The notes under the pieces were generated by a model, which was not told where the DNA came from, did not search any database, and saw only the letters and a program-made list of their open reading frames with translations. Shown here piece by piece: positions 1 through 49,573 of a stretch of DNA of 49,573 nucleotides. A program made the position numbers and the translations under genes. The DNA is taken from assembly GCA_030540075.1 (NCBI GenBank), contig JAUNWX010000004.1, positions 26,229-75,801 of the forward strand, read 5' to 3'. The DNA comes from Lachnospiraceae bacterium (GTDB lineage: Bacteria; Bacillota; Clostridia; Lachnospirales; Lachnospiraceae). The stretch's first letter is position 1, and each line of letters starts with the position of its first letter.

Positions 1-221
1 TCGCGCGCATCCTCGACATGCAGAAGTGGTGCGGCATCACGCTGACCGACGCGCTCCTCATGGTCCCGAGCAAGTCCATCACTGCCTTCATCGGCTGCAC
101 ACGCCAGCCGAAAACCGAGCCCGACGGCGCGTACCTCGCGCAGGAGGTCAACCCGCTGAAGCTTGAAAATCATAATTGTAACGAATGTTCAAAAACAGAC
201 TGCTCGTTCCGAGCAGTCTGA
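1..221 (+). CDS. MetH activation (reactivation) domain protein, C-terminal fragment
   Basis: Partial gene entering from the left edge; the first complete codon is at position 3 and the stop is TGA 219-221. About 72 residues are visible. They include KWCGI, a TDALLMVPSKS stretch and a C..C...C.FR ending, which resemble the C-terminal end of the AdoMet-binding activation domain that reductively methylates inactive cob(II)alamin on methionine synthase. Many Clostridia encode this domain separately from the catalytic MetH. The MetH that follows indeed stops after its cobalamin domain, which supports the call. The gene is 17 bp upstream of metH, so co-transcription is likely. Its last codons form a strong hairpin with the intergenic start. 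The family call rests on a short fragment. Confidence 0.75.
   Translation, partial: ARILDMQKWCGITLTDALLMVPSKSITAFIGCTRQPKTEPDGAYLAQEVNPLKLENHNCNECSKTDCSFRAV
196..220 (+). other. Perfect 11-bp hairpin spanning the stop of the upstream gene
   Basis: CAGACTGCTCG, a TTC loop, then CGAGCAGTCTG. The stem covers the last codons and part of the stop of the activation-domain gene and ends about 10 nt before the metH ribosome site (GGAGG at 229-233). No T-run follows, so it is not a standard terminator. It could slow ribosomes, protect or process the mRNA, or set the ratio of the two MetH parts. Confidence 0.7.
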
Positions 222-238
222 TACTCACGGAGGAAATT

Positions 239-2935
239 ATGCGAAAGAATATCATGGATCGAATCGGCCGGGAGTGGCTGTTCTTCGATGGCGGCACCGG
301 CTCCATCCTGCAGGAGAAGGGCCTGCAGCCGGGCGAGCTGCCGGAGACCTGGAACCTCCTTCATCCGGACCGGATCCTCGATCTGCACCGCGGCTATCTC
401 GAGGCGGGTGCGGATATCTATAACACGAACACCTTCGGCGCGAATCGCCTGAAGTTCCCGGAGAACCTGGACGAGATCGTGACGGCGGCGGTGAAGCTCG
501 CGAAGGAAGCGCGCACACAGGCGGGCCGTGACGAGGATGCCTACGTGGCCCTCGACATCGGTCCGACGGGCAAGCTGCTCGCGCCGATGGGCGACCTCTC
601 CTTCGACGACGCGGTCGACATCTTCGGCGAGGTCGTGCGGATCGGTGCCCGTGAGGGGGCGGATCTCGTGCTGATCGAGACGATGAACGACTCCTACGAG
701 GCGAAGGCGGCGGTGCTCGCGGCGAAGGAAAACTGCGATCTGCCGGTTTTCATCACCTGTGTCTTCGACGGCAGCGGAAAAATGCTGACGGGCGGTACGC
801 CGGAGTCGATGGTCGCCATGCTCGAGGGCCTCGGTGTCGATGCGCTCGGCGTGAACTGCTCGCTCGGACCGGCCCAGATGATCCCGATCGTGGAGCGCCT
901 CGTGAAGGCCGCCCACGTCCCGGTGCTTGTGAACCCGAACGCCGGTCTTCCGAAGTCTGTCGACGGCCGCACCGTCTATGACGTCGACCCGGAGGCATTC
1001 GCCGGCTATATGAAGCAGATCGCAGCGCTCGGTGCCGCCGCGGTCGGTGGCTGCTGCGGCACGACCCCGGACTACATCCGCGCGGAGATCGCCGCGGTGC
1101 GCCCTCTTCCACTGCTCCCGCCGCAGGGCCGTGAACAGACCGTCATCGCCTCCTTCTCCCGCACCGTCGAAATCGGAAGGGCGGCCCGTCCTGTCATCAT
1201 TGGCGAACGCATCAACCCGACCGGCAAGAAGCGCTTCAAGCAGGCGCTCGTCGACCACGACATCGACTACATCGTGGACCAGGGCCTCCAGCAGGAGGAC
1301 GCGGGCGCGGACGTGCTCGATGTCAATGTCGGTACGCCGGAAATTAATGAGGTGGAGCTCCTCGATGAGGTGGTCTGCCGCCTGCAGAGTGTGCTCGCGC
1401 TGCCACTCCAGATCGACACCTCGAACCCGGAGGCGATGGAGCGCGCGCTTCGTCACTACAACGGCAAGGCGCTCATCAATTCCGTGAACGGCAAGCAGGA
1501 GGTCATGGCGGAGGTCTTCCCGCTTGTGAAGAAGTACGGTGGCGTCGTCGTTGCGCTCGCGCTCGATGAAGGGGGAATTCCGGACAATGCAGACGACCGC
1601 ATCCGTATCGCCGAGAAAATCTACGCAACGGCTGCGGAATACGGGATCCGTCGCGAGGACATCGTCATCGACGGCCTCTGCATGACGGTCTCCAGTGATC
1701 CGCACTCGGCGCTCGTGACGCTCGAGACGATCCGCCGCATCCGCGACGAGCTCGGCGGCAGCAGCATCCTCGGCGTGTCGAACATCAGCTTCGGTCTTCC
1801 GGCCCGCGAGCTCATCAACGCCTACTTCTTCGAGATGGCGCTGCAGAACGGCCTCTCCTGCGCGATCATCAATCCGAATAACAAGGCGATGATGCAGGCC
1901 TACCGGGCTTTCTGCGCGCTCACGAACCAGGATGAGAATTTCCAGAACTTCATCACCGCATACGCCGGTTACAAGTCGCCGGACAAGCAGGTGAGCGACG
2001 CCCTGACCGCCTACAAGACCCGCGTGCTGAACGCGCTCGGGGTTTCCGCCGGGGACCTGCAGGCCACCGGCCGTCCCCTAGGCGGCGCGACAGGTAACGC
2101 CGGCGGTGCGAGTCTCGGACCTGGCGCGGCAGGTACTGGTGCCACGGACCTTTCGGCGGGCAATGTCTCCGGCGCGGTTGCTGGTGCCGGTGCGGCCGGT
2201 GCTGGCTTCGGAGCTGGCGCGACGGGTGCTGGCGCGAACGCGGGATCTTTCGGCAGCGGACGTGCCGCGGGCGCAGACGACGGTCGGGGACCGGGTGTAT
2301 TGGCCGGAAAATCCAGACTCGTCGAAGCCATCGAACGCGGCATGGCGAAACCCGCCGCGGAAGCCACCCGCGAGGCGCTCCTCACACGGAACGCCCTCGA
2401 CATCATCAACCAGGACCTCGTGCCGGCGCTCGACGTCGTCGGCCAGGGCTTCGAAAAGGGCACCGTCTTCCTCCCGCAGCTCCTCATGGCCGCAGAAGCC
2501 GCCAAGGCCGCCTTCGCCGTCGTGAAGGAATCCATGGCCGGCAGCGCGCAGGAATCGAAGGGCCGCGTCATCCTCGCGACCGTCAAGGGCGACATCCACG
2601 ACATCGGAAAGAACATCGTGAAGGTCCTGCTCGAGAACTACGGCTACGACGTCATCGACCTCGGCAAGGACGTGCCGCCGGAAACCATCGTGGAGACCGC
2701 CCTCCGGGAGAACATCCGCCTCGTCGGCCTCTCCGCTCTCATGACCACCACCGTCGTAAACATGGAGGAAACCATCCGGCAGCTCCACGAGCAGAAGCCG
2801 GACTGCCGCATCGTCGTCGGCGGCGCCGTCATGACCCAGGACTACGCCGACAAAATCGGCGCCGACTGCTACGGCCGCGACGCCATGACCACCGTCCGCT
2901 ACGCAGACGAACTCGCAGAAAGAGGCGAGTTGTAA
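239..2935 (+). CDS. metH: Cobalamin-dependent methionine synthase (Hcy, pterin and B12 domains)
   Basis: Transfers the methyl group from methyltetrahydrofolate through cobalamin to homocysteine, giving methionine. The ATG at 239 is chosen because GGAGGAAATT precedes it; an in-frame ATG at 185 lies inside the upstream gene. The 898 residues hold a homocysteine domain (about 10-290; zinc cysteines in GVNCS near 206 and GGCCGTT near 270), a pterin-binding domain (about 310-570; GERINPTG, IDTSN), and a cap plus B12 domain (about 690-898; DIHDIGKN with the cobalt-ligand His near 787). There is no C-terminal activation domain, matching the separate upstream gene. A Gly/Ala-rich insert of about 80 residues (about 608-690) lies between the pterin and cap domains and makes the protein longer than usual for this split form. 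Confidence 0.95.
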   Translation: MRKNIMDRIGREWLFFDGGTGSILQEKGLQPGELPETWNLLHPDRILDLHRGYLEAGADIYNTNTFGANRLKFPENLDEIVTAAVKLAKEARTQAGRDEDAYVALDIGPTGKLLAPMGDLSFDDAVDIFGEVVRIGAREGADLVLIETMNDSYEAKAAVLAAKENCDLPVFITCVFDGSGKMLTGGTPESMVAMLEGLGVDALGVNCSLGPAQMIPIVERLVKAAHVPVLVNPNAGLPKSVDGRTVYDVDPEAFAGYMKQIAALGAAAVGGCCGTTPDYIRAEIAAVRPLPLLPPQGREQTVIASFSRTVEIGRAARPVIIGERINPTGKKRFKQALVDHDIDYIVDQGLQQEDAGADVLDVNVGTPEINEVELLDEVVCRLQSVLALPLQIDTSNPEAMERALRHYNGKALINSVNGKQEVMAEVFPLVKKYGGVVVALALDEGGIPDNADDRIRIAEKIYATAAEYGIRREDIVIDGLCMTVSSDPHSALVTLETIRRIRDELGGSSILGVSNISFGLPARELINAYFFEMALQNGLSCAIINPNNKAMMQAYRAFCALTNQDENFQNFITAYAGYKSPDKQVSDALTAYKTRVLNALGVSAGDLQATGRPLGGATGNAGGASLGPGAAGTGATDLSAGNVSGAVAGAGAAGAGFGAGATGAGANAGSFGSGRAAGADDGRGPGVLAGKSRLVEAIERGMAKPAAEATREALLTRNALDIINQDLVPALDVVGQGFEKGTVFLPQLLMAAEAAKAAFAVVKESMAGSAQESKGRVILATVKGDIHDIGKNIVKVLLENYGYDVIDLGKDVPPETIVETALRENIRLVGLSALMTTTVVNMEETIRQLHEQKPDCRIVVGGAVMTQDYADKIGADCYGRDAMTTVRYADELAERGEL

Positions 2936-2948
2936 ATCTTCTATAGAG

Positions 2949-2974
2949 AAAGCCCCGGCTCACGCCGGGGCTTT
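2949..2974 (+). terminator. Terminator after metH
   Basis: AAAGCCCCGGC, a short TCAC loop, then GCCGGGGCTTTC: a GC-rich stem ending in a short T-run, 14 nt after the metH stop. The A-rich left side makes it possibly active on both strands. Confidence 0.85.
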
Positions 2975-2984
2975 CGCAGTTTAG

Positions 2985-3034
2985 GGGGTCAGACCCCATT
3001 ACGTGGGGTCTGACCCCCTTACAAAATTCTTAAG
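2985..3034. repeat. Head-to-head pair of GGGGTCWGACCCC palindromic repeats
   Basis: Two 13-bp near-palindromes (GGGGTCAGACCCC at 2985-2997 and GGGGTCTGACCCC at 3005-3017), separated by ATTACGT. The second carries the tail CTTACAAAATTCTTAA, which runs up to the 3' end of the small membrane-protein gene. Same family as the copies at 3244, 3295 and 32514. No transposase is visible in the window. Confidence 0.85.
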
Positions 3035-3037
3035 ATG

Positions 3038-3220
3038 CTACTCCACTGCGCTCACCAGCAAGAGCGTCAGCCCGATATATACGAGGGCGATCAGTGCGAG
3101 AATCGCACTGAAGCTGATGCAGAGTATGCGAACATGTCGATCCGCACTCATATTCCGGCGCGCCAGCACCATCCCGAGCACCGCCAGCAGCAGAATTACA
3201 CATGCAAGCCAGAGTGGCAT
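3038..3220 (-). CDS. Small two-helix membrane protein, unknown function
   Basis: A 60-residue protein with two hydrophobic segments (about 3-20, LACVILLLAVLGMVLA; about 34-57, CISFSAILALIALVYIGLTL) joined by a short basic loop (RRNMSADRHVR). The ATG at 3220 is chosen because AAGGAGG sits 8 nt upstream; an in-frame GTG at 3229 overlaps that ribosome site. The gene is bracketed by GGGGTCTGACCCC repeats on both sides, two per side, so it may be a small cassette. No family was recognised. The good ribosome site and clear helices support it being real. Confidence 0.65.
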   Translation of the reverse strand: MPLWLACVILLLAVLGMVLARRNMSADRHVRILCISFSAILALIALVYIGLTLLLVSAVE

Positions 3221-3243
3221 AGAGCTCACCTCCTTCAGTTAAT

Positions 3244-3272
3244 GGGGTCTGACCCCATTAAATTTTTCTAAA
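3244..3272. repeat. GGGGTCTGACCCC repeat copy
   Basis: GGGGTCTGACCCC at 3244-3256 followed by a diverged tail (ATTAAATTTTTCTAAA). It lies just upstream of the 60-aa membrane-protein gene's ribosome site. Confidence 0.8.
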
Positions 3273-3294
3273 CAGAATCTAAACTGAAGTTTAT

Positions 3295-3323
3295 GGGGTC
3301 TGACCCCCTTACGAAATTCTTAA
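3295..3323. repeat. GGGGTCTGACCCC repeat copy overlapping a stop codon
   Basis: GGGGTCTGACCCC at 3295-3307 plus the tail CTTACGAAATTCTTAA. The final TTA (3320-3322) is the stop codon of the DUF3137 gene on the minus strand, so the repeat supplies the gene's end. Confidence 0.85.
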
Positions 3324-4198
3324 TTCAGCAGGAACGTGTCGATCGTGTCGGTGAACCACCTGATTTCCCGCGCGAAGCGCGCCCGGAGCTCTGCCGGGGC
3401 TTCCTTCCCCTTCACGGTGTCGAAGAAGCCGTGGCCGCTGTGCACCGCGATGTAGAGCTTCCCGTCGGTGTTCAGATTGAGGGCGAGCTTGCCGCCCGCC
3501 GCCTCCGACACCGCGAGGATCCGCTCCATGCGCGTCGGCGTGAGAAGCAGCAGCGCCGTCGTCTCATCTCCGCTCGTCAGATTGAAGCGCTTGTCAAAGG
3601 CGGCATTTCCTGTCTTGATGCCGCGGCCGCTGAACACCTTATCGAGGGCCCCGCGCGGCCAGATCGTGAGCCAGGTCGGGAAGCTCTGCCCGAGTTCGCA
3701 CAGCAGCCACTGCCCACGGTAGACCTCGCGCTCATTCTTCTCCCACAGCCCGGTCTCCTCCCGCTGGATCTCCTCGGAATCCACCAGCTTCACCGTGCAG
3801 AGCTCGATGGTCTTTCCCTGGTACGTTCCGCGGATATACCCGCTGCCGTGACAGTAGTCGTGCGTCGGCACCGGAATGTTCGTATCCCCCTGGTACAGCA
3901 GCTTCGGATCGGGCGGGTTCTGATTGATATCCTGAAACATTGCCCCCAGAATGTCCGGCGCAACGCCCTCGAAGGTCTGCCGGTTCACCTGGTCGCGCGC
4001 CTTCCCCTGCAGCATCTGCCCGAGCGCGAGCACCACGCCACCGAAAATCATCACCACGAAGTTACCGAGCAGGACGCCCGCCACCGCGACCACGAAGCCG
4101 AGCGCCGCCAGCAGCTTCCCGGCCATCCGCCCGCCGCTGCTCTTCCCCAGCGCCCGCGACAGCTCCGCATCCGTCATCTTCCTGTTCTCATCTCCCAT
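3320..4198 (-). CDS. DUF3137-like membrane protein
   Basis: 292 residues. Two adjacent hydrophobic segments near the N-terminus (about 27-60: LLAALGFVVAVAGVLLG and FVVMIFGGVVLALG) are followed by a soluble domain with HDYCHGSGYIRGTYQG and FDKRFNLTSGDE motifs. The soluble part resembles DUF3137 (galanin-like) proteins, which have no established biochemical role. The start has AAGGAGAAAAAT directly before ATG. It lies 16 nt beyond the 3' end of the first lipoprotein gene and is probably co-transcribed with it. Its stop codon is contributed by a palindromic repeat. Confidence 0.75.
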   Translation of the reverse strand: MGDENRKMTDAELSRALGKSSGGRMAGKLLAALGFVVAVAGVLLGNFVVMIFGGVVLALGQMLQGKARDQVNRQTFEGVAPDILGAMFQDINQNPPDPKLLYQGDTNIPVPTHDYCHGSGYIRGTYQGKTIELCTVKLVDSEEIQREETGLWEKNEREVYRGQWLLCELGQSFPTWLTIWPRGALDKVFSGRGIKTGNAAFDKRFNLTSGDETTALLLLTPTRMERILAVSEAAGGKLALNLNTDGKLYIAVHSGHGFFDTVKGKEAPAELRARFAREIRWFTDTIDTFLLN

Positions 4199-4214
4199 AT
4201 TTTTCTCCTTCCAT

Positions 4215-5582
4215 TCACTCGCAGATCCGAAAATACAGGCTGCTGTACGGTGCCAGTGTCGGCAGGTTCATCACATCCGCTTCCGGCGCGATGCTGTCGA
4301 GCTGCATGCGCTTCGCGTCGTCCTTATAGTCCCACGGCTCCGCCTGCGCAGCGAACACGAGGCCGTCGTAGTCCTCCGGTACATACGCGACGTAGCTCTT
4401 CGTGAGCACCTGCGCCCAGTCACCGACGTTGTACTGCCAGTCGGTGGAGTACGCAAATTCGATCTGCTCGCTCACGCCATCCCGGTTGATCGTGTGCAGG
4501 TAGTAGTTCTCCCCACGCTCCGTGGCGCCGTAGGCTGTCGCCGCCGTCAGCCACATGCCGGTGTAGTAGTCGTACAGCTCGCTGCTCGTGACGGTGATGT
4601 AATCCTGCGGGAACACCGTGATCGCCCCCTGCGGGATGTAGCAGATTGCGTCAAACTGCAGCTCCCGGATGCCGTCATGCGTCTGATCGTACTTCTTCGT
4701 CACCTCCCAGTAGCAGTCGCCGCGGTTGTAGCCCTCGCCGAGCCCCACATAGCTCGACACGCCGCCCTCCAGCAGGTAGGTGCCCTGGTCGACCCGCCCC
4801 TCGATATCGAGGCCATTCCGCTCGAAGTACGCCGCCTGCGACCGGATCTCCTCCACCGGAAGCAGCGCCCCACCGGTGAGGATATCCATAAGTTCACCGC
4901 TCTCGCTCCGGTCAAAGTACATCGCCTCATCACTGCCGGCATACTCCAGCGTCAGCCCGTCCTCATCCACGAGCAGCGTGCCGTACTCGATGACCTCGTC
5001 CTGATCGTTCACGAACTCCCAGGTCCCGTCGTCGTGGACACGCAGCCACCTGTTCGCGCCCACATACTCCCAGAGGCCAATGTAATCGGCCAGCAGATCG
5101 TCATTTTCCGGCTCGGTGACGACGTCCGCTACGTAGACATTAGACAACGCCGGCTGATAAACGTAGCCATCCGCCGCGTCCCAGTACCACACGAGATTGC
5201 TGTGCGTCATGTCCGGGTGCTGCAGGAAAAGCTCCACATCCGTCTGCCCGTCGCCGTCGAAATCATCGAAGGTGAACTCGACACCGCAGTCGCCGATCTC
5301 CGGAAATTCCTCCGGAAAGTTCACGCTGTCGACCACCTCCGGTTCAAACTGGTCCCGGAAGAACGCCGCGCTCATCGGGTCCACCGTCGCCAGCACCGTG
5401 ATGCTCTCCCCGTCCCGCACGATCGTGCCCTTGCCGACCACCACCCCGGTCGTCCGCCAGTCCTCCCCCGCGACATCCTCGCTCTTTGTGTCGTCGGTGG
5501 TGTCCGTACTGCCGCCACAGCCCGCGAGCATGAGGCACAGCACCGCCACGCCGATCAGCCCATATCTCTTCCACTTCTTCAT
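4215..5582 (-). CDS. Lipoprotein of unknown function (paralogue A)
   Basis: 455 residues from ATG 5582, which opens a signal peptide MKKWKRYGLIGVAVLCLML ending in the lipobox LAGC; the mature protein should be lipid-anchored at the outer membrane face. An upstream in-frame start at 5627 would bury the signal and is rejected. The mature part is acidic and aromatic-rich (W, Y), with WEYVGANRW and GDGQTDVELF; the latter recalls calcium-binding-like acidic loops. I do not recognise the domain. Signal peptide, 5' leader and upstream hairpin array closely match those of the next gene, so the pair arose by tandem duplication. Confidence 0.8.
   Translation of the reverse strand: MKKWKRYGLIGVAVLCLMLAGCGGSTDTTDDTKSEDVAGEDWRTTGVVVGKGTIVRDGESITVLATVDPMSAAFFRDQFEPEVVDSVNFPEEFPEIGDCGVEFTFDDFDGDGQTDVELFLQHPDMTHSNLVWYWDAADGYVYQPALSNVYVADVVTEPENDDLLADYIGLWEYVGANRWLRVHDDGTWEFVNDQDEVIEYGTLLVDEDGLTLEYAGSDEAMYFDRSESGELMDILTGGALLPVEEIRSQAAYFERNGLDIEGRVDQGTYLLEGGVSSYVGLGEGYNRGDCYWEVTKKYDQTHDGIRELQFDAICYIPQGAITVFPQDYITVTSSELYDYYTGMWLTAATAYGATERGENYYLHTINRDGVSEQIEFAYSTDWQYNVGDWAQVLTKSYVAYVPEDYDGLVFAAQAEPWDYKDDAKRMQLDSIAPEADVMNLPTLAPYSSLYFRICE
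5075..5091 (-). repeat. 17-bp GGCCGNNNRCATTGGCC motif, exact copy, in lipoprotein A
   Basis: GGCCAATGTAATCGGCC on the plus strand. Encodes part of DYIGLW on the minus strand. See the finding on the dispersed motif. Confidence 0.7.
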
Positions 5583-5663
5583 CGTCCCCTCACTTTCCAC
5601 TCCCTCATGAAGTACTCGCTCATTCAACAGTTCCTGATCCAGACCTCAATTTCTCATCCTTAT

Positions 5664-5763
5664 AGGCATGGTAAGCTCCAAAAATCATCTTCATGCCTAC
5701 AGCGAGAATGTCTGGAAATTTCAATCGTAGGCATGGCACTCATTTTTCTGCCTCATCATGCCT
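5664..5763. repeat. Two paired AGGCATG/CATGCCT inverted repeats
   Basis: AGGCATG starts at 5664 and 5729; CATGCCT starts at 5692 and 5757. Each pair has 28-nt start-to-start spacing and the pairs are 65 nt apart. The spacer contains CTGGAAATTTCAATCGT, which recurs in the second array. It occupies most of the gap between lipoprotein genes A and B and just reaches gene B's 3' end. Confidence 0.85.
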
Positions 5764-5769
5764 GCTGCT

Positions 5770-6663
5770 TCATTTCTCCATCAGGTAGTACACGCCTTCG
5801 TCGCCCCAGACCAGCGCATCCTCGTCGAACTCGAAGACGCGGTAGGACACGCCTTCATACTGCGTCGAGTCCGCGTAGTAGGTGCTGGTTTCGCTCGTCG
5901 AGTAGCCGAGGAAGCCGTGGTCCATCTCCGCCGCTTCGGCGCCCGATGCACGCTGGTAGTAGCTCCAGTTGCCCTTGCCGTCGATCACGATATAGGTCTC
6001 CGCTGCGAGATCCCCCTCGTAGTACCATATACCCTTGAATTCAGAGACATTGCGCTGACAGAGGTCGGAATCCCAGCTCCAGTAGCCGTCCGAATGCCGG
6101 TCCGTGTTCCCTTCCAGGCGGCCGTTCCACGCCGGCACCTCATCCTGCGCCGGCTCGTCATCTTCTGTGAGGTGCCCGCCGTCCTGATACCAGAGGTACT
6201 CCATGCCCTCGCCCGGGTTGAAGTAACCGTGCGCGGCACTGTAGAGCTGGCCATCCTCCATCATGATGCGGCTGCCGGAATCATCGCGGTTGCTGTAGGC
6301 ATAGATTGCCTCCCACTCCGGCTCGTAACGGAGATAGCCATCGTCCACGATCTCGCCCGCGAGGTACAGCCACCAGTTGCCCTCCGCATCGATCTCCATC
6401 GAATCGTATTCGTTATTCGCCTCCCCGAGCCAGATCCCCGCGAAGCCGCTGAAATCATTGACCGTGTCCTCGGTGAGCAGATCCCCGCCGAGCCCCTCGT
6501 TCGGGTCATCCACCGGTGAAAGCGTCGTCTCCGCCTGCGCGAACACCGATTCCTCCGCCTGCGTCTCCGTCTCCACCGCTTCTTCCGCGCCGCCGCACGC
6601 CGTAAGCATGAGGCACAGCGCCGCCATACCGATCAACCCATATGTTTTCTTCCACTTTTTCAT
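5770..6663 (-). CDS. Lipoprotein of unknown function (paralogue B)
   Basis: 297 residues from ATG 6663. The signal peptide MKKWKKTYGLIGMAALCLML is followed by the lipobox TAC, then a Glu/Thr-rich linker (VETETQAEES). The body has repeated short W/Y-containing strands such as GNWWLYLAGEIVDDG and GNWSYYQRASG, suggesting duplicated beta-rich units of about 50 residues. Signal peptide and 5' leader are nearly the same as in paralogue A while the mature parts differ, so the two have diverged or acquired different bodies behind a common export signal. No domain was recognised. Confidence 0.8.
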   Translation of the reverse strand: MKKWKKTYGLIGMAALCLMLTACGGAEEAVETETQAEESVFAQAETTLSPVDDPNEGLGGDLLTEDTVNDFSGFAGIWLGEANNEYDSMEIDAEGNWWLYLAGEIVDDGYLRYEPEWEAIYAYSNRDDSGSRIMMEDGQLYSAAHGYFNPGEGMEYLWYQDGGHLTEDDEPAQDEVPAWNGRLEGNTDRHSDGYWSWDSDLCQRNVSEFKGIWYYEGDLAAETYIVIDGKGNWSYYQRASGAEAAEMDHGFLGYSTSETSTYYADSTQYEGVSYRVFEFDEDALVWGDEGVYYLMEK

Positions 6664-6739
6664 TGTCTCCTCACTTTCCACTCCCTCATGAAGTACGCGC
6701 TTATCCAGCAGTTCCTTTTTCCGATTTTTCATCCTCGAT

Positions 6740-6960
6740 AGGCATGTTCATCCCCAAATTTCATCTTCATGCCTACAGCGCGAACACCTGGAAATTTCAA
6801 TCGTAGGCATGGTAAGCGCTTTAAAACGATCATATGCCTACAGAAATGTCCACATTTCGGTGTACACCGTAGGCACGTTAGTCCCGATTTCAGGACACCA
6901 TGCCTATAAAATCGAGCATATTTGTAGGCATGATGATCATTTTTCTGCGTCAACATGCCT
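6740..6960. repeat. Array of four paired AGGCATG/CATGCCT inverted repeats
   Basis: Left arms start at 6740, 6805, 6871 (AGGCACG) and 6926; right arms at 6768, 6833 (TATGCCT), 6899 and 6954. Within every pair the start-to-start spacing is 28 nt; between pairs it is 27-38. The spacer after the first pair matches that of the 5664 array. This array fills most of the 350-bp gap 6664-7013, which has no credible gene. Confidence 0.85.
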
Positions 6961-6994
6961 GCGCACGCCTCTTCTTTCAACCATCACGTTTTCA

Positions 6995-7011
6995 GGCCAA
7001 TGCAGTCGGCC
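6995..7011 (-). repeat. 17-bp GGCCGNNNRCATTGGCC motif, exact copy, intergenic
   Basis: GGCCAATGCAGTCGGCC on the plus strand, ending 3 bp before the stop codon of the lipoprotein gene at 7014. Confidence 0.7.
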
Positions 7012-7013
7012 GT

Positions 7014-8609
7014 TCATGCCGCCTCATCCGTGAGGTATAATTCCCCGAAGATGTCCTGTGCGATACCGTCCATGTCTTCTGCGGCGTCCATATCCGTGCA
7101 GACGCCGTAAAGGTAGGTGTACTGGTCGGTGTCCATCGCAAAGACGGTCCACTTCACGCTATCTTCGTTCGCGCCGGTCGTGAACTCCACGATATAGACC
7201 GGATACGAGAATTTCTCTGTCAGTTTCGCGTCCTGCGTGATCGAGCGCAGCTCGTAGATGTCCGTTTCATCGAGCTTCCGCGCGCAGTCGACGAGGTACT
7301 GCTCGAGATCATCGCTCTCCATATCTGCGTCCTTCGCAAGGACGGTGTTCACAAGCATGGTCAGTCCATCCGCCGTGATATCCGCGTAGCAGTAGGTTCC
7401 GTCCGCATAATTATCCTCGCGTACCGTCTCCATCCCGGTGAACGGCAGGGCCCCGCCCATCAGGACCGGGATCGTCGCGCTGTCCGCCGCCTGGTCCGCC
7501 GGAATCAGATCTCCGCGGCCATCCTCCGAAGCTTCTGCTGCCCTGGCCGCCAAGGTTCGATTCTCCAGGCCAGCATCTGCTCCGTCCGCCGCCGAATTCT
7601 CGCTGCCATCCGCTGCCTGATCTTCCGGGATCAGGTCCCCGCGGCCATCGCCCGGCCAGTCCGTGCCCCAGACCGCCGCCGGGTCATATGGCGTCTCCGG
7701 CCACTCCGGCGCAAACGCCTGCCCGGCTTCATCATAGGCCATGCCATCGTCCGCCAGGGTATATCCGGCCGGCACTGCGAACTCGTGGACGCCATCGCTG
7801 TACCAGAGACGGCCATCCGCCTCCCGGAAACCTGCATTGGCCGGATCCGCGTACTGCGCCATCGCCCCGTTCCGATAGAACACGCCGGTGCTCCGCGCAT
7901 CCGTATCGCGCGCCGCGCCGCCATCCGGGAAGAGCACGAAGCTGTTTCCGTCCGCGCTGAGGCACGGGTAGAGGATCTCGGCACCACCGAGGAAGAGCCC
8001 GCGCCCATCCTCCTTGTCGTACATGTCGCCTCTGCTCATGACGCCGATCGGGTCACTCTCCGCGACCTTCATCGCCGCCGTATCGAAGACATACGAGTAG
8101 CCGCGCGCGTTCTGCCACTCGCCATCCAGCACGCTCCGGTCGAACGCCGTCATCTCCTCCGCCGCCGGATCGAAATGCCGCTCATTCAGCTCGCCCCACT
8201 CGCCGCCGGACTCCCCGTTCACGTGGTACGGCATCAGACCGCCCTCGTCCTCGAGGAGGTAATAATCGTTTTCGCCGTCGAGGTCCCCGTAGATCAGCAC
8301 GAGGTCCTCGTCGTCATGCTCGAGACTGCCCGTGCCGACCCGCCCGTACCAGGTCCGGTAACTGTAGCTCCCCGCCGGCAGATTCAGCAGGAGCTGCCCG
8401 CCGTCCGCCGCCACCCAGCTCGTCACATCCGCCTCGAAATCCGCGTCCTCCAGCAGCTTCCCCATCCCGCGGGATGCGCTCGTCGTCTCCGTAGCGGTCT
8501 CGCTGTCTCCACCTGTCCCGCGTCCAATGTCTCCGCCGCATGCGCAGATGGCGAGGGCGGTCAGCAGTGTCCCCAGAAGGACTGTGTATCGTTTCCCGTT
8601 CTTCCTCAT
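7014..8609 (-). CDS. Large lipoprotein of unknown function with GRGDLIP repeats
   Basis: 531 residues from ATG 8609, preceded by AAGGAGAGGATT; longer upstream frames would precede the signal peptide and are rejected. MRKNGKRYTVLLGTLLTALAI leads to the lipobox CAC. The N-terminal two thirds is acidic and beta-rich. A linker (about residues 370-415) carries two copies of DGRGDLIP(E/A)DQAADS separated by an Ala-rich stretch. The last 140 residues look like a separate alpha/beta domain (YCYADITADGLTMLV, FSYPVYIVEF, WTVFAMDTDQY). Third lipoprotein in a row; the neighbourhood suggests a surface-protein cluster. Function unknown. Confidence 0.8.
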   Translation of the reverse strand: MRKNGKRYTVLLGTLLTALAICACGGDIGRGTGGDSETATETTSASRGMGKLLEDADFEADVTSWVAADGGQLLLNLPAGSYSYRTWYGRVGTGSLEHDDEDLVLIYGDLDGENDYYLLEDEGGLMPYHVNGESGGEWGELNERHFDPAAEEMTAFDRSVLDGEWQNARGYSYVFDTAAMKVAESDPIGVMSRGDMYDKEDGRGLFLGGAEILYPCLSADGNSFVLFPDGGAARDTDARSTGVFYRNGAMAQYADPANAGFREADGRLWYSDGVHEFAVPAGYTLADDGMAYDEAGQAFAPEWPETPYDPAAVWGTDWPGDGRGDLIPEDQAADGSENSAADGADAGLENRTLAARAAEASEDGRGDLIPADQAADSATIPVLMGGALPFTGMETVREDNYADGTYCYADITADGLTMLVNTVLAKDADMESDDLEQYLVDCARKLDETDIYELRSITQDAKLTEKFSYPVYIVEFTTGANEDSVKWTVFAMDTDQYTYLYGVCTDMDAAEDMDGIAQDIFGELYLTDEAA

Positions 8610-8734
8610 AATCCTCTCCTTTTCCACATGGGCCGTTTTCTTTCTCGTATGCATCGTGTTCTTTTCATTTTCAGATGCACCGTGACCGCATGCTCTGTTT
8701 TCTCTCCTTATTCGGATGCACCGTTTTTCCCGTG

Positions 8735-8974
8735 TCAATGCTCCTGCTCCGCCATCGTCAGGATCTCGTCGTGACTCAGCTCCACATCGCCGAAGCGGAC
8801 GAAGATGCCGTTCGTCACCGCGCTGCGCCACACCGCGGGATCGACCAGCGGGCGGAAGCGGATCTTGTCGAGATAGGGCTTCATGTCGAGCAGAAGCCGG
8901 CTTCCGGACACATAATCGACCTGCAGCACATAATCATCGAGCGGTGAAACCGCCGTAAGATACCTTCGGTTCAC
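8735..8974 (-). CDS. DUF2442 domain protein
   Basis: 79 residues starting at GTG 8974, with GGAGG 8-10 nt upstream. The sequence LDDYVLQVDYVSG, the LLLDMKPYL segment and the GIFVRFGDVELSHDEI ending fit the DUF2442 family, small proteins often found near DUF4160 proteins. The family's molecular role is not established; it has been seen in toxin-antitoxin-like contexts, but no DUF4160 partner is present here. It lies upstream of the GRGDLIP lipoprotein on the same strand, 125 nt away. Confidence 0.75.
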   Translation of the reverse strand: MNRRYLTAVSPLDDYVLQVDYVSGSRLLLDMKPYLDKIRFRPLVDPAVWRSAVTNGIFVRFGDVELSHDEILTMAEQEH

Positions 8975-9004
8975 GTGCGTGCCCTCCTTTCCTCATAGAT
9001 AGGA

Positions 9005-9135
9005 GACGATGCCATCAGATGCGCCTTCGGCGCGGGCATCGTCGCTTGATTTTGCCACCCCAGGGTGGCAAAACGGCCTCGCCGCCCGGGGGCATCCATG
9101 CGCCTCTCCGTCCTTCGGACGGCCCTCTCATGGAT
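9005..9135. other. Cluster of three strong hairpins, possible structured RNA or repeat element
   Basis: H1: GACGATGCC (9005-9013) pairs with GGCATCGTC (9035-9043) around an inner GCGCC-TTC-GGCGC stem. H2: TTTTGCCACCC, CA, GGGTGGCAAAA (9050-9073), able to act as a terminator on either strand. H3: ATCCATG (9094-9100) pairs with CATGGAT (9129-9135) around CCGTCC-TTC-GGACGG. H1 and H3 carry C(UUCG)G tetraloops only in a plus-strand transcript. No gene is convincing in 8975-9212. Confidence 0.6.
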
Positions 9136-9141
9136 ATTCAT

Positions 9142-9175
9142 AAAAAATCCACCGTACATTTACTGTACGGTGGAT
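9142..9175 (-). terminator. Terminator of the LuxR-type regulator gene
   Basis: On the minus strand ATCCACCGTACA, a 5-nt loop and TGTACGGTGGAT (12-bp stem, 9147-9175) are followed by TTTTTT (9142-9147). Located 38 nt beyond the stop at 9213. Confidence 0.9.
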
Positions 9176-9212
9176 CACGAGAAATTAATATTAACCAAAG
9201 GTTAGGTATATT

Positions 9213-11810
9213 TTAAGTCTTCTGCCCGAGCAGCTTCGCGAGCTGCGCGCGTTTCGTGCGGGTGTCGCCTTCGATATGAAGCTTGGCGTAGATCTGGTTG
9301 ACATATTGCTTGACGCTGCCTTCGGAGAGGAAGAGCTGCGCCGCGATTTCGCGGTTCGAGAGGCGCTCCGCCATCCGCTGCACGATCTCGAACTCACGCT
9401 CGGTCAGCACCTCGAACGCGGCCGGCCGCCGCCCCGCTGCATGCCGCTCTGCCGCGGCGTCACCCAGTGCGAGAATCTGCTCGATGAGGGGCGTGACGAT
9501 CTCCCGTGAAAGCATTGGCCTGAGCAGCTGGAAGTTTTCCACAAACGGCATCGCGAAGCCGTCCGGCGCTGCGTCCGAGAGCGCCCGCGCAAGGCAGCTA
9601 TGTGCCTCCTCGGTTTTTCCGAGCTGTTCGTAGGCGATGGCGGTCTGGATCTGGATGTGGAGCGCGACGAGGGCGTAGTGCATGGCTTCACACAGCGCCA
9701 GCAGTTCCGCGCTCCGGGCGATGAGCTTCGCATACGCCGCCTGCGCGAGGTAGACCTGATTCTCGATCATCTCCATCATCGGCCGGCCCGGCGCCAGCAT
9801 ATTGATGTCGGAGAGCCGGTGCCGCGCGAAAATGTCCGGGATCTGCCCGAGCTCGCCCCGCAGCGCGTGATAATACGCGCTCGTCGCCGTCCAGATATTG
9901 ATCCAGGCCGCATCATGATAGCGCAGAAGCTCCGTATAACGCGCCTCCAGAGTGCCCCGCGTCGGCACATCCGCGAACAGCGAGAGCCGCCAGGCGAGGA
10001 AATCGCAGCAGAGGCCCATATTCACCTGCCCGTTGCCCTCGATCTGCGCGTACGCCCGCTCGAGCTCGATATGCGCATCCGTGAAGCGCCCCTGCATGTA
10101 CGCGGCCTCCGCCCGCATGATGGTCTCCGCGCCCTGGCCGTGGTTTCCTGTGATCCGGTAGTAGTGCGGCATGCACTCGTCCATCTCCGAAAGCTCCTGC
10201 TCGAGCTCCCCCGGCGCGCGGTAGAACATCATCAGCACCGATGGCGAGCCGAAGGTCCAGCCGCCGCTGTTCTGAATGCTGATCGCCGGCCGCGACATCT
10301 GCCGGCTGGCGCTCCGGTGCAGTCGGCTCATCGCGCTGATGTCGTTGTAGCAGAGGAAGCTCAGGATGAGGTCGCACTCGCCGAGCAGATTTCCCCTCTC
10401 CTCCTCGGACAGCTCCGGATGCTCCTCGATGGCGCCGAGCAGCAGTGCCTTCAGTTCCATCATCTTCGGGATCTGCCGCCAGGTGAACATGCGCCGCATC
10501 AGTACGAGCAGCGCGAAGGGATAGGATTTCAATGTCTCCGCCGGGCATCTGTCAAGTACCTCCAGGACATCCGCCGGCTTCAGGGAGGCGAGGAGGATGC
10601 CCGCATCACTGCGGATCACGCGGAGCAGGGCGTCGTAATCCTCGCTCTTCCGATACGCCGCGATGGCGTGGATGTACTGCTTTTCTTTTTCGTACCAGGC
10701 ACCGTAGCGCGTCCAGTAGAGATGCTGCGACGCTTCGCTCATCTTATGGAAGCGGCGCTCCGCACACTCCTTCATCATATGGTGGAAACGGTAGCTCACC
10801 CCATCCGGCAGACGCGTGACGAAGGCATTCTGCTCGGTCAGCATAGCGACGATCTGCCCCGCCTCCGCATCACCCGTGACGTAACGCGCCATCTCGACCG
10901 TGAATTCATCCGCGAGGCCCATGACCGCGAGAAACGCCTGCTGCTTCTCCGGCAGCGGATCGATCATCGCCTCCGAGAAGGTCGTGTAGATGTCGGAGTG
11001 CCGGCTCGGCAGCACGCCGTGCTCGGAAAATGTCCGAAGGTTCAGGTACACCGCCGAGAACCAGCCCTCGCTCGAATACAGCAGGGTCTCGACCTCCGCA
11101 TCCGAGAGATCCGTGCCACAACGATGCGCGTAGATTGCGAGCTCCGTGTGGTTGAGGCGCAGCTGCTCCGTCCCGATCTGGTACACCTTCGCTCCGAGCC
11201 GCACCGCTTCCGCCGCCGGCAGGAAACGATCGCGACTCGCCACGATCAGATGCACATTGGCCGGCAGACGATGCGCCAGCATGCACAGAAAAATCGAGGC
11301 CCGCCGATCCGTCAGCAGGTGGAAATCATCGATGAAAATAAAGCAGGACGTCTCGCCCGCGAGCGCATGGCACAGATCATCCACCAGGAGCCCCGCGCCC
11401 GCTGCATCGCTCGGACAGCTGTAGTCCCGGAGGAAATCCAGGCCGGCGCGCGCGAAGGCGTCCTGCACACTTCTCCATAAAATCGCAAGATTATCAGAAT
11501 AAACACTGATGCGGATGACGATCGGGGTCTCGCGTAAAGCTCGACCGGACGTTTCCATACCGGCGCGCGGTGATCGAGCAGACGCATCTGCTCGGACGCG
11601 CTCTGACAAATCGGCCTGCGCATCGCGCGCAGCCCGACCGGAGCCCTCCACACGGGCACGCTCTGCGAGATACCAGTTCACCGCCGTCGTCTTCCCATAG
11701 CCCATCGGCGCCACCACCGTCGTCATCGCACAGCGGGAAATCGGCCGCAGACTCTCCTGCAGCCGCTCGGAAATGTAAATCGTATTCAGGTTCCACTTCG
11801 GCTTCGGCAT
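9213..11810 (-). CDS. MalT/LAL-type LuxR-family ATPase transcriptional regulator
   Basis: 865 residues. A Walker A (APMGYGKTTA, about 34-43) in a STAND-type NTPase domain, a long alpha-helical TPR-like middle, and a C-terminal LuxR helix-turn-helix (LTEREFEIVQRMAERLSN...NREIAAQLF, GSVKQYVNQIYAKL) give the architecture of large ATP-binding LuxR activators that sense small ligands. GGGAGGCGTCT precedes ATG 11810. An Arg/Ala/Ser-rich stretch of about 45 residues (about 51-95) directly after the Walker A helix looks inserted; it contains a hairpin-forming GAGCAGATGCGTCTGCTC. No obvious adjacent target operon; the upstream EF-hand-like gene is on the same strand 50 nt away. The ligand cannot be read from sequence. 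Confidence 0.9.
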   Translation of the reverse strand: MPKPKWNLNTIYISERLQESLRPISRCAMTTVVAPMGYGKTTAVNWYLAERARVEGSGRAARDAQADLSERVRADASARSPRAGMETSGRALRETPIVIRISVYSDNLAILWRSVQDAFARAGLDFLRDYSCPSDAAGAGLLVDDLCHALAGETSCFIFIDDFHLLTDRRASIFLCMLAHRLPANVHLIVASRDRFLPAAEAVRLGAKVYQIGTEQLRLNHTELAIYAHRCGTDLSDAEVETLLYSSEGWFSAVYLNLRTFSEHGVLPSRHSDIYTTFSEAMIDPLPEKQQAFLAVMGLADEFTVEMARYVTGDAEAGQIVAMLTEQNAFVTRLPDGVSYRFHHMMKECAERRFHKMSEASQHLYWTRYGAWYEKEKQYIHAIAAYRKSEDYDALLRVIRSDAGILLASLKPADVLEVLDRCPAETLKSYPFALLVLMRRMFTWRQIPKMMELKALLLGAIEEHPELSEEERGNLLGECDLILSFLCYNDISAMSRLHRSASRQMSRPAISIQNSGGWTFGSPSVLMMFYRAPGELEQELSEMDECMPHYYRITGNHGQGAETIMRAEAAYMQGRFTDAHIELERAYAQIEGNGQVNMGLCCDFLAWRLSLFADVPTRGTLEARYTELLRYHDAAWINIWTATSAYYHALRGELGQIPDIFARHRLSDINMLAPGRPMMEMIENQVYLAQAAYAKLIARSAELLALCEAMHYALVALHIQIQTAIAYEQLGKTEEAHSCLARALSDAAPDGFAMPFVENFQLLRPMLSREIVTPLIEQILALGDAAAERHAAGRRPAAFEVLTEREFEIVQRMAERLSNREIAAQLFLSEGSVKQYVNQIYAKLHIEGDTRTKRAQLAKLLGQKT

Positions 11811-11860
11811 AGACGCCTCCCTCTCTCACTTATTTTCCCTTCTGTCGTGATTTTAATCCG

Positions 11861-12856
11861 TTAGAAGTCTATCTCATATTCCAGGTATCTTCGAGATTCA
11901 TTCTGAACCTCACTTACGACCGTTGCATTTCCACATACTTTCATACCCTTCAGAACAGCATCGATTTTTGCCGCGTCATTTTCCTTAATACCGGAAGAAT
12001 TACTCATTTTGATGGATATTTTATGATGATGGAAACTCGATCCGCCGGCCATACGAAGATGAATTAAATTCTGTACATTCTCATCCTTTAACAGATATAC
12101 GAGTTTAGGCTCGTGTGGTTCATGTCCATCCATCTGCATTTCAGCTGCTACATCCATCACAGAGTATTTTTTCTCCGTTTCATCATGCTGACCATCCAGA
12201 TTTACGGCTTTCAGCATTTTGAGCTGAGCCTTCCCTTTGCTTTGAGAAAACGATGTACGCTCTTCTTTATATGTGACCTTGAAATGCTTTGCGCCCAGGT
12301 CCTGTGCCACCCGCTGCAGTTCATTAATCCGCATCATTTTCAGATAGCTGAAGTAATCATCCAGCGAGATATAGTTATCCCGATCGGACGGATTGACATA
12401 GTAAAACTCGCAATCTGCATCCGGATAAAAAGATAAGCCGAAAACATCCAGCGAATCTTTAAACAGGTTCACCACCTGCAAGCCACCTCGGTCAGATAAA
12501 AAACCGATGGATCCTTTACAGACTTCATTTTCTGCATGTTTCTTATCTCTATCCACAACGCGAATCAGCTTCGACATCAGAAAATCAGCCTGATCCAATG
12601 TATCGGCAAATATCGGTCGCAGGGCTCTTAAATCCATTCGCTTCCGGCTCTCGTCAGCGTTTTCCTTCACCCTGGCAACGCCCATTTTTGCAGCATCTCC
12701 CACCGACTCCGCGATAGCTGCCACATCATTCAAATCAAACTTCCCATCCGCATTCTGATCCATAGAACGAATTGCAGCATCCTTTGACTTATTGATATGC
12801 TCTTTTGCTGCGTGTCCTGCATTTACTAAAATATCGCCCAGTTTATTCTTATCCAT
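11861..12856 (-). CDS. Unknown protein with an EF-hand-like loop
   Basis: 331 residues, no signal peptide or membrane segment. Near the N-terminus DQNADGKFDLND (about 33-44) matches the calcium-binding EF-hand/dockerin loop pattern D.N.DG.....D, preceded by an amphipathic helix. The rest is a charged globular region with KHFKVTYKEERTSFSQSKGKAQLKMLKAV and SSFHHHKISIKM segments. I do not recognise the family. Start ATG 12856 follows AAAGGTG. It sits in an AT-rich stretch with Xre regulators and HipBA, so it is probably part of an acquired island, and a perfect 12-bp palindrome lies about 90 nt upstream. Confidence 0.65.
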   Translation of the reverse strand: MDKNKLGDILVNAGHAAKEHINKSKDAAIRSMDQNADGKFDLNDVAAIAESVGDAAKMGVARVKENADESRKRMDLRALRPIFADTLDQADFLMSKLIRVVDRDKKHAENEVCKGSIGFLSDRGGLQVVNLFKDSLDVFGLSFYPDADCEFYYVNPSDRDNYISLDDYFSYLKMMRINELQRVAQDLGAKHFKVTYKEERTSFSQSKGKAQLKMLKAVNLDGQHDETEKKYSVMDVAAEMQMDGHEPHEPKLVYLLKDENVQNLIHLRMAGGSSFHHHKISIKMSNSSGIKENDAAKIDAVLKGMKVCGNATVVSEVQNESRRYLEYEIDF

Positions 12857-12947
12857 TATTTCGCACCTTTATTTCTTATATTACGGAGCATTCTTTTTTG
12901 AGTAAAATTTTAGATTATTTCGGGATATTAAGCACCCGAGTAAAGAC

Positions 12948-12959
12948 GCTAAATTTAGC
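12948..12959. promoter_or_regulatory. Perfect palindrome GCTAAATTTAGC, possible operator
   Basis: 12-bp perfect palindrome in the 117-bp gap between the double-HTH Xre gene and the EF-hand-like gene, upstream of the latter. Size and position fit a repressor site; the binder is not known. Confidence 0.4.
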
Positions 12960-12973
12960 ACACATTAATGTCG

Positions 12974-13606
12974 TCAATCTGCTCTTTTTTCTCTCCATTT
13001 CAGGAATTCCAGATACTCAGCCGCTTTGCATAAATCCTCTGCCTTTACATCTTTTGATGCACTAAAAAGAATACGTATTTCTGGTCTATCTGATAATTCT
13101 TGTGAATTTATCGGAGTCTCCATATTCGTGCATGTAGTTTCCTTAGCTGAATCATTACTATTATTCCAGCCCATTAAATTTCCAGGTGAAGTATTAAGAA
13201 CAATAGCAAGTCTTTCTATTTTATCTGCTGGAATATTCGTAACAATGCCGTTTTCATATTTATATAAAGTCTGCTTTGAAACAGATATTTTATCAGCAAG
13301 ATCGACTTGGCTTAAGCATTGTCTTTCTCTTAATTCCTTTATTCGTTTTCCTACAGATATTTCTTTATCGAAATGATGTTCATTTGGTACTTTCCATCCC
13401 ATAAGATTGAATGGCGATAAATGTAGTGCTTCTGCAAATGTGATAACTTTCGAGACTGGTATATCAATTTTTCCGGATTCAATCTTCGCAATCATACTCT
13501 TATCCGAGTATCCTACTTTTTCTGCGAGTTCGGTCTGAGTCATCCCTAGCCTTATTCTCTGTTTTTTAATATTCCTATAGAGGTCAGCACAAAGGTTATT
13601 ATCCAT
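12974..13606 (-). CDS. Xre-family regulator with two tandem HTH domains
   Basis: 210 residues. The first helix-turn-helix is about 8-62 (RIRLGMTQTELAEKVGYSDK) and the second about 80-138 (LRERQCLSQVDLADKISVSK); both are followed by a SP.NLMGW segment, so the gene is an internal duplication. The last 35 residues (IRILFSASKDVKAEDLCKAA, then EYLEFLKW) match the tail of the regulator at 13803 and the 29-aa microprotein just upstream. ATG 13606 uses GAGGAGGAAG, which overlaps the microprotein's TGA. Probably an autoregulated repressor of this AT-rich island. Confidence 0.85.
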   Translation of the reverse strand: MDNNLCADLYRNIKKQRIRLGMTQTELAEKVGYSDKSMIAKIESGKIDIPVSKVITFAEALHLSPFNLMGWKVPNEHHFDKEISVGKRIKELRERQCLSQVDLADKISVSKQTLYKYENGIVTNIPADKIERLAIVLNTSPGNLMGWNNSNDSAKETTCTNMETPINSQELSDRPEIRILFSASKDVKAEDLCKAAEYLEFLKWREKRAD

Positions 13607-13619
13607 CGGATCTTCCTCC

Positions 13620-13709
13620 TCATTTGAGAAATGAGAGATATTCTACAGCTTTTCTTATGTCTTCTGAACTTGCATCAAACGCCACATTAAATACGTCTTT
13701 AAATTCCAT
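13620..13709 (-). CDS. 29-aa microprotein matching the Xre regulator tail
   Basis: Reads MEFKDVFNVAFDAS, then SEDIRKAVEYLSFLK and TGA. It has its own ribosome site AGGTGGTGAACC before ATG 13709. Its final 20 residues match the C-terminal ends of the Xre proteins at 12974 (KAEDLCKAAEYLEFLK) and 13803 (TPEDLYKAAEYLKFLK). The stop is embedded in the ribosome site of the next gene, so the two are translationally coupled. It may be a regulator remnant, a leader peptide, or a free tail that modulates the Xre proteins by hetero-association. Too short for ordinary gene callers. Confidence 0.6.
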   Translation of the reverse strand: MEFKDVFNVAFDASSEDIRKAVEYLSFLK

Positions 13710-13725
13710 GGTTCACCACCTATCT

Positions 13726-13797
13726 GTATTGTAACACCGAACGAATAGAAACTGCCAAAATACAATCTTGATATTAATGTTTAGACCACAATACAAT
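13726..13797. promoter_or_regulatory. Three ATACAAT-type sites, possible Xre operators
   Basis: GTATTGTA at 13726-13733, AATACAAT at 13759-13766 and AATACAAT at 13790-13797, all in the 93-bp gap between the Xre gene at 13803 and the microprotein. A related palindrome TTACAATTTGTAA is upstream of the third Xre gene (14725). They look like half-sites for one of the local regulators. Confidence 0.4.
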
Positions 13798-13802
13798 TAT
13801 CG

Positions 13803-14369
13803 TCAGTTCTCTTTTTCCCTTTCCCATTTCAAGAATTTGAGATACTCTGCTGCTTTATATAAATCTTCTGGTGTTGCCTCTCGCGCTGTGTCGAATAAAA
13901 TCCGCATTGCTGGTGTATGAAATACTTCCTGCGATATCGGTGCCGTCTCAGAATCGGTGCGGTAAGACTGGCCTTTCATCGGAACAGTCATGCCCATAAG
14001 CCAGGTTGCATTAATGTCATACTTAATTGCCAGTTCACTTACTCTGTCTGCTTTCATGAGCCGTTTTCCATTTATGTACATAGATATAGATGACTTAGGG
14101 ATATTATTCGCTTCTGCAAGTTCTGACGGAGTTAGCTTTAAATATGAAATTAATTCTCTTAATCTTGATGCAGGATTATCGTCGCTGATCAAGTCGGATT
14201 TCGAGCAATTCAGCACCTCAGCAATCTGCTCAAGCATTCCAAAGTTCGGCTCCGTTCGGTTGACCTCCCATGATGAAATTGTCTTAGCGCTAACATTTAG
14301 TCTTTCTGCCATGTCGGATTGACGGATTCCTCGTGCCATGCGAATTCGTTTAATATTATTTCCGATCAT
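13803..14369 (-). CDS. Xre-family regulator with a second HTH-like region
   Basis: 188 residues. ATG 14369 is chosen because GGGAGGTG lies just upstream; an in-frame GTG at 14387 overlaps that site. The N-terminal HTH (about 3-57) has RQSDMAERLNVSAKTISSWE. A second shorter HTH-like region (about 65-125: LTPSELAEANNIPKSSISMY) ends in ATWLMGM. The tail TPEDLYKAAEYLKFLKW is shared with the double-HTH regulator and the microprotein. It starts 14 nt after the stop of the 108-aa Xre gene, so the two form an operon. Likely a repressor; target unknown. Confidence 0.85.
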   Translation of the reverse strand: MIGNNIKRIRMARGIRQSDMAERLNVSAKTISSWEVNRTEPNFGMLEQIAEVLNCSKSDLISDDNPASRLRELISYLKLTPSELAEANNIPKSSISMYINGKRLMKADRVSELAIKYDINATWLMGMTVPMKGQSYRTDSETAPISQEVFHTPAMRILFDTAREATPEDLYKAAEYLKFLKWEREKEN

Positions 14370-14383
14370 AATGCACCTCCCTA

Positions 14384-14710
14384 TCACTTTCTATATCCAA
14401 GTAATTCGAGCTCGTGCATACGTGCTTTAATCATCTTCTTTCCTTCAACATTCAGCATCCTATAATCCGTGAGCAAGTGTATTTCATCTTCGACAAGCAC
14501 CTTTATCGCTGCATCATCCCACCCAATGATATACGAAGGTGTACATCCGTAGATTCTTGCATACTTTTCAATGATGTAATGAGGTATATTTTTAGTAGAA
14601 GATTCATGCCGTGACACCATAGCTTCAGAGACACCGAGTTTTCCTGCGATTTCCTTCAACGTATATCCACTTTGCTCTCGTAATTGACGCAATCTATCAT
14701 TCCAAATCAT
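14384..14710 (-). CDS. Small Xre-family regulator
   Basis: 108 residues with a single HTH_XRE domain (about 5-60: LREQSGYTLKEIAGKLGVSE, MVSRHE, then TPSYIIGWDD), followed by a short helical tail containing LNVEGKKMIKARMHELELLGY. AAGGAATATAGTT precedes ATG 14710. First gene of an Xre-Xre operon. The TTACAATTTGTAA palindrome 15 nt upstream of the ATG is well placed for autoregulation. Resembles phage- and island-type Cro/CI regulators of Firmicutes. Confidence 0.85.
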   Translation of the reverse strand: MIWNDRLRQLREQSGYTLKEIAGKLGVSEAMVSRHESSTKNIPHYIIEKYARIYGCTPSYIIGWDDAAIKVLVEDEIHLLTDYRMLNVEGKKMIKARMHELELLGYRK

Positions 14711-14724
14711 AACTATATTCCTTC

Positions 14725-14737
14725 TTACAATTTGTAA
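14725..14737. promoter_or_regulatory. Palindrome TTACAATTTGTAA upstream of Xre gene
   Basis: Six-bp arms TTACAA and TTGTAA around one base, lying between the 3' end of hipA (14757) and the ATG at 14710. Shares TACAAT with the sites at 13726-13797. Confidence 0.5.
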
Positions 14738-14756
14738 TTGATGCCCAGTGGACGCC

Positions 14757-15881
14757 TTACTTCAGATACTCTCCGAGCATCTCCTTCACACACGCTTCGA
14801 TCTGTTCGATGATATTTTCGCAGCGTTCCTTTTTCATCCCCGCCTGGATGCCTACCGCGAGCAGTTCCTTCCTGCCTGGATTTCGCCCATTTCCATCCAC
14901 CGTTGTCGTATGCTCACCATAATATGTATTACTGTAGGTCAGGTCATAGGCCGGGCTCAGATGCCAGCGGTCATTTGCTTCATCGTACAGATATGTGAAG
15001 TTTTTCGAGTGGTCATCCCGGTTGTGGGCGTAGACATTGAAACACATACGCCGAAACATGTTTTCCAGATCGAGTGGATGATCTCTGGTCAGAATCTTCG
15101 TAAGCTTCATCATGCTATGGTAATCCAGGCTCGGCTGCTCAAAATCCAGCTCCAGCAGCGCAGCGGCAGTCAGCATATGTACTCGTTTCCCGCCTTTCTC
15201 TCGATCGAAGCGTCGGATGCCGAAGTATCCCTTGCACTTATCGGATGGAAACAGTCGGGTTTCGCTCATCTCAATTCCGCACTCTCTGGCACAGCAGGAA
15301 TAATCAAATTCCATCTTTCCTGCATCCCTGCCATCTACATGCGCAGGAAATTTGATCATCCACTCTTCCTGATCGATCGTGGTCAGGATTTTTGGTCGCG
15401 CACCACCACTCGTACCACCTAAGCAGTAGAGTTCATCCAGTTTATCCGAGTATTCCGTATTCAGGATTTTCTCACATTCTTCTGCCAGCTCATCCAGGGC
15501 AACATGCTCGTAATTCTGTTCATAGCTTTTCTCCGGATAGTAGGTCAATGCTCCCATTCCGGACTTTCCGACGATGGCCAGACGATCCAGAACCGTCAGT
15601 TTATCCGTGTTCTGCCGATGTGCACGGAGCAGGCGGTTCAAAAGCAGCCTGCCCCAGTTATCCGGAAGGCTATCTGCGAACACGCCAAACAGTCCGTCGA
15701 AATAATCTTTCGATGGAATAAAAACCTGACTTTTCAGAGGGAGTGAAAACGGACTGATCGAAAATCCCTTTTCCAGCCATTCATCACTATATTGAAAGGC
15801 CACCTTATAGTCTGCCGTCATTGCGAGTGTCCCGACGAATCGATCTGCATAGTACACCCGCAGCGCATTATCTTCTCTCAT
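14757..15881 (-). CDS. hipA: HipA-family serine/threonine kinase toxin
   Basis: 374 residues. The N-terminal subdomain (about 1-110) has FSLPLKSQ, FADSLPDNWGRLLLNR and a KSGMGAL loop. A glycine-rich GGTSGGARPK (155-164) fits the HipA ATP/phosphoregulation loop, IKFP (176-179) carries the ATP-contacting lysine, HNRDDHSKNF (286-295) has the catalytic Asp/Asn, and SPAYDLT (309-315) corresponds to the DFG-like metal site. HipA toxins phosphorylate targets such as glutamyl-tRNA synthetase and cause growth arrest; this target is not tested here. Overlaps hipB by 14 nt, typical of coupled antitoxin-toxin translation. All key motifs are intact. Confidence 0.92.
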   Translation of the reverse strand: MREDNALRVYYADRFVGTLAMTADYKVAFQYSDEWLEKGFSISPFSLPLKSQVFIPSKDYFDGLFGVFADSLPDNWGRLLLNRLLRAHRQNTDKLTVLDRLAIVGKSGMGALTYYPEKSYEQNYEHVALDELAEECEKILNTEYSDKLDELYCLGGTSGGARPKILTTIDQEEWMIKFPAHVDGRDAGKMEFDYSCCARECGIEMSETRLFPSDKCKGYFGIRRFDREKGGKRVHMLTAAALLELDFEQPSLDYHSMMKLTKILTRDHPLDLENMFRRMCFNVYAHNRDDHSKNFTYLYDEANDRWHLSPAYDLTYSNTYYGEHTTTVDGNGRNPGRKELLAVGIQAGMKKERCENIIEQIEACVKEMLGEYLK

Positions 15882-16146
15882 TTATGACCTCCTGAATATC
15901 CTTATACGGTGCCTGCGTGAAAAGATTTCGGAGCTCGTCCGCCAGATCCAGTGCGATTGCAATCTTCGTGAGCGAAATCAGGGATATCTGACCGGACGTT
16001 TCAAATCTCTTGATGGAGCCATAGCTCACGCCACTCATCTCTGCAAGTTTTTCCTGTGAAATCGAACGACGGCGCCGGATATTCCGTATCCTCTGCGCCA
16101 GTTTCTGATCCAGCTCTTCGGCTGTTTCCCATACAAACGGTTCCAT
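15868..16146 (-). CDS. hipB: HipB-type Xre antitoxin
   Basis: 92 residues with one HTH_XRE domain (about 15-75: RRSISQEKLAEMSGVSYGSI) and a C-terminal extension, the usual size for HipB. GGTGAGGAGCAC precedes ATG 16146. It is directly upstream of and overlapping hipA, as expected for an antitoxin that neutralises HipA and represses the operon. An AT-rich tract with GATAATATAG on the minus strand (around 16271-16282) could hold the promoter, but I cannot assign an operator. Confidence 0.9.
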   Translation of the reverse strand: MEPFVWETAEELDQKLAQRIRNIRRRRSISQEKLAEMSGVSYGSIKRFETSGQISLISLTKIAIALDLADELRNLFTQAPYKDIQEVINERR

Positions 16147-16371
16147 GTGCTCCTCACCCGCTTTCTACGCCCCCTTCAAATCATGCAGGAAGCTCCCTGA
16201 TCGTAGATCATGGCTGCCAGTCAGCAGATAAATCATCCCCTATGTCAAATGGCGATGGTTCATCCATGGATACTATATTATCTAATACCGGCATTATTCG
16301 CCATTAACATACAAAATGTTGTCTATTTTCATTTTACACTCAACTCATCTGGAATGCAATCCGGCCCACGC

Positions 16372-16400
16372 AAAAAGCTGCCCCACCAACGTGAGACAGC
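16372..16400 (-). terminator. Terminator of the acidic-protein gene
   Basis: On the minus strand GCTGTCTCAC, GTTG, GTGGGGCAGC (10-bp stem with two G-U pairs, 16377-16400) followed by TTTTT. The remaining gap to hipB (16147-16371) is AT-rich and shows no gene. Confidence 0.85.
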
Positions 16401-16485
16401 CTCTATATACACCTAATGCCGGTTCATGATTCCATCTTTCGAATCATGATTGTTCTAAACGTTCTATTTCGTCTCGGCATCCTGA

Positions 16486-17193
16486 TCAGTCTTCAGAATC
16501 CTTATCCTCTTCTTCGTTCGAATCTCCATCCGTTTCAGAATCCTCGAAATCATCTTCCGCATCGTCGAGGTCGTCAAAGTCATCGAAATCCTCATCTTCG
16601 AACTCATCCTCGTCCTCGAACTCATCGAACTCCTCATCCTCGTACTCGTCCGTGTCCTCATCCTCCGGGTCCATGAAGATCGACTCGTAGTATCCAGCGG
16701 TTTCGAAGCCGTCGTCCTCATGCTCGTCGAGGAACCAGTCCATGAGCTCCGTCATCTCGTCGTGGCGGCCGTCGAAACGGTCACGCACATAGAACAGCGA
16801 CAGGATATCTTCGCTGAGTTCCATCCCCGGGATCTTATTATGGAAGGTCTCGAGCAGCGTCCACAGCGGCACCATATCGTCGTAGCAGATGTCCATGATC
16901 AGCACATCCATCTTATCCGGATTGTAATAGCAGTGAATCGTATCGCCGACACTGTCCTCGCCGAACAGATCCATGAACGCCTGCCGGATCGCCTTCGCGC
17001 TCATATCGTCCGCATCATTCAGATACTGCCGCGGATCCTCGATCGTCACCTGGTAGTGATCGAACTCCTCGTTCTTCAGCTCGAGAAACTCCAGCGTATC
17101 CGCCAGCGCCGTCTCGACCGTCACGTTGTTCTGCTCCGCGTACGAACGCAGAATATTGATATACTCATCTGGGAATTCCAGCTTTACACTCAT
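16486..17193 (-). CDS. Unknown protein with a very acidic C-terminal tail
   Basis: 235 residues from ATG 17193 (AGAGGTGTGAAG upstream); a longer frame to 17247 lacks a ribosome site. The N-terminus MSVKLEFPDEYINILRSYAE resembles a short ribbon-helix-helix or RHH-like segment, then a globular middle (IHCYYNPDKMDVLIMDICYD). The last 65 residues are mostly Asp and Glu with regularly spaced Phe (EFDEFEDEDEFEDEDFDDFD). Such tails can mimic DNA or chaperone basic partners. No family recognised. Probably last gene of the 19116-16486 operon. Confidence 0.7.
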   Translation of the reverse strand: MSVKLEFPDEYINILRSYAEQNNVTVETALADTLEFLELKNEEFDHYQVTIEDPRQYLNDADDMSAKAIRQAFMDLFGEDSVGDTIHCYYNPDKMDVLIMDICYDDMVPLWTLLETFHNKIPGMELSEDILSLFYVRDRFDGRHDEMTELMDWFLDEHEDDGFETAGYYESIFMDPEDEDTDEYEDEEFDEFEDEDEFEDEDFDDFDDLDDAEDDFEDSETDGDSNEEEDKDSED

Positions 17194-17216
17194 CTTCACA
17201 CCTCTATCTCTTATTT

Positions 17217-17233
17217 TGCCAATGCCGTCGGCC
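17217..17233 (-). repeat. 17-bp motif, near-exact copy (16/17), intergenic
   Basis: TGCCAATGCCGTCGGCC on the plus strand, in the 92-bp gap between the acidic-protein gene and the 96-aa gene. Confidence 0.65.
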
Positions 17234-17285
17234 GCAGCCATCGTCACTTCGCGGCACTTTATGGGGCAGCCCTCATGACCGCCGG

Positions 17286-17576
17286 TCAGTTCATGTTCCG
17301 AAGCTCCGCGAGGAACATATCGTAGTAGTCGTCCTGTCCGTCCAGCTTCGGTGAATTCTCACCCCCGCCGTTCGTGGAGCGCTTGATCGCCGCGTAGAAC
17401 TCCTCGCCGTAGGTGAGGATGTCCATCTCATAGAGCGGGTACTCCTCCCGCTGCGCGATCGAGCAGAACGCCGCCAGCGGATTCTTCTCCTCCGCCGTCG
17501 CGAGCAGCTCCGCCCGGAACCCCGCATCTCTCTTCGCCTTCTGTCGAAGCGCATCCAGCGCTGTCTCTACATCCAT
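17286..17576 (-). CDS. 96-aa protein, possible peptide precursor
   Basis: Starts at ATG 17576, which overlaps the peptidase gene's stop by one base (TGATG). The first 40 residues are helical and charged (DALRQKAKRDAGFRAELLAT), vaguely like Nif11-type leaders. The rest contains CSIAQREEYPLYEMDI, then a Gly/Asn-rich segment (STNGGGENSPKLDGQ) and an acidic aromatic end (DDYYDMFLAEL). The tight coupling to a membrane-anchored S51 peptidase makes a precursor-plus-processing-enzyme pair conceivable. That is inference only; it may equally be an ordinary small cytosolic protein. No family assigned. Confidence 0.65.
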   Translation of the reverse strand: MDVETALDALRQKAKRDAGFRAELLATAEEKNPLAAFCSIAQREEYPLYEMDILTYGEEFYAAIKRSTNGGGENSPKLDGQDDYYDMFLAELRNMN

Positions 17577-18415
17577 CAATCATCCTCCATGATCCGTCGT
17601 GTCACCACGGCCCCGATCAGCGTGCCGAGCGCCAGCATTGCCATACCCAGCAGCAGAAACTTCGGGATGTGCCGCTTCACCGGGATCTCAAACTCGCCGC
17701 CGGTCTTACTGATCATACCGATTTCGCCGTCGGAGATCAGATACGCCTCGCCATAGAGCATTTCCTTCTTCGTCTTCGTGTCCTTCCGGATATACGCACC
17801 ATCCGTCAGGCAGTAGAAGGACTCGCCCATGCTGTCCGGGAAGGTGATGTCCTGGTACAGCCGCTTGCCGTCCAGCACCGCATCGATCGTCTGATTATAG
17901 TGCGGAATGACCTTCGTCTTCGTGAGGCCCAGTCCCTCGAGGAAGCGCTGATAATGCGGGTTCACCGCCTCGCCTTCCTCCTCCGGCTGCGCATAGACCA
18001 CCTCCGCACAGTTCATCGTGCCGGCACTGATGCCGATGACGATGCCCCGGAAGTGCTGCAGGTGTTCGCGAAGCTTAATCTGGTGAAACCAGGCATTCTC
18101 CGTCGGCACATGCCCGCCCGCGAGAATCACGACATCGAAGCGGTCGAGGATCTCCACCGTCTTCGGCTCCCGCCGATCCAGCACATCGATCGAATCCATG
18201 GACAGACCCGAGCGGTTGAAGCACTCGAGATAGGTCTTCGCCATGGCACTGTTAAACTTCGTATCATCCGGCTCGGAAGCGATCAGCACACACTTGCTGT
18301 GCGGCTTCCAGTCCTCCTTCAGCCGATCCACGAAATGATTTTTATTACTGAGCAGCTCCGGCCGCCCCGTCGCCCGGTTGATTCCTCCAGGCGTTGATGT
18401 CATATATAGAATCAT
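17576..18415 (-). CDS. Peptidase S51 family protein with a C-terminal membrane anchor
   Basis: 279 residues from ATG 18415, chosen for CGGAGGAGAGCGC just upstream; a GTG at 18433 overlaps that site. A class I amidotransferase-like fold with the nucleophile elbow GISAGTMN (about 127-134) identifies the dipeptidase E/cyanophycinase (S51) group, serine hydrolases that cleave after Asp. DVVILAGGHVPTENAW is the typical preceding strand and loop. Unlike cytosolic PepE it ends in one hydrophobic segment (about 253-273: FLLLGMAMLALGTLIGAVV) and a basic tail, so it should be tail-anchored. Coupled by TGATG to the 96-aa gene; its substrate might be that product or acidic proteins nearby. Confidence 0.8.
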   Translation of the reverse strand: MILYMTSTPGGINRATGRPELLSNKNHFVDRLKEDWKPHSKCVLIASEPDDTKFNSAMAKTYLECFNRSGLSMDSIDVLDRREPKTVEILDRFDVVILAGGHVPTENAWFHQIKLREHLQHFRGIVIGISAGTMNCAEVVYAQPEEEGEAVNPHYQRFLEGLGLTKTKVIPHYNQTIDAVLDGKRLYQDITFPDSMGESFYCLTDGAYIRKDTKTKKEMLYGEAYLISDGEIGMISKTGGEFEIPVKRHIPKFLLLGMAMLALGTLIGAVVTRRIMEDD

Positions 18416-18429
18416 GCGCTCTCCTCCGC

Positions 18430-19116
18430 TCACTTGATACGTCTATTATAAACCATCTGGACGAGGCGCGCGATGAGAACATTTCCGCCGATGATCGCGA
18501 GGATCCAGAACACGGACATGTACACCGGCTGCTCGTAAACGTGCAGGAACGGGTACGGGCCGACGTAGAGCTTCGCGATGTTCAGGATCAGCACCGGAAT
18601 CGCGTAGGCGATTGTCGTCGCCACCGCGCAGAGCGGTGCCCACTTCGGGAGCTTCTGCCGCGGCTCGGTCTCGAGACAGAGGAAGATGTAGAGCGACAGG
18701 AGCGGCGCGCCGACGTGGTTGATGAGGTGCGTGCCATCGAGCAGCATCTCGCGGTAGCCGTCCGTCGGGACGAGCACGAAGATCACGACGAGGAAGGTCA
18801 CGAGCAGACAACAGCTCGTAACGTAGCGCAGCACCAGCAGCAGCGTCGGAATCGTCACCTTCTCTTCTCCATCCTTCCGGTAATTCCGCATCAGGAAGGT
18901 CGAAACGAAGCCGTTCGTCTGGCCCTTGAAGATGATCGGCAGCATCACGAGCGTAAACAGCGCGCTCACGATGAGGCAGAGCAGGTTTGAATCCTCGGTA
19001 TAGTAGATCAGCATACCGAGGCCGTCCTTCGCGTAGGCGTGGTTCGTGTCGATCATCTCGAGCACCACCAGCACGATATGTAAAAACAGTGCAGTTCTCA
19101 GTTTCTTGTTATCCAT
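18430..19116 (-). CDS. Six-helix membrane protein, Pr6Pr/YwaF-like
   Basis: 228 residues with about six hydrophobic segments (LFLHIVLVVLEMI, LLCLIVSALFTLVMLPIIF, CCLLVTFLVVIFVLV, LLSLYIFLCLE, IAYAIPVLILNI, VFWILAIIGGNVLIA). A YYTEDSNLLC motif after the first helix and the HLINHVGAPLLS motif in the middle recall Pr6Pr (FAR-17a/AIG1-like) membrane proteins, whose role in bacteria is unclear. GAGGATT precedes ATG 19116. Ends 14 nt before the S51 peptidase start, so the two are co-transcribed. The family call is tentative; membrane location is secure. Confidence 0.7.
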   Translation of the reverse strand: MDNKKLRTALFLHIVLVVLEMIDTNHAYAKDGLGMLIYYTEDSNLLCLIVSALFTLVMLPIIFKGQTNGFVSTFLMRNYRKDGEEKVTIPTLLLVLRYVTSCCLLVTFLVVIFVLVPTDGYREMLLDGTHLINHVGAPLLSLYIFLCLETEPRQKLPKWAPLCAVATTIAYAIPVLILNIAKLYVGPYPFLHVYEQPVYMSVFWILAIIGGNVLIARLVQMVYNRRIK

Positions 19117-19145
19117 AATCCTCTTTTCACTTTTCTTCTATTTTC

Positions 19146-19162
19146 GGCCAATGCATCCGGCC
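19146..19162 (-). repeat. 17-bp GGCCGNNNRCATTGGCC motif, exact copy, intergenic
   Basis: GGCCAATGCATCCGGCC on the plus strand, in the 111-bp gap between the six-helix protein and the Lon-like ATPase. Flanked by TTTTC as at 21539. Confidence 0.7.
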
Positions 19163-19227
19163 TCTGCATCCTCACGCGCCGTTCCTCTCCGGCCCCGGGA
19201 TGCGCACAGAATGCGCCTGCAGTTCCA

Positions 19228-20802
19228 TCAGAACAGCAGCATCCGTGTCGTATGCGCGTCGAAGGTCACGGTCTTCACACCGGTCGTTTCGATCTGGTAG
19301 AGGGCGTTCGCGGCGAGGTGCTCGGCGGCCTGCTCGAGGTCGCGGCAGCCCGTGTCGTTCCGGTACTTCTCGAGGATCACGTCGATCGCGCGGTCCTCCA
19401 CCACACACTCCTCCGGTCGCATGCCCATGCGCTTCAGCACCTTCGGCAGCGAGAAGCGTTTGAAGATCGTCCGCTTCTCCTCCGGGGTGTAGTCCGGGAT
19501 GTCGATCACCGCGAAGCGGCTCATAAGCGGCGCGCTGATGCGGTTCTTGTCGTTCGCCGTCGCGACCGGGTAGACGCCCGAGGTCGGGATGCGGCACTCG
19601 ATATAGTTGTCGGTATAGCCGATGTTGTCGAGTAGCGTCAGCAGCGCATCCGCCGGATTGCCGTTGATGCTGTTGTGGTCGGCCTTGTCGAGCTCGTTGA
19701 TGATGAAGACGGTATTGCTTGCGCCGCTCTGGGCGAATGCCTCCATGATGCGCCCAGGCTTCGCGTTTGCGTAAACGCGCGGGCTGCCCGTCAGCGCCTC
19801 CGAGTCGTGGATCGCACTCATGTCGAGGCTCGTCCACGGGAGCCGAAGGATGCGCGCCACCGCATAGGCGAGCTGCGACTTGCCGATGCCCGCCGGCCCC
19901 GCCAGCAGCAGGCCGTAGGCCGGCAGCGTGTGTGTACGATTGATCTGGATGATGGTCTCCATGATGCGCTGCTTCACGCGCTCGAGGCCATACAGCTCCT
20001 CGTCGAGGATCGCCCGCGCCTTCACCGGATCGATGGACTCGAAGTAGTCGCCCTTCCACTGGATGTTCAGCACCATCTGGAGCGCCCGCTCTGCATGCCG
20101 TCGCTCCTCCGGGCTGATCGTGCTCGACCGGATCGTCGCAACGTTTCGCTCCGCCCAGGCCCGCATATTCTCCGGCAGGGTCTGTCCCGCGCAGGCGAGG
20201 TAATTCAGCATGGAATTCAGGTCCGAAATCGGTGTCACGCCCGGATTCTTCCCCTCACGCTCCTCCGCATCAAACGCCGCCTCCGCGTCACTCTTCTCCT
20301 CCGGCGCACGGCTCTCGAGCAGTCGCCGGATCACAAGCTGCAGGAAATCATCCCGCTCGGACTGGATCCGCTCGCCATCCGCCGCCATCGCCCGGATGCG
20401 ATACACCGCGTAGCCCTCGCTCGTGTGCTCACCCGACAGCCGGAGCGACACATGGTTCTCCCCGAGCCAGTGCTCGAGCGCCACGAATCGCTGGTCAATG
20501 CAGGCGATCGGAACGCTCAGGTCGCGACCATCCTTGTCCCGGCCGCTGACATTGGCCTCGGTCTTCCCGTCGGTCCAGGCAAATGCGGTTCCGCGCACCG
20601 GATTCAGGAAAACACCGAACGCGTGGTGCGGAAGCTTCCGCTCCGGGTCCGCCAGGGTGAGGATCGGGTGCACCGCGTCCGCCCGGTCATTCGTGCAGCG
20701 CAGCACTGTCCAGCCCGCCGCGGTCTTTACGCCTGCAGCGGCCTCCGCCTGTGCCTTCGCCTCGTCTTCCAACTGATTAAAATCAAACATCCGATCTGCC
20801 AT
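19228..20802 (-). CDS. Lon-like AAA+ ATPase lacking a peptidase domain
   Basis: 524 residues. A distinct N-terminal region (about 1-255) precedes an AAA+ module that resembles Lon: DEELYGLERVK (267-277) just before the domain, Walker A GPAGIGKSQ (302-310), sensor-like PVATANDKN (near 412) and an arginine-finger region LMSRFAVID. The Walker B region reads VFIINELDKAD (about 366-376), with Asn where AAA+ proteins normally have Asp. The protein stops after the small helical subdomain, with no Ser-Lys protease domain. AAGGAGAGACAGC precedes ATG 20802. Probably a remodelling or scaffolding ATPase; weak hydrolysis is possible. It precedes the membrane/S51 operon. Confidence 0.85.
   Translation of the reverse strand: MADRMFDFNQLEDEAKAQAEAAAGVKTAAGWTVLRCTNDRADAVHPILTLADPERKLPHHAFGVFLNPVRGTAFAWTDGKTEANVSGRDKDGRDLSVPIACIDQRFVALEHWLGENHVSLRLSGEHTSEGYAVYRIRAMAADGERIQSERDDFLQLVIRRLLESRAPEEKSDAEAAFDAEEREGKNPGVTPISDLNSMLNYLACAGQTLPENMRAWAERNVATIRSSTISPEERRHAERALQMVLNIQWKGDYFESIDPVKARAILDEELYGLERVKQRIMETIIQINRTHTLPAYGLLLAGPAGIGKSQLAYAVARILRLPWTSLDMSAIHDSEALTGSPRVYANAKPGRIMEAFAQSGASNTVFIINELDKADHNSINGNPADALLTLLDNIGYTDNYIECRIPTSGVYPVATANDKNRISAPLMSRFAVIDIPDYTPEEKRTIFKRFSLPKVLKRMGMRPEECVVEDRAIDVILEKYRNDTGCRDLEQAAEHLAANALYQIETTGVKTVTFDAHTTRMLLF
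20541..20557 (+). repeat. 17-bp GGCCGNNNRCATTGGCC motif, exact copy, in the Lon-like ATPase gene
   Basis: GGCCGCTGACATTGGCC on the plus strand; encodes EANVSGR on the minus strand using AAT for Asn. Confidence 0.7.
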
Positions 20803-20942
20803 GCTGTCTCTCCTTTATCTGTATGTTCTTCGGGTTCTTCTATAAATATCTATGCCGCCCGGCCCTTCTCCATGTATCGGCTCAAGACGAGCTTGCACTA
20901 TGCGGGTTCGGCATTTCGGACATCAACCATAACGGCGCTGTC

Positions 20943-21731
20943 TCATCGCTTCACATCGTCGATGCCGTACAGGAGCGCGTTCACGATGCAGGCGGCGATG
21001 TTCGAGCCGCCCTTCCGTCCGCGGGCGACGATCCACGGGATGTCGCCGATCGGTGCGGTCTCCTCCGCGAGGCTGAAGATCAGCTCCTTCGCCTCGACGA
21101 CATTGACGAAGCCGACGGGCACGCCGATGATACCGGCAGGACGCAGCCCGCGGTCATGAATCAGGCGATAGAGCTCGATCAGTGCGGTCGGTGCGTTACC
21201 GATCGCGAAGATCAGCGGGCGGTCCTTGATCCGCGCCGCGTACTCCATGCTCACGACGGCCCGCGTCACGCCACGCGCCCGCGCCTCCGCCGCCACATCC
21301 GGATCACTCATGAAGCAGCGCGTCTCCGCACCCAGCGCGGCCAGCGCCTTCTTGCTGATGCCCGCGCGCGCCATCTCCGTGTCGGTGACGACGATCGCCC
21401 CCGCGCTGCGCGTCTGCGTTTCCGTTGATGCGCCTTCACTTGAGGATCCCGCAGCACCCTCGCGCAGCGTCTGTGCTCCCGTCGATGCGTCTGCACTCGA
21501 GGATCCAGACACCCCCGCGCGCAGCGACGTGCGCATGCGGTCGACGGCATTGGCCGAAAACACGAGATTTTCGGCGTAGTCGAAGTCCGCGGAGGTATGA
21601 ATGCAGCGCTTCACGATCGGCGCCTCCACCGCATCGAGACGGATGTGGCGACGGTCCAGCTCCTGCTGAATCAGCGCCATCGAATGACGCTCGATATCCT
21701 TCGGTTCGATATGTTCCAGTTTGATTTCCAC
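20943..21731 (-). CDS. cbiC: Cobalt-precorrin-8X methylmutase with a tandem-repeat insert
   Basis: 262 residues from GTG 21731 (GTGAGGACATC upstream). Moves the C-11 methyl to C-12 in the anaerobic corrin pathway. The catalytic His is in CIHTSADFDYA; IIGVPVGFVN and ARGRKGGSN near the C-terminus are typical. Family members are about 210 residues; the excess is an insert (about 70-112) made of two tandem 19-residue units, AGVSGSSSADASTGAQTLR and EGAAGSSSEGASTETQTRS, replacing a loop. Last gene of the cobalamin operon, 7 nt after cobO. The insert is probably tolerated because the core motifs are intact. Confidence 0.93.
   Translation of the reverse strand: MEIKLEHIEPKDIERHSMALIQQELDRRHIRLDAVEAPIVKRCIHTSADFDYAENLVFSANAVDRMRTSLRAGVSGSSSADASTGAQTLREGAAGSSSEGASTETQTRSAGAIVVTDTEMARAGISKKALAALGAETRCFMSDPDVAAEARARGVTRAVVSMEYAARIKDRPLIFAIGNAPTALIELYRLIHDRGLRPAGIIGVPVGFVNVVEAKELIFSLAEETAPIGDIPWIVARGRKGGSNIAACIVNALLYGIDDVKR
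21539..21555 (+). repeat. 17-bp motif, near-exact copy (16/17), in cbiC
   Basis: GGTCGACGGCATTGGCC on the plus strand; encodes SANAVDR on the minus strand using AAT for Asn. Confidence 0.65.
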
Positions 21732-21738
21732 GATGTCC

Positions 21739-22341
21739 TCACTTCTCCACGCCGACGCGCGCCGTGATGCCGTCGTCGTACGGGTGCTTCTCCTTCTCCA
21801 TATTCGTGACGTAATCCGCCATCGAGAGGAGGGTGATGTCCGGGTTCCGGCCGGTCAGGATGACCTCCATGTTCTGCGGGAGGCGGAACAGGAAGTGAAT
21901 GAGCTGGTCGCGGTCGAGGAGGCCCTTATTCAGGACGTCCAGGATCTCGTCGAAGACGAAGAGGCCCGCGATTTCCGGTTTCTCCGGCTCATGCTTCACG
22001 ACACCGATCTTCTCCTTCCGGGCGCGGGCGGCCTCGGCGCGCCGCGGCTCCGTCTTCTGCAGGATCTCCATCGTGTGCACCGCGCGCCGGAACAGGGTGT
22101 CCGAATCCGCGCGGGTCGCCGCCTTTTCCTCCTCCGTCATCCGGAAGGTGAAGCCATAGCAATGCTCCGGGAGCAGCACGAACACGCCCGGGATCTTCTC
22201 CAGTGTACTGATCTCGCCGGACAGCCCGTCCTTCAGAAACTGGCAGAACACCACGGGCACACTGTGGCCCGCAGCCCGCACCGCGGCCCCAATCGCCGCC
22301 GTCGTCTTCCCTTTTCCATCACCGTGGTAGATTTCGATCAT
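21739..22341 (-). CDS. cobO: Corrinoid adenosyltransferase
   Basis: 200 residues. Adenosylates cob(I)yrinate a,c-diamide or cobinamide with ATP to make the Co-C bond of coenzyme B12. The N-terminal P-loop YHGDGKGKTTAAIG (about 5-18), the VVFCQFLKDG strand and FVFDEILDVLNKG near residue 130 are the usual BtuR/CobO/CobA motifs. The start overlaps the cobQ stop by ATGA, so translation is coupled. Length is typical for the family (about 180-200). Confidence 0.95.
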   Translation of the reverse strand: MIEIYHGDGKGKTTAAIGAAVRAAGHSVPVVFCQFLKDGLSGEISTLEKIPGVFVLLPEHCYGFTFRMTEEEKAATRADSDTLFRRAVHTMEILQKTEPRRAEAARARKEKIGVVKHEPEKPEIAGLFVFDEILDVLNKGLLDRDQLIHFLFRLPQNMEVILTGRNPDITLLSMADYVTNMEKEKHPYDDGITARVGVEK

Positions 22342-23993
22342 TGCTTTTTTCCTGATAAGATGTCATAGATCCGCGCCATGTCGAGCGACGCTCTGAGCGC
22401 CGCGCTCAGCTTCGCAAACTGCGCTTCCTTGAATGCTTCATAGTTTACGACCTCGCGGCCTTCCGGGTCAATGCCTTTTCGTCGACACAGTCGCTCCACG
22501 AAGGCGTTCCGGGGCCCGTCACGGTCGAAGAAGCCATGCAGGTAAGTGCCGAAGACATTGTCCTCCTGTGCGTAGATGCAGCTCTCCGACGGACGGCCGG
22601 TCGTGGCCGAACCGGATGCCGAACCAGCCGACACCATAGCACCGTCGTACCCGGCCATCTGCAGATGCAACGCGCCCTCTGCATCGCTCGTGCGGCGGTC
22701 CGGCATCGTGCGCCCCATGTGGATCTCGTAGCCGTCGACGCGCTGGCCGTTCAGCGCCGCGAACTCGCCCGTGAGGTCCTCGAGCACGAGGCTCGTCTGC
22801 GTCCGGGTCTTCTCCGCCTCAAATTCCGTGCGGAGCGGCAGGAGCCCGAGCCCCCGCGCACGGGCACCGACCGGCCCTTCCACGCCCTCGACGTCAATGA
22901 CCTCGGTGCCGAGCATCTGGAAGCCGCCGCAGATGCCGACGATCAGCGTGCCACGCGCCTGCTTCTGCAGGATCTTCGCCTCGAGGCCGGTGCTCCGCAG
23001 CCAGTCGAGGTCGCGGATCGTGCTCTTCGTACCCGGCAGGATCAGCACATCCGGCTCGCCGAGCTCGCGCACGCTCGACACATAGCGGACCGAAACGCCC
23101 GGCTCGGTCGCAAGCGCTGTGAAATCCGTGAAATTACTGATGCGCGGCAGACGGATCACCGCGATGTCGATGCCGCCCTCCGCCTGTCGCTGCTCGAGCG
23201 CCGTCGACAGCGAGTCCTCGTCCTCCAGCGCAACATCGAGATACGGCACCACGCCGAGCACCGCCTTACCGGTCCGCGCCTCGAGGATGTCGAGCCCCGG
23301 ATCGAGGATCGTCTTATCGCCGCGGAACTTGTTGATGATGAGGCCCCGGATCCGCGCCCGCTCCTCCGGCTCCAGCAGTTCGATCGTCCCGAGCAGCTGC
23401 GCAAACACACCGCCGCGGTCGATGTCCCCGACCAGCAGCACCGGCGCGTCCGCGATCGCCGCCATGCCCATATTGACGAGGTCGTCCTCCCGGAGATTCA
23501 CCTCCGCCGGACTCCCCGCGCCCTCGATCACGATGATGTCATACTCCGACGCGAGCGATTCGTAGGCCGCGCGCACGACCGGCAGCAGCGCACGCTTGTT
23601 GCGATAGTACTCGCGCGCCGTCATATTGCCCTGCGCCCGCCCGCGCACGATTACCTGCGAGCCGACATCGGTGGTCGGCTTCAGCAGAATCGGATTCATC
23701 CGCGCATCCGGGCCAATGCCAGCGGCCTCTGCCTGGACGACCTGCGCGCGACCCATCTCGAGCCCCTCATCCGTGATGAAGCTGTTGAGCGCCATGTTCT
23801 GTGCCTTAAACGGAGCGACCCGATAACCATCCTCATGGAAGATGCGGCAGAGCCCCGCCACCAGCAGACTCTTCCCTGCGTTCGACATCGTGCCCTGCAC
23901 CATGATCGCACGCGCGCGGTGAGACGTCATGCCGGCCTTCGGTACTGTATCTGATTTTACCCCAGTTTCCTTTTTCATTTCGTCCGCGTGCAT
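22338..23993 (-). CDS. cobQ: Cobyric acid synthase
   Basis: Amidates four side chains of adenosylcobyrinate diamide using glutamine and ATP. IMVQGTMSNAGKS near the N-terminus is the ATP-binding P-loop, VVIEGAGSPAEVNL and LVGDIDRGGVFA follow, and GICGGFQMLG carries the glutaminase nucleophile Cys; NVFGTYLHGFFD supplies the catalytic His. The ATG at 23993 has AGAGGAG upstream and gives 551 residues; the frame stays open to an ATG at 24080 inside cobD and family homology begins only near 23925, so the start is uncertain. A Ser/Ala/Gly-rich stretch (about 470-485, AGSASGSATTG) is an extra loop. Ends with ATGA overlap into cobO. Confidence 0.92.
   Translation of the reverse strand: MHADEMKKETGVKSDTVPKAGMTSHRARAIMVQGTMSNAGKSLLVAGLCRIFHEDGYRVAPFKAQNMALNSFITDEGLEMGRAQVVQAEAAGIGPDARMNPILLKPTTDVGSQVIVRGRAQGNMTAREYYRNKRALLPVVRAAYESLASEYDIIVIEGAGSPAEVNLREDDLVNMGMAAIADAPVLLVGDIDRGGVFAQLLGTIELLEPEERARIRGLIINKFRGDKTILDPGLDILEARTGKAVLGVVPYLDVALEDEDSLSTALEQRQAEGGIDIAVIRLPRISNFTDFTALATEPGVSVRYVSSVRELGEPDVLILPGTKSTIRDLDWLRSTGLEAKILQKQARGTLIVGICGGFQMLGTEVIDVEGVEGPVGARARGLGLLPLRTEFEAEKTRTQTSLVLEDLTGEFAALNGQRVDGYEIHMGRTMPDRRTSDAEGALHLQMAGYDGAMVSAGSASGSATTGRPSESCIYAQEDNVFGTYLHGFFDRDGPRNAFVERLCRRKGIDPEGREVVNYEAFKEAQFAKLSAALRASLDMARIYDILSGKKQ
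23711..23727 (-). repeat. 17-bp GGCCGNNNRCATTGGCC motif, exact copy, in cobQ
   Basis: GGCCAATGCCAGCGGCC on the plus strand; encodes AAGIGP on the minus strand. Confidence 0.7.
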
Positions 23994-24064
23994 ACCGCTC
24001 CTCTTTTTTTCTGCCGGTTTCATGTGCCTGTTCTCATCGTCAGGCTTCCTGCCGGATACGCATT

Positions 24065-25162
24065 TTATAAGCTTCTCCATCTCCGAATCAGCTCCAGATT
24101 CTCCTCGTGCGTCCGCACGCAGATCCGGTAGTAGCGCTCATCCAGCCCCTCATAGTTCCCACAGGCACGAATCAGCACGCTCCTCTCCAGCAGCCGCCCC
24201 TTCAGATCCGGCGCACCCTTCTCCGTACGGAACAGGATGAAGTTCGCATCCGATACCGGCACATAAACCTTCTCCACATACGGAAGTGACGGGAGCGTCT
24301 GCACCAGAAAGGCCCGCTCCGCCCGGATCAGTGCCCGTGTCTTCTCCACGAATTCCCTTTCCTCGAGGGCCGCCACACCGGCGAGCTGCGCCGGAAGGTT
24401 GATCTCCCACGGCGTCATGGTCGCCCGCACCGCGTCCGTCAGCACCTGCGCCGCCGTCAGCATGTAGCCGAGACGCAGCCCCGGCATACCATAGATTTTC
24501 GTGAAGGCGCGCAGGATCACGAGATGCGGAAATGCCCGAAGCGACGGCACCATGCTGTAATTTATTTCCGAATGTAGAAACGGCAGGAAGCATTCATCCA
24601 CGATGAGCCAGCTGCGGTGCGCTTCACAGGCCGCCGCGATACGCTGCAGTACCTCCGCGCGGATGACATTGCCATCCGGATTGTTCGGATTACAGAGGAA
24701 GACCGCAGAGCCGGACGGCGCCGCTTCGATCGCCCGGATGAACTCGGCTTCCACCGCCGGCGTAAACGAAAAGTCATCCGCTTCCGGCAGATAGACCGGG
24801 ACGACCTGCGCCCCCACGCGCTCCGCGGCGACGCTGTACTCGGCGAAAGCCGGTACCGCGACGACGACCTGCTGCGGTCGAAGCACCTGCATCAGACGGT
24901 AGATCAGATCCGCCGCACCATTGCCGAAGCTGATCCACTCCGGCGCGACCGGCGCAAACTTCCGGTTCAGAAACGAAACGACGGCGTCGCGGAGCTTCTC
25001 CACCTTCCAGTCCGGATAGGCAGTGCTCTGGTCGACGCCGTGCTTCGCCGCTGCACACGCCCGTGGAGGCATGCCCAGCGGATTGATATTGACAGAATAA
25101 TCGAGATCAACTGCGCGACGATACACATCGCCGCCATGTACATAATTCATATTTAAACCCAT
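24065..25162 (-). CDS. cobD: Threonine-phosphate decarboxylase-like PLP enzyme
   Basis: 365 residues of the fold-type I aminotransferase family. NPNNPDG, the DECF strand end and FTKIYGMPGLRLGY (PLP lysine in FTK) are seen; the N-terminus HGGDVY...DYSVNINPLG is typical of CobD rather than histidinol-phosphate aminotransferase. CobD makes (R)-1-amino-2-propanol phosphate, the linker joined to cobyric acid by CbiB. The neighbours cbiB and cobQ support this. The ATG at 25162 overlaps the cbiB stop; ATG 25150 (MNYVHGG) is an alternative. Confidence 0.9.
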   Translation of the reverse strand: MGLNMNYVHGGDVYRRAVDLDYSVNINPLGMPPRACAAAKHGVDQSTAYPDWKVEKLRDAVVSFLNRKFAPVAPEWISFGNGAADLIYRLMQVLRPQQVVVAVPAFAEYSVAAERVGAQVVPVYLPEADDFSFTPAVEAEFIRAIEAAPSGSAVFLCNPNNPDGNVIRAEVLQRIAAACEAHRSWLIVDECFLPFLHSEINYSMVPSLRAFPHLVILRAFTKIYGMPGLRLGYMLTAAQVLTDAVRATMTPWEINLPAQLAGVAALEEREFVEKTRALIRAERAFLVQTLPSLPYVEKVYVPVSDANFILFRTEKGAPDLKGRLLERSVLIRACGNYEGLDERYYRICVRTHEENLELIRRWRSL

Positions 25163-26148
25163 CCTGTATACAGCATCACCGTCCGCATGATCATGATGCC
25201 GACGAAGTAGATCATGAACACGCTCAGGTACATGATGCGGTTCGCTGTTTCGATGTCCTCCGGGGTGATCTCACGCTTACTGTCGCCGATTGCCGGCTTG
25301 TGGACGAGCTTTCCGAAGTAGTAGGCGTCGCCGAGGAGCTCGACGCCGAGCGCACCGGCCATTGCGGCTTCCGTCTGTCCGGAGTTCGGGCTCGTGGACT
25401 TCCGTGCGTCGCGACGCCAGATGCGGAACGCACCCTTCCAGTCGAGGCCCAGGAACATGGCCGCGATGCACATGAAGAGAGCGCTGATGCGTGCCGGGAT
25501 AAAGTTGCAGATATCATCGAGGCGGGCAGCCGCGGTGCCGAAGTACTTATACTGGTCGTTCTTGTAGCCGATCATCGAGTCCATGGTATTGACGGTCTTA
25601 TAGAACCAGCCACCGGCTACACCGAACACCATCATGAACAGGAGGGGTGCGACCACCCCGTCGGAAGCATTCTCCGCGACGGTCTCGACCGTCGCCTTCG
25701 TGACGCCGGTCATGTTGAGACGCTTCGTGTCGCGACCGACGATCATGGAGACCGCATCGCGCGCTTCCTTGATATTTTTCCGCCTGAGGGCCTCATAGAC
25801 CTTCATGGATTCCCGCTTCAGCTGCTTCATCGCGAGCATCTGGTAGGCAAGGAAGGCGTCGATCGCCCAGGTTAGGGTCTCGCCGAACATCGTCGCGATG
25901 TTGTGGATGATGAGCGGGATGACCGTGAAGATCACAAGCATCAGCACGACGAGGATCGCACCCGCGAACTGCTTCTTGCCGCGGTCCGCCTCCGGATCAT
26001 CCGAGATATGGAGGCTCCGGCGCAGGAACTTCTCCAGCCACTCGATACCGCGCCCCATCGCCATCACCGGATGGAACCAGTTGTGCGGATCCCCGAAGAC
26101 CAGATCGACGATCAGCGCCATAATCAGAATCATGATTCGCTCGTACAT
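25153..26148 (-). CDS. cbiB: Adenosylcobinamide-phosphate synthase (membrane)
   Basis: 331 residues from ATG 26148, preceded by GGGAGAGTGTAGC; the frame extends upstream to 26163 without a better site. Attaches aminopropanol phosphate to adenosylcobyric acid at the membrane. DLVFGDPHNWFHPVMAMG near the N-terminus and ENASDGVVAPL in the middle are family hallmarks; four to five hydrophobic segments are visible (FAGAILVVLMLVIFTVIPLI, LFMMVFGVAGGWFY, LFMCIAAMFLG). First gene of the operon cbiB-cobD-cobQ-cobO-cbiC. I see no B12-box riboswitch in the 220 bp upstream. Confidence 0.93.
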   Translation of the reverse strand: MYERIMILIMALIVDLVFGDPHNWFHPVMAMGRGIEWLEKFLRRSLHISDDPEADRGKKQFAGAILVVLMLVIFTVIPLIIHNIATMFGETLTWAIDAFLAYQMLAMKQLKRESMKVYEALRRKNIKEARDAVSMIVGRDTKRLNMTGVTKATVETVAENASDGVVAPLLFMMVFGVAGGWFYKTVNTMDSMIGYKNDQYKYFGTAAARLDDICNFIPARISALFMCIAAMFLGLDWKGAFRIWRRDARKSTSPNSGQTEAAMAGALGVELLGDAYYFGKLVHKPAIGDSKREITPEDIETANRIMYLSVFMIYFVGIMIMRTVMLYTGWV

Positions 26149-26199
26149 GCTACACTCTCCCAAATACAGAAATTGGAACTATTTTATCATAAACAAAAG

Positions 26200-26237
26200 C
26201 AGAACGGAACACGCATAGCGAGGCATGTTCCGTTCTG
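26200..26237 (-). terminator. Hairpin with 12-bp stem upstream of cbiB
   Basis: CAGAACGGAACA (26200-26211) pairs with TGTTCCGTTCTG (26226-26237); on the minus strand it is followed by CTTTTGTTT. Either a second terminator for the flavodoxin gene or a leader attenuator of cbiB, which starts 52 nt beyond. Confidence 0.6.
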
Positions 26238-26250
26238 TATACGACAGTGT

Positions 26251-26352
26251 GTCACAGGTCAGCCATGGGCCCCGGAGGGGCGGTAATGGAGGCCATACGT
26301 AGAGACCGTGCCTCCATTGCCGCCCCTCCGGGTCCCTCAGATGACCTGTGAC
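26251..26352 (-). terminator. Long nested hairpin after the flavodoxin gene
   Basis: Outer arms GTCACAGGTCA (26251-26261) and TGACCTGTGAC (26342-26352); inner 22-nt arms at 26271-26292 and 26311-26332, with one G-U pair. The inner arm contains CCCCGGAGGGGC, also found in the hairpin at 43296-43365. It lies 18 nt beyond the flavodoxin stop. Confidence 0.65.
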
Positions 26353-26370
26353 TACAGGTGAACGAGACCG

Positions 26371-26874
26371 TCACCCTGCAATCATCTTCCGAAGTCTTTC
26401 CAGATCCTCCTGATCCGGGTGCGAAAGTGCCTGATCGAAGTTCTCGATCAGCGCATCCAGATTCAGCTTCGCATCCGGCATCTCCTTCATCTTCACATAG
26501 CGGTCCCGCACCGCCTGCGGCATCCTGCCCTGGCACATATACTCTCCGACCACCGTGTTACTTGCGTCGATGGCCGTGCGGACATTCGCGAGGATCTTCT
26601 GATAGTATGCTTCACTGCCGCCGAAGCCCGCGGTACCAAACAGGAAAATCTTTTTGTTCCGCAGCCTGCCCAGCAGCTCCAGGCACGCCTGATCCGCCGT
26701 GCCCTTGTCCGTCCAGAATCCCACATAGATCATCTCTGCATCAGGATCTGCGGATTTTGCATCCCCAAAATAATCACACAGCTCCTCCGGCAGTGCCCCA
26801 CGAATCGTATCCGCGAGCTTCCTCGTGTTGCCCGTTATGCTGCTGAAAATGATGGCATATCTCTCTTCGCTCAT
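26371..26874 (-). CDS. Flavodoxin family protein (BilS-like)
   Basis: 167 residues from ATG 26874 (GGAAGGACAGGACG upstream). The FMN phosphate-binding loop SSITGNTRKLAD (about 10-21) is at the N-terminus, followed by MIYVGFWTDKGTAD and the KIFLFGTAGFGGSEAYYQ motif. The long C-terminal part with GEYMCQGRMPQAVRDRY is characteristic of anaerobe flavodoxin-like proteins, one branch of which is the BilS flavodoxin associated with bilirubin reductase BilR. No bilR is nearby, so electron-carrier function is safe but the BilS role is not shown. Confidence 0.85.
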   Translation of the reverse strand: MSEERYAIIFSSITGNTRKLADTIRGALPEELCDYFGDAKSADPDAEMIYVGFWTDKGTADQACLELLGRLRNKKIFLFGTAGFGGSEAYYQKILANVRTAIDASNTVVGEYMCQGRMPQAVRDRYVKMKEMPDAKLNLDALIENFDQALSHPDQEDLERLRKMIAG

Positions 26875-27006
26875 CGTCCTGTCCTTCCTTTCATCCTCTT
26901 CATTCAATGTCTGCATCCCACTGTTTCATCTCCGACCTCCTGCTTATTCGCTCAGATGAAATCCTGCACCATTCCAGTCATTTCAAGCCTCGGCCTTCCT
27001 GATGCA

Positions 27007-27687
27007 TCACGCTTCCAGTATCGCCTTGATGCCTTTCGCGCTTCGCATCGCCGTGTCCCGGAAGTGATTTCCGGGGTTCAGCTCCCAGCGCACATCCACT
27101 CCGAGCGCTTCATAGTGCTGAACGATGGCTTCCGTATTTTCCTGTACGGTCTTCAATACCGCATGCTTCGTCTTCGCCTCGGCATCCCCTAACGACATGT
27201 AGAGCTTCTCCGGTTTCCGCATCAGCTCATGCCGAAGCACGTATTCCCGGAACTTCGGAAACCACAGGGAGCCGGACATGCTGGCCACCCGCGCGAAGCA
27301 GTCGCAGCGGTACATCGCATAGAGCGCGAACAGTCCGGCCAGCGAGTACCCGGCGATGCCCACGTACGGCGCGCTTCCCCGGATTCTTTCCCTGGCTGCC
27401 GGCACGATTTCCGACGCCAATGTCTCCAGATAAGCATCCGCGCCTCCCGTAGCAGCCGGATCCCGCTTCGACAGCGGCGGACAGCTCCACGGCGTCATAT
27501 CGTGATACCACTGTAGCTTTCCGACCACCAGCAGATTACAGTCCGGCGCATCCAGCGCCCGAAGCGCCTGCGCAAGCTCTTCTCCGTCTCCCATCACCGT
27601 ATTGAAAACGATCAGTGGACTGTTCTCGCCCACCGCCGGATACAGCGTAAGCTCTTTTTCACATATCTGAAATCTGATTTTCTCCAT
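27007..27687 (-). CDS. Alpha/beta-hydrolase esterase (esterase D/Fes-like)
   Basis: 226 residues. The nucleophile elbow GYSLAGLFALYAMY (Ser near 119) and the late HF in NPGNHF (catalytic His) fit the esterase D/enterochelin esterase-like fold, cytoplasmic with no signal peptide. MSGSLWFPKF following the elbow is typical of this group. A candidate acid residue is in SLGDAEAK. The substrate could be a small acyl ester or a siderophore-type ester; no siderophore genes are nearby. The ribosome site is weak (GGTGAC). Lies 132 nt upstream of the flavodoxin gene, with an imperfect TTTCATCT/AGATGAAA inverted repeat between. Confidence 0.8.
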   Translation of the reverse strand: MEKIRFQICEKELTLYPAVGENSPLIVFNTVMGDGEELAQALRALDAPDCNLLVVGKLQWYHDMTPWSCPPLSKRDPAATGGADAYLETLASEIVPAARERIRGSAPYVGIAGYSLAGLFALYAMYRCDCFARVASMSGSLWFPKFREYVLRHELMRKPEKLYMSLGDAEAKTKHAVLKTVQENTEAIVQHYEALGVDVRWELNPGNHFRDTAMRSAKGIKAILEA

Positions 27688-27728
27688 TTTGTCACCGTAT
27701 ATCTATCCGTACTCTAATCACTCAAATC

Positions 27729-27962
27729 TCAAATCCACTTCTTCTCTTTCAGATACATTTCCGCGATATACGACGGCCCATTCCACCACAGTTTAGAAGA
27801 CTCATCGTATAGCAGCTTTCCAGTCTCAGAAGAAACAAAGTCATGGAGGGCCTTCGCCTGATCTGTACCCAGTTTCTCTGCGATTTCTTCTACTACCAGC
27901 GTCGTCGTCAAATCGATTGCATATTTTTTCTGATCATCTGTGAGATTCTCTAATTTTTCCAT
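27729..27962 (-). CDS. Small third component of the DUF3791-DUF3990 module
   Basis: 77 residues: a helical N-terminus (LENLTDDQKKYAIDLTTTLV, then VEEIAEKLG), a central ALHDFVSSETGKLLYD and a Trp-rich end (LWWNGPSYIAEMYLKEKKW). It starts at ATG 27962, overlapping the DUF3990 gene by 13 nt, so its translation is tied to the toxin-like protein. The layout resembles DUF3791, a small helical protein, and it may be a second antitoxin-type subunit. I do not recognise a named family. Its AT content matches the other two genes and contrasts with the neighbours. Confidence 0.75.
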   Translation of the reverse strand: MEKLENLTDDQKKYAIDLTTTLVVEEIAEKLGTDQAKALHDFVSSETGKLLYDESSKLWWNGPSYIAEMYLKEKKWI

Positions 27963-28516
27963 ACCTTCTCACTTTCCATAAATTCCAGGCATTCAAGCGC
28001 ACGCTCCGTTCTGAAGCAATACTGGTTTTCCAGTCGATCGGGAAGCAGTCGGCTGATGCAGAAAGCATCCGCCTCCTTGCTTCCGATGTCTCCATATGTC
28101 CCTGCGATATATGCCAATATCGTATAGTTTGTTGCATCATCAGCTATTTTCCCTACGACTACATCGTATTTTTTCAGTGCCTCAATAACTTCCGGGAATG
28201 CTTTATTTTTTCTATGTGCCACAACACAATGAAGCCACTCTGCATTTGCATCGGCATAGGTCTGAATCTTCAGTTTTCCATCCGAATGATATTTAAACGT
28301 TGTTATCACGCCATAATTCCGGTCCTGTTCTATCAGGTTCTGCGCCTTTGCTTTTTTCAACGATGTATCGATAAATTTCCTTGCCTGCCGGTAAGATGTT
28401 GTTAAATAAAATCCCTTTCCAAAATCTTTATATGGCGCGCATTTATCTAAATCCGGAGATGAAATTTCGCAATAACTTCCATGATATAAAACCATGCCAT
28501 CAACCAAGTTCAGCAT
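27950..28516 (-). CDS. DUF3990 protein, predicted ADP-ribosyltransferase fold
   Basis: 188 residues. VLYHGSYCEI at the N-terminus and DFGKGFYLTTSYRQARKF after it are the signature of DUF3990, which has been related to the ADP-ribosyltransferase superfamily by fold prediction; these motifs would form the NAD site. AEWLHCVVAHRK and DVVVGKIADD follow. AAGGAGGTAG precedes ATG 28516, which overlaps the DUF3791 gene by 17 nt. Flanked by small coupled proteins on both sides, the context is toxin-antitoxin-like. ADP-ribosylating activity, and its target, are not demonstrated by sequence. Confidence 0.85.
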   Translation of the reverse strand: MLNLVDGMVLYHGSYCEISSPDLDKCAPYKDFGKGFYLTTSYRQARKFIDTSLKKAKAQNLIEQDRNYGVITTFKYHSDGKLKIQTYADANAEWLHCVVAHRKNKAFPEVIEALKKYDVVVGKIADDATNYTILAYIAGTYGDIGSKEADAFCISRLLPDRLENQYCFRTERALECLEFMESEKVWKN

Positions 28517-28733
28517 GAATATCTACCTCCTTATTCCGAAGCAGTACTTCTATGTCATAGAGCACCGCGTCATCACCTTCCATATGAAATTCACCGAAGC
28601 ACTCTTCGATAAATTTAAAGATATTATATTTCGCGAAAATATCATTCACTTTAATGATGGATGTATTCCATTTTTCTGAAGCAAGACGTAAAAGCCTTGT
28701 CTGCATAAAAAGGATCTGAGACTTCTCACTCAT
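28500..28733 (-). CDS. DUF3791 protein, possible antitoxin
   Basis: 77 residues, all alpha-predicted (MQTRLLRLASEKWNTSIIKV, NDIFAKYNIFKFIEECFGEF, YDIEVLLRN). The pattern of small helical protein with L..N...DI near the C-terminus is that of DUF3791, regularly encoded directly upstream of DUF3990. GAGGAGGCATGAC precedes ATG 28733. First gene of a three-gene operon with overlapping frames, with a well-formed promoter upstream at 28776-28804. Confidence 0.85.
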   Translation of the reverse strand: MSEKSQILFMQTRLLRLASEKWNTSIIKVNDIFAKYNIFKFIEECFGEFHMEGDDAVLYDIEVLLRNKEVDIHAELG

Positions 28734-28775
28734 GTCATGCCTCCTCAGCTTAAATTAACTTTGCTACTTCTTATA

Positions 28776-28816
28776 TACATCATATAGAGTCACATCCTTA
28801 ACTTCAAACCTTTTTG
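28776..28816 (-). promoter_or_regulatory. Promoter and operator-like repeat of the DUF3791 operon
   Basis: On the minus strand TTGAAG (28799-28804), a 17-bp spacer, TATGAT (28776-28781). The -35 box is part of an inverted repeat CTTCAAA-CCTT-TTTGAAG (28799-28816), which may be an operator. Confidence 0.6.
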
Positions 28817-28900
28817 AAGTTTCATCTTCTACCAGGGCATTTTCATCCGATGCAGATTTCCTTCTCACACTGCACACGCCTTTACACCTCGATTTCACCT

Positions 28901-29098
28901 TCACACTTCCTCCCAGAACAGTTCGTCCAGTGTCCGGTTCAGCGCCTTACAGATTGCGATGCAGAGTCGGATCGTCGGATTATAATCGCCCTTTTCGATG
29001 GCGTTGATGGTCTGCCGCGACACACCGACGAGATCCGCCAGCTGCTGCTGTGACAGGTCAAGCGCCGCCCTCGCCGATTTCATCTTCAGGTTTTTCAT
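28901..29098 (-). CDS. Small Xre-family regulator
   Basis: 65 residues, almost entirely HTH_XRE: ARAALDLSQQQLADLVGVSR, QTINAIEKGDYNPTIRLC and LNRTLDELFW. This is the short Cro/CI type found in Firmicutes next to small membrane proteins, which it usually regulates together with itself. Its ATG at 29098 follows the 38-aa ORF's stop by one base. Last gene of a short operon with the membrane protein at 29210. Confidence 0.92.
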   Translation of the reverse strand: MKNLKMKSARAALDLSQQQLADLVGVSRQTINAIEKGDYNPTIRLCIAICKALNRTLDELFWEEV

Positions 29099-29099
29099 T

Positions 29100-29213
29100 T
29101 CAGCAGACCTCCCACCGATCGATACCGTTTTTCACGCATTTTATCTTCCGTTTTTCCATCCCACCGAATCTTACTCGCATATCGATATAGTATTTCATTT
29201 TCCGGTTCTTCAT
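29100..29213 (-). CDS. 37-aa basic ORF between membrane protein and Xre gene
   Basis: Reads MKNRKMKYYIDMRVRFGGME then KRKIKCVKNGIDRWEVC. ATG 29213 overlaps the membrane protein's stop as ATGA, with GAGGAGG upstream. Its stop is one base before the Xre start, so it exactly fills the gap. Strongly basic, no known domain. It may be a real small protein or a coupling reading frame that carries ribosomes to the Xre gene. Confidence 0.45.
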   Translation of the reverse strand: MKNRKMKYYIDMRVRFGGMEKRKIKCVKNGIDRWEVC

Positions 29214-29731
29214 TCCGCCGAACCTCCTCGTTTATCCACCCACGCTTTCAGCAGCAGGTTCACGATGATCAGGGCGAAGAAAGCAAAAATCAGCAGATAG
29301 ATGCCGCCATCCCAGGTGAGGACGCCATCGACGATCACGTCGCCAGCATTGGCATGTCCCCGGAAACCCAGGTACTGCATTACCATCACCGCCACCATGA
29401 GCACGATCGCGGCGTTTGAGCCCGACGTCTGCCGGATGCCCCAGTACGCATCCTGCCAGATATCATAGAGGATGATCACCAGACATCCCACCATAAGGCA
29501 GGCCATCATGAGGAGTGAAAACTCGATCGGCAGTGCACCTACGCACTCCTCCCACAGCACCGCTGCCGCCAGCAGTGCGGCCAATGTCAAAAAGCCGTAG
29601 CGAAATGCCCTCCCGCGGATCAGCTCCTGCCGCTCATCATAGCCACTGTAGTCCTTATCCTTCTTAAACATAATGATCTTAAATACCTGAACCGCGACAA
29701 ATGCAGCCGTAAATGCGAAAATATCTGACAT
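29210..29731 (-). CDS. Four-helix membrane protein of an Xre-linked pair
   Basis: 173 residues from ATG 29731 (GGAAGGAGGTCGGCG upstream; the longer frame to 29800 covers the promoter). Five hydrophobic segments are visible: IFAFTAAFVAVQVFKIIMF, FLTLAALLAAAVLW, LLMMACLMVGCLVIILY, IVLMVAVMVMQYLGF and YLLIFAFFALIIVNLLL. A cytoplasmic YDERQELIRGRAFRYGF segment after the first helix is common in clostridial membrane proteins paired with short Xre regulators. Function unknown; a role in membrane stress sensing is only a guess. Confidence 0.8.
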   Translation of the reverse strand: MSDIFAFTAAFVAVQVFKIIMFKKDKDYSGYDERQELIRGRAFRYGFLTLAALLAAAVLWEECVGALPIEFSLLMMACLMVGCLVIILYDIWQDAYWGIRQTSGSNAAIVLMVAVMVMQYLGFRGHANAGDVIVDGVLTWDGGIYLLIFAFFALIIVNLLLKAWVDKRGGSAE

Positions 29732-29755
29732 ATACGCCGACCTCCTTCCGACATT

Positions 29756-29808
29756 ATGTAAATTATATCTTACATCTACAGCATATATCAGAGACGTCAT
29801 TATGTCAA
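29756..29808 (-). promoter_or_regulatory. Promoter and operator-like palindrome of the membrane protein/Xre operon
   Basis: On the minus strand TTGACA (29803-29808), 17-bp spacer, TATGCT (29780-29785). Downstream ATGTAA-8 nt-TTACAT (29756-29775) is a good candidate for the site of the operon's own Xre repressor. Confidence 0.65.
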
Positions 29809-29917
29809 GAATACTTTACTTTTTCGGGGGCAGGCAAACAAAAAGAGACGCCCCGTATGGACGTCCCTTAGATGTAACCGGCGCATTAATTAACCTGGCT
29901 GAAATGTCACCAATCTC

Positions 29918-29956
29918 AAAATCCCGCGCCGGTTTCTCACCTCAGCGCGGGATTTT
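29918..29956 (-). terminator. Terminator of the LytTR gene
   Basis: AAAATCCCGCGC (29918-29929) pairs with GCGCGGGATTTT (29945-29956); T-run on either strand, 67 nt beyond the LytTR stop. The rest of 29809-30023 shows no gene. Confidence 0.85.
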
Positions 29957-30023
29957 CGTCTCATCATATTCAGTTTGTCTGTTCAGTGCACGCTCAAACA
30001 CGGATACCGACGAATTCATCCCC

Positions 30024-30809
30024 TCAGCTTCGGGCCATCTTTGTCAGGTACAGAAGCATTGCCCGCTCGGCCGGGGACGGTGTGTTTGCGAAACGGATTT
30101 TGCTGACATCGAAGAGGATGCAGCCGCAGTGTCCGGGGAAGGTCGGGAAGCTGATGATTTTCAGGTAGGCGTCGATCTCCGGGGAATAATCGAGGATCTC
30201 CAGGATCTCTCCATAGAGGACGGAGCGTTCATAGGAGCGCAGCCACTTGGCGTCCATGTTGGGGAAGAGACTGCCGAAGGAGGCACCGATCATGGTGTCG
30301 AGCGGCAGCTTCTCGAGCTCGGCCAGTGCAGGATTTCCGTAGCGGAAGATCCAGTCCACGGCGCTGCTCTTCTCGTCGAAGACCATCTCGATATCCGTGA
30401 ACGCGAACGGAAGGTTGTCAAAAACCCGATAATGCTCCCGGAAATCCGTCTTTCCGGCCTCCGGCAGCACCTGCAGCAGGTTCTTCTTCCGCTTCTTGAT
30501 TTCCGACTGCAGCCATGCCTTTTTACTGGCGACATAGTTCAGCGTCTCGCCGTTGTTCAGATTGACCGTATCCGTCACATCATGGATAGCGCGAACAGAA
30601 ACCAGGGTACTCCGGTGGATCTTCACGAAATCCTCACCGAGCCGCGTCTCCAGCTGCGCCATGGTCACACGGACATCCTTGGTTCTCCCACCTGCCAGGT
30701 GAAACTCTGCGTAGTTTCGCCGCATCATAATATAGAGCACGGTCGCCGTATCCAGCTGACTGCCGTCCGAAAATGTAAGCATCCGCGCTCCTGTCTGATT
30801 CTCGTTCAT
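30024..30809 (-). CDS. LytTR regulator with a C-terminal PAS-like domain
   Basis: 261 residues from ATG 30809 (GGGAGGCAGTGTG upstream). The N-terminus (about 1-100) is a LytTR DNA-binding domain: VLYIMMRRNYAEFHL, LGEDFVKIHRSTLVSV and NNGETLNYVASKK. The C-terminal half (about 120-250) looks like a PAS domain: FAFTDIEMVFDEKSSAVDWI, FRYGNPALAELE and GCILFDVSKIRFAN. The order is the reverse of common sensor/LytTR proteins. It may respond to a small molecule or redox cue directly, without a kinase partner; none is nearby. Confidence 0.85.
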   Translation of the reverse strand: MNENQTGARMLTFSDGSQLDTATVLYIMMRRNYAEFHLAGGRTKDVRVTMAQLETRLGEDFVKIHRSTLVSVRAIHDVTDTVNLNNGETLNYVASKKAWLQSEIKKRKKNLLQVLPEAGKTDFREHYRVFDNLPFAFTDIEMVFDEKSSAVDWIFRYGNPALAELEKLPLDTMIGASFGSLFPNMDAKWLRSYERSVLYGEILEILDYSPEIDAYLKIISFPTFPGHCGCILFDVSKIRFANTPSPAERAMLLYLTKMARS

Positions 30810-30867
30810 CACACTGCCTCCCTTTTTCCCATCATTTTACAGTATTGAAAAGAGGGACGCAATCGCT

Positions 30868-31698
30868 TTACGCCTCAAATCCGACCATCACCGAGCCCGG
30901 CTCTGCGTAGTAGCAGCACAGCGCCCGCTCCGCGTGGATCACGCCATTGAAGGTACCAAACAGCTCCTCGATCCGCATCTTCAGCTGCAGCGCCGCCTCC
31001 TCGTTCTGGTTGTGCGCGATGACAACCCTGCCGCCCCTGTAGCCGAGCTCCTTCATCTTCTCTAGAATCAGCGCCAGCACCTTCTTATCGCCACGGCACT
31101 TGCCCTTGAAGTCGAGCGTTCCCTCCGGGCTCGCGGTGCCTACGATCCGGATGTCCATGAGGCCGATGCCCTTCGCGATCACGTGGCTCACACGGCCGTT
31201 CTTCGCGAAATTATCCACCGAGGCCAGCGAGAAGTAGAGATGCGTCGTCTGCTGGTATGCCCGGATCTCCTCATAGATCTTCTCCGGCGTGAGCCCCGCC
31301 AGAATCAGCTCGCGCGTCTTCTCCGCCAGCAGGTAGATCTCCGGCCCCGTCGACAGGGAATCCACGACGTACACCTTCGCACCCGGATGCTCGCTCTCGT
31401 AGCTCTCCCCGGCGATCACCGCGCTGTTGTGGGTCCCCGACATTGCCCCTGTCAGCGTGAAGCAGAAGATGACATCCGCATCGCCGAAGGCCTCCTCCCA
31501 CTCGCCCGGACTCGGTGCCGCCGTGGTCGTCTTCCCCTTGTAGTCCCGGAGATGCTGCTGGTAGGCCGCGAGATCGATCTCCGCCGTATCCGCATAGTCC
31601 TGCTCGCCCACGATGATGTGCACCGGCACACTCGCGAACTCCACATCCTTCATCTCTAACAGATTCGCGGACGAATCCGCCACAATTCTCATCTTCAT
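30868..31698 (-). CDS. degV: DegV family fatty-acid-binding protein
   Basis: 276 residues. DegV/FakB proteins bind fatty acids, and in many Firmicutes FakB presents them to the kinase FakA. Motifs seen: ADSSAN (about 6-11), TAAPSPGEW (about 60), FTLTGAMSGTHNSA (about 80-93), RVSHVIAKGIG and the C-terminal EPGSVMVGFEA. All the residues expected to contact the fatty acid carboxylate (Ser/Thr of the second and third motifs) are present. AGAGGAGGAATCAGAAG precedes the ATG. No fakA gene is in the window. Confidence 0.92.
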   Translation of the reverse strand: MKMRIVADSSANLLEMKDVEFASVPVHIIVGEQDYADTAEIDLAAYQQHLRDYKGKTTTAAPSPGEWEEAFGDADVIFCFTLTGAMSGTHNSAVIAGESYESEHPGAKVYVVDSLSTGPEIYLLAEKTRELILAGLTPEKIYEEIRAYQQTTHLYFSLASVDNFAKNGRVSHVIAKGIGLMDIRIVGTASPEGTLDFKGKCRGDKKVLALILEKMKELGYRGGRVVIAHNQNEEAALQLKMRIEELFGTFNGVIHAERALCCYYAEPGSVMVGFEA

Positions 31699-31742
31699 CT
31701 TCTGATTCCTCCTCTACCCGATGGTGGCGCTCCCGCTCCTTC

Positions 31743-31759
31743 CGCCAATGCAGACGACC
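31743..31759 (-). repeat. 17-bp motif, degenerate copy (15/17), intergenic
   Basis: CGCCAATGCAGACGACC on the plus strand, upstream of degV. The 314-bp gap 31699-32012 otherwise holds the promoter of the DUF1836 gene and AT-rich DNA. Confidence 0.5.
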
Positions 31760-31947
31760 TTCACATCGTCTCCATCTCCTCTCGTCTTTGTTTCCGGACG
31801 CGCGTGGAGCCATCCGACGACCGGCGGCTTCATTGCCACCCACCAGATATGCGGTTTTTTAAACTGTTTTTTCGGTTTTCCGAAATCTTTTGTCATGTTG
31901 TATAGTAGCCATTCCGTATTGCTTTGTTAAGCTCTTTTAAAACTCTA

Positions 31948-31976
31948 TTGCGGTTTTCAAAAAACCGATGTAGAAT
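31948..31976 (+). promoter_or_regulatory. Promoter of the DUF1836 gene with a palindrome in its spacer
   Basis: TTGCGG (31948-31953), 17-bp spacer, TAGAAT (31971-31976). CGGTTTT-CAA-AAAACCG (31951-31967) overlaps the -35 box and the spacer, so a repressor bound there would block the promoter. Confidence 0.7.
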
Positions 31977-32012
31977 ACTGGATATTGATTCGTCAGAAGA
32001 GGGGGAAAACAA

Positions 32013-32501
32013 ATGAACTTTTTAGCCAGAGATTTCCGGATGCCACGCTACGATGAGCTCCCGAATGTGGGACTCTATCTCGAGCAGACCGTGAAGTATA
32101 TCAACGAATGCCTCTCACCGCTGAACATCCCGGTCACCTCCTCGATGATCAGCAACTACGTGAAGAAAGGCTACATTGACCGACCACTGAAGAAGCAGTA
32201 CTACGCCGACCAGATCGCCTACGCGATCTTCCTCGTCCTCGTGAAGCAGGTCCTCGCGATGGACCACATCGCCTCGCTCATCGACATGCAGAAAAAGAGC
32301 TACCCGCTTCCGATCGCCTACAACTACTTCTGCATGGAGCTCGAGAAGAAGCTGATCATCCTCTTCGAGGACCGCGACGAGACCCCGCTCCACACCGACG
32401 GCGTCTCCTTCGAAAAGAAGGTCCTCTACCGCGTCACCTCCGCCGTCGCCCAGGTCATCTACCTGAACGACCTCTTCCAGGAGGCCGACAGCGCATCTTA
32501 A
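32013..32501 (+). CDS. DUF1836 domain protein, MerR-like
   Basis: 162 residues. DUF1836 proteins are Firmicutes-specific with an N-terminal MerR-like winged HTH; here MPRYDELPNVGLYLEQTVKY followed by TSSMISNYVKKGYIDRPLKK fits it. The middle LVLVKQVLAMDHIASLIDMQ is the usual helical stretch. Probably DNA-binding; the palindrome in its own promoter is a natural candidate target. AGAGGGGG precedes ATG 32013. One of few plus-strand genes. Its TAA stop is inside the start of a GGGGTCTGACCCC repeat. Confidence 0.88.
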   Translation: MNFLARDFRMPRYDELPNVGLYLEQTVKYINECLSPLNIPVTSSMISNYVKKGYIDRPLKKQYYADQIAYAIFLVLVKQVLAMDHIASLIDMQKKSYPLPIAYNYFCMELEKKLIILFEDRDETPLHTDGVSFEKKVLYRVTSAVAQVIYLNDLFQEADSAS

Positions 32502-32526
32502 GAATTTCGTAATGGGGTCTGACCCC
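32499..32526. repeat. GGGGTCTGACCCC repeat at the stop codon of the DUF1836 gene
   Basis: TTAAGAATTTCGTAAT followed by GGGGTCTGACCCC (32514-32526). The TAA in this tail (32499-32501) is the gene's stop. Inverted relative to the 3295 copy and 29 kb away from it. Confidence 0.85.
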
Positions 32527-32540
32527 CATTCATTTTCTCT

Positions 32541-32612
32541 AAAAAAGGGAAGCCCTTCCGGAGCCATACGTTAAAAACGTACGGTGTTCCGGAAGGACTT
32601 CCCTCTTTTTTA
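32541..32612. terminator. Bidirectional terminator between convergent genes
   Basis: AAAAAAGGGAAG and CTTCCCTCTTTTTT flank an inner stem CCTTCCGGA/TTCCGGAAGG and a central TACGTTAAAAACGTA. It serves both the DUF1836 gene and the SPFH gene. Confidence 0.85.
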
Positions 32613-32618
32613 CTTCTT

Positions 32619-33662
32619 TTACTGGTCCACGCCCAGCTTACCGTAGCTGGACTGCAGCTCATGCGCGATCTGGTGGCCGGTCGCTGCCGCGCCTACCGTC
32701 GTCGCACTGGATTCTTCACCGATACACGGGTCAACCGGTGCCTTCGGGGCTGCCGGCGCACTGTGATCGACCGCGGTCGCATCCCCGATGCCGAGGCTCT
32801 CACCGACAACGCCCAGCGTAGAAACCGCCTGCGTGATGTCGGACGGCATGAAGATCTTCGTCGCACGACCGTTGGAAACCTCCTTCAGCGCATCGAGGCC
32901 CTTCAGCTTCAGCACGCCCTCGCTGACCTGCGCACGATTCAGACGCTCGATACCACGTGCCTCCGCCTCATAGACGAGGTCGATGCTCTTCGCCTTACCT
33001 TCGGCCAGGGCGATCTGGGCATCTCTCTCCGCCTGTGCGGCGATGACCTTCGCCTGCTGGTCACCCTTCGCTCTCGTTACAACCGCCTCCTGATGTGCCT
33101 GTGCCTCGAGCACTGTCTGACGACGCTCACGCTCTGCACGCATCTGCTTCGTCATGACCTCCTCGATTTCCTTCGGCGGCTGGATATTCTTAATTTCGAC
33201 TCTCGTCACCTTGATGCCCCACGGGTCCGTCGCTACATCCAGCGTCGTCTGCATGCGCGCATTGATCTGATCACGACTCGTCAGGGTCTGATCGAGCTCC
33301 ATGTCACCGATGATCGCACGCAGCGTCGTCGCCGACAGATTCTGAAGTCCCGACAGCGGATTCTCCACACCATACACGAACAGCTTCGGATCCTGCACCT
33401 TCATGAACACCACCGAATCGATGGTCATGGTAACATTATCCTTCGTGATCACCGGCTGCGGTGGAAAGTCCAGCACCTGCTCCTTCAGGCTCACCTTCTT
33501 GATGACCCGCTGCACGATCGGAATCTTGAAGTGAAGACCCGCACCCCAGGTGCCGCTGTACTGCCCCAGCATCTCCGTCACATACGCATGTCCCTGCGGC
33601 ACGATGCAGATCATCCGCATCAGCACCACGATGACTAAAAGCAACAATACAAGTACAAACAT
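32619..33662 (-). CDS. SPFH/band 7 (paraslipin-like) membrane protein
   Basis: 347 residues from ATG 33662 (AAAGGAG ten nt upstream; an in-frame GTG at 33671 overlaps the site). One N-terminal membrane helix (MFVLVLLLLVIVVLMRMICI) precedes an SPFH domain (about 25-190: VPQGHAYVTEMLGQYSGTWG, PWGIKVTRVEIKNIQPPKEI), then a coiled-coil rich in Ala/Glu (QTVLEAQAHQEAVVTRAKGD). The C-terminal 70 residues are a low-complexity Ala/Pro tail. Such proteins oligomerise into membrane scaffolds and affect protease access or membrane fluidity. No NfeD partner gene lies next to it. Confidence 0.92.
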   Translation of the reverse strand: MFVLVLLLLVIVVLMRMICIVPQGHAYVTEMLGQYSGTWGAGLHFKIPIVQRVIKKVSLKEQVLDFPPQPVITKDNVTMTIDSVVFMKVQDPKLFVYGVENPLSGLQNLSATTLRAIIGDMELDQTLTSRDQINARMQTTLDVATDPWGIKVTRVEIKNIQPPKEIEEVMTKQMRAERERRQTVLEAQAHQEAVVTRAKGDQQAKVIAAQAERDAQIALAEGKAKSIDLVYEAEARGIERLNRAQVSEGVLKLKGLDALKEVSNGRATKIFMPSDITQAVSTLGVVGESLGIGDATAVDHSAPAAPKAPVDPCIGEESSATTVGAAATGHQIAHELQSSYGKLGVDQ

Positions 33663-33727
33663 ATACGCCACGCTCCTTTACTGCACTTAAAATAGTATCT
33701 GTCCTTTATTATACAGAATTTTGAAGC

Positions 33728-33754
33728 AAAAAACGAGGGCGTTTCCGCCCTCGT
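33728..33754 (-). terminator. Terminator of the LacI regulator gene (end of mal operon)
   Basis: On the minus strand ACGAGGGCG, GAAA, CGCCCTCGT then TTTTT. 11 nt beyond the stop at 33765. Confidence 0.92.
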
Positions 33755-33764
33755 CCATTTCTCC

Positions 33765-34844
33765 TCAGCAGCTTTCCCGGATCTTGAGTTCTCCAGGGAA
33801 TATCTGCTGGAATTTCGCTGTCTTTTCTTTTACTTCCGCACTGCCCCCCGCGAGCTTCGCGGCAACTTCCTTCTCGCGCTCTTCGAGGAGTCCGAGGAGG
33901 GCGTGCATCGAGGCTTCTGCCATCTCGTCCATCGGCTGTGCCAGTGTCGAGAGTGACGGCGTCAGGTAGTGCCCGATCTCAAGGCCATCGAAGCCGATGA
34001 CCGCGACATCCTCCGGCACGCGTACGCCCTGATCGCGGAGCGCCCGGAGAGAGCCGATCGCGATGGAGTCCGCGATGGCGAAGATCGCATCGAACTTCAC
34101 GCCCGACTGGATCAGGTCCACCGTCCGCTGATATCCATTCTCATAGGTATAGGTCTTCTGAATCGAGATCGGCCGGCAGATCAGCGCCGGGTCCGGCTCG
34201 AGGCCATGCTTCCGAAGCGAATGCAGGTAGCCCTCGAGACGGAGCATACCGTTACTGATATCGGCTTCCGCATCGCTGAGAATCGCGATCCGCTTCCGAC
34301 CCTGTCCGATCAGGTAATCACACACCTTCTCGGCCTCTACCCGATCATCGATCGCCACATAAGAGTACTCTTCGAACTCCTTCCGGTCCGGAACGGCCAC
34401 CGAACAGAACACGAACGGAACCGTCAGGCGCTGCAGGCGTTCCACCGACTGCACCGGATTACCGCCGAGGAAGATGATGCCGTTCAGGCGCTTCTCCTTC
34501 TCGAGCAGCGCCGCAAGCTCGGTCTCATCCTGCTCCTCCTCGACGTGCTCGAGCACCAGGGAGTAATCATGATCCGAACACTCCTTCTCAAACACCTTGA
34601 TCATGCTCGTGAAGAAGGGATTCGTAATTCCCTTCACGAGCACCGCGATGTTCCGGGCGTCGTTCAGCTTCAGATTCCGCGCCGAGTTGTTCGGCACATA
34701 ACCATACTGATCGATGATCTCCTGGACCCGGCGCTTCGTCTCCGGACTGATGTCGTAATGATTATTGATCGCCCGCGACACGGTCGATACACTGATGCCC
34801 GACAGTTTGGCAATTTCTTTAATTGTCAGTTTCTTCGCTGCCAT
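33765..34844 (-). CDS. LacI-family regulator of the maltodextrin operon
   Basis: 359 residues. The LacI HTH is at the N-terminus (LTIKEIAKLSGISVSTVSRA) with the hinge helix NNSARNLKL, then a periplasmic-binding-protein-like core (IAVLVKGITNPFFTSMI, GIIFLGGNPV, AIGSLRALRDQGVRVPEDVA). It starts 6 nt after malQ, so it is the last gene of malE-F-G-Q-R. The perfect palindrome AACGTTACCGGTAACGTT just downstream of the malE promoter has the form of a LacI-family operator, so maltodextrin-responsive autoregulated repression is likely. Effector not proved. Confidence 0.92.
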   Translation of the reverse strand: MAAKKLTIKEIAKLSGISVSTVSRAINNHYDISPETKRRVQEIIDQYGYVPNNSARNLKLNDARNIAVLVKGITNPFFTSMIKVFEKECSDHDYSLVLEHVEEEQDETELAALLEKEKRLNGIIFLGGNPVQSVERLQRLTVPFVFCSVAVPDRKEFEEYSYVAIDDRVEAEKVCDYLIGQGRKRIAILSDAEADISNGMLRLEGYLHSLRKHGLEPDPALICRPISIQKTYTYENGYQRTVDLIQSGVKFDAIFAIADSIAIGSLRALRDQGVRVPEDVAVIGFDGLEIGHYLTPSLSTLAQPMDEMAEASMHALLGLLEEREKEVAAKLAGGSAEVKEKTAKFQQIFPGELKIRESC

Positions 34845-34850
34845 AGCTTT

Positions 34851-36395
34851 CTACTTTCTGATACGCTGGCTCTCCTCCGTCATCCGCCGGATCTTCTCCG
34901 CGCATTCCTTCGAAAAATCTTCCTCTATAAAACGGAAGGTCCAGTTCTGTCCGAGCGTCGACGGCGTGTTGATGCGCGCCTCCGACCCCAGGCCGAGGTA
35001 ATCCTGCATCGGGATGATGGCGGTCTCCGGCTTCGCCGCGAGCGTCATCTGAATCAGCGCATCGGTGTAGTCCGACTGAAGGAAGTCTCTCGTCACGCTG
35101 CGGTCCTCGGCGATCTCCGCCTCCGGACGCGGACGCACGTTCACTTCCTCTCCCTTCCCCTGCTTCCACGCAGTATAATACCGAATCGCGAAATCACGGT
35201 CAACCGGAGATATCTCACGCACCCACGCAGCCAGCGTCTGATTGTCGTGTGTACCCGTATAGCAGACAGCATTGGTCGGCCAGGTGCACGGACGATAATC
35301 CCCGCTCTCGCGCGAATCAAAGCCGAACTCGAGCAGCTTCATACCCGGGTAGCCCGTGTCCTCCACGAGCTTCCGCACCGTGTCGGTCACATAGCCGAGG
35401 TCCTCCGCGATAATCCGCTTTTCTCCGAGCGCCGCCTTCAGCGCGTTGAAGAGGTCAATGCCGGGGCCCTTTTCCCAGTGCCCACCCGTCGCATCGCTCG
35501 CGCCCGCCGGGATGGCGTAATACTCATCGAAGCCGCGGAAATGATCGACCCGCACCACATCGAAGAGATCGAAGCAGCGGCGCATCCGCGCGATCCACCA
35601 GTGGTAGCCCGTCTCCTTATGGTAGGCCCAGTCATAGACCGGATTGCCCCAGAGCTGACCGGTCGCCGAGAAGCTGTCCGGCGGGCAGCCCGCGACCTGC
35701 TTCGGCTGGCCCTCCTCATCGAGCTGGAACAGCTCCGGATGCTCCGTGAAATCCACGGAATCGCTCGATACATAGATCGGAATATCGCCGATGATGGCGA
35801 TGCCCTTCTCGTTCGCATAGGCCCGCAGGCGCTTCCACTGCCTGTCAAACTCGTACTGCGTGAAACGGTAGAAATCCTCCGGATAGTCCGTCTTCGCAGC
35901 CATGAACTGCGCGTACGCCGGCAGCCAGTGCACCGTGTGCCGGATGAACTGACGATACGCCTCCTTCTCCTCCGCGTCGGGCGCGACATTGCCCTCCCCG
36001 CTCGTCCGCTCCTCGAAACGCCCGAAGGCCTTCAGGAGCAGCGGGAAGCGACCGAGATACAGCTTCTCATAGCTGATCTTCGAAGCATCCGCCCCGAAAT
36101 CCACCGCGTCGCACTCCTCGCGCGTCAGCAGCTCCTCATCGATCAGCGTCTCCAGATCGATGAAATACGGATTGCCCGCGAAGGTCGAGAAGCTCTGATA
36201 CGGCGAATCGCCATAGCCCGTCGGCCCGATCGGAAGCACCTGCCAGTAGGTCTGCCCGCTCTCCGCGAGGAAATCCACGAAGCCGTAGGCCTCCTTTCCG
36301 AGTGTTCCGATGCCGTAGGCACCTGGAAGAGCGAACACCGGCATCAGAATCCCTGCTGCTCTCCCCCAGATGCGCTCCCTTGCTTCCTTTTCCAT
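34851..36395 (-). CDS. malQ: 4-alpha-glucanotransferase
   Basis: 514 residues from ATG 36395 (GGAAGGGAAAACGT upstream; the frame stays open to 36464 without a site). GH77 disproportionating enzyme that shuffles maltodextrins and releases glucose. PVFALPGAYGIG, YWQVLPIGPTGYGDSPYQSF and GNPYFIDLE at the N-terminus, VRVDHFRGFDEYYAIP with the nucleophile Asp, EDLGYVTDTVRKL with the acid/base Glu and TGTHDNQTLAAW with the third Asp are all present. Follows malG after a 105-nt gap that contains an inverted repeat (ATCCATTTC/GAAATGGAT). Confidence 0.96.
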   Translation of the reverse strand: MEKEARERIWGRAAGILMPVFALPGAYGIGTLGKEAYGFVDFLAESGQTYWQVLPIGPTGYGDSPYQSFSTFAGNPYFIDLETLIDEELLTREECDAVDFGADASKISYEKLYLGRFPLLLKAFGRFEERTSGEGNVAPDAEEKEAYRQFIRHTVHWLPAYAQFMAAKTDYPEDFYRFTQYEFDRQWKRLRAYANEKGIAIIGDIPIYVSSDSVDFTEHPELFQLDEEGQPKQVAGCPPDSFSATGQLWGNPVYDWAYHKETGYHWWIARMRRCFDLFDVVRVDHFRGFDEYYAIPAGASDATGGHWEKGPGIDLFNALKAALGEKRIIAEDLGYVTDTVRKLVEDTGYPGMKLLEFGFDSRESGDYRPCTWPTNAVCYTGTHDNQTLAAWVREISPVDRDFAIRYYTAWKQGKGEEVNVRPRPEAEIAEDRSVTRDFLQSDYTDALIQMTLAAKPETAIIPMQDYLGLGSEARINTPSTLGQNWTFRFIEEDFSKECAEKIRRMTEESQRIRK

Positions 36396-36435
36396 ACGTT
36401 TTCCCTTCCAGTCATATATTTCATCCATTTCCCCC

Positions 36436-36452
36436 GGCCAATGTCTCCGGCT
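36436..36452 (-). repeat. 17-bp motif, near-exact copy (16/17), malG-malQ gap
   Basis: GGCCAATGTCTCCGGCT on the plus strand. It lies in the loop of the ATCCATTTC/GAAATGGAT inverted repeat between malG and malQ. Confidence 0.65.
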
Positions 36453-36500
36453 TCCGTCTGACATCGCCCGGAAATGGATATAAATCGTTCTAAAGTCTGA

Positions 36501-37334
36501 TCAGCCCTTAACGGCACCGGCCACAACACCCTCGATGATGTACTTCTGGCAGCATGCATAGAAGATGATGATCGGAATAATCGACAGCACGAGGACACCC
36601 ATCATGGCACCCATATCGACGGAGCCGTAGCCGCCCTTCAGGTACTGTACGGCGATCGGGATGGTCTTCCACTTCTTGAGGTCGAGGACGAGGGACGGAA
36701 GCAGGTAGTCGTTCCATACCCACATGGTCTCAAGGATCGCAACCGTGATACAGGTCGGCTTCATGATCGGCATCACCACATAGAAGAAGGTCTGGATCGG
36801 TGTGCAGCCGTCGATCATCGCGGCCTCCTCGATCGCGAGCGGCAGGGACTTGACGAAGCCCGTAAACATGAAGACGGCAAGTCCGGCACCGAAGCCGAGG
36901 TAAATGAATACGAGACCGAGCGGGTTCGACAGCTTCAGCATGTTCGCGATCTTACTGAGCGGGAACATAACCATCTGGAACGGTACGATCATCGAGAAGA
37001 GGCAGAGGAAGTACATGCCTGCCGTGAACTTTGTATGCACACGTGTGATGTACCATGCGCACATCGAGGTACAGAGGACAATGACAGCGACCGCAAGCAC
37101 CGTCACGAAGAGGGACACAAACGCTGCCTGGATGAGGCCGGTCTTCTGGATACCGGAAACGTAGTTGTCGAAGCCGACAAAGGACTTCGCGTTCGGAAGT
37201 GCGAACGGCTTCTTCGAGATGTACGCCTTCTTCTTGAAGGAGTTCATCAGAACCAGCAGGATCGGATATACATAAAATACAGAAAGGATACTGAAGAATA
37301 CCGTTAAAAAGGCACCTAATTTCTTGTTCTTCAT
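36501..37334 (-). CDS. malG: Maltodextrin ABC transporter permease, MalG type
   Basis: 277 residues with six hydrophobic segments (for example FLTVFFSILSVFYVYPILLV and LGLVFIYLGFGAGLAVFMFT). The EAA loop EEAAMIDGCTPIQTFFYVVM (about 180-200) contacts the ATPase. The cytoplasmic end VVAGAVKG is typical of MalG-like permeases. Begins one base after the malF stop (TAA-T-ATG), so translation is coupled. No ATPase (MalK/MsmX) gene is in the locus; a shared multi-sugar ATPase elsewhere is likely, as in other Firmicutes. Confidence 0.93.
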   Translation of the reverse strand: MKNKKLGAFLTVFFSILSVFYVYPILLVLMNSFKKKAYISKKPFALPNAKSFVGFDNYVSGIQKTGLIQAAFVSLFVTVLAVAVIVLCTSMCAWYITRVHTKFTAGMYFLCLFSMIVPFQMVMFPLSKIANMLKLSNPLGLVFIYLGFGAGLAVFMFTGFVKSLPLAIEEAAMIDGCTPIQTFFYVVMPIMKPTCITVAILETMWVWNDYLLPSLVLDLKKWKTIPIAVQYLKGGYGSVDMGAMMGVLVLSIIPIIIFYACCQKYIIEGVVAGAVKG

Positions 37335-37335
37335 A

Positions 37336-38178
37336 TTACTGCTCGACCTCCTTCCGACGGGACAGATAATTCTGGGTCAATGCTACCGCGCCGACGATGA
37401 TGAAGAAAATGACGGCCTTCGCCTGGCCGACACCCTCCCAGCCGTTCCGGCCATAGAAGGTGGTGTAGATGTTCATGGCGAGCATCTCGGACTTCTGAGA
37501 CGGCTCACCGTTTGTCAGTGCGAGGTTCTGATCGAAAAGCTTGAAGCCGTTCGTCAGCGTCAGGAAGGTGCAGACGGTGATGGATGGCATCAGCATCGGC
37601 AGGATCACGTAGCGGAGCTCCTGCCACTTGTTCGCGCCATCGATACGGGCAGCCTCGAGGAGGTCACTCGGGATGTTCTGGATACCGGCGATGTAGATGA
37701 TCATCATGTAGCCGACCTGCTGCCAGAGCATCAGGATGACGAGGCCCCAGAAGCCGTAGGTCGCACTGTAGGTCAGGGTACGCATCCAGATCGCGAGGAT
37801 ACCATTGAGAAGCAGGCTCCAGATGTAACCGAGGACGATACCACCGATCAGGTTCGGCATGAAGAAAATCGTACGGAATAAGTAATTACCCTTGATTTTC
37901 GCAGTCAGCGCCATCGCCACAGCGAAGGCGAAGAAGTTGATGAGGATGACCGTCACGATCGTGAACAGTGTGGTGTACCACAGAGAGTGTACGAAGGTCG
38001 CGTCACCGAAGACCTTCGCGTAGTTGATGAAGCCGACGAATTTCGCATCGGTGATGGTCGTGAACTTACAGAACGACAGCCAGATACCGACGAGAAACGG
38101 TGCGATGAAGCCGACCGTGAAGGCCGCCAGCGTCGGCAGCACGAAGATCGGCATATAACGTTTGATCGCTTTTTCCAT
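37336..38178 (-). CDS. malF: Maltodextrin ABC transporter permease, MalF type
   Basis: 280 residues, six membrane segments (LAAFTVGFIAPFLVGIWL, VTVILINFFAFAVAMAL, IGGIVLGYIWSLLLNGIL, FWGLVILMLWQQVGYMMIIY and others). The EAA loop LLEAARIDGANKWQELRYVI (about 172-191) is intact. Short form without the long periplasmic loop of E. coli MalF, as usual in Gram-positives. GAAAAGGGGTTCAAC precedes ATG 38178. A strong terminator-like hairpin lies directly upstream of its ribosome site, between it and malE. Confidence 0.93.
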   Translation of the reverse strand: MEKAIKRYMPIFVLPTLAAFTVGFIAPFLVGIWLSFCKFTTITDAKFVGFINYAKVFGDATFVHSLWYTTLFTIVTVILINFFAFAVAMALTAKIKGNYLFRTIFFMPNLIGGIVLGYIWSLLLNGILAIWMRTLTYSATYGFWGLVILMLWQQVGYMMIIYIAGIQNIPSDLLEAARIDGANKWQELRYVILPMLMPSITVCTFLTLTNGFKLFDQNLALTNGEPSQKSEMLAMNIYTTFYGRNGWEGVGQAKAVIFFIIVGAVALTQNYLSRRKEVEQ

Positions 38179-38194
38179 GTTGAACCCCTTTTCT

Positions 38195-38226
38195 AAAAAA
38201 ATCTCCGGCAGAGGATCTGCCGGAGA
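38195..38226 (-). terminator. Intercistronic terminator/attenuator between malE and malF
   Basis: On the minus strand TCTCCGGCAGA, TCC, TCTGCCGGAGA (11-bp stem) followed by seven T. Partial read-through would give more MalE than permease. Confidence 0.9.
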
Positions 38227-38342
38227 CCACAGCTTCGAATCTTACCGGATCAGCTGTATCCTTTTCTGCAGGTGATGCGCTTCACAGCGCCGTGTATCGA
38301 AGGCGGATGAACGGCTGCACCGCCTGCAGCATCAGTTTGAAA

Positions 38343-39743
38343 TTAAGAATTTGCGTTCTTGTACTCTGTTGCCCAGTTGTCGACGAATGCGGTCTTCACT
38401 GCATCCCAGTCGCCGGTGCCCTGTGCATACTCAAGCATTGCAGAACCAAGTACGTTCTTCCACTGCTCACTCGGCATCGTGGTGAAGTTCCATGATACAG
38501 GTGTCTTATCCTTGTTGAACTCATTCGCTGCGATAACGAGCGGGTTCTCCGGAAGGTAATCAGCGAAGGTAGAGAACGGAGTAACGAAGCCCATCTCCTT
38601 GGAAAGGGACTCACGACCTGCGTCAGACTCTACAACCCACTTCATGAAATCGAGGGTTGCCTGCTTGTCCGCATCGCTTGCCTTATCGTTTACGCACCAG
38701 AAGTTCTCAGAACCTGTGCAGGTACCCTGGCTTGCATCGTCTACACCGAAGTAGATCGGAAGGATGCCGAGATCCTCATCTGCAACCTCGTTGCCCTTGA
38801 TGTCGTTGTATGCCCATGTACCATTCTGATAGAATGCAGCCTCGCCGAGTGCGAACTCAGAAGCGGCATCATCACCGGTCTTACCAGAGAGAAGTGAAGG
38901 CTCTGTGGTGGAGTCTGTGATGTAGAGATCGAATACGTTCTTGAAGTTGTCGAGGTAGGTTCCCTTTACAGCATCGGTAGAGCTGATGTTGTCTGCCTTG
39001 TACTCGTAGTAGAGCGGAAGGTTTGCGAGGTGGGTCTTGAAACGCCAGTCAGAGGAAGAATCGAAGCCTGCGGATGTGAATGCACCCTCGATACCGAGCT
39101 CATCCTTCTTCACCTGCATATCGTCTGCCACTTCCTTCAGCTTATCGAAGCTGTTCAGCTCAGAGATATCGCTGATCTTTGCACCATCGAGTGCGATGTA
39201 GTCATTGAGGATCTTCTTATTATAGATGATGCCGTAGGTCTCGATAACGTATGCGATACCCTTTACGACGCCGTCGGTATTCTTCAGAGCGTAATCCTCA
39301 CTCTCGAGATCCTTGAATACGTCGGTATCCTTGAGATCCATGCAGTAGTCATCCCATGTTGCGAGACCAACCGGACCGTTTACCTGGAACATGGTCGGTG
39401 CCTCGGACTTCGCCATCTCGGACTTCAGGGTCTGCTCGTAGGTTCCGGACGCTGCGGTCTGCACATGAACCTCTACACCGGTCTCCTCGGTATACTTCTT
39501 TGCGAGGTCTACCCACTGATCCGCCTGCTCTGGCTTGAAGTTGAGGTAGTAAACCTTACCACCGGTCGCGGTCTGCTCTGCCGGAGCGGCTGCCTCGGTT
39601 GTCGGAGCCGCTGCCTCGGTCTTCGCTGCCTCAGTTGCAGCTGCCGTCGTGCTCGCGGTGTTCGAACCACCACAACCTGCCAATGCCGTCACTGCCATCG
39701 CAGCGGTCAGGCCCAGTGCTGTAAAACGTCTCATCTTCTTCAT
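38343..39743 (-). CDS. malE: Maltodextrin-binding lipoprotein, ABC transporter
   Basis: 466 residues from ATG 39743 (AGAGAGGATATGTT upstream; upstream frame to 39815 rejected because it precedes the signal peptide). Signal peptide MKKMRRFTALGLTAAMAVTA, lipobox LAGC, then an Ala/Thr/Glu linker (AATEAAKTEAAAPTTEAAAP) and a family 1 solute-binding domain: YYLNFKPEQADQWVDLAKKY, ALGEAAFYQNGTWAYNDIKG, FMKWVVESDAGRESLSKEMG. Captures maltodextrin at the cell surface for MalFG. Codon use is more uniform than in neighbours, consistent with high expression. First gene of its operon; the LacI-type operator is 160 bp upstream. Confidence 0.93.
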   Translation of the reverse strand: MKKMRRFTALGLTAAMAVTALAGCGGSNTASTTAAATEAAKTEAAAPTTEAAAPAEQTATGGKVYYLNFKPEQADQWVDLAKKYTEETGVEVHVQTAASGTYEQTLKSEMAKSEAPTMFQVNGPVGLATWDDYCMDLKDTDVFKDLESEDYALKNTDGVVKGIAYVIETYGIIYNKKILNDYIALDGAKISDISELNSFDKLKEVADDMQVKKDELGIEGAFTSAGFDSSSDWRFKTHLANLPLYYEYKADNISSTDAVKGTYLDNFKNVFDLYITDSTTEPSLLSGKTGDDAASEFALGEAAFYQNGTWAYNDIKGNEVADEDLGILPIYFGVDDASQGTCTGSENFWCVNDKASDADKQATLDFMKWVVESDAGRESLSKEMGFVTPFSTFADYLPENPLVIAANEFNKDKTPVSWNFTTMPSEQWKNVLGSAMLEYAQGTGDWDAVKTAFVDNWATEYKNANS

Positions 39744-39902
39744 AACATATCCTCTCTGCCCTTCAGGCAAGCTCGAAGCCGCGCCCATCGCCGCCCCGAT
39801 TATGATGTGTATCACCTGATCTCTCCCGCCCGCTCCGTCCTGGAGTTTTTTGTGCAGATTGCTCAGATGATTCGCTCTCGCGTTCTCCGGTATGTTTCCG
39901 TT

Positions 39903-39961
39903 AACGTTACCGGTAACGTTTCCGATAACATATATTTAACACTTTTCACCAAATAGTGCAA
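39903..39961 (-). promoter_or_regulatory. malE promoter with a perfect 18-bp LacI-type operator
   Basis: On the minus strand TTGCAC (39956-39961), 17-bp spacer, TAAATA (39933-39938). AACGTTACCGGTAACGTT (39903-39920), a perfect palindrome with central CG, starts 12 bp downstream of the -10 box, over the expected transcription start. Flanking GTTAACG and ACGTTTCCGATAAC look like extra half-sites. Confidence 0.85.
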
Positions 39962-39995
39962 TACTTTTTAAAAATAAATATTATATTTTTTATCC

Positions 39996-40031
39996 AAAAT
40001 GGCAGGGTCCCCGAAAGGTCCCTGCCATTTT
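39996..40031 (-). terminator. Terminator of glgP
   Basis: AAAATGGCAGGG (39996-40007) pairs with CCCTGCCATTTT (40020-40031) with an extended inner stem; T-run on the minus strand. 11 nt beyond the glgP stop. Confidence 0.9.
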
Positions 40032-40042
40032 GCACTGTTACA

Positions 40043-42304
40043 TCACTTTCCGAGATGCCAGATATCCCGATCATACTCCGCGATGGTCCGATCCGAGGAG
40101 AACAGGCCGGCCTTCGCGATGTTCACGAGGCACTTCCGGCGCCAGCCCTGCGGATCGCAGGCGTAATCACTGAGCGCCTGGTTCTTGCGCACGATGTAGG
40201 CATTGAAATCCGGAAGCGTCTGGAACCAGTCCTTATGGATGAGCTCGTCGTGGAGACGGCAGAGGTTTCCGGCATGGCCGGCGGCGAGCATCTCCGGGCC
40301 GGTCAGGAAGTCGATCGCACGACGGATGTTCGGGTCGCCCTCATACCACTGCTGTGCGATGTAGTCCCCCGCAGCGTAGCGGTGGATGACCTGATCCGAG
40401 GTCTGGCCGAAGATGTAGACATTGTCCTCGCCGACCTGCTGCGCGATCTCGACGTTCGCGCCGTCCATGGTACCGAGCGTCAGCGCGCCGTTCAGCATGA
40501 ACTTCATGTTGCCGGTGCCGGACGCCTCCTTCGACGCGAGACTGATCTGCTCCGAGAGGTCGCAGGCCGGAATCAGCTTTTCCGCTGCGGTCACGTTGTA
40601 GTTCTCGATGAAGACCACCTGCAGCCACTTCGACACGACCGGATCCGCCGCAATCACCTTCGACAGCACGAGCAGCGCATGGATGATGTCCTTCGCGATG
40701 ATGTACGCCGGGGCCGCCTTCGCGCCGAAGATGCTGACGAGCGGAGTCGCCGGCAGATGGCCCGCCTTGATCTCGTGGTACTGGTGGATGAGGTAGAGCA
40801 GGTTCAGCTGCTGTCGCTTGTACTCGTGGAGACGCTTCGACTGGATGTCGAACATCGCGCCCGTGTCCACCGTCACGCCCTGGGTCCGGCGGAGCCAGTC
40901 GGCCAATGCCTCCTTATTCTCGCTCTTCACTTCGCGGAGCTCTTCCAGCACCGCTGCGTCATCCGCGAAAGCCATCATCTTCTCGAGCTCGGACGCATCC
41001 TTGCGGAAGCCCGTGCCGATGTGCTTCTCGAGCACCGCCGTAAGGCGCGGATCGCACTCCAGGAGCCAGCGACGGAAGGTGATGCCGTTCGTCTTGTTAT
41101 TGAACTTCTCCGGGTAGAGCTCGTAGAAGTTATGGAGCTCGGAGTTCTTCAGGATCTCCGTGTGCAGCGCTGCCACACCGTTCGTGGAATGCGTGAAATG
41201 GATGTCCATATGCGCCATGTGGACGACATCATCCTCGTCAATGATGGCGAGCGACGCATCCTCCGAGCGGGTCCGTGCCAGTGCGTCGAGCTTCTCGATG
41301 ATCGGCATCAGCTGCGGCACGACCGCGTCGAGGTACGCGCGCGGCCACTTCTCGAGGGCCTCCGCGAGGATTGTATGATTCGTATAAGCGCAGGTCTTCG
41401 CCACGATCTCCACGGCCTCCTCGAAGTCGATGCCGTGCTCGCCGAGCAGGCGGATGAGCTCCGGGATGACCATACTCGGGTGCGTGTCGTTGATCTGGAT
41501 CGCCGCGTAGTCCGCGAGATCATGGTAGTCACAGCCACGGGCCGCACACTCCGCGAGGATCAGCTGCGCGCCGGCGGACACCATCAGATACTGCTGGTAG
41601 ATACGGAGACGACGGCCGGCCTCGTCGGAATCGTCCGGGTAGAGGAACAGCGTCAGGTTCTCGTCGATGGCGGTCTTGTCGAAGGCGATGCCGTCATGCA
41701 CGATGCTCTCGTCGATGGTATCGAGGTCGAAGAGGTTCAGGGTGTTCGTTCGGCCCTCGTAGCCGGTCACGGCGAGCTTATAGAGACGTGCGGTATACGG
41801 CTTGCCTGCGAGCTCCACCGGATAGGTCACGTCGGTCTTCTCCGCCCAGCTGTGCGCGGTCAGCCATGGGTCCGGCTTCTCGTTCTGGATATCCCCCTCG
41901 AAGGACTGGTGGAACAGTCCGAAGTGGTAGCGGAGGCCAATGCCGTCGCCCGGCAGGTTCAGTGTCGCAAGCGAATCCAGGAAGCAGGCTGCGAGACGGC
42001 CGAGACCGCCGTTGCCGAGGGATGGCTCCGGCTCGACCTCTTCGATGTCGGACATGCTCTTTCCGACCGCCGCCAGCGCGTCACGCACCTCCTCGTACAG
42101 CCCGAGGTTGATGAGATTATTTGACAGCAGCTTTCCGATCAGGAACTCCGCACTGATATAGTAGAGCTTACGGCCATGCACCGGCTTCACACGCTCCGCA
42201 CTCTTCGCCCGCACCAGCTCCAGCAGCGCGAGGTACAGCTCCTGATCACTGCAGTCCTTCAGTGCCTTCCCACTCAGCTTCTCTAACGTCTCTGTGATAT
42301 TCAT
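40043..42304 (-). CDS. glgP: Glycogen/maltodextrin phosphorylase
   Basis: 753 residues. Phosphorolyses alpha-1,4-glucans to glucose 1-phosphate. The protein begins close to the catalytic core ([39 protein letters not shown]), which is the short bacterial form. [20 protein letters not shown] carries the PLP lysine, and [19 protein letters not shown] follows. AAAGGAGGATCTT precedes ATG 42304. Next to the malE operon but separated by its own terminator, and divergent from an AraC regulator that may control it. Together with MalQ it completes maltodextrin breakdown. Confidence 0.96.
41935..41951 (-). repeat. 17-bp motif, near-exact copy (16/17), in glgP
   Basis: GGCCAATGCCGTCGCCC on the plus strand; encodes part of GIGLR on the minus strand. 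Confidence 0.6.
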
Positions 42305-42376
42305 AAGATCCTCCTTTGAACGGATGTCTGATTTTTCTATTTACCTCAAGATATATCACATAAAACGATCATTTAC

Positions 42377-42406
42377 TTGCCAGATATTCTCACATTATGG
42401 TACGAT
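42377..42406 (+). promoter_or_regulatory. Candidate promoter of the AraC-family gene
   Basis: TTGCCA (42377-42382), 18-bp spacer, TACGAT (42401-42406), 28 nt before the ATG at 42435. Lies in the 130-bp divergent region with glgP. Confidence 0.55.
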
Positions 42407-42434
42407 TCTATCATTGAGTCAAAAGGAGAATCAT

Positions 42435-43292
42435 ATGAAGAATCAGGCCTCTCTTCAGGAGACGAAGCAGCATGGTGCGCTGCGTTTTCCCTTCAATATA
42501 TATCCCTGTACGATCCCGGGTGATTTTCCGCAGGTAGCGCTGCACTGGCACGAGAATATGGAACTGGTGTTCGTGAAGCGGGGCGAGGGGATCATCCAGG
42601 TCGGTACGGAGAACTATCCGGCGCAGATGGGGGATATCTTCATCTTCGTGCCGGGGACGCTGCATGCGCTTCGGCAGGCCGGGGACCAGACGATGGAGTA
42701 CGAGAACATCATCTTCGATCTCGAGCTGCTCGGCGGCACGGATGATCTCTGCGCGGAGAAGTACCTGCTGCCACTCCAGAGCGGGCGTCTGCCGCTGCCG
42801 GAGCATCTTGTGAAGAGGGATCCCTCCTACCGGCGCGCCGCGGCCTGTCTCCGGGAAATCGAGGAGGTGAACCGCACCCGCTTCAGTGGCTACGAGCTCA
42901 TCATCAAGGCGGATCTCCTCCACTTCCTCGCCGTCCTGATCCAGGAGGAGAAGACCCGGCTCCCGGCGGAGACCGCGGATACCCTGCGCCTGAAGACGAT
43001 CCTGCAGTGGCTCTCCGCCCACTACACCGAAGCCCTGCGCGTCGAAGACGCCGCCGAAGTCTGCTCCTTCAGCAGCAGCCACTTCATGCGCTGGTTCCGC
43101 CAGATGACCGGCCAGAGCTTCATCGCCTTCCTGAACGACTACCGCCTGAACCTCGCCGCCGACGCCCTCCGCACCACCGACGACAGCATCCTCGCCATCG
43201 CCACCCAGTGCGGCTTCGCAAACCTCTCCTACTTCAACCGCGCCTTCAAGGCTCACTTCCAGATGACCCCGCGGGCGTACCGAAAGAGATAA
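42435..43292 (+). CDS. AraC-family transcriptional regulator
   Basis: 285 residues from ATG 42435 (AAAAGGAGAATCAT upstream). An N-terminal cupin-like sensor domain (about 20-110: LHWHENMELVFVKRGEGIIQ, MGDIFIFVPGTLHAL) is followed by two HTH motifs at the C-terminus (VEDAAEVCSFSSSHFMRWFR; LAIATQCGFANLSYFNRAFK, then TPRAYRKR). Divergent to glgP and beside the mal locus, so activation of glgP or carbohydrate genes is plausible but unproven. GC content is higher in its second half. Confidence 0.92.
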   Translation: MKNQASLQETKQHGALRFPFNIYPCTIPGDFPQVALHWHENMELVFVKRGEGIIQVGTENYPAQMGDIFIFVPGTLHALRQAGDQTMEYENIIFDLELLGGTDDLCAEKYLLPLQSGRLPLPEHLVKRDPSYRRAAACLREIEEVNRTRFSGYELIIKADLLHFLAVLIQEEKTRLPAETADTLRLKTILQWLSAHYTEALRVEDAAEVCSFSSSHFMRWFRQMTGQSFIAFLNDYRLNLAADALRTTDDSILAIATQCGFANLSYFNRAFKAHFQMTPRAYRKR

Positions 43293-43295
43293 CGG

Positions 43296-43365
43296 AACGG
43301 CCCCTCCGGGGACGGCCCGCCGCAGACGTACTGTGCTGCAGGAGGCCGCCCCCGGAGGGGCCGTT
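43296..43365. terminator. Bidirectional GC-rich terminator between araC-type gene and ilvC
   Basis: AACGGCCCCTCCGGGG (43296-43311) pairs exactly with CCCCGGAGGGGCCGTT (43350-43365), 16-bp arms, with a 38-nt apical region. Shares the CCCCGGAGGGGC core with the hairpin at 26251-26352. Confidence 0.75.
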
Positions 43366-43371
43366 GATTTA

Positions 43372-44445
<1,074 letters not shown>

Positions 44446-44481
44446 TCATAAAAGCCGCGAAGACCGCTTTTACTGACATTT

Positions 44482-45006
44482 CTACTCCTCTTCGTCCCCG
44501 AAGATGTGATCGGTGCCGCGCTCGAGGGCGGTGATGCCGGTCCGGCACATCTCGAGCACCTCGTAGTTCCGCATCATGTTGAGGAAGCCCTCGACCTTCT
44601 CCGGCTTACCGGTGAGCTCCATGACGAGGCTGTCCGGGGAGAGGTCGATGATCTTCGCCTTATAGACCCCGGCGATGTCACGGAGGCTCGGCAGATTATC
44701 CTTATCCGCACGGACCTTGATGAGCAGGAGCTCGCGCTGCACACTCGCCGTCGCAAGCTCATACACCTCACGCACATCCTCGAGTCGCCGTGTCTGGAGG
44801 AGCAGCTGCTTCAGCTTCTGCTCGTCGACATGGACCGTGATCGTGATCCGCGCGATGCCCGGATCCATCGTCTCTGAGGTCGTGATGCTGTCGATATTGA
44901 AGCTCCGGCGGTTAAACATATTCGAGATCCGCGCCAGCACGCCGTAGCGGTTCACCGCCAGGATGCTGATGACCCTGCGGGGATACTTATACTGATTTTC
45001 CATCAT
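44482..45006 (-). CDS. ilvN: Acetolactate synthase small (regulatory) subunit
   Basis: 174 residues. An N-terminal ACT domain (about 11-85: ISILAVNRYGVLARISNMFN, RRSFNIDSITTSET) binds valine for feedback inhibition, and the C-terminal domain (SLRDIAGVYKAKIIDLSPDS) is complete as in long-form IlvN. The start codon overlaps the ilvB stop by ATGA, so equal synthesis of the two subunits is likely. A second ATG directly follows the first (45003). Confidence 0.96.
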   Translation of the reverse strand: MMENQYKYPRRVISILAVNRYGVLARISNMFNRRSFNIDSITTSETMDPGIARITITVHVDEQKLKQLLLQTRRLEDVREVYELATASVQRELLLIKVRADKDNLPSLRDIAGVYKAKIIDLSPDSLVMELTGKPEKVEGFLNMMRNYEVLEMCRTGITALERGTDHIFGDEEE

Positions 45007-46691
45007 ACCTGCCCCCTTTCGTCGTCGGACATCGTGATATCCTGCACCGTGCCTCCCGGCGGAATCATTGGCAGCACCTTCTCATCCTTATCGATGCGGC
45101 ACTCGATCCAGCTCGGGCCCGGGTTGGTCAATGCTTCTGCCATGGCTGCACGGAACTCCGCCATGGTTTCACAGCGGTAGCCCTTCGCGCCGAAGCCCTC
45201 GGCGAGCTTCACATAGTCGGTCTTCCGCTCCGGATCGGTGCTCGAATAGCGCTTGCCGTAGAAGGCCGTCTGCCACTGGCGCACCATACCGAGCACCTGG
45301 TTGTTGAAGATGATCGTGATGATCGGAAGCTCGTAGCTCACCGCCGTACACGCCTCGTTCAGATTCATATGGAAGGAACCGTCACCCGTGAAATGGATCA
45401 CGCGATGCCCGTTACCAAGCGCCACCTGGGCACCGATCGCGGCGCCGTAGCCGTAGCCCATGGTGCCGAGACCACCGCTCGTCAGGAAGCCGCGTGGCTT
45501 CGTGTGGAGCACGTACTGTGCCGCCCACATCTGATGCTGGCCGACATCGGTGACGTAGGTCGTGTCCGGGCCGGTCATCTCGCATGTCTCACGGATGATC
45601 TGGTGCGGCTTCAGGACGGTCTCGCTGTCCTTCGGCTGATAGTCGGCCGCCTGCCACTCCGCGATCTGGGCGAACCAGTCCGGATGGTCGACCGCATTGA
45701 CCAGCGGAAGCAGCGCCTGCAGTACGACCGCCGCATCGCCGACCACCGAAGCGTCGACGAGGACGTTCTTATCCACCTCACTGGCATCGATATCAATCTG
45801 CACGATCTTCGCACCCGCGGCGAACTTCTCTGGATTCAGTGCAACACGATCCGAGAAACGCGCGCCGACCGCCAGCACGAGATCCGCCTGGTCGACCGCC
45901 TTGTTCGCGGTGTAGGTGCCATGCATGCCGATGAGACCGAGGTTCCGCTTATCCCCGTAGTTCAAGACGCCCGCGGCCATCAGCGTATAGGTCGCCGGCA
46001 TGTCCGCCTTCGCGATGAGATCGCGGAGTGCCTGACAGCTCGCCTCGCTGACCGCGACACCGCCTCCGAAATAGACCACCGGACGCGTCGCCTGGTTGAT
46101 GAGCTCGGCGGCCCGCGCGAGATCCTCTGCGTCAACCTCCGTATTCACCGGAATCTCCGCCGGCTTCTTCGGCGTAAACTCACAGCTCGCCGCCGTGATG
46201 TCCTTCGGGATATCCACGAGCACCGGTCCCTTACGCCCGCTCTGTGCGATACGGAACGCCTCCCGCATCGTATCCGCGAGGTCCTCGACCCGGCGCACGG
46301 TGTAGTTGTGCTTCGTGATCGGCATCGTGATACCCTCGATATACGCCTCCTGGAAGGCATCGCGACCTAAGACCGCGGTACCGACATTGCCCGTAAAGGC
46401 CACCATCGGCACGTTATCCATGTAGGCCGTCGCGATACCGGTGACGAGGTTCGTCGCACCCGGACCGCTGGTCGCCAGCACGACGCCCGTCTTGCCGGTC
46501 GCCCGCGCATAGCCGTCCGCCGCGTGGCTCGCACCTTGCTCGTGCGCCGTCATGATGTGGTGGATGCGATCCTGGTTACGGTACAGCTCATCGTAGAGGT
46601 TCAGCACCGCACCACCCGGATAACCGAACAGTGTATCGACGCCCTGCTCCACCAGCACTTCTACAAATATCTGAGAGCCATTTAAAATCAT
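45003..46691 (-). CDS. ilvB: Acetolactate synthase large (catalytic) subunit
   Basis: 562 residues from ATG 46691 (GAGGAGGAAACAGTCC upstream; the frame runs to 46757 without a site). ThDP enzyme: FGYPGGAVLNLYDELYR, the catalytic Glu in TAHEQGASHAADGYARATGK, ATSGPGATNLVTGIATAYMD, and the ThDP/Mg GDGSFHMNLNEACTAV motif near residue 430. FAD-site segments are present. Condenses pyruvate with pyruvate or 2-oxobutyrate. Between ilvN and a DUF815 ATPase. No T-box is visible in the 146 bp upstream. Confidence 0.97.
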   Translation of the reverse strand: MILNGSQIFVEVLVEQGVDTLFGYPGGAVLNLYDELYRNQDRIHHIMTAHEQGASHAADGYARATGKTGVVLATSGPGATNLVTGIATAYMDNVPMVAFTGNVGTAVLGRDAFQEAYIEGITMPITKHNYTVRRVEDLADTMREAFRIAQSGRKGPVLVDIPKDITAASCEFTPKKPAEIPVNTEVDAEDLARAAELINQATRPVVYFGGGVAVSEASCQALRDLIAKADMPATYTLMAAGVLNYGDKRNLGLIGMHGTYTANKAVDQADLVLAVGARFSDRVALNPEKFAAGAKIVQIDIDASEVDKNVLVDASVVGDAAVVLQALLPLVNAVDHPDWFAQIAEWQAADYQPKDSETVLKPHQIIRETCEMTGPDTTYVTDVGQHQMWAAQYVLHTKPRGFLTSGGLGTMGYGYGAAIGAQVALGNGHRVIHFTGDGSFHMNLNEACTAVSYELPIITIIFNNQVLGMVRQWQTAFYGKRYSSTDPERKTDYVKLAEGFGAKGYRCETMAEFRAAMAEALTNPGPSWIECRIDKDEKVLPMIPPGGTVQDITMSDDERGQV

Positions 46692-46837
46692 GGACTGTTT
46701 CCTCCTCTTCCACCGCTCCCTCGCGGTTCCTGTTTCATCTATCGTCTGTCCTCGCATCAGGCGAGAACGCTGTTTTTCACTTCATCCGGCACGCCCTGCG
46801 CCGCTCGATCCGCGGCTCCCCGGTGCCCCATCTTCAC

Positions 46838-48031
46838 TCAGCTCAACACGCCTGCTTTACATAATTCTATGAACTGCTTCGCAACACGCGGGCTTCGTCC
46901 GCCGGCGCGGATCGCGAAGGCCTCCGCCCGCACGATCAGCTTCTCCGGATCGTCCTCCACGCCGTACTGTGCGGCGAGGTCCGTGACGATCTGCACGAAG
47001 CGGCTCTTGTCCGGCTGCCCGAAGGTCACCGTGAGGCCGAAGCGCGCCGCGAGGCTCATCAGCTCCTGGCGCGTATCGCTTTCGTGGATGTCGCTGCCCT
47101 GCCGGTCCTCGAGCGTCTCCTTGATGAGATGCCGCCGGTTGCTCGTCGCGTATACCGCGATGTTGCCGGCGCGACCCCCGACGCTTCCCTCGAGGATGGC
47201 CTTCAGCGCGGCGAAGTTATCGTCGTTCGTCGTGAAGCTGAGGTCATCGATAAACAGGATGAACTTCAGCGGGTTCGCCGCGAGCTGATCCATGAGATCC
47301 GGGATCTGGTAGAGCTGATTCTTCTTCACCTCGACCAGGCGCAGGCCCCGCGCCGCATACTCGTTCGCGATGGCCTTGATGGCACTCGACTTGCCGGTGC
47401 CCGCATCGCCGTAGAGCAGCACGTTGTTCGCCGGACGTCCATCCAGCAGTGCCTCTGTGTTCACGATGACCTTCTCGCGCTCCTTCTCGTAGCCCGGCAG
47501 CTCGGACAGCCGCTGCGGATCCGGATGCTTCACCGGCACCAGCCGGCCATCCTCCACCACGAAGACGTGGTTCCGTGCGAACATACCGTAGCCCCTCGTG
47601 CTGACCTCCTGCATGCGCTTCGCATACTCCGCCGGCAGCGCGCCCGTCCCGGTGACCCACGCGACGAAGTAGTCCGGCGCGTCACTCATCTCGGCCGTCA
47701 GCTCTTCCAGGGTCAATGCAGAGAGCTCGTTCAGCAGTGCCAGCTCCCGCTGCAGACTGTCCCCGAGGACGGCACTGAGTTCGCCGTGGGCCTGTCGCTG
47801 CACGCAGATGTTCTCGCTCTCCAGCACCGCGGTGCTGAGGTACTCCGTCCAGTTCTCCGTCTTCTCAAACAGCCGGTGCTCGAACGCCGCACAGGCCGTG
47901 GCGAAGGCATCGCCATCGTCCAGCTCCGCGCTCTGCAGCATCTCACGAAACGCCGCGATCACCGGATCCTGCAGCAGCTCCCGGAACACGACGAGACTGC
48001 TTAGTCGCTGATACATATAATGCAGATTCAT
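46838..48031 (-). CDS. DUF815 family AAA+ ATPase
   Basis: 397 residues from ATG 48031. The N-terminal helical part (about 1-200) is followed by an ATPase domain with Walker A LLYGDAGTGKSSAIKAI (about 212-228), Walker B FILFIDDLSFTTNDDNF, and sensor/arginine region AVYATSNRRHLIKETLEDRQ. The family is widespread and lightly studied. It lies on the same strand between ilvA and ilvB and could be co-transcribed with either, although no pathway link is known. Start chosen for AAGGGAG upstream; the frame also reads from 48061. Confidence 0.9.
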   Translation of the reverse strand: MNLHYMYQRLSSLVVFRELLQDPVIAAFREMLQSAELDDGDAFATACAAFEHRLFEKTENWTEYLSTAVLESENICVQRQAHGELSAVLGDSLQRELALLNELSALTLEELTAEMSDAPDYFVAWVTGTGALPAEYAKRMQEVSTRGYGMFARNHVFVVEDGRLVPVKHPDPQRLSELPGYEKEREKVIVNTEALLDGRPANNVLLYGDAGTGKSSAIKAIANEYAARGLRLVEVKKNQLYQIPDLMDQLAANPLKFILFIDDLSFTTNDDNFAALKAILEGSVGGRAGNIAVYATSNRRHLIKETLEDRQGSDIHESDTRQELMSLAARFGLTVTFGQPDKSRFVQIVTDLAAQYGVEDDPEKLIVRAEAFAIRAGGRSPRVAKQFIELCKAGVLS

Positions 48032-48258
48032 CCTTCTCCACTCCCTTCTCTCTGATTCCATGAAGGGCGTTGCAAGGAGGATTCCTGTACAGCCCTTCGC
48101 TGAGCTTCTTGATTTTCTATTTTTGAACTGATTTTTCTGATTTCTTTCTAATCGGTTTCTGATTCACTTCATAATCCGTTTCGGGGATCTTTTTCTCAAA
48201 TGACCATCTCATTTACCCAACAGACTTACAGTCATCTGTGGGCTGCACGACGATGTCT

Positions 48259-48275
48259 CGTCGGAAGCATTGGCC
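48259..48275 (+). repeat. 17-bp motif, degenerate copy (15/17), downstream of ilvA
   Basis: CGTCGGAAGCATTGGCC, 5 bp before the end of ilvA on the minus strand. The 248-bp gap 48032-48279 otherwise shows no gene. Confidence 0.55.
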
Positions 48276-48279
48276 CAGG

Positions 48280-49485
48280 TCAGGCTCTCTCCGTCACCAG
48301 ACGGAAGCCAGCCTGCGTGAGGGCCGCGCGAATTTCCTCGATCTGCTGCTTGTCACGGGTCTCGAGACCGAGCTTCAGGAAGCAGCTGGAGATCGCCATG
48401 TTCGTGTCGCCGCGGTCATGATGCACGGAGACGACATTGGCACCGCACTTCGAAACGATCTCGCTGACCTGCTGGAGCTGGCCCGGCTTGTCCTCGAGCG
48501 CGATCATCAGGTTCGCGTTGCGGCCGCTCATGACGAGGCCACGGGTGATGACGCGGGACAGAATGTTCACGTCGATGTTGCCACCGCTGATCAGGCAGAC
48601 GACCTTCTTGCCCTGAATCGGGAGCTTCCCGAACATCGCGGCAGCGACCGAAACGGCACCGGCACCCTCGGCGATCAGCTTCTGATTCTCGATAAGGGCG
48701 AGGATCGCCGCAGCGGTTTCGTCCTCGCTGACGGTCACGACATCGTCCACGTACTTCTCGACCATCTGGAAGGTGGTCTCGCCCGGATTCTTCACAGCGA
48801 TACCATCCGCGAAGGTCGAGACACTGTCGAGGGACTCCCACTTGTGATCGCGGTAAGCATTGAACATACTCGGCGCACCGGCCGCCTGCACACCATAGAC
48901 CTTGCACTGCGGGCGGAGGCTCTTGATCGCGAAGGCGACACCGGAAATCAGTCCGCCGCCACCGATCGGCACGATAACCGCGTCCACATCCTCGAGCTGG
49001 TCGAGGATCTCGAGACCGATCGTGCCCTGACCCGCGATGACCGCATCGTCGTCGTACGGATGGATGAAGGTCATGCCCGTCTCCTCCTGGAGCTCGACGG
49101 CCTTGTCATGCGCATCGTCATAGGTGCCCTTCACGAGGCAGACCTCCGCGCCGAGCCGCTTCGTGCTCTCGACCTTCATGATCGGCGCACCATCCGGCAT
49201 GCAGACGACGCTCTTGATACCCATCTTCGTCGCCGCAAGGGCCACGCCCTGTGCGTGATTGCCGGCGCTGCAGGCCACGATCCCGTGACTGCGCTCCTCC
49301 TCGCTCAGCTGACTGATCTTATAGTAGGCGCCGCGCACCTTGAAGCTGCCGGTCACCTGCAGATTCTCGGTCTTCAGATACACCTGTGCGTCCGACACGA
49401 GCCGAGGCGCCGCGATGAGGTCCGTCTTCCGCGCCACATCCTTTAAAACGAAACTTGCATGATAGATTTTATCCAGTGTCACCAT
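48280..49485 (-). CDS. ilvA: Threonine ammonia-lyase with ACT domain
   Basis: 401 residues. Converts threonine to 2-oxobutyrate, the isoleucine precursor. PLP lysine in TGSFKVRGAYYKI (about 45-57), the serine/glycine loop SAGNHAQGVALAA, phosphate-binding GGGGLISG, and a C-terminal ACT-like domain (about 325-400: LMIALEDKPGQLQQVSEIVS) give the short TdcB/IlvA form common in Firmicutes, usually weakly or differently regulated than E. coli IlvA. AGGAGAAAGGCAGG is upstream of ATG 49485. The ilv neighbours support a biosynthetic role. Confidence 0.95.
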   Translation of the reverse strand: MVTLDKIYHASFVLKDVARKTDLIAAPRLVSDAQVYLKTENLQVTGSFKVRGAYYKISQLSEEERSHGIVACSAGNHAQGVALAATKMGIKSVVCMPDGAPIMKVESTKRLGAEVCLVKGTYDDAHDKAVELQEETGMTFIHPYDDDAVIAGQGTIGLEILDQLEDVDAVIVPIGGGGLISGVAFAIKSLRPQCKVYGVQAAGAPSMFNAYRDHKWESLDSVSTFADGIAVKNPGETTFQMVEKYVDDVVTVSEDETAAAILALIENQKLIAEGAGAVSVAAAMFGKLPIQGKKVVCLISGGNIDVNILSRVITRGLVMSGRNANLMIALEDKPGQLQQVSEIVSKCGANVVSVHHDRGDTNMAISSCFLKLGLETRDKQQIEEIRAALTQAGFRLVTERA

Positions 49486-49555
49486 AGTGTGTGCCTGCCT
49501 TTCTCCTGTGTTGCATCTGTGGGGGATGCGCTTCCTCAGCTTCCGGGAGAAAGTT

Positions 49556-49573
49556 AAAAGAAAAGCCTCCGCC
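49556..49573 (-). other. Right arm and T-tract of a leader terminator upstream of ilvA (cut by window edge)
   Basis: On the minus strand GGCGGAGGCTTTTCTTTT, about 70 nt before the ilvA ATG. It looks like the second arm and T-rich tail of an attenuator; the first arm would be outside the window. Upstream leader type (T-box, leader peptide) cannot be judged. Confidence 0.4.

Follow-up and report, generated by a model that had tools for sequence, protein, structure and literature searches.

The window analysed here is a stretch of 49,573 nt from the genome of a gut-type bacterium (G000), placed in the Lachnospiraceae through its named protein relatives, in which a 17-bp word, GGYCGNNNRCATTGRCC, recurs on both strands, within genes and in the gaps between them. 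A GAYGAT box lies upstream of the word at variable spacing. The sites are listed below; the GGCCG form is that of an earlier note on this DNA.

1582..1598, minus strand: one mismatch to GGYCGNNNRCATTGRCC; antisense in the MetH-like gene 185..2935 (plus)
5075..5091, minus strand: exact GGYCGNNNRCATTGRCC site within gene 4215..5627 (minus); GACGAT box 5 nt upstream (5097-5102)
6995..7011, minus strand: exact site; intergenic, directly past the stop of 7014..8831 (minus)
9512..9519, plus strand: core RCATTGGC (9504 in the extended set) with an upstream GACGAT box
17217..17233, minus strand: one-mismatch site, falling within the opening codons of ORF 16486..17247 (minus) if GTG is the start and just upstream of the gene if not; GACGAT 6 nt upstream (17240-17245)
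19146..19162, minus strand: exact site; intergenic, 30 bp ahead of the start of 18430..19116 (minus); upstream GAGGAT box
20493..20509, minus strand: one-mismatch site in gene 19228..20802 (minus), divergent to the 20541 site, half sites 55 bp apart
20541..20557, plus strand: exact site, antisense within gene 19228..20802 (minus)
21539..21555, plus strand: exact GGYCG form, one mismatch to the GGCCG form; antisense in the CbiC-like gene 20943..21731 (minus)
23711..23727, minus strand: exact site within the cobyric acid synthase gene 22338..24080 (minus)
31743..31759, minus strand: one mismatch to the GGYCG form; intergenic, 45 bp ahead of the start of 30868..31698 (minus); GACGAT upstream (31765-31770)
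36436..36452, minus strand: one-mismatch site in ORF 34851..36464 (minus; 4-alpha-glucanotransferase) if translation begins at the first ATG, and just ahead of the gene if not
41935..41951, minus strand: one-mismatch site within the glycogen phosphorylase gene 40043..42304 (minus)
45686..45702, plus strand: exact GGTCG...CATTGACC form, differing from the GGCCG form at two positions; antisense in the acetolactate synthase gene 45003..46757 (minus)
48259..48275, plus strand: one mismatch to the GGYCG form; lies between genes, 5 bp past the stop of 48280..49485 (minus); GACGAT box 4 nt upstream (48249-48254)

All eleven sites given in the earlier note were recovered with the mismatch numbers it assigned (exact at 5075, 6995, 19146, 20541 and 23711; one mismatch at 17217, 21539, 36436 and 41935; two at 31743 and 48259). 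Further two-mismatch sites lie at 1582, 2158, 2289, 22547 and 45686.

Abundance and placement of the word

In the window we counted 16 sites with up to two mismatches, with 0.91 expected and a maximum of 4 in 100 shuffles. The core RCATTGGC occurred 20 times (3.5 expected; maximum of 9 in 100 shuffles), which bears out the earlier estimate of about 20 cores against about 3, although some of the positions given by hand were off by up to about 11 bases. The enrichment extends past the window: the whole genome of 2.31 Mb holds 249 copies of GGYCGNNNRCATTGRCC with at most one mismatch, compared to 3 of the reversed control. The word is thus real and genome-wide, with hundreds of copies, and the window is richer than average, since 5 of the 19 exact copies of the form first described fall within this 2.1% of the genome. 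In a 450-kb sample, the most over-represented 9-mer was GGCCAATGC (63 observed, 3.3 expected). A soft mixture estimate gave a density of 1.1 per kb, which may include codon-phase background; this CATT-anchored mixture yielded a usable consensus for G000 and G001 only, and free EM motif finding was discarded because it drifted into codon periodicity.

A codon-aware model did not explain these counts. Within genes, the one-mismatch form occurred 31 times compared to 3.6 (sd 1.9) after synonymous-codon shuffling (60 shuffles), and RCATTGGC 88 times compared to 20.0 (sd 4.1), while the reversed control gave 22 versus 28.8. This supports a signal at the DNA level that codon usage leaves unexplained, as the earlier note had argued, though one of its details was wrong. 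It had placed the genic copies in assorted frames; in fact, when sites are read in gene direction, the motif begins at codon position 3 in 83 of 95 genic sites of the 450-kb sample (up to two mismatches, CATT intact), 56 of them antisense and 27 sense. This strong phase preference, together with the location of some copies within conserved peptides, would suit a protein-coding or codon-usage effect through recurrent peptides such as ANAGD or DGIG. The site at 41935, for instance, gives GDGIGL where the G001 DNA gives GDGVGL, so this copy may reflect protein coding. As a general explanation it is very improbable and largely refuted, because synonymous shuffling removes most copies and intergenic copies cannot be coding.

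The two strands are used almost equally (131 forward, 118 reverse), and 80 of 147 sample sites run with the sign of the local GC skew and 67 against it, in agreement with the balanced, non-polar use noted before. Spacing is random (CV 0.99). Site density rises with local GC content, from 0.19 per kb below 48% GC to 0.48 per kb above 58%, for which composition alone might suffice. Most copies are genic and about a quarter or less intergenic. The earlier claim of an intergenic excess stood for GGCCAATG, where it is real but modest (24 of 91 copies, with 15.8% of bases intergenic), and not for GGTCAATG (5 of 48); genes were called with our own simple script from codon usage and ribosome-binding words, so these counts are approximate and some intergenic sites perhaps lie in uncalled or mis-started genes. 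Most copies are single. Among 226 half sites, pairs closer than 120 bp comprised 8 divergent, 3 convergent and 3 direct ones, and a few copies shared 36-46 bp at 80-89% identity.

These placements bear on the possibility that the word is bound on the chromosome by an accessory protein, of nucleoid or regulatory type, which has no part in uptake and whose specificity drifted between species. We regard this as rather unlikely. It would account for the DNA-level signal, the occurrence on both strands, the intergenic excess of GGCCAATG and the conservation described below. Relative to the next gene, 19 of 30 intergenic sites had the same and 11 the opposite orientation (hand count), within 60 bp 12 versus 6, and many lay 17-48 bp ahead of a start. 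Against it, the majority of copies are genic, the orientation bias near starts is weak, the specificity would have to shift fast, and several species do without the word. The same bias of 19 to 11 was too weak to claim a transcript-oriented element.

An RNA hairpin was rejected as well, as a hand count over 66 exact genome sites revealed no co-variation of the pairing positions (C3-G15 19, T3-A15 6, T3-G15 33, C3-A15 8). Predicted folding was stronger around intergenic (-29.6 kcal/mol) and genic sites (-29.2) than in random intergenic windows (-18.7), a difference that we did not use because the controls were not GC-matched. An Rfam search of the window at gathering thresholds gave no match.

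Word forms and site change in related species

We compared 17 genomes of the genus, 13 of them of good quality (G002, G003, G009 and G011 are <90% complete). Sibling species carry diverged forms of the word, TGTARRCATTR, RCATTACC and RCATTGGCA, while three further sampled species showed no clear excess. In the codon-aware test with 30 shuffles, TGTARRCATT reached 28 versus 2.0 in G001, and RCATTRSC 62 versus 24.5 in G004 and 88 versus 28.6 in G013; the reversed control also fell below expectation in some genomes (G000 64 versus 113.3, G005 6 versus 16.4, G010 10 versus 21.1), which shows the codon model to be imperfect. Dialect-neutral ratios of count to control ranged from 276:20 in G001 and 203:18 in G000 to 32:29 in G008. 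In the motif-poor G007, the G000 form with one mismatch still occurred 13 times versus 0. Motif-rich and motif-poor species within one genus offer a natural comparison.

Sites were conserved more often than scrambled patterns in four genome pairs (fractions of 0.76 versus 0.60, 0.70 versus 0.34, 0.53 versus 0.17 and 0.55 versus 0.24), with few sites and three of the four pairs sharing the clade G010/G014/G015. The difference was smallest in the pair that carries the operon described below. Between G004 and G013, two species 92-94% identical, 35 of 38 sites were kept; two of the three changes arose by substitution and one spans a 6-bp gap. The marked form was absent from 15 indel regions between these two genomes, which do hold GGGGACGG palindromes. 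The shorter core ACATTGGC lies within a hairpin present in G013 and missing from G004, and AACATTGAGC in a stretch found in G004 only. The suggestion of a very short selfish repeat is weakened by these observations, the two shorter cores aside. The orthologue comparison with G001 comprised 12 alignments at 67-78% identity, several of them duplicates.

Among the three suggestions of the earlier note, an uptake-like word fits best, because the word forms species dialects, sits in linkers and gaps, and is conserved beyond scrambled patterns. Our preferred reading, with a probability of roughly 0.4, is a DNA recognition word that is inherited vertically and maintained at hundreds of positions, either through selection on the DNA itself or through a bias in recombination (molecular drive), much like the uptake sequences known from Neisseriaceae (DUS) and Pasteurellaceae (USS). 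New sites would come chiefly from base substitutions at tolerant places, namely protein linkers and gaps between genes. Word-bearing DNA would be favored at uptake or recombination, by which sites would be retained or spread, and the word would drift into species dialects as the recognizing protein changes. A role of the recognizer in transformation or recombination is inferred, as is its identity. ComEC (PF03772) was detected in 15 of the 17 genomes, including all 13 of good quality, which speaks for the uptake reading; it is equally common in motif-rich and motif-poor species, which counts against that reading.

The RAYT-ComM2-DprA2 operon and REP-like repeats

In G000, C67 encodes a RAYT whose gene overlaps that of a second ComM, with a second DprA after them (RAYT-ComM2-DprA2). 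The order is shared with G004 and G013, and G001 has RAYT-ComM2, so that the operon is complete in 3 of the 17 genomes and lacks a detected DprA in a fourth. All four carriers are motif-rich and have the top dialect-neutral ratios among the 13 good genomes, the last one barely (G013 260:41, G015 190:30); the association gave a Fisher p of 0.09 and is confounded by phylogeny. The G000 RAYT scored 74.4 bits with NF047646, below the cut-off of 80, and 56 bits with Y1_Tnp (cut-off 23), and the RAYT profile aligned with the E. coli TnpA-REP structure 4er8 (E = 1e-6). A domesticated transposase beside two natural-transformation proteins is notable in itself; our literature search found no paper joining RAYT with comM, nor 'tyrosine transposase' with DprA.

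The operon, present in motif-rich genomes, is a possible accessory partner of the word. RAYT was not detected in the motif-rich genomes G010 and G015, and the likewise motif-rich G011 (231:25) has only another RAYT type, partial, with no ComM found. No comparable word appeared when stretches from two other genera with RAYT beside ComM were sampled (G020, 160 kb; G115, 98 kb), nor in 140 kb of G222, where a close RAYT was found with no ComM beside it; this counts against a simple link from operon to motif. A location of the RAYT on plasmids or phages was rejected, as only relatives with <60% identity occurred there (21 among 72,556 records of plasmids and 1 among 50,697 of phages). IS200-type transposases were likewise dismissed as a cause, since the motif-poor G008 and G012 also have copies of 150-165 residues.

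With these data we weighed whether the word is a REP-like repeat copied by the RAYT, a HUH tyrosine transposase, which would nick and move hairpin-forming single strands while DprA and ComM aid their recombination. The operon and its shared order, the match to TnpA-REP, the high ratios of its carriers, the outward-facing pairs, the few longer similarities and the two cores in G013-only and G004-only DNA all fit this reading. It is nevertheless doubtful: the word persists where RAYT was not detected and did not appear in the stretches sampled from two genera where RAYT stands beside ComM, the indel regions are free of the marked form, and no core lies within 300 bp on either side of the G000 RAYT reading frame, the nearest ones being inside its end and about 0.3 kb upstream. 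REP and REPIN elements (PMC3116915, PMC8266576) share with our case a RAYT-family gene in the genome and some inverted pairs able to form hairpins. They are 'predominantly extragenic' and 'mostly inverted doublets', unlike the word described here, which does not flank the RAYT in G000 and was not seen as insertions in its full form. The picture differs in G001, where the ribosome-binding region of the RAYT is overlapped by a dialect core and a CAATGT follows just downstream. As a member of the REP/REPIN elements, the word fails several tests.

RAYT, a domesticated HUH transposase, might instead act with ComM2 and DprA2 to screen single-stranded DNA by its sequence as it enters the cell or recombines. 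Together they would recognize the word and drive it through the genome by substitution-level gene conversion, giving Firmicutes self-recognition dialects by a route unlike pilin-based DUS. This proposal is quite doubtful.

Comparison with known dispersed words

Chi- and KOPS-type words are polar, over-represented and species-specific. The word in G000 resembles them in the latter two respects, whereas it shows no polarity relative to local GC skew. It also looks similar to the highly iterated short word HIP1 of cyanobacteria (PMC4390886). A HIP1-like word, connected with either an orphan DNA methyltransferase or a bias in mutation or repair, would likewise be very frequent in genes and gaps and missing in some relatives; we consider it improbable here, because HIP1 is short, forms a perfect palindrome and is linked to methyltransferases, whereas this word is long, degenerate, only partly palindromic, split into dialects and accompanied by a positioned GAYGAT box. 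The literature searched contained no description of the exact word, in line with the earlier note, although its kind is known from DUS/USS dialects and HIP1.

For DUS, dialects, permissive positions and inverted pairs are reported, with thousands of copies per genome (PMC3630211). The word shares with DUS/USS its dispersed, non-polar occurrence on both strands in genes and gaps, species dialects with a common core (G000, G001, G004 and G013), permissive positions, some inverted pairs, and absence from some relatives. The inverted pairs here are as often genic (five of eight) as intergenic (three of eight), which differs from DUS. DUS/USS reach thousands of copies, near 1 per kb, so the word is far sparser; it is also longer and degenerate, sits in a Firmicutes host and has an upstream box, and we know of no variably spaced GAYGAT box as a DUS feature. 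To our knowledge, descriptions of species-specific DNA self words are confined to a small number of Gram-negative groups. In Lachnospiraceae, a word that forms dialects would help to trace partners of DNA exchange in the gut and would inform on the evolution of such words. Taken together, the word most resembles the uptake-sequence dialects of Neisseriaceae, with a putative role in uptake, and a protein-binding word is a less likely alternative.

Abundance and form of the motif in the source genome

The earlier note had described a dispersed 17-bp motif with the core RCATTGGC; on recount within the window its site coordinates were correct, as was its figure of about 20 cores (20 counted vs 3.5 expected). 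With up to two mismatches, GGCCGNNNRCATTGGCC occurred there 16 times (0.91 expected). The source genome, G000, comprises 2.31 Mb in 69 contigs, with the window on C49; most named relatives of its proteins are from Lachnospiraceae. Genome-wide, the exact word proposed earlier was present 19 times, five of them in the window, and its reversed control 0 times. A better consensus, GGYCGNNNRCATTGRCC, gave 249 matches with at most one mismatch across G000 compared with 3 for the control, hence the enrichment first described in the window is also present outside it. In a 450-kb sample (the window and a further 400 kb drawn from three contigs), the top 9-mer was GGCCAATGC (63, where a fourth-order Markov model predicts 3.3); CCCTCCGGG was also strongly over-represented in this sample (40 vs 5.7).

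Two other features of the window were recorded:
32485-32546: part of another dispersed repeat with matches on contigs C33, C53, C65, C67 and elsewhere on C49; contains GGGGTCTGACCCCC, followed by a hairpin with a T-rich end
~11861-16146: weakly scoring genes, with a HipA-like protein at 14757..15881 and no one-mismatch motif site; perhaps foreign DNA

In the aligned copies, similarity stops at GGCC in the 3′ direction and is less strict towards the 5′ end. The NNN positions are constrained, the second being only A or C in 30 intergenic sites and C in 22 of 30 genic sites. A GA[CTG]GAT box occurs 32 times in the 60 bases preceding each of 147 sites, 20 of these starting 9-12 bases before the motif. 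A few copies are alike over 36-46 bp (80-89% identity). Sites are spaced as in random placement, and no polarity relative to GC skew was found. Among 226 half sites, we detected eight outward-facing pairs 38-99 bp apart (three intergenic, five genic); other pairs closer than 120 bp were three convergent and three direct.

Genic copies had been thought to lie in different frames; instead, 83 of 95 prefer one codon phase, and, judging from the encoded peptides, many are hosted by low-complexity linkers. When synonymous codons were shuffled within genes 60 times, the one-mismatch form averaged 3.6 (sd 1.9), compared with 31 observed, and RCATTGGC 20.0 (sd 4.1), compared with 88; the reversed control was observed 22 times vs 28.8 after shuffling. 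Because shuffling removes most genic copies, the signal lies mainly at the DNA level, as the earlier note had concluded.

Dialects and retention of sites across the genus

The leading words of sibling species resemble the G000 motif: TGTAGGCATT and TGTAAGCATT in G001, RCATTACC and ACATTGGC in G013, and CATTGGCA in G004. Among the top-ranked words, no relatives stood high in G005 and G008, and G007 had them weakly. In a codon-aware test with 30 shuffles, TGTARRCATT was in excess in G001 (28 vs 2.0), as was RCATTRSC in G004 (62 vs 24.5), G013 (88 vs 28.6) and G010 (19 vs 8.1), with little or no excess in G005 (23 vs 18.8), G007 (8 vs 5.7) and G008 (18 vs 20.7). The reversed control is itself depleted in some genomes in this test (G000: 64 vs 113.3), so the codon model is imperfect. 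We also counted a dialect-neutral pattern in each of the 17 genomes of the genus.

Table. Dialect-neutral pattern, observed:control
G001, 276:20
G000, 203:18
G011, 231:25
G004, 249:38
G013, 260:41
G015, 190:30
G014, 193:35
G010, 190:36
G009, 63:12
G016, 126:44
G002, 91:41
G006, 91:45
G003, 38:19
G007, 22:13
G012, 65:39
G005, 25:20
G008, 32:29

Motif-poor G007 still matches the G000 form 13 times at one mismatch (control: 0). In a housekeeping ComM gene tree of 15 of the 17 genomes (G002 and G011 left out), motif-poor G003, G005, G006, G007, G008 and G012 fall into a single supported clade (100/99), so the distribution of the motif looks vertical as judged from this tree.

When strong sites of G004 and G013 (92-94% identity where aligned) are tallied from both sides, 35 of 38 are retained; of the three that changed, two differ by substitution and the third overlaps a gap of 6 bp. 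Their 15 indel regions held no motif in marked form. Present in these regions were GGGGACGG palindromes of REPIN type, and in two a shorter core lay within the species-specific stretch (AACATTGAGC in G004, ACATTGGC inside a hairpin in G013). Compared with 13 control patterns in four genome pairs, motif sites were conserved in 32/42 cases vs 0.60 for G004-G013 and in 21/30 vs 0.34, 16/30 vs 0.17 and 16/29 vs 0.24 for the pairs among G010, G014 and G015, each conserved pair being scored from both sides, with few control sites and three non-independent pairs.

A RAYT-ComM2-DprA2 operon as a candidate partner

Genes for a REP-associated tyrosine transposase (RAYT) were found at these loci:
G000 C67 (L244): RAYT (~200 residues), ComM2 and DprA2 (second ComM and DprA), the ComM2 start overlapping the RAYT gene end
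G004 C10 (L246) and G013 C39 (L247): all three genes
G001 C11 (L245): RAYT and ComM2; DprA not found there
G004 C66 (L251): second RAYT copy, similarity lost after ~147 residues
G004 C1 (L249): longer RAYT of another type, GGGGACGG palindromes on both flanks

The G000 RAYT scored 74.4 bits against NF047646, below the cut-off of 80, and its profile matched PDB 4er8 (TnpA-REP; E=1e-6), with the HUH and tyrosine regions aligned. The sequence at the break in L251 may be a group II intron end, and L249 is an ordinary RAYT/REPIN arrangement within the same genus. In two RAYT genes, those of G000 (L244, upstream of 6881 (-)) and G001 (L245, upstream of 3545 (-)), alignment with homologues begins upstream of the first ATG/GTG, which suggests rare start codons; in G001, the ribosome-binding region and the dialect core GTAAGCATTA overlap.

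G000, G001, G004 and G013 each hold a separate comM elsewhere, and RAYT also adjoins ComM in G020, G115 and G167, all of other genera. In the gene tree, ComM2 forms its own clade (100/100) with genera mixed (G001 with G115; G004/G013 with G020/G167), as would be expected for an exchanged module.

The four operon carriers have the highest motif ratios among 13 good-quality genus genomes, the fourth by a small margin. RAYT was not found in motif-rich G010 and G015, and the sole trace in G014 was 39 residues at the end of a contig, with 92% identity to the G013 RAYT. Across 15 genus genomes, the association with motif richness was not significant (4/9 rich vs 0/6 poor, p = 0.09), and no such word turned up in the portions sampled from two other genera in which RAYT adjoins ComM. 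We treat the operon as a lead on the motif, not as its cause.

Comparison with known systems

In the literature searched, no paper joined RAYT with comM, 'tyrosine transposase' with DprA, or REPIN and RAYT with Firmicutes; Lachnospiraceae with 'overrepresented motif' returned, judged by titles, only transcription-start or promoter papers. By the definitions in PMC3116915 and PMC8266576, the motif does not behave as a REP/REPIN element: it is not mainly extragenic, does not occur mostly as doublets and does not flank the RAYT gene of G000. HIP1 (PMC4390886) is a weaker analogue than DNA uptake sequences, for which PMC3630211 describes dialects, permissive positions and inverted intergenic pairs. 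The motif has few inverted pairs, found in genes as often as between them, and its density is lower. Given this density, and with uptake, a receptor and transformation all putative here, we do not claim membership; of the known kinds, the pattern is closest to DNA uptake sequence dialects.
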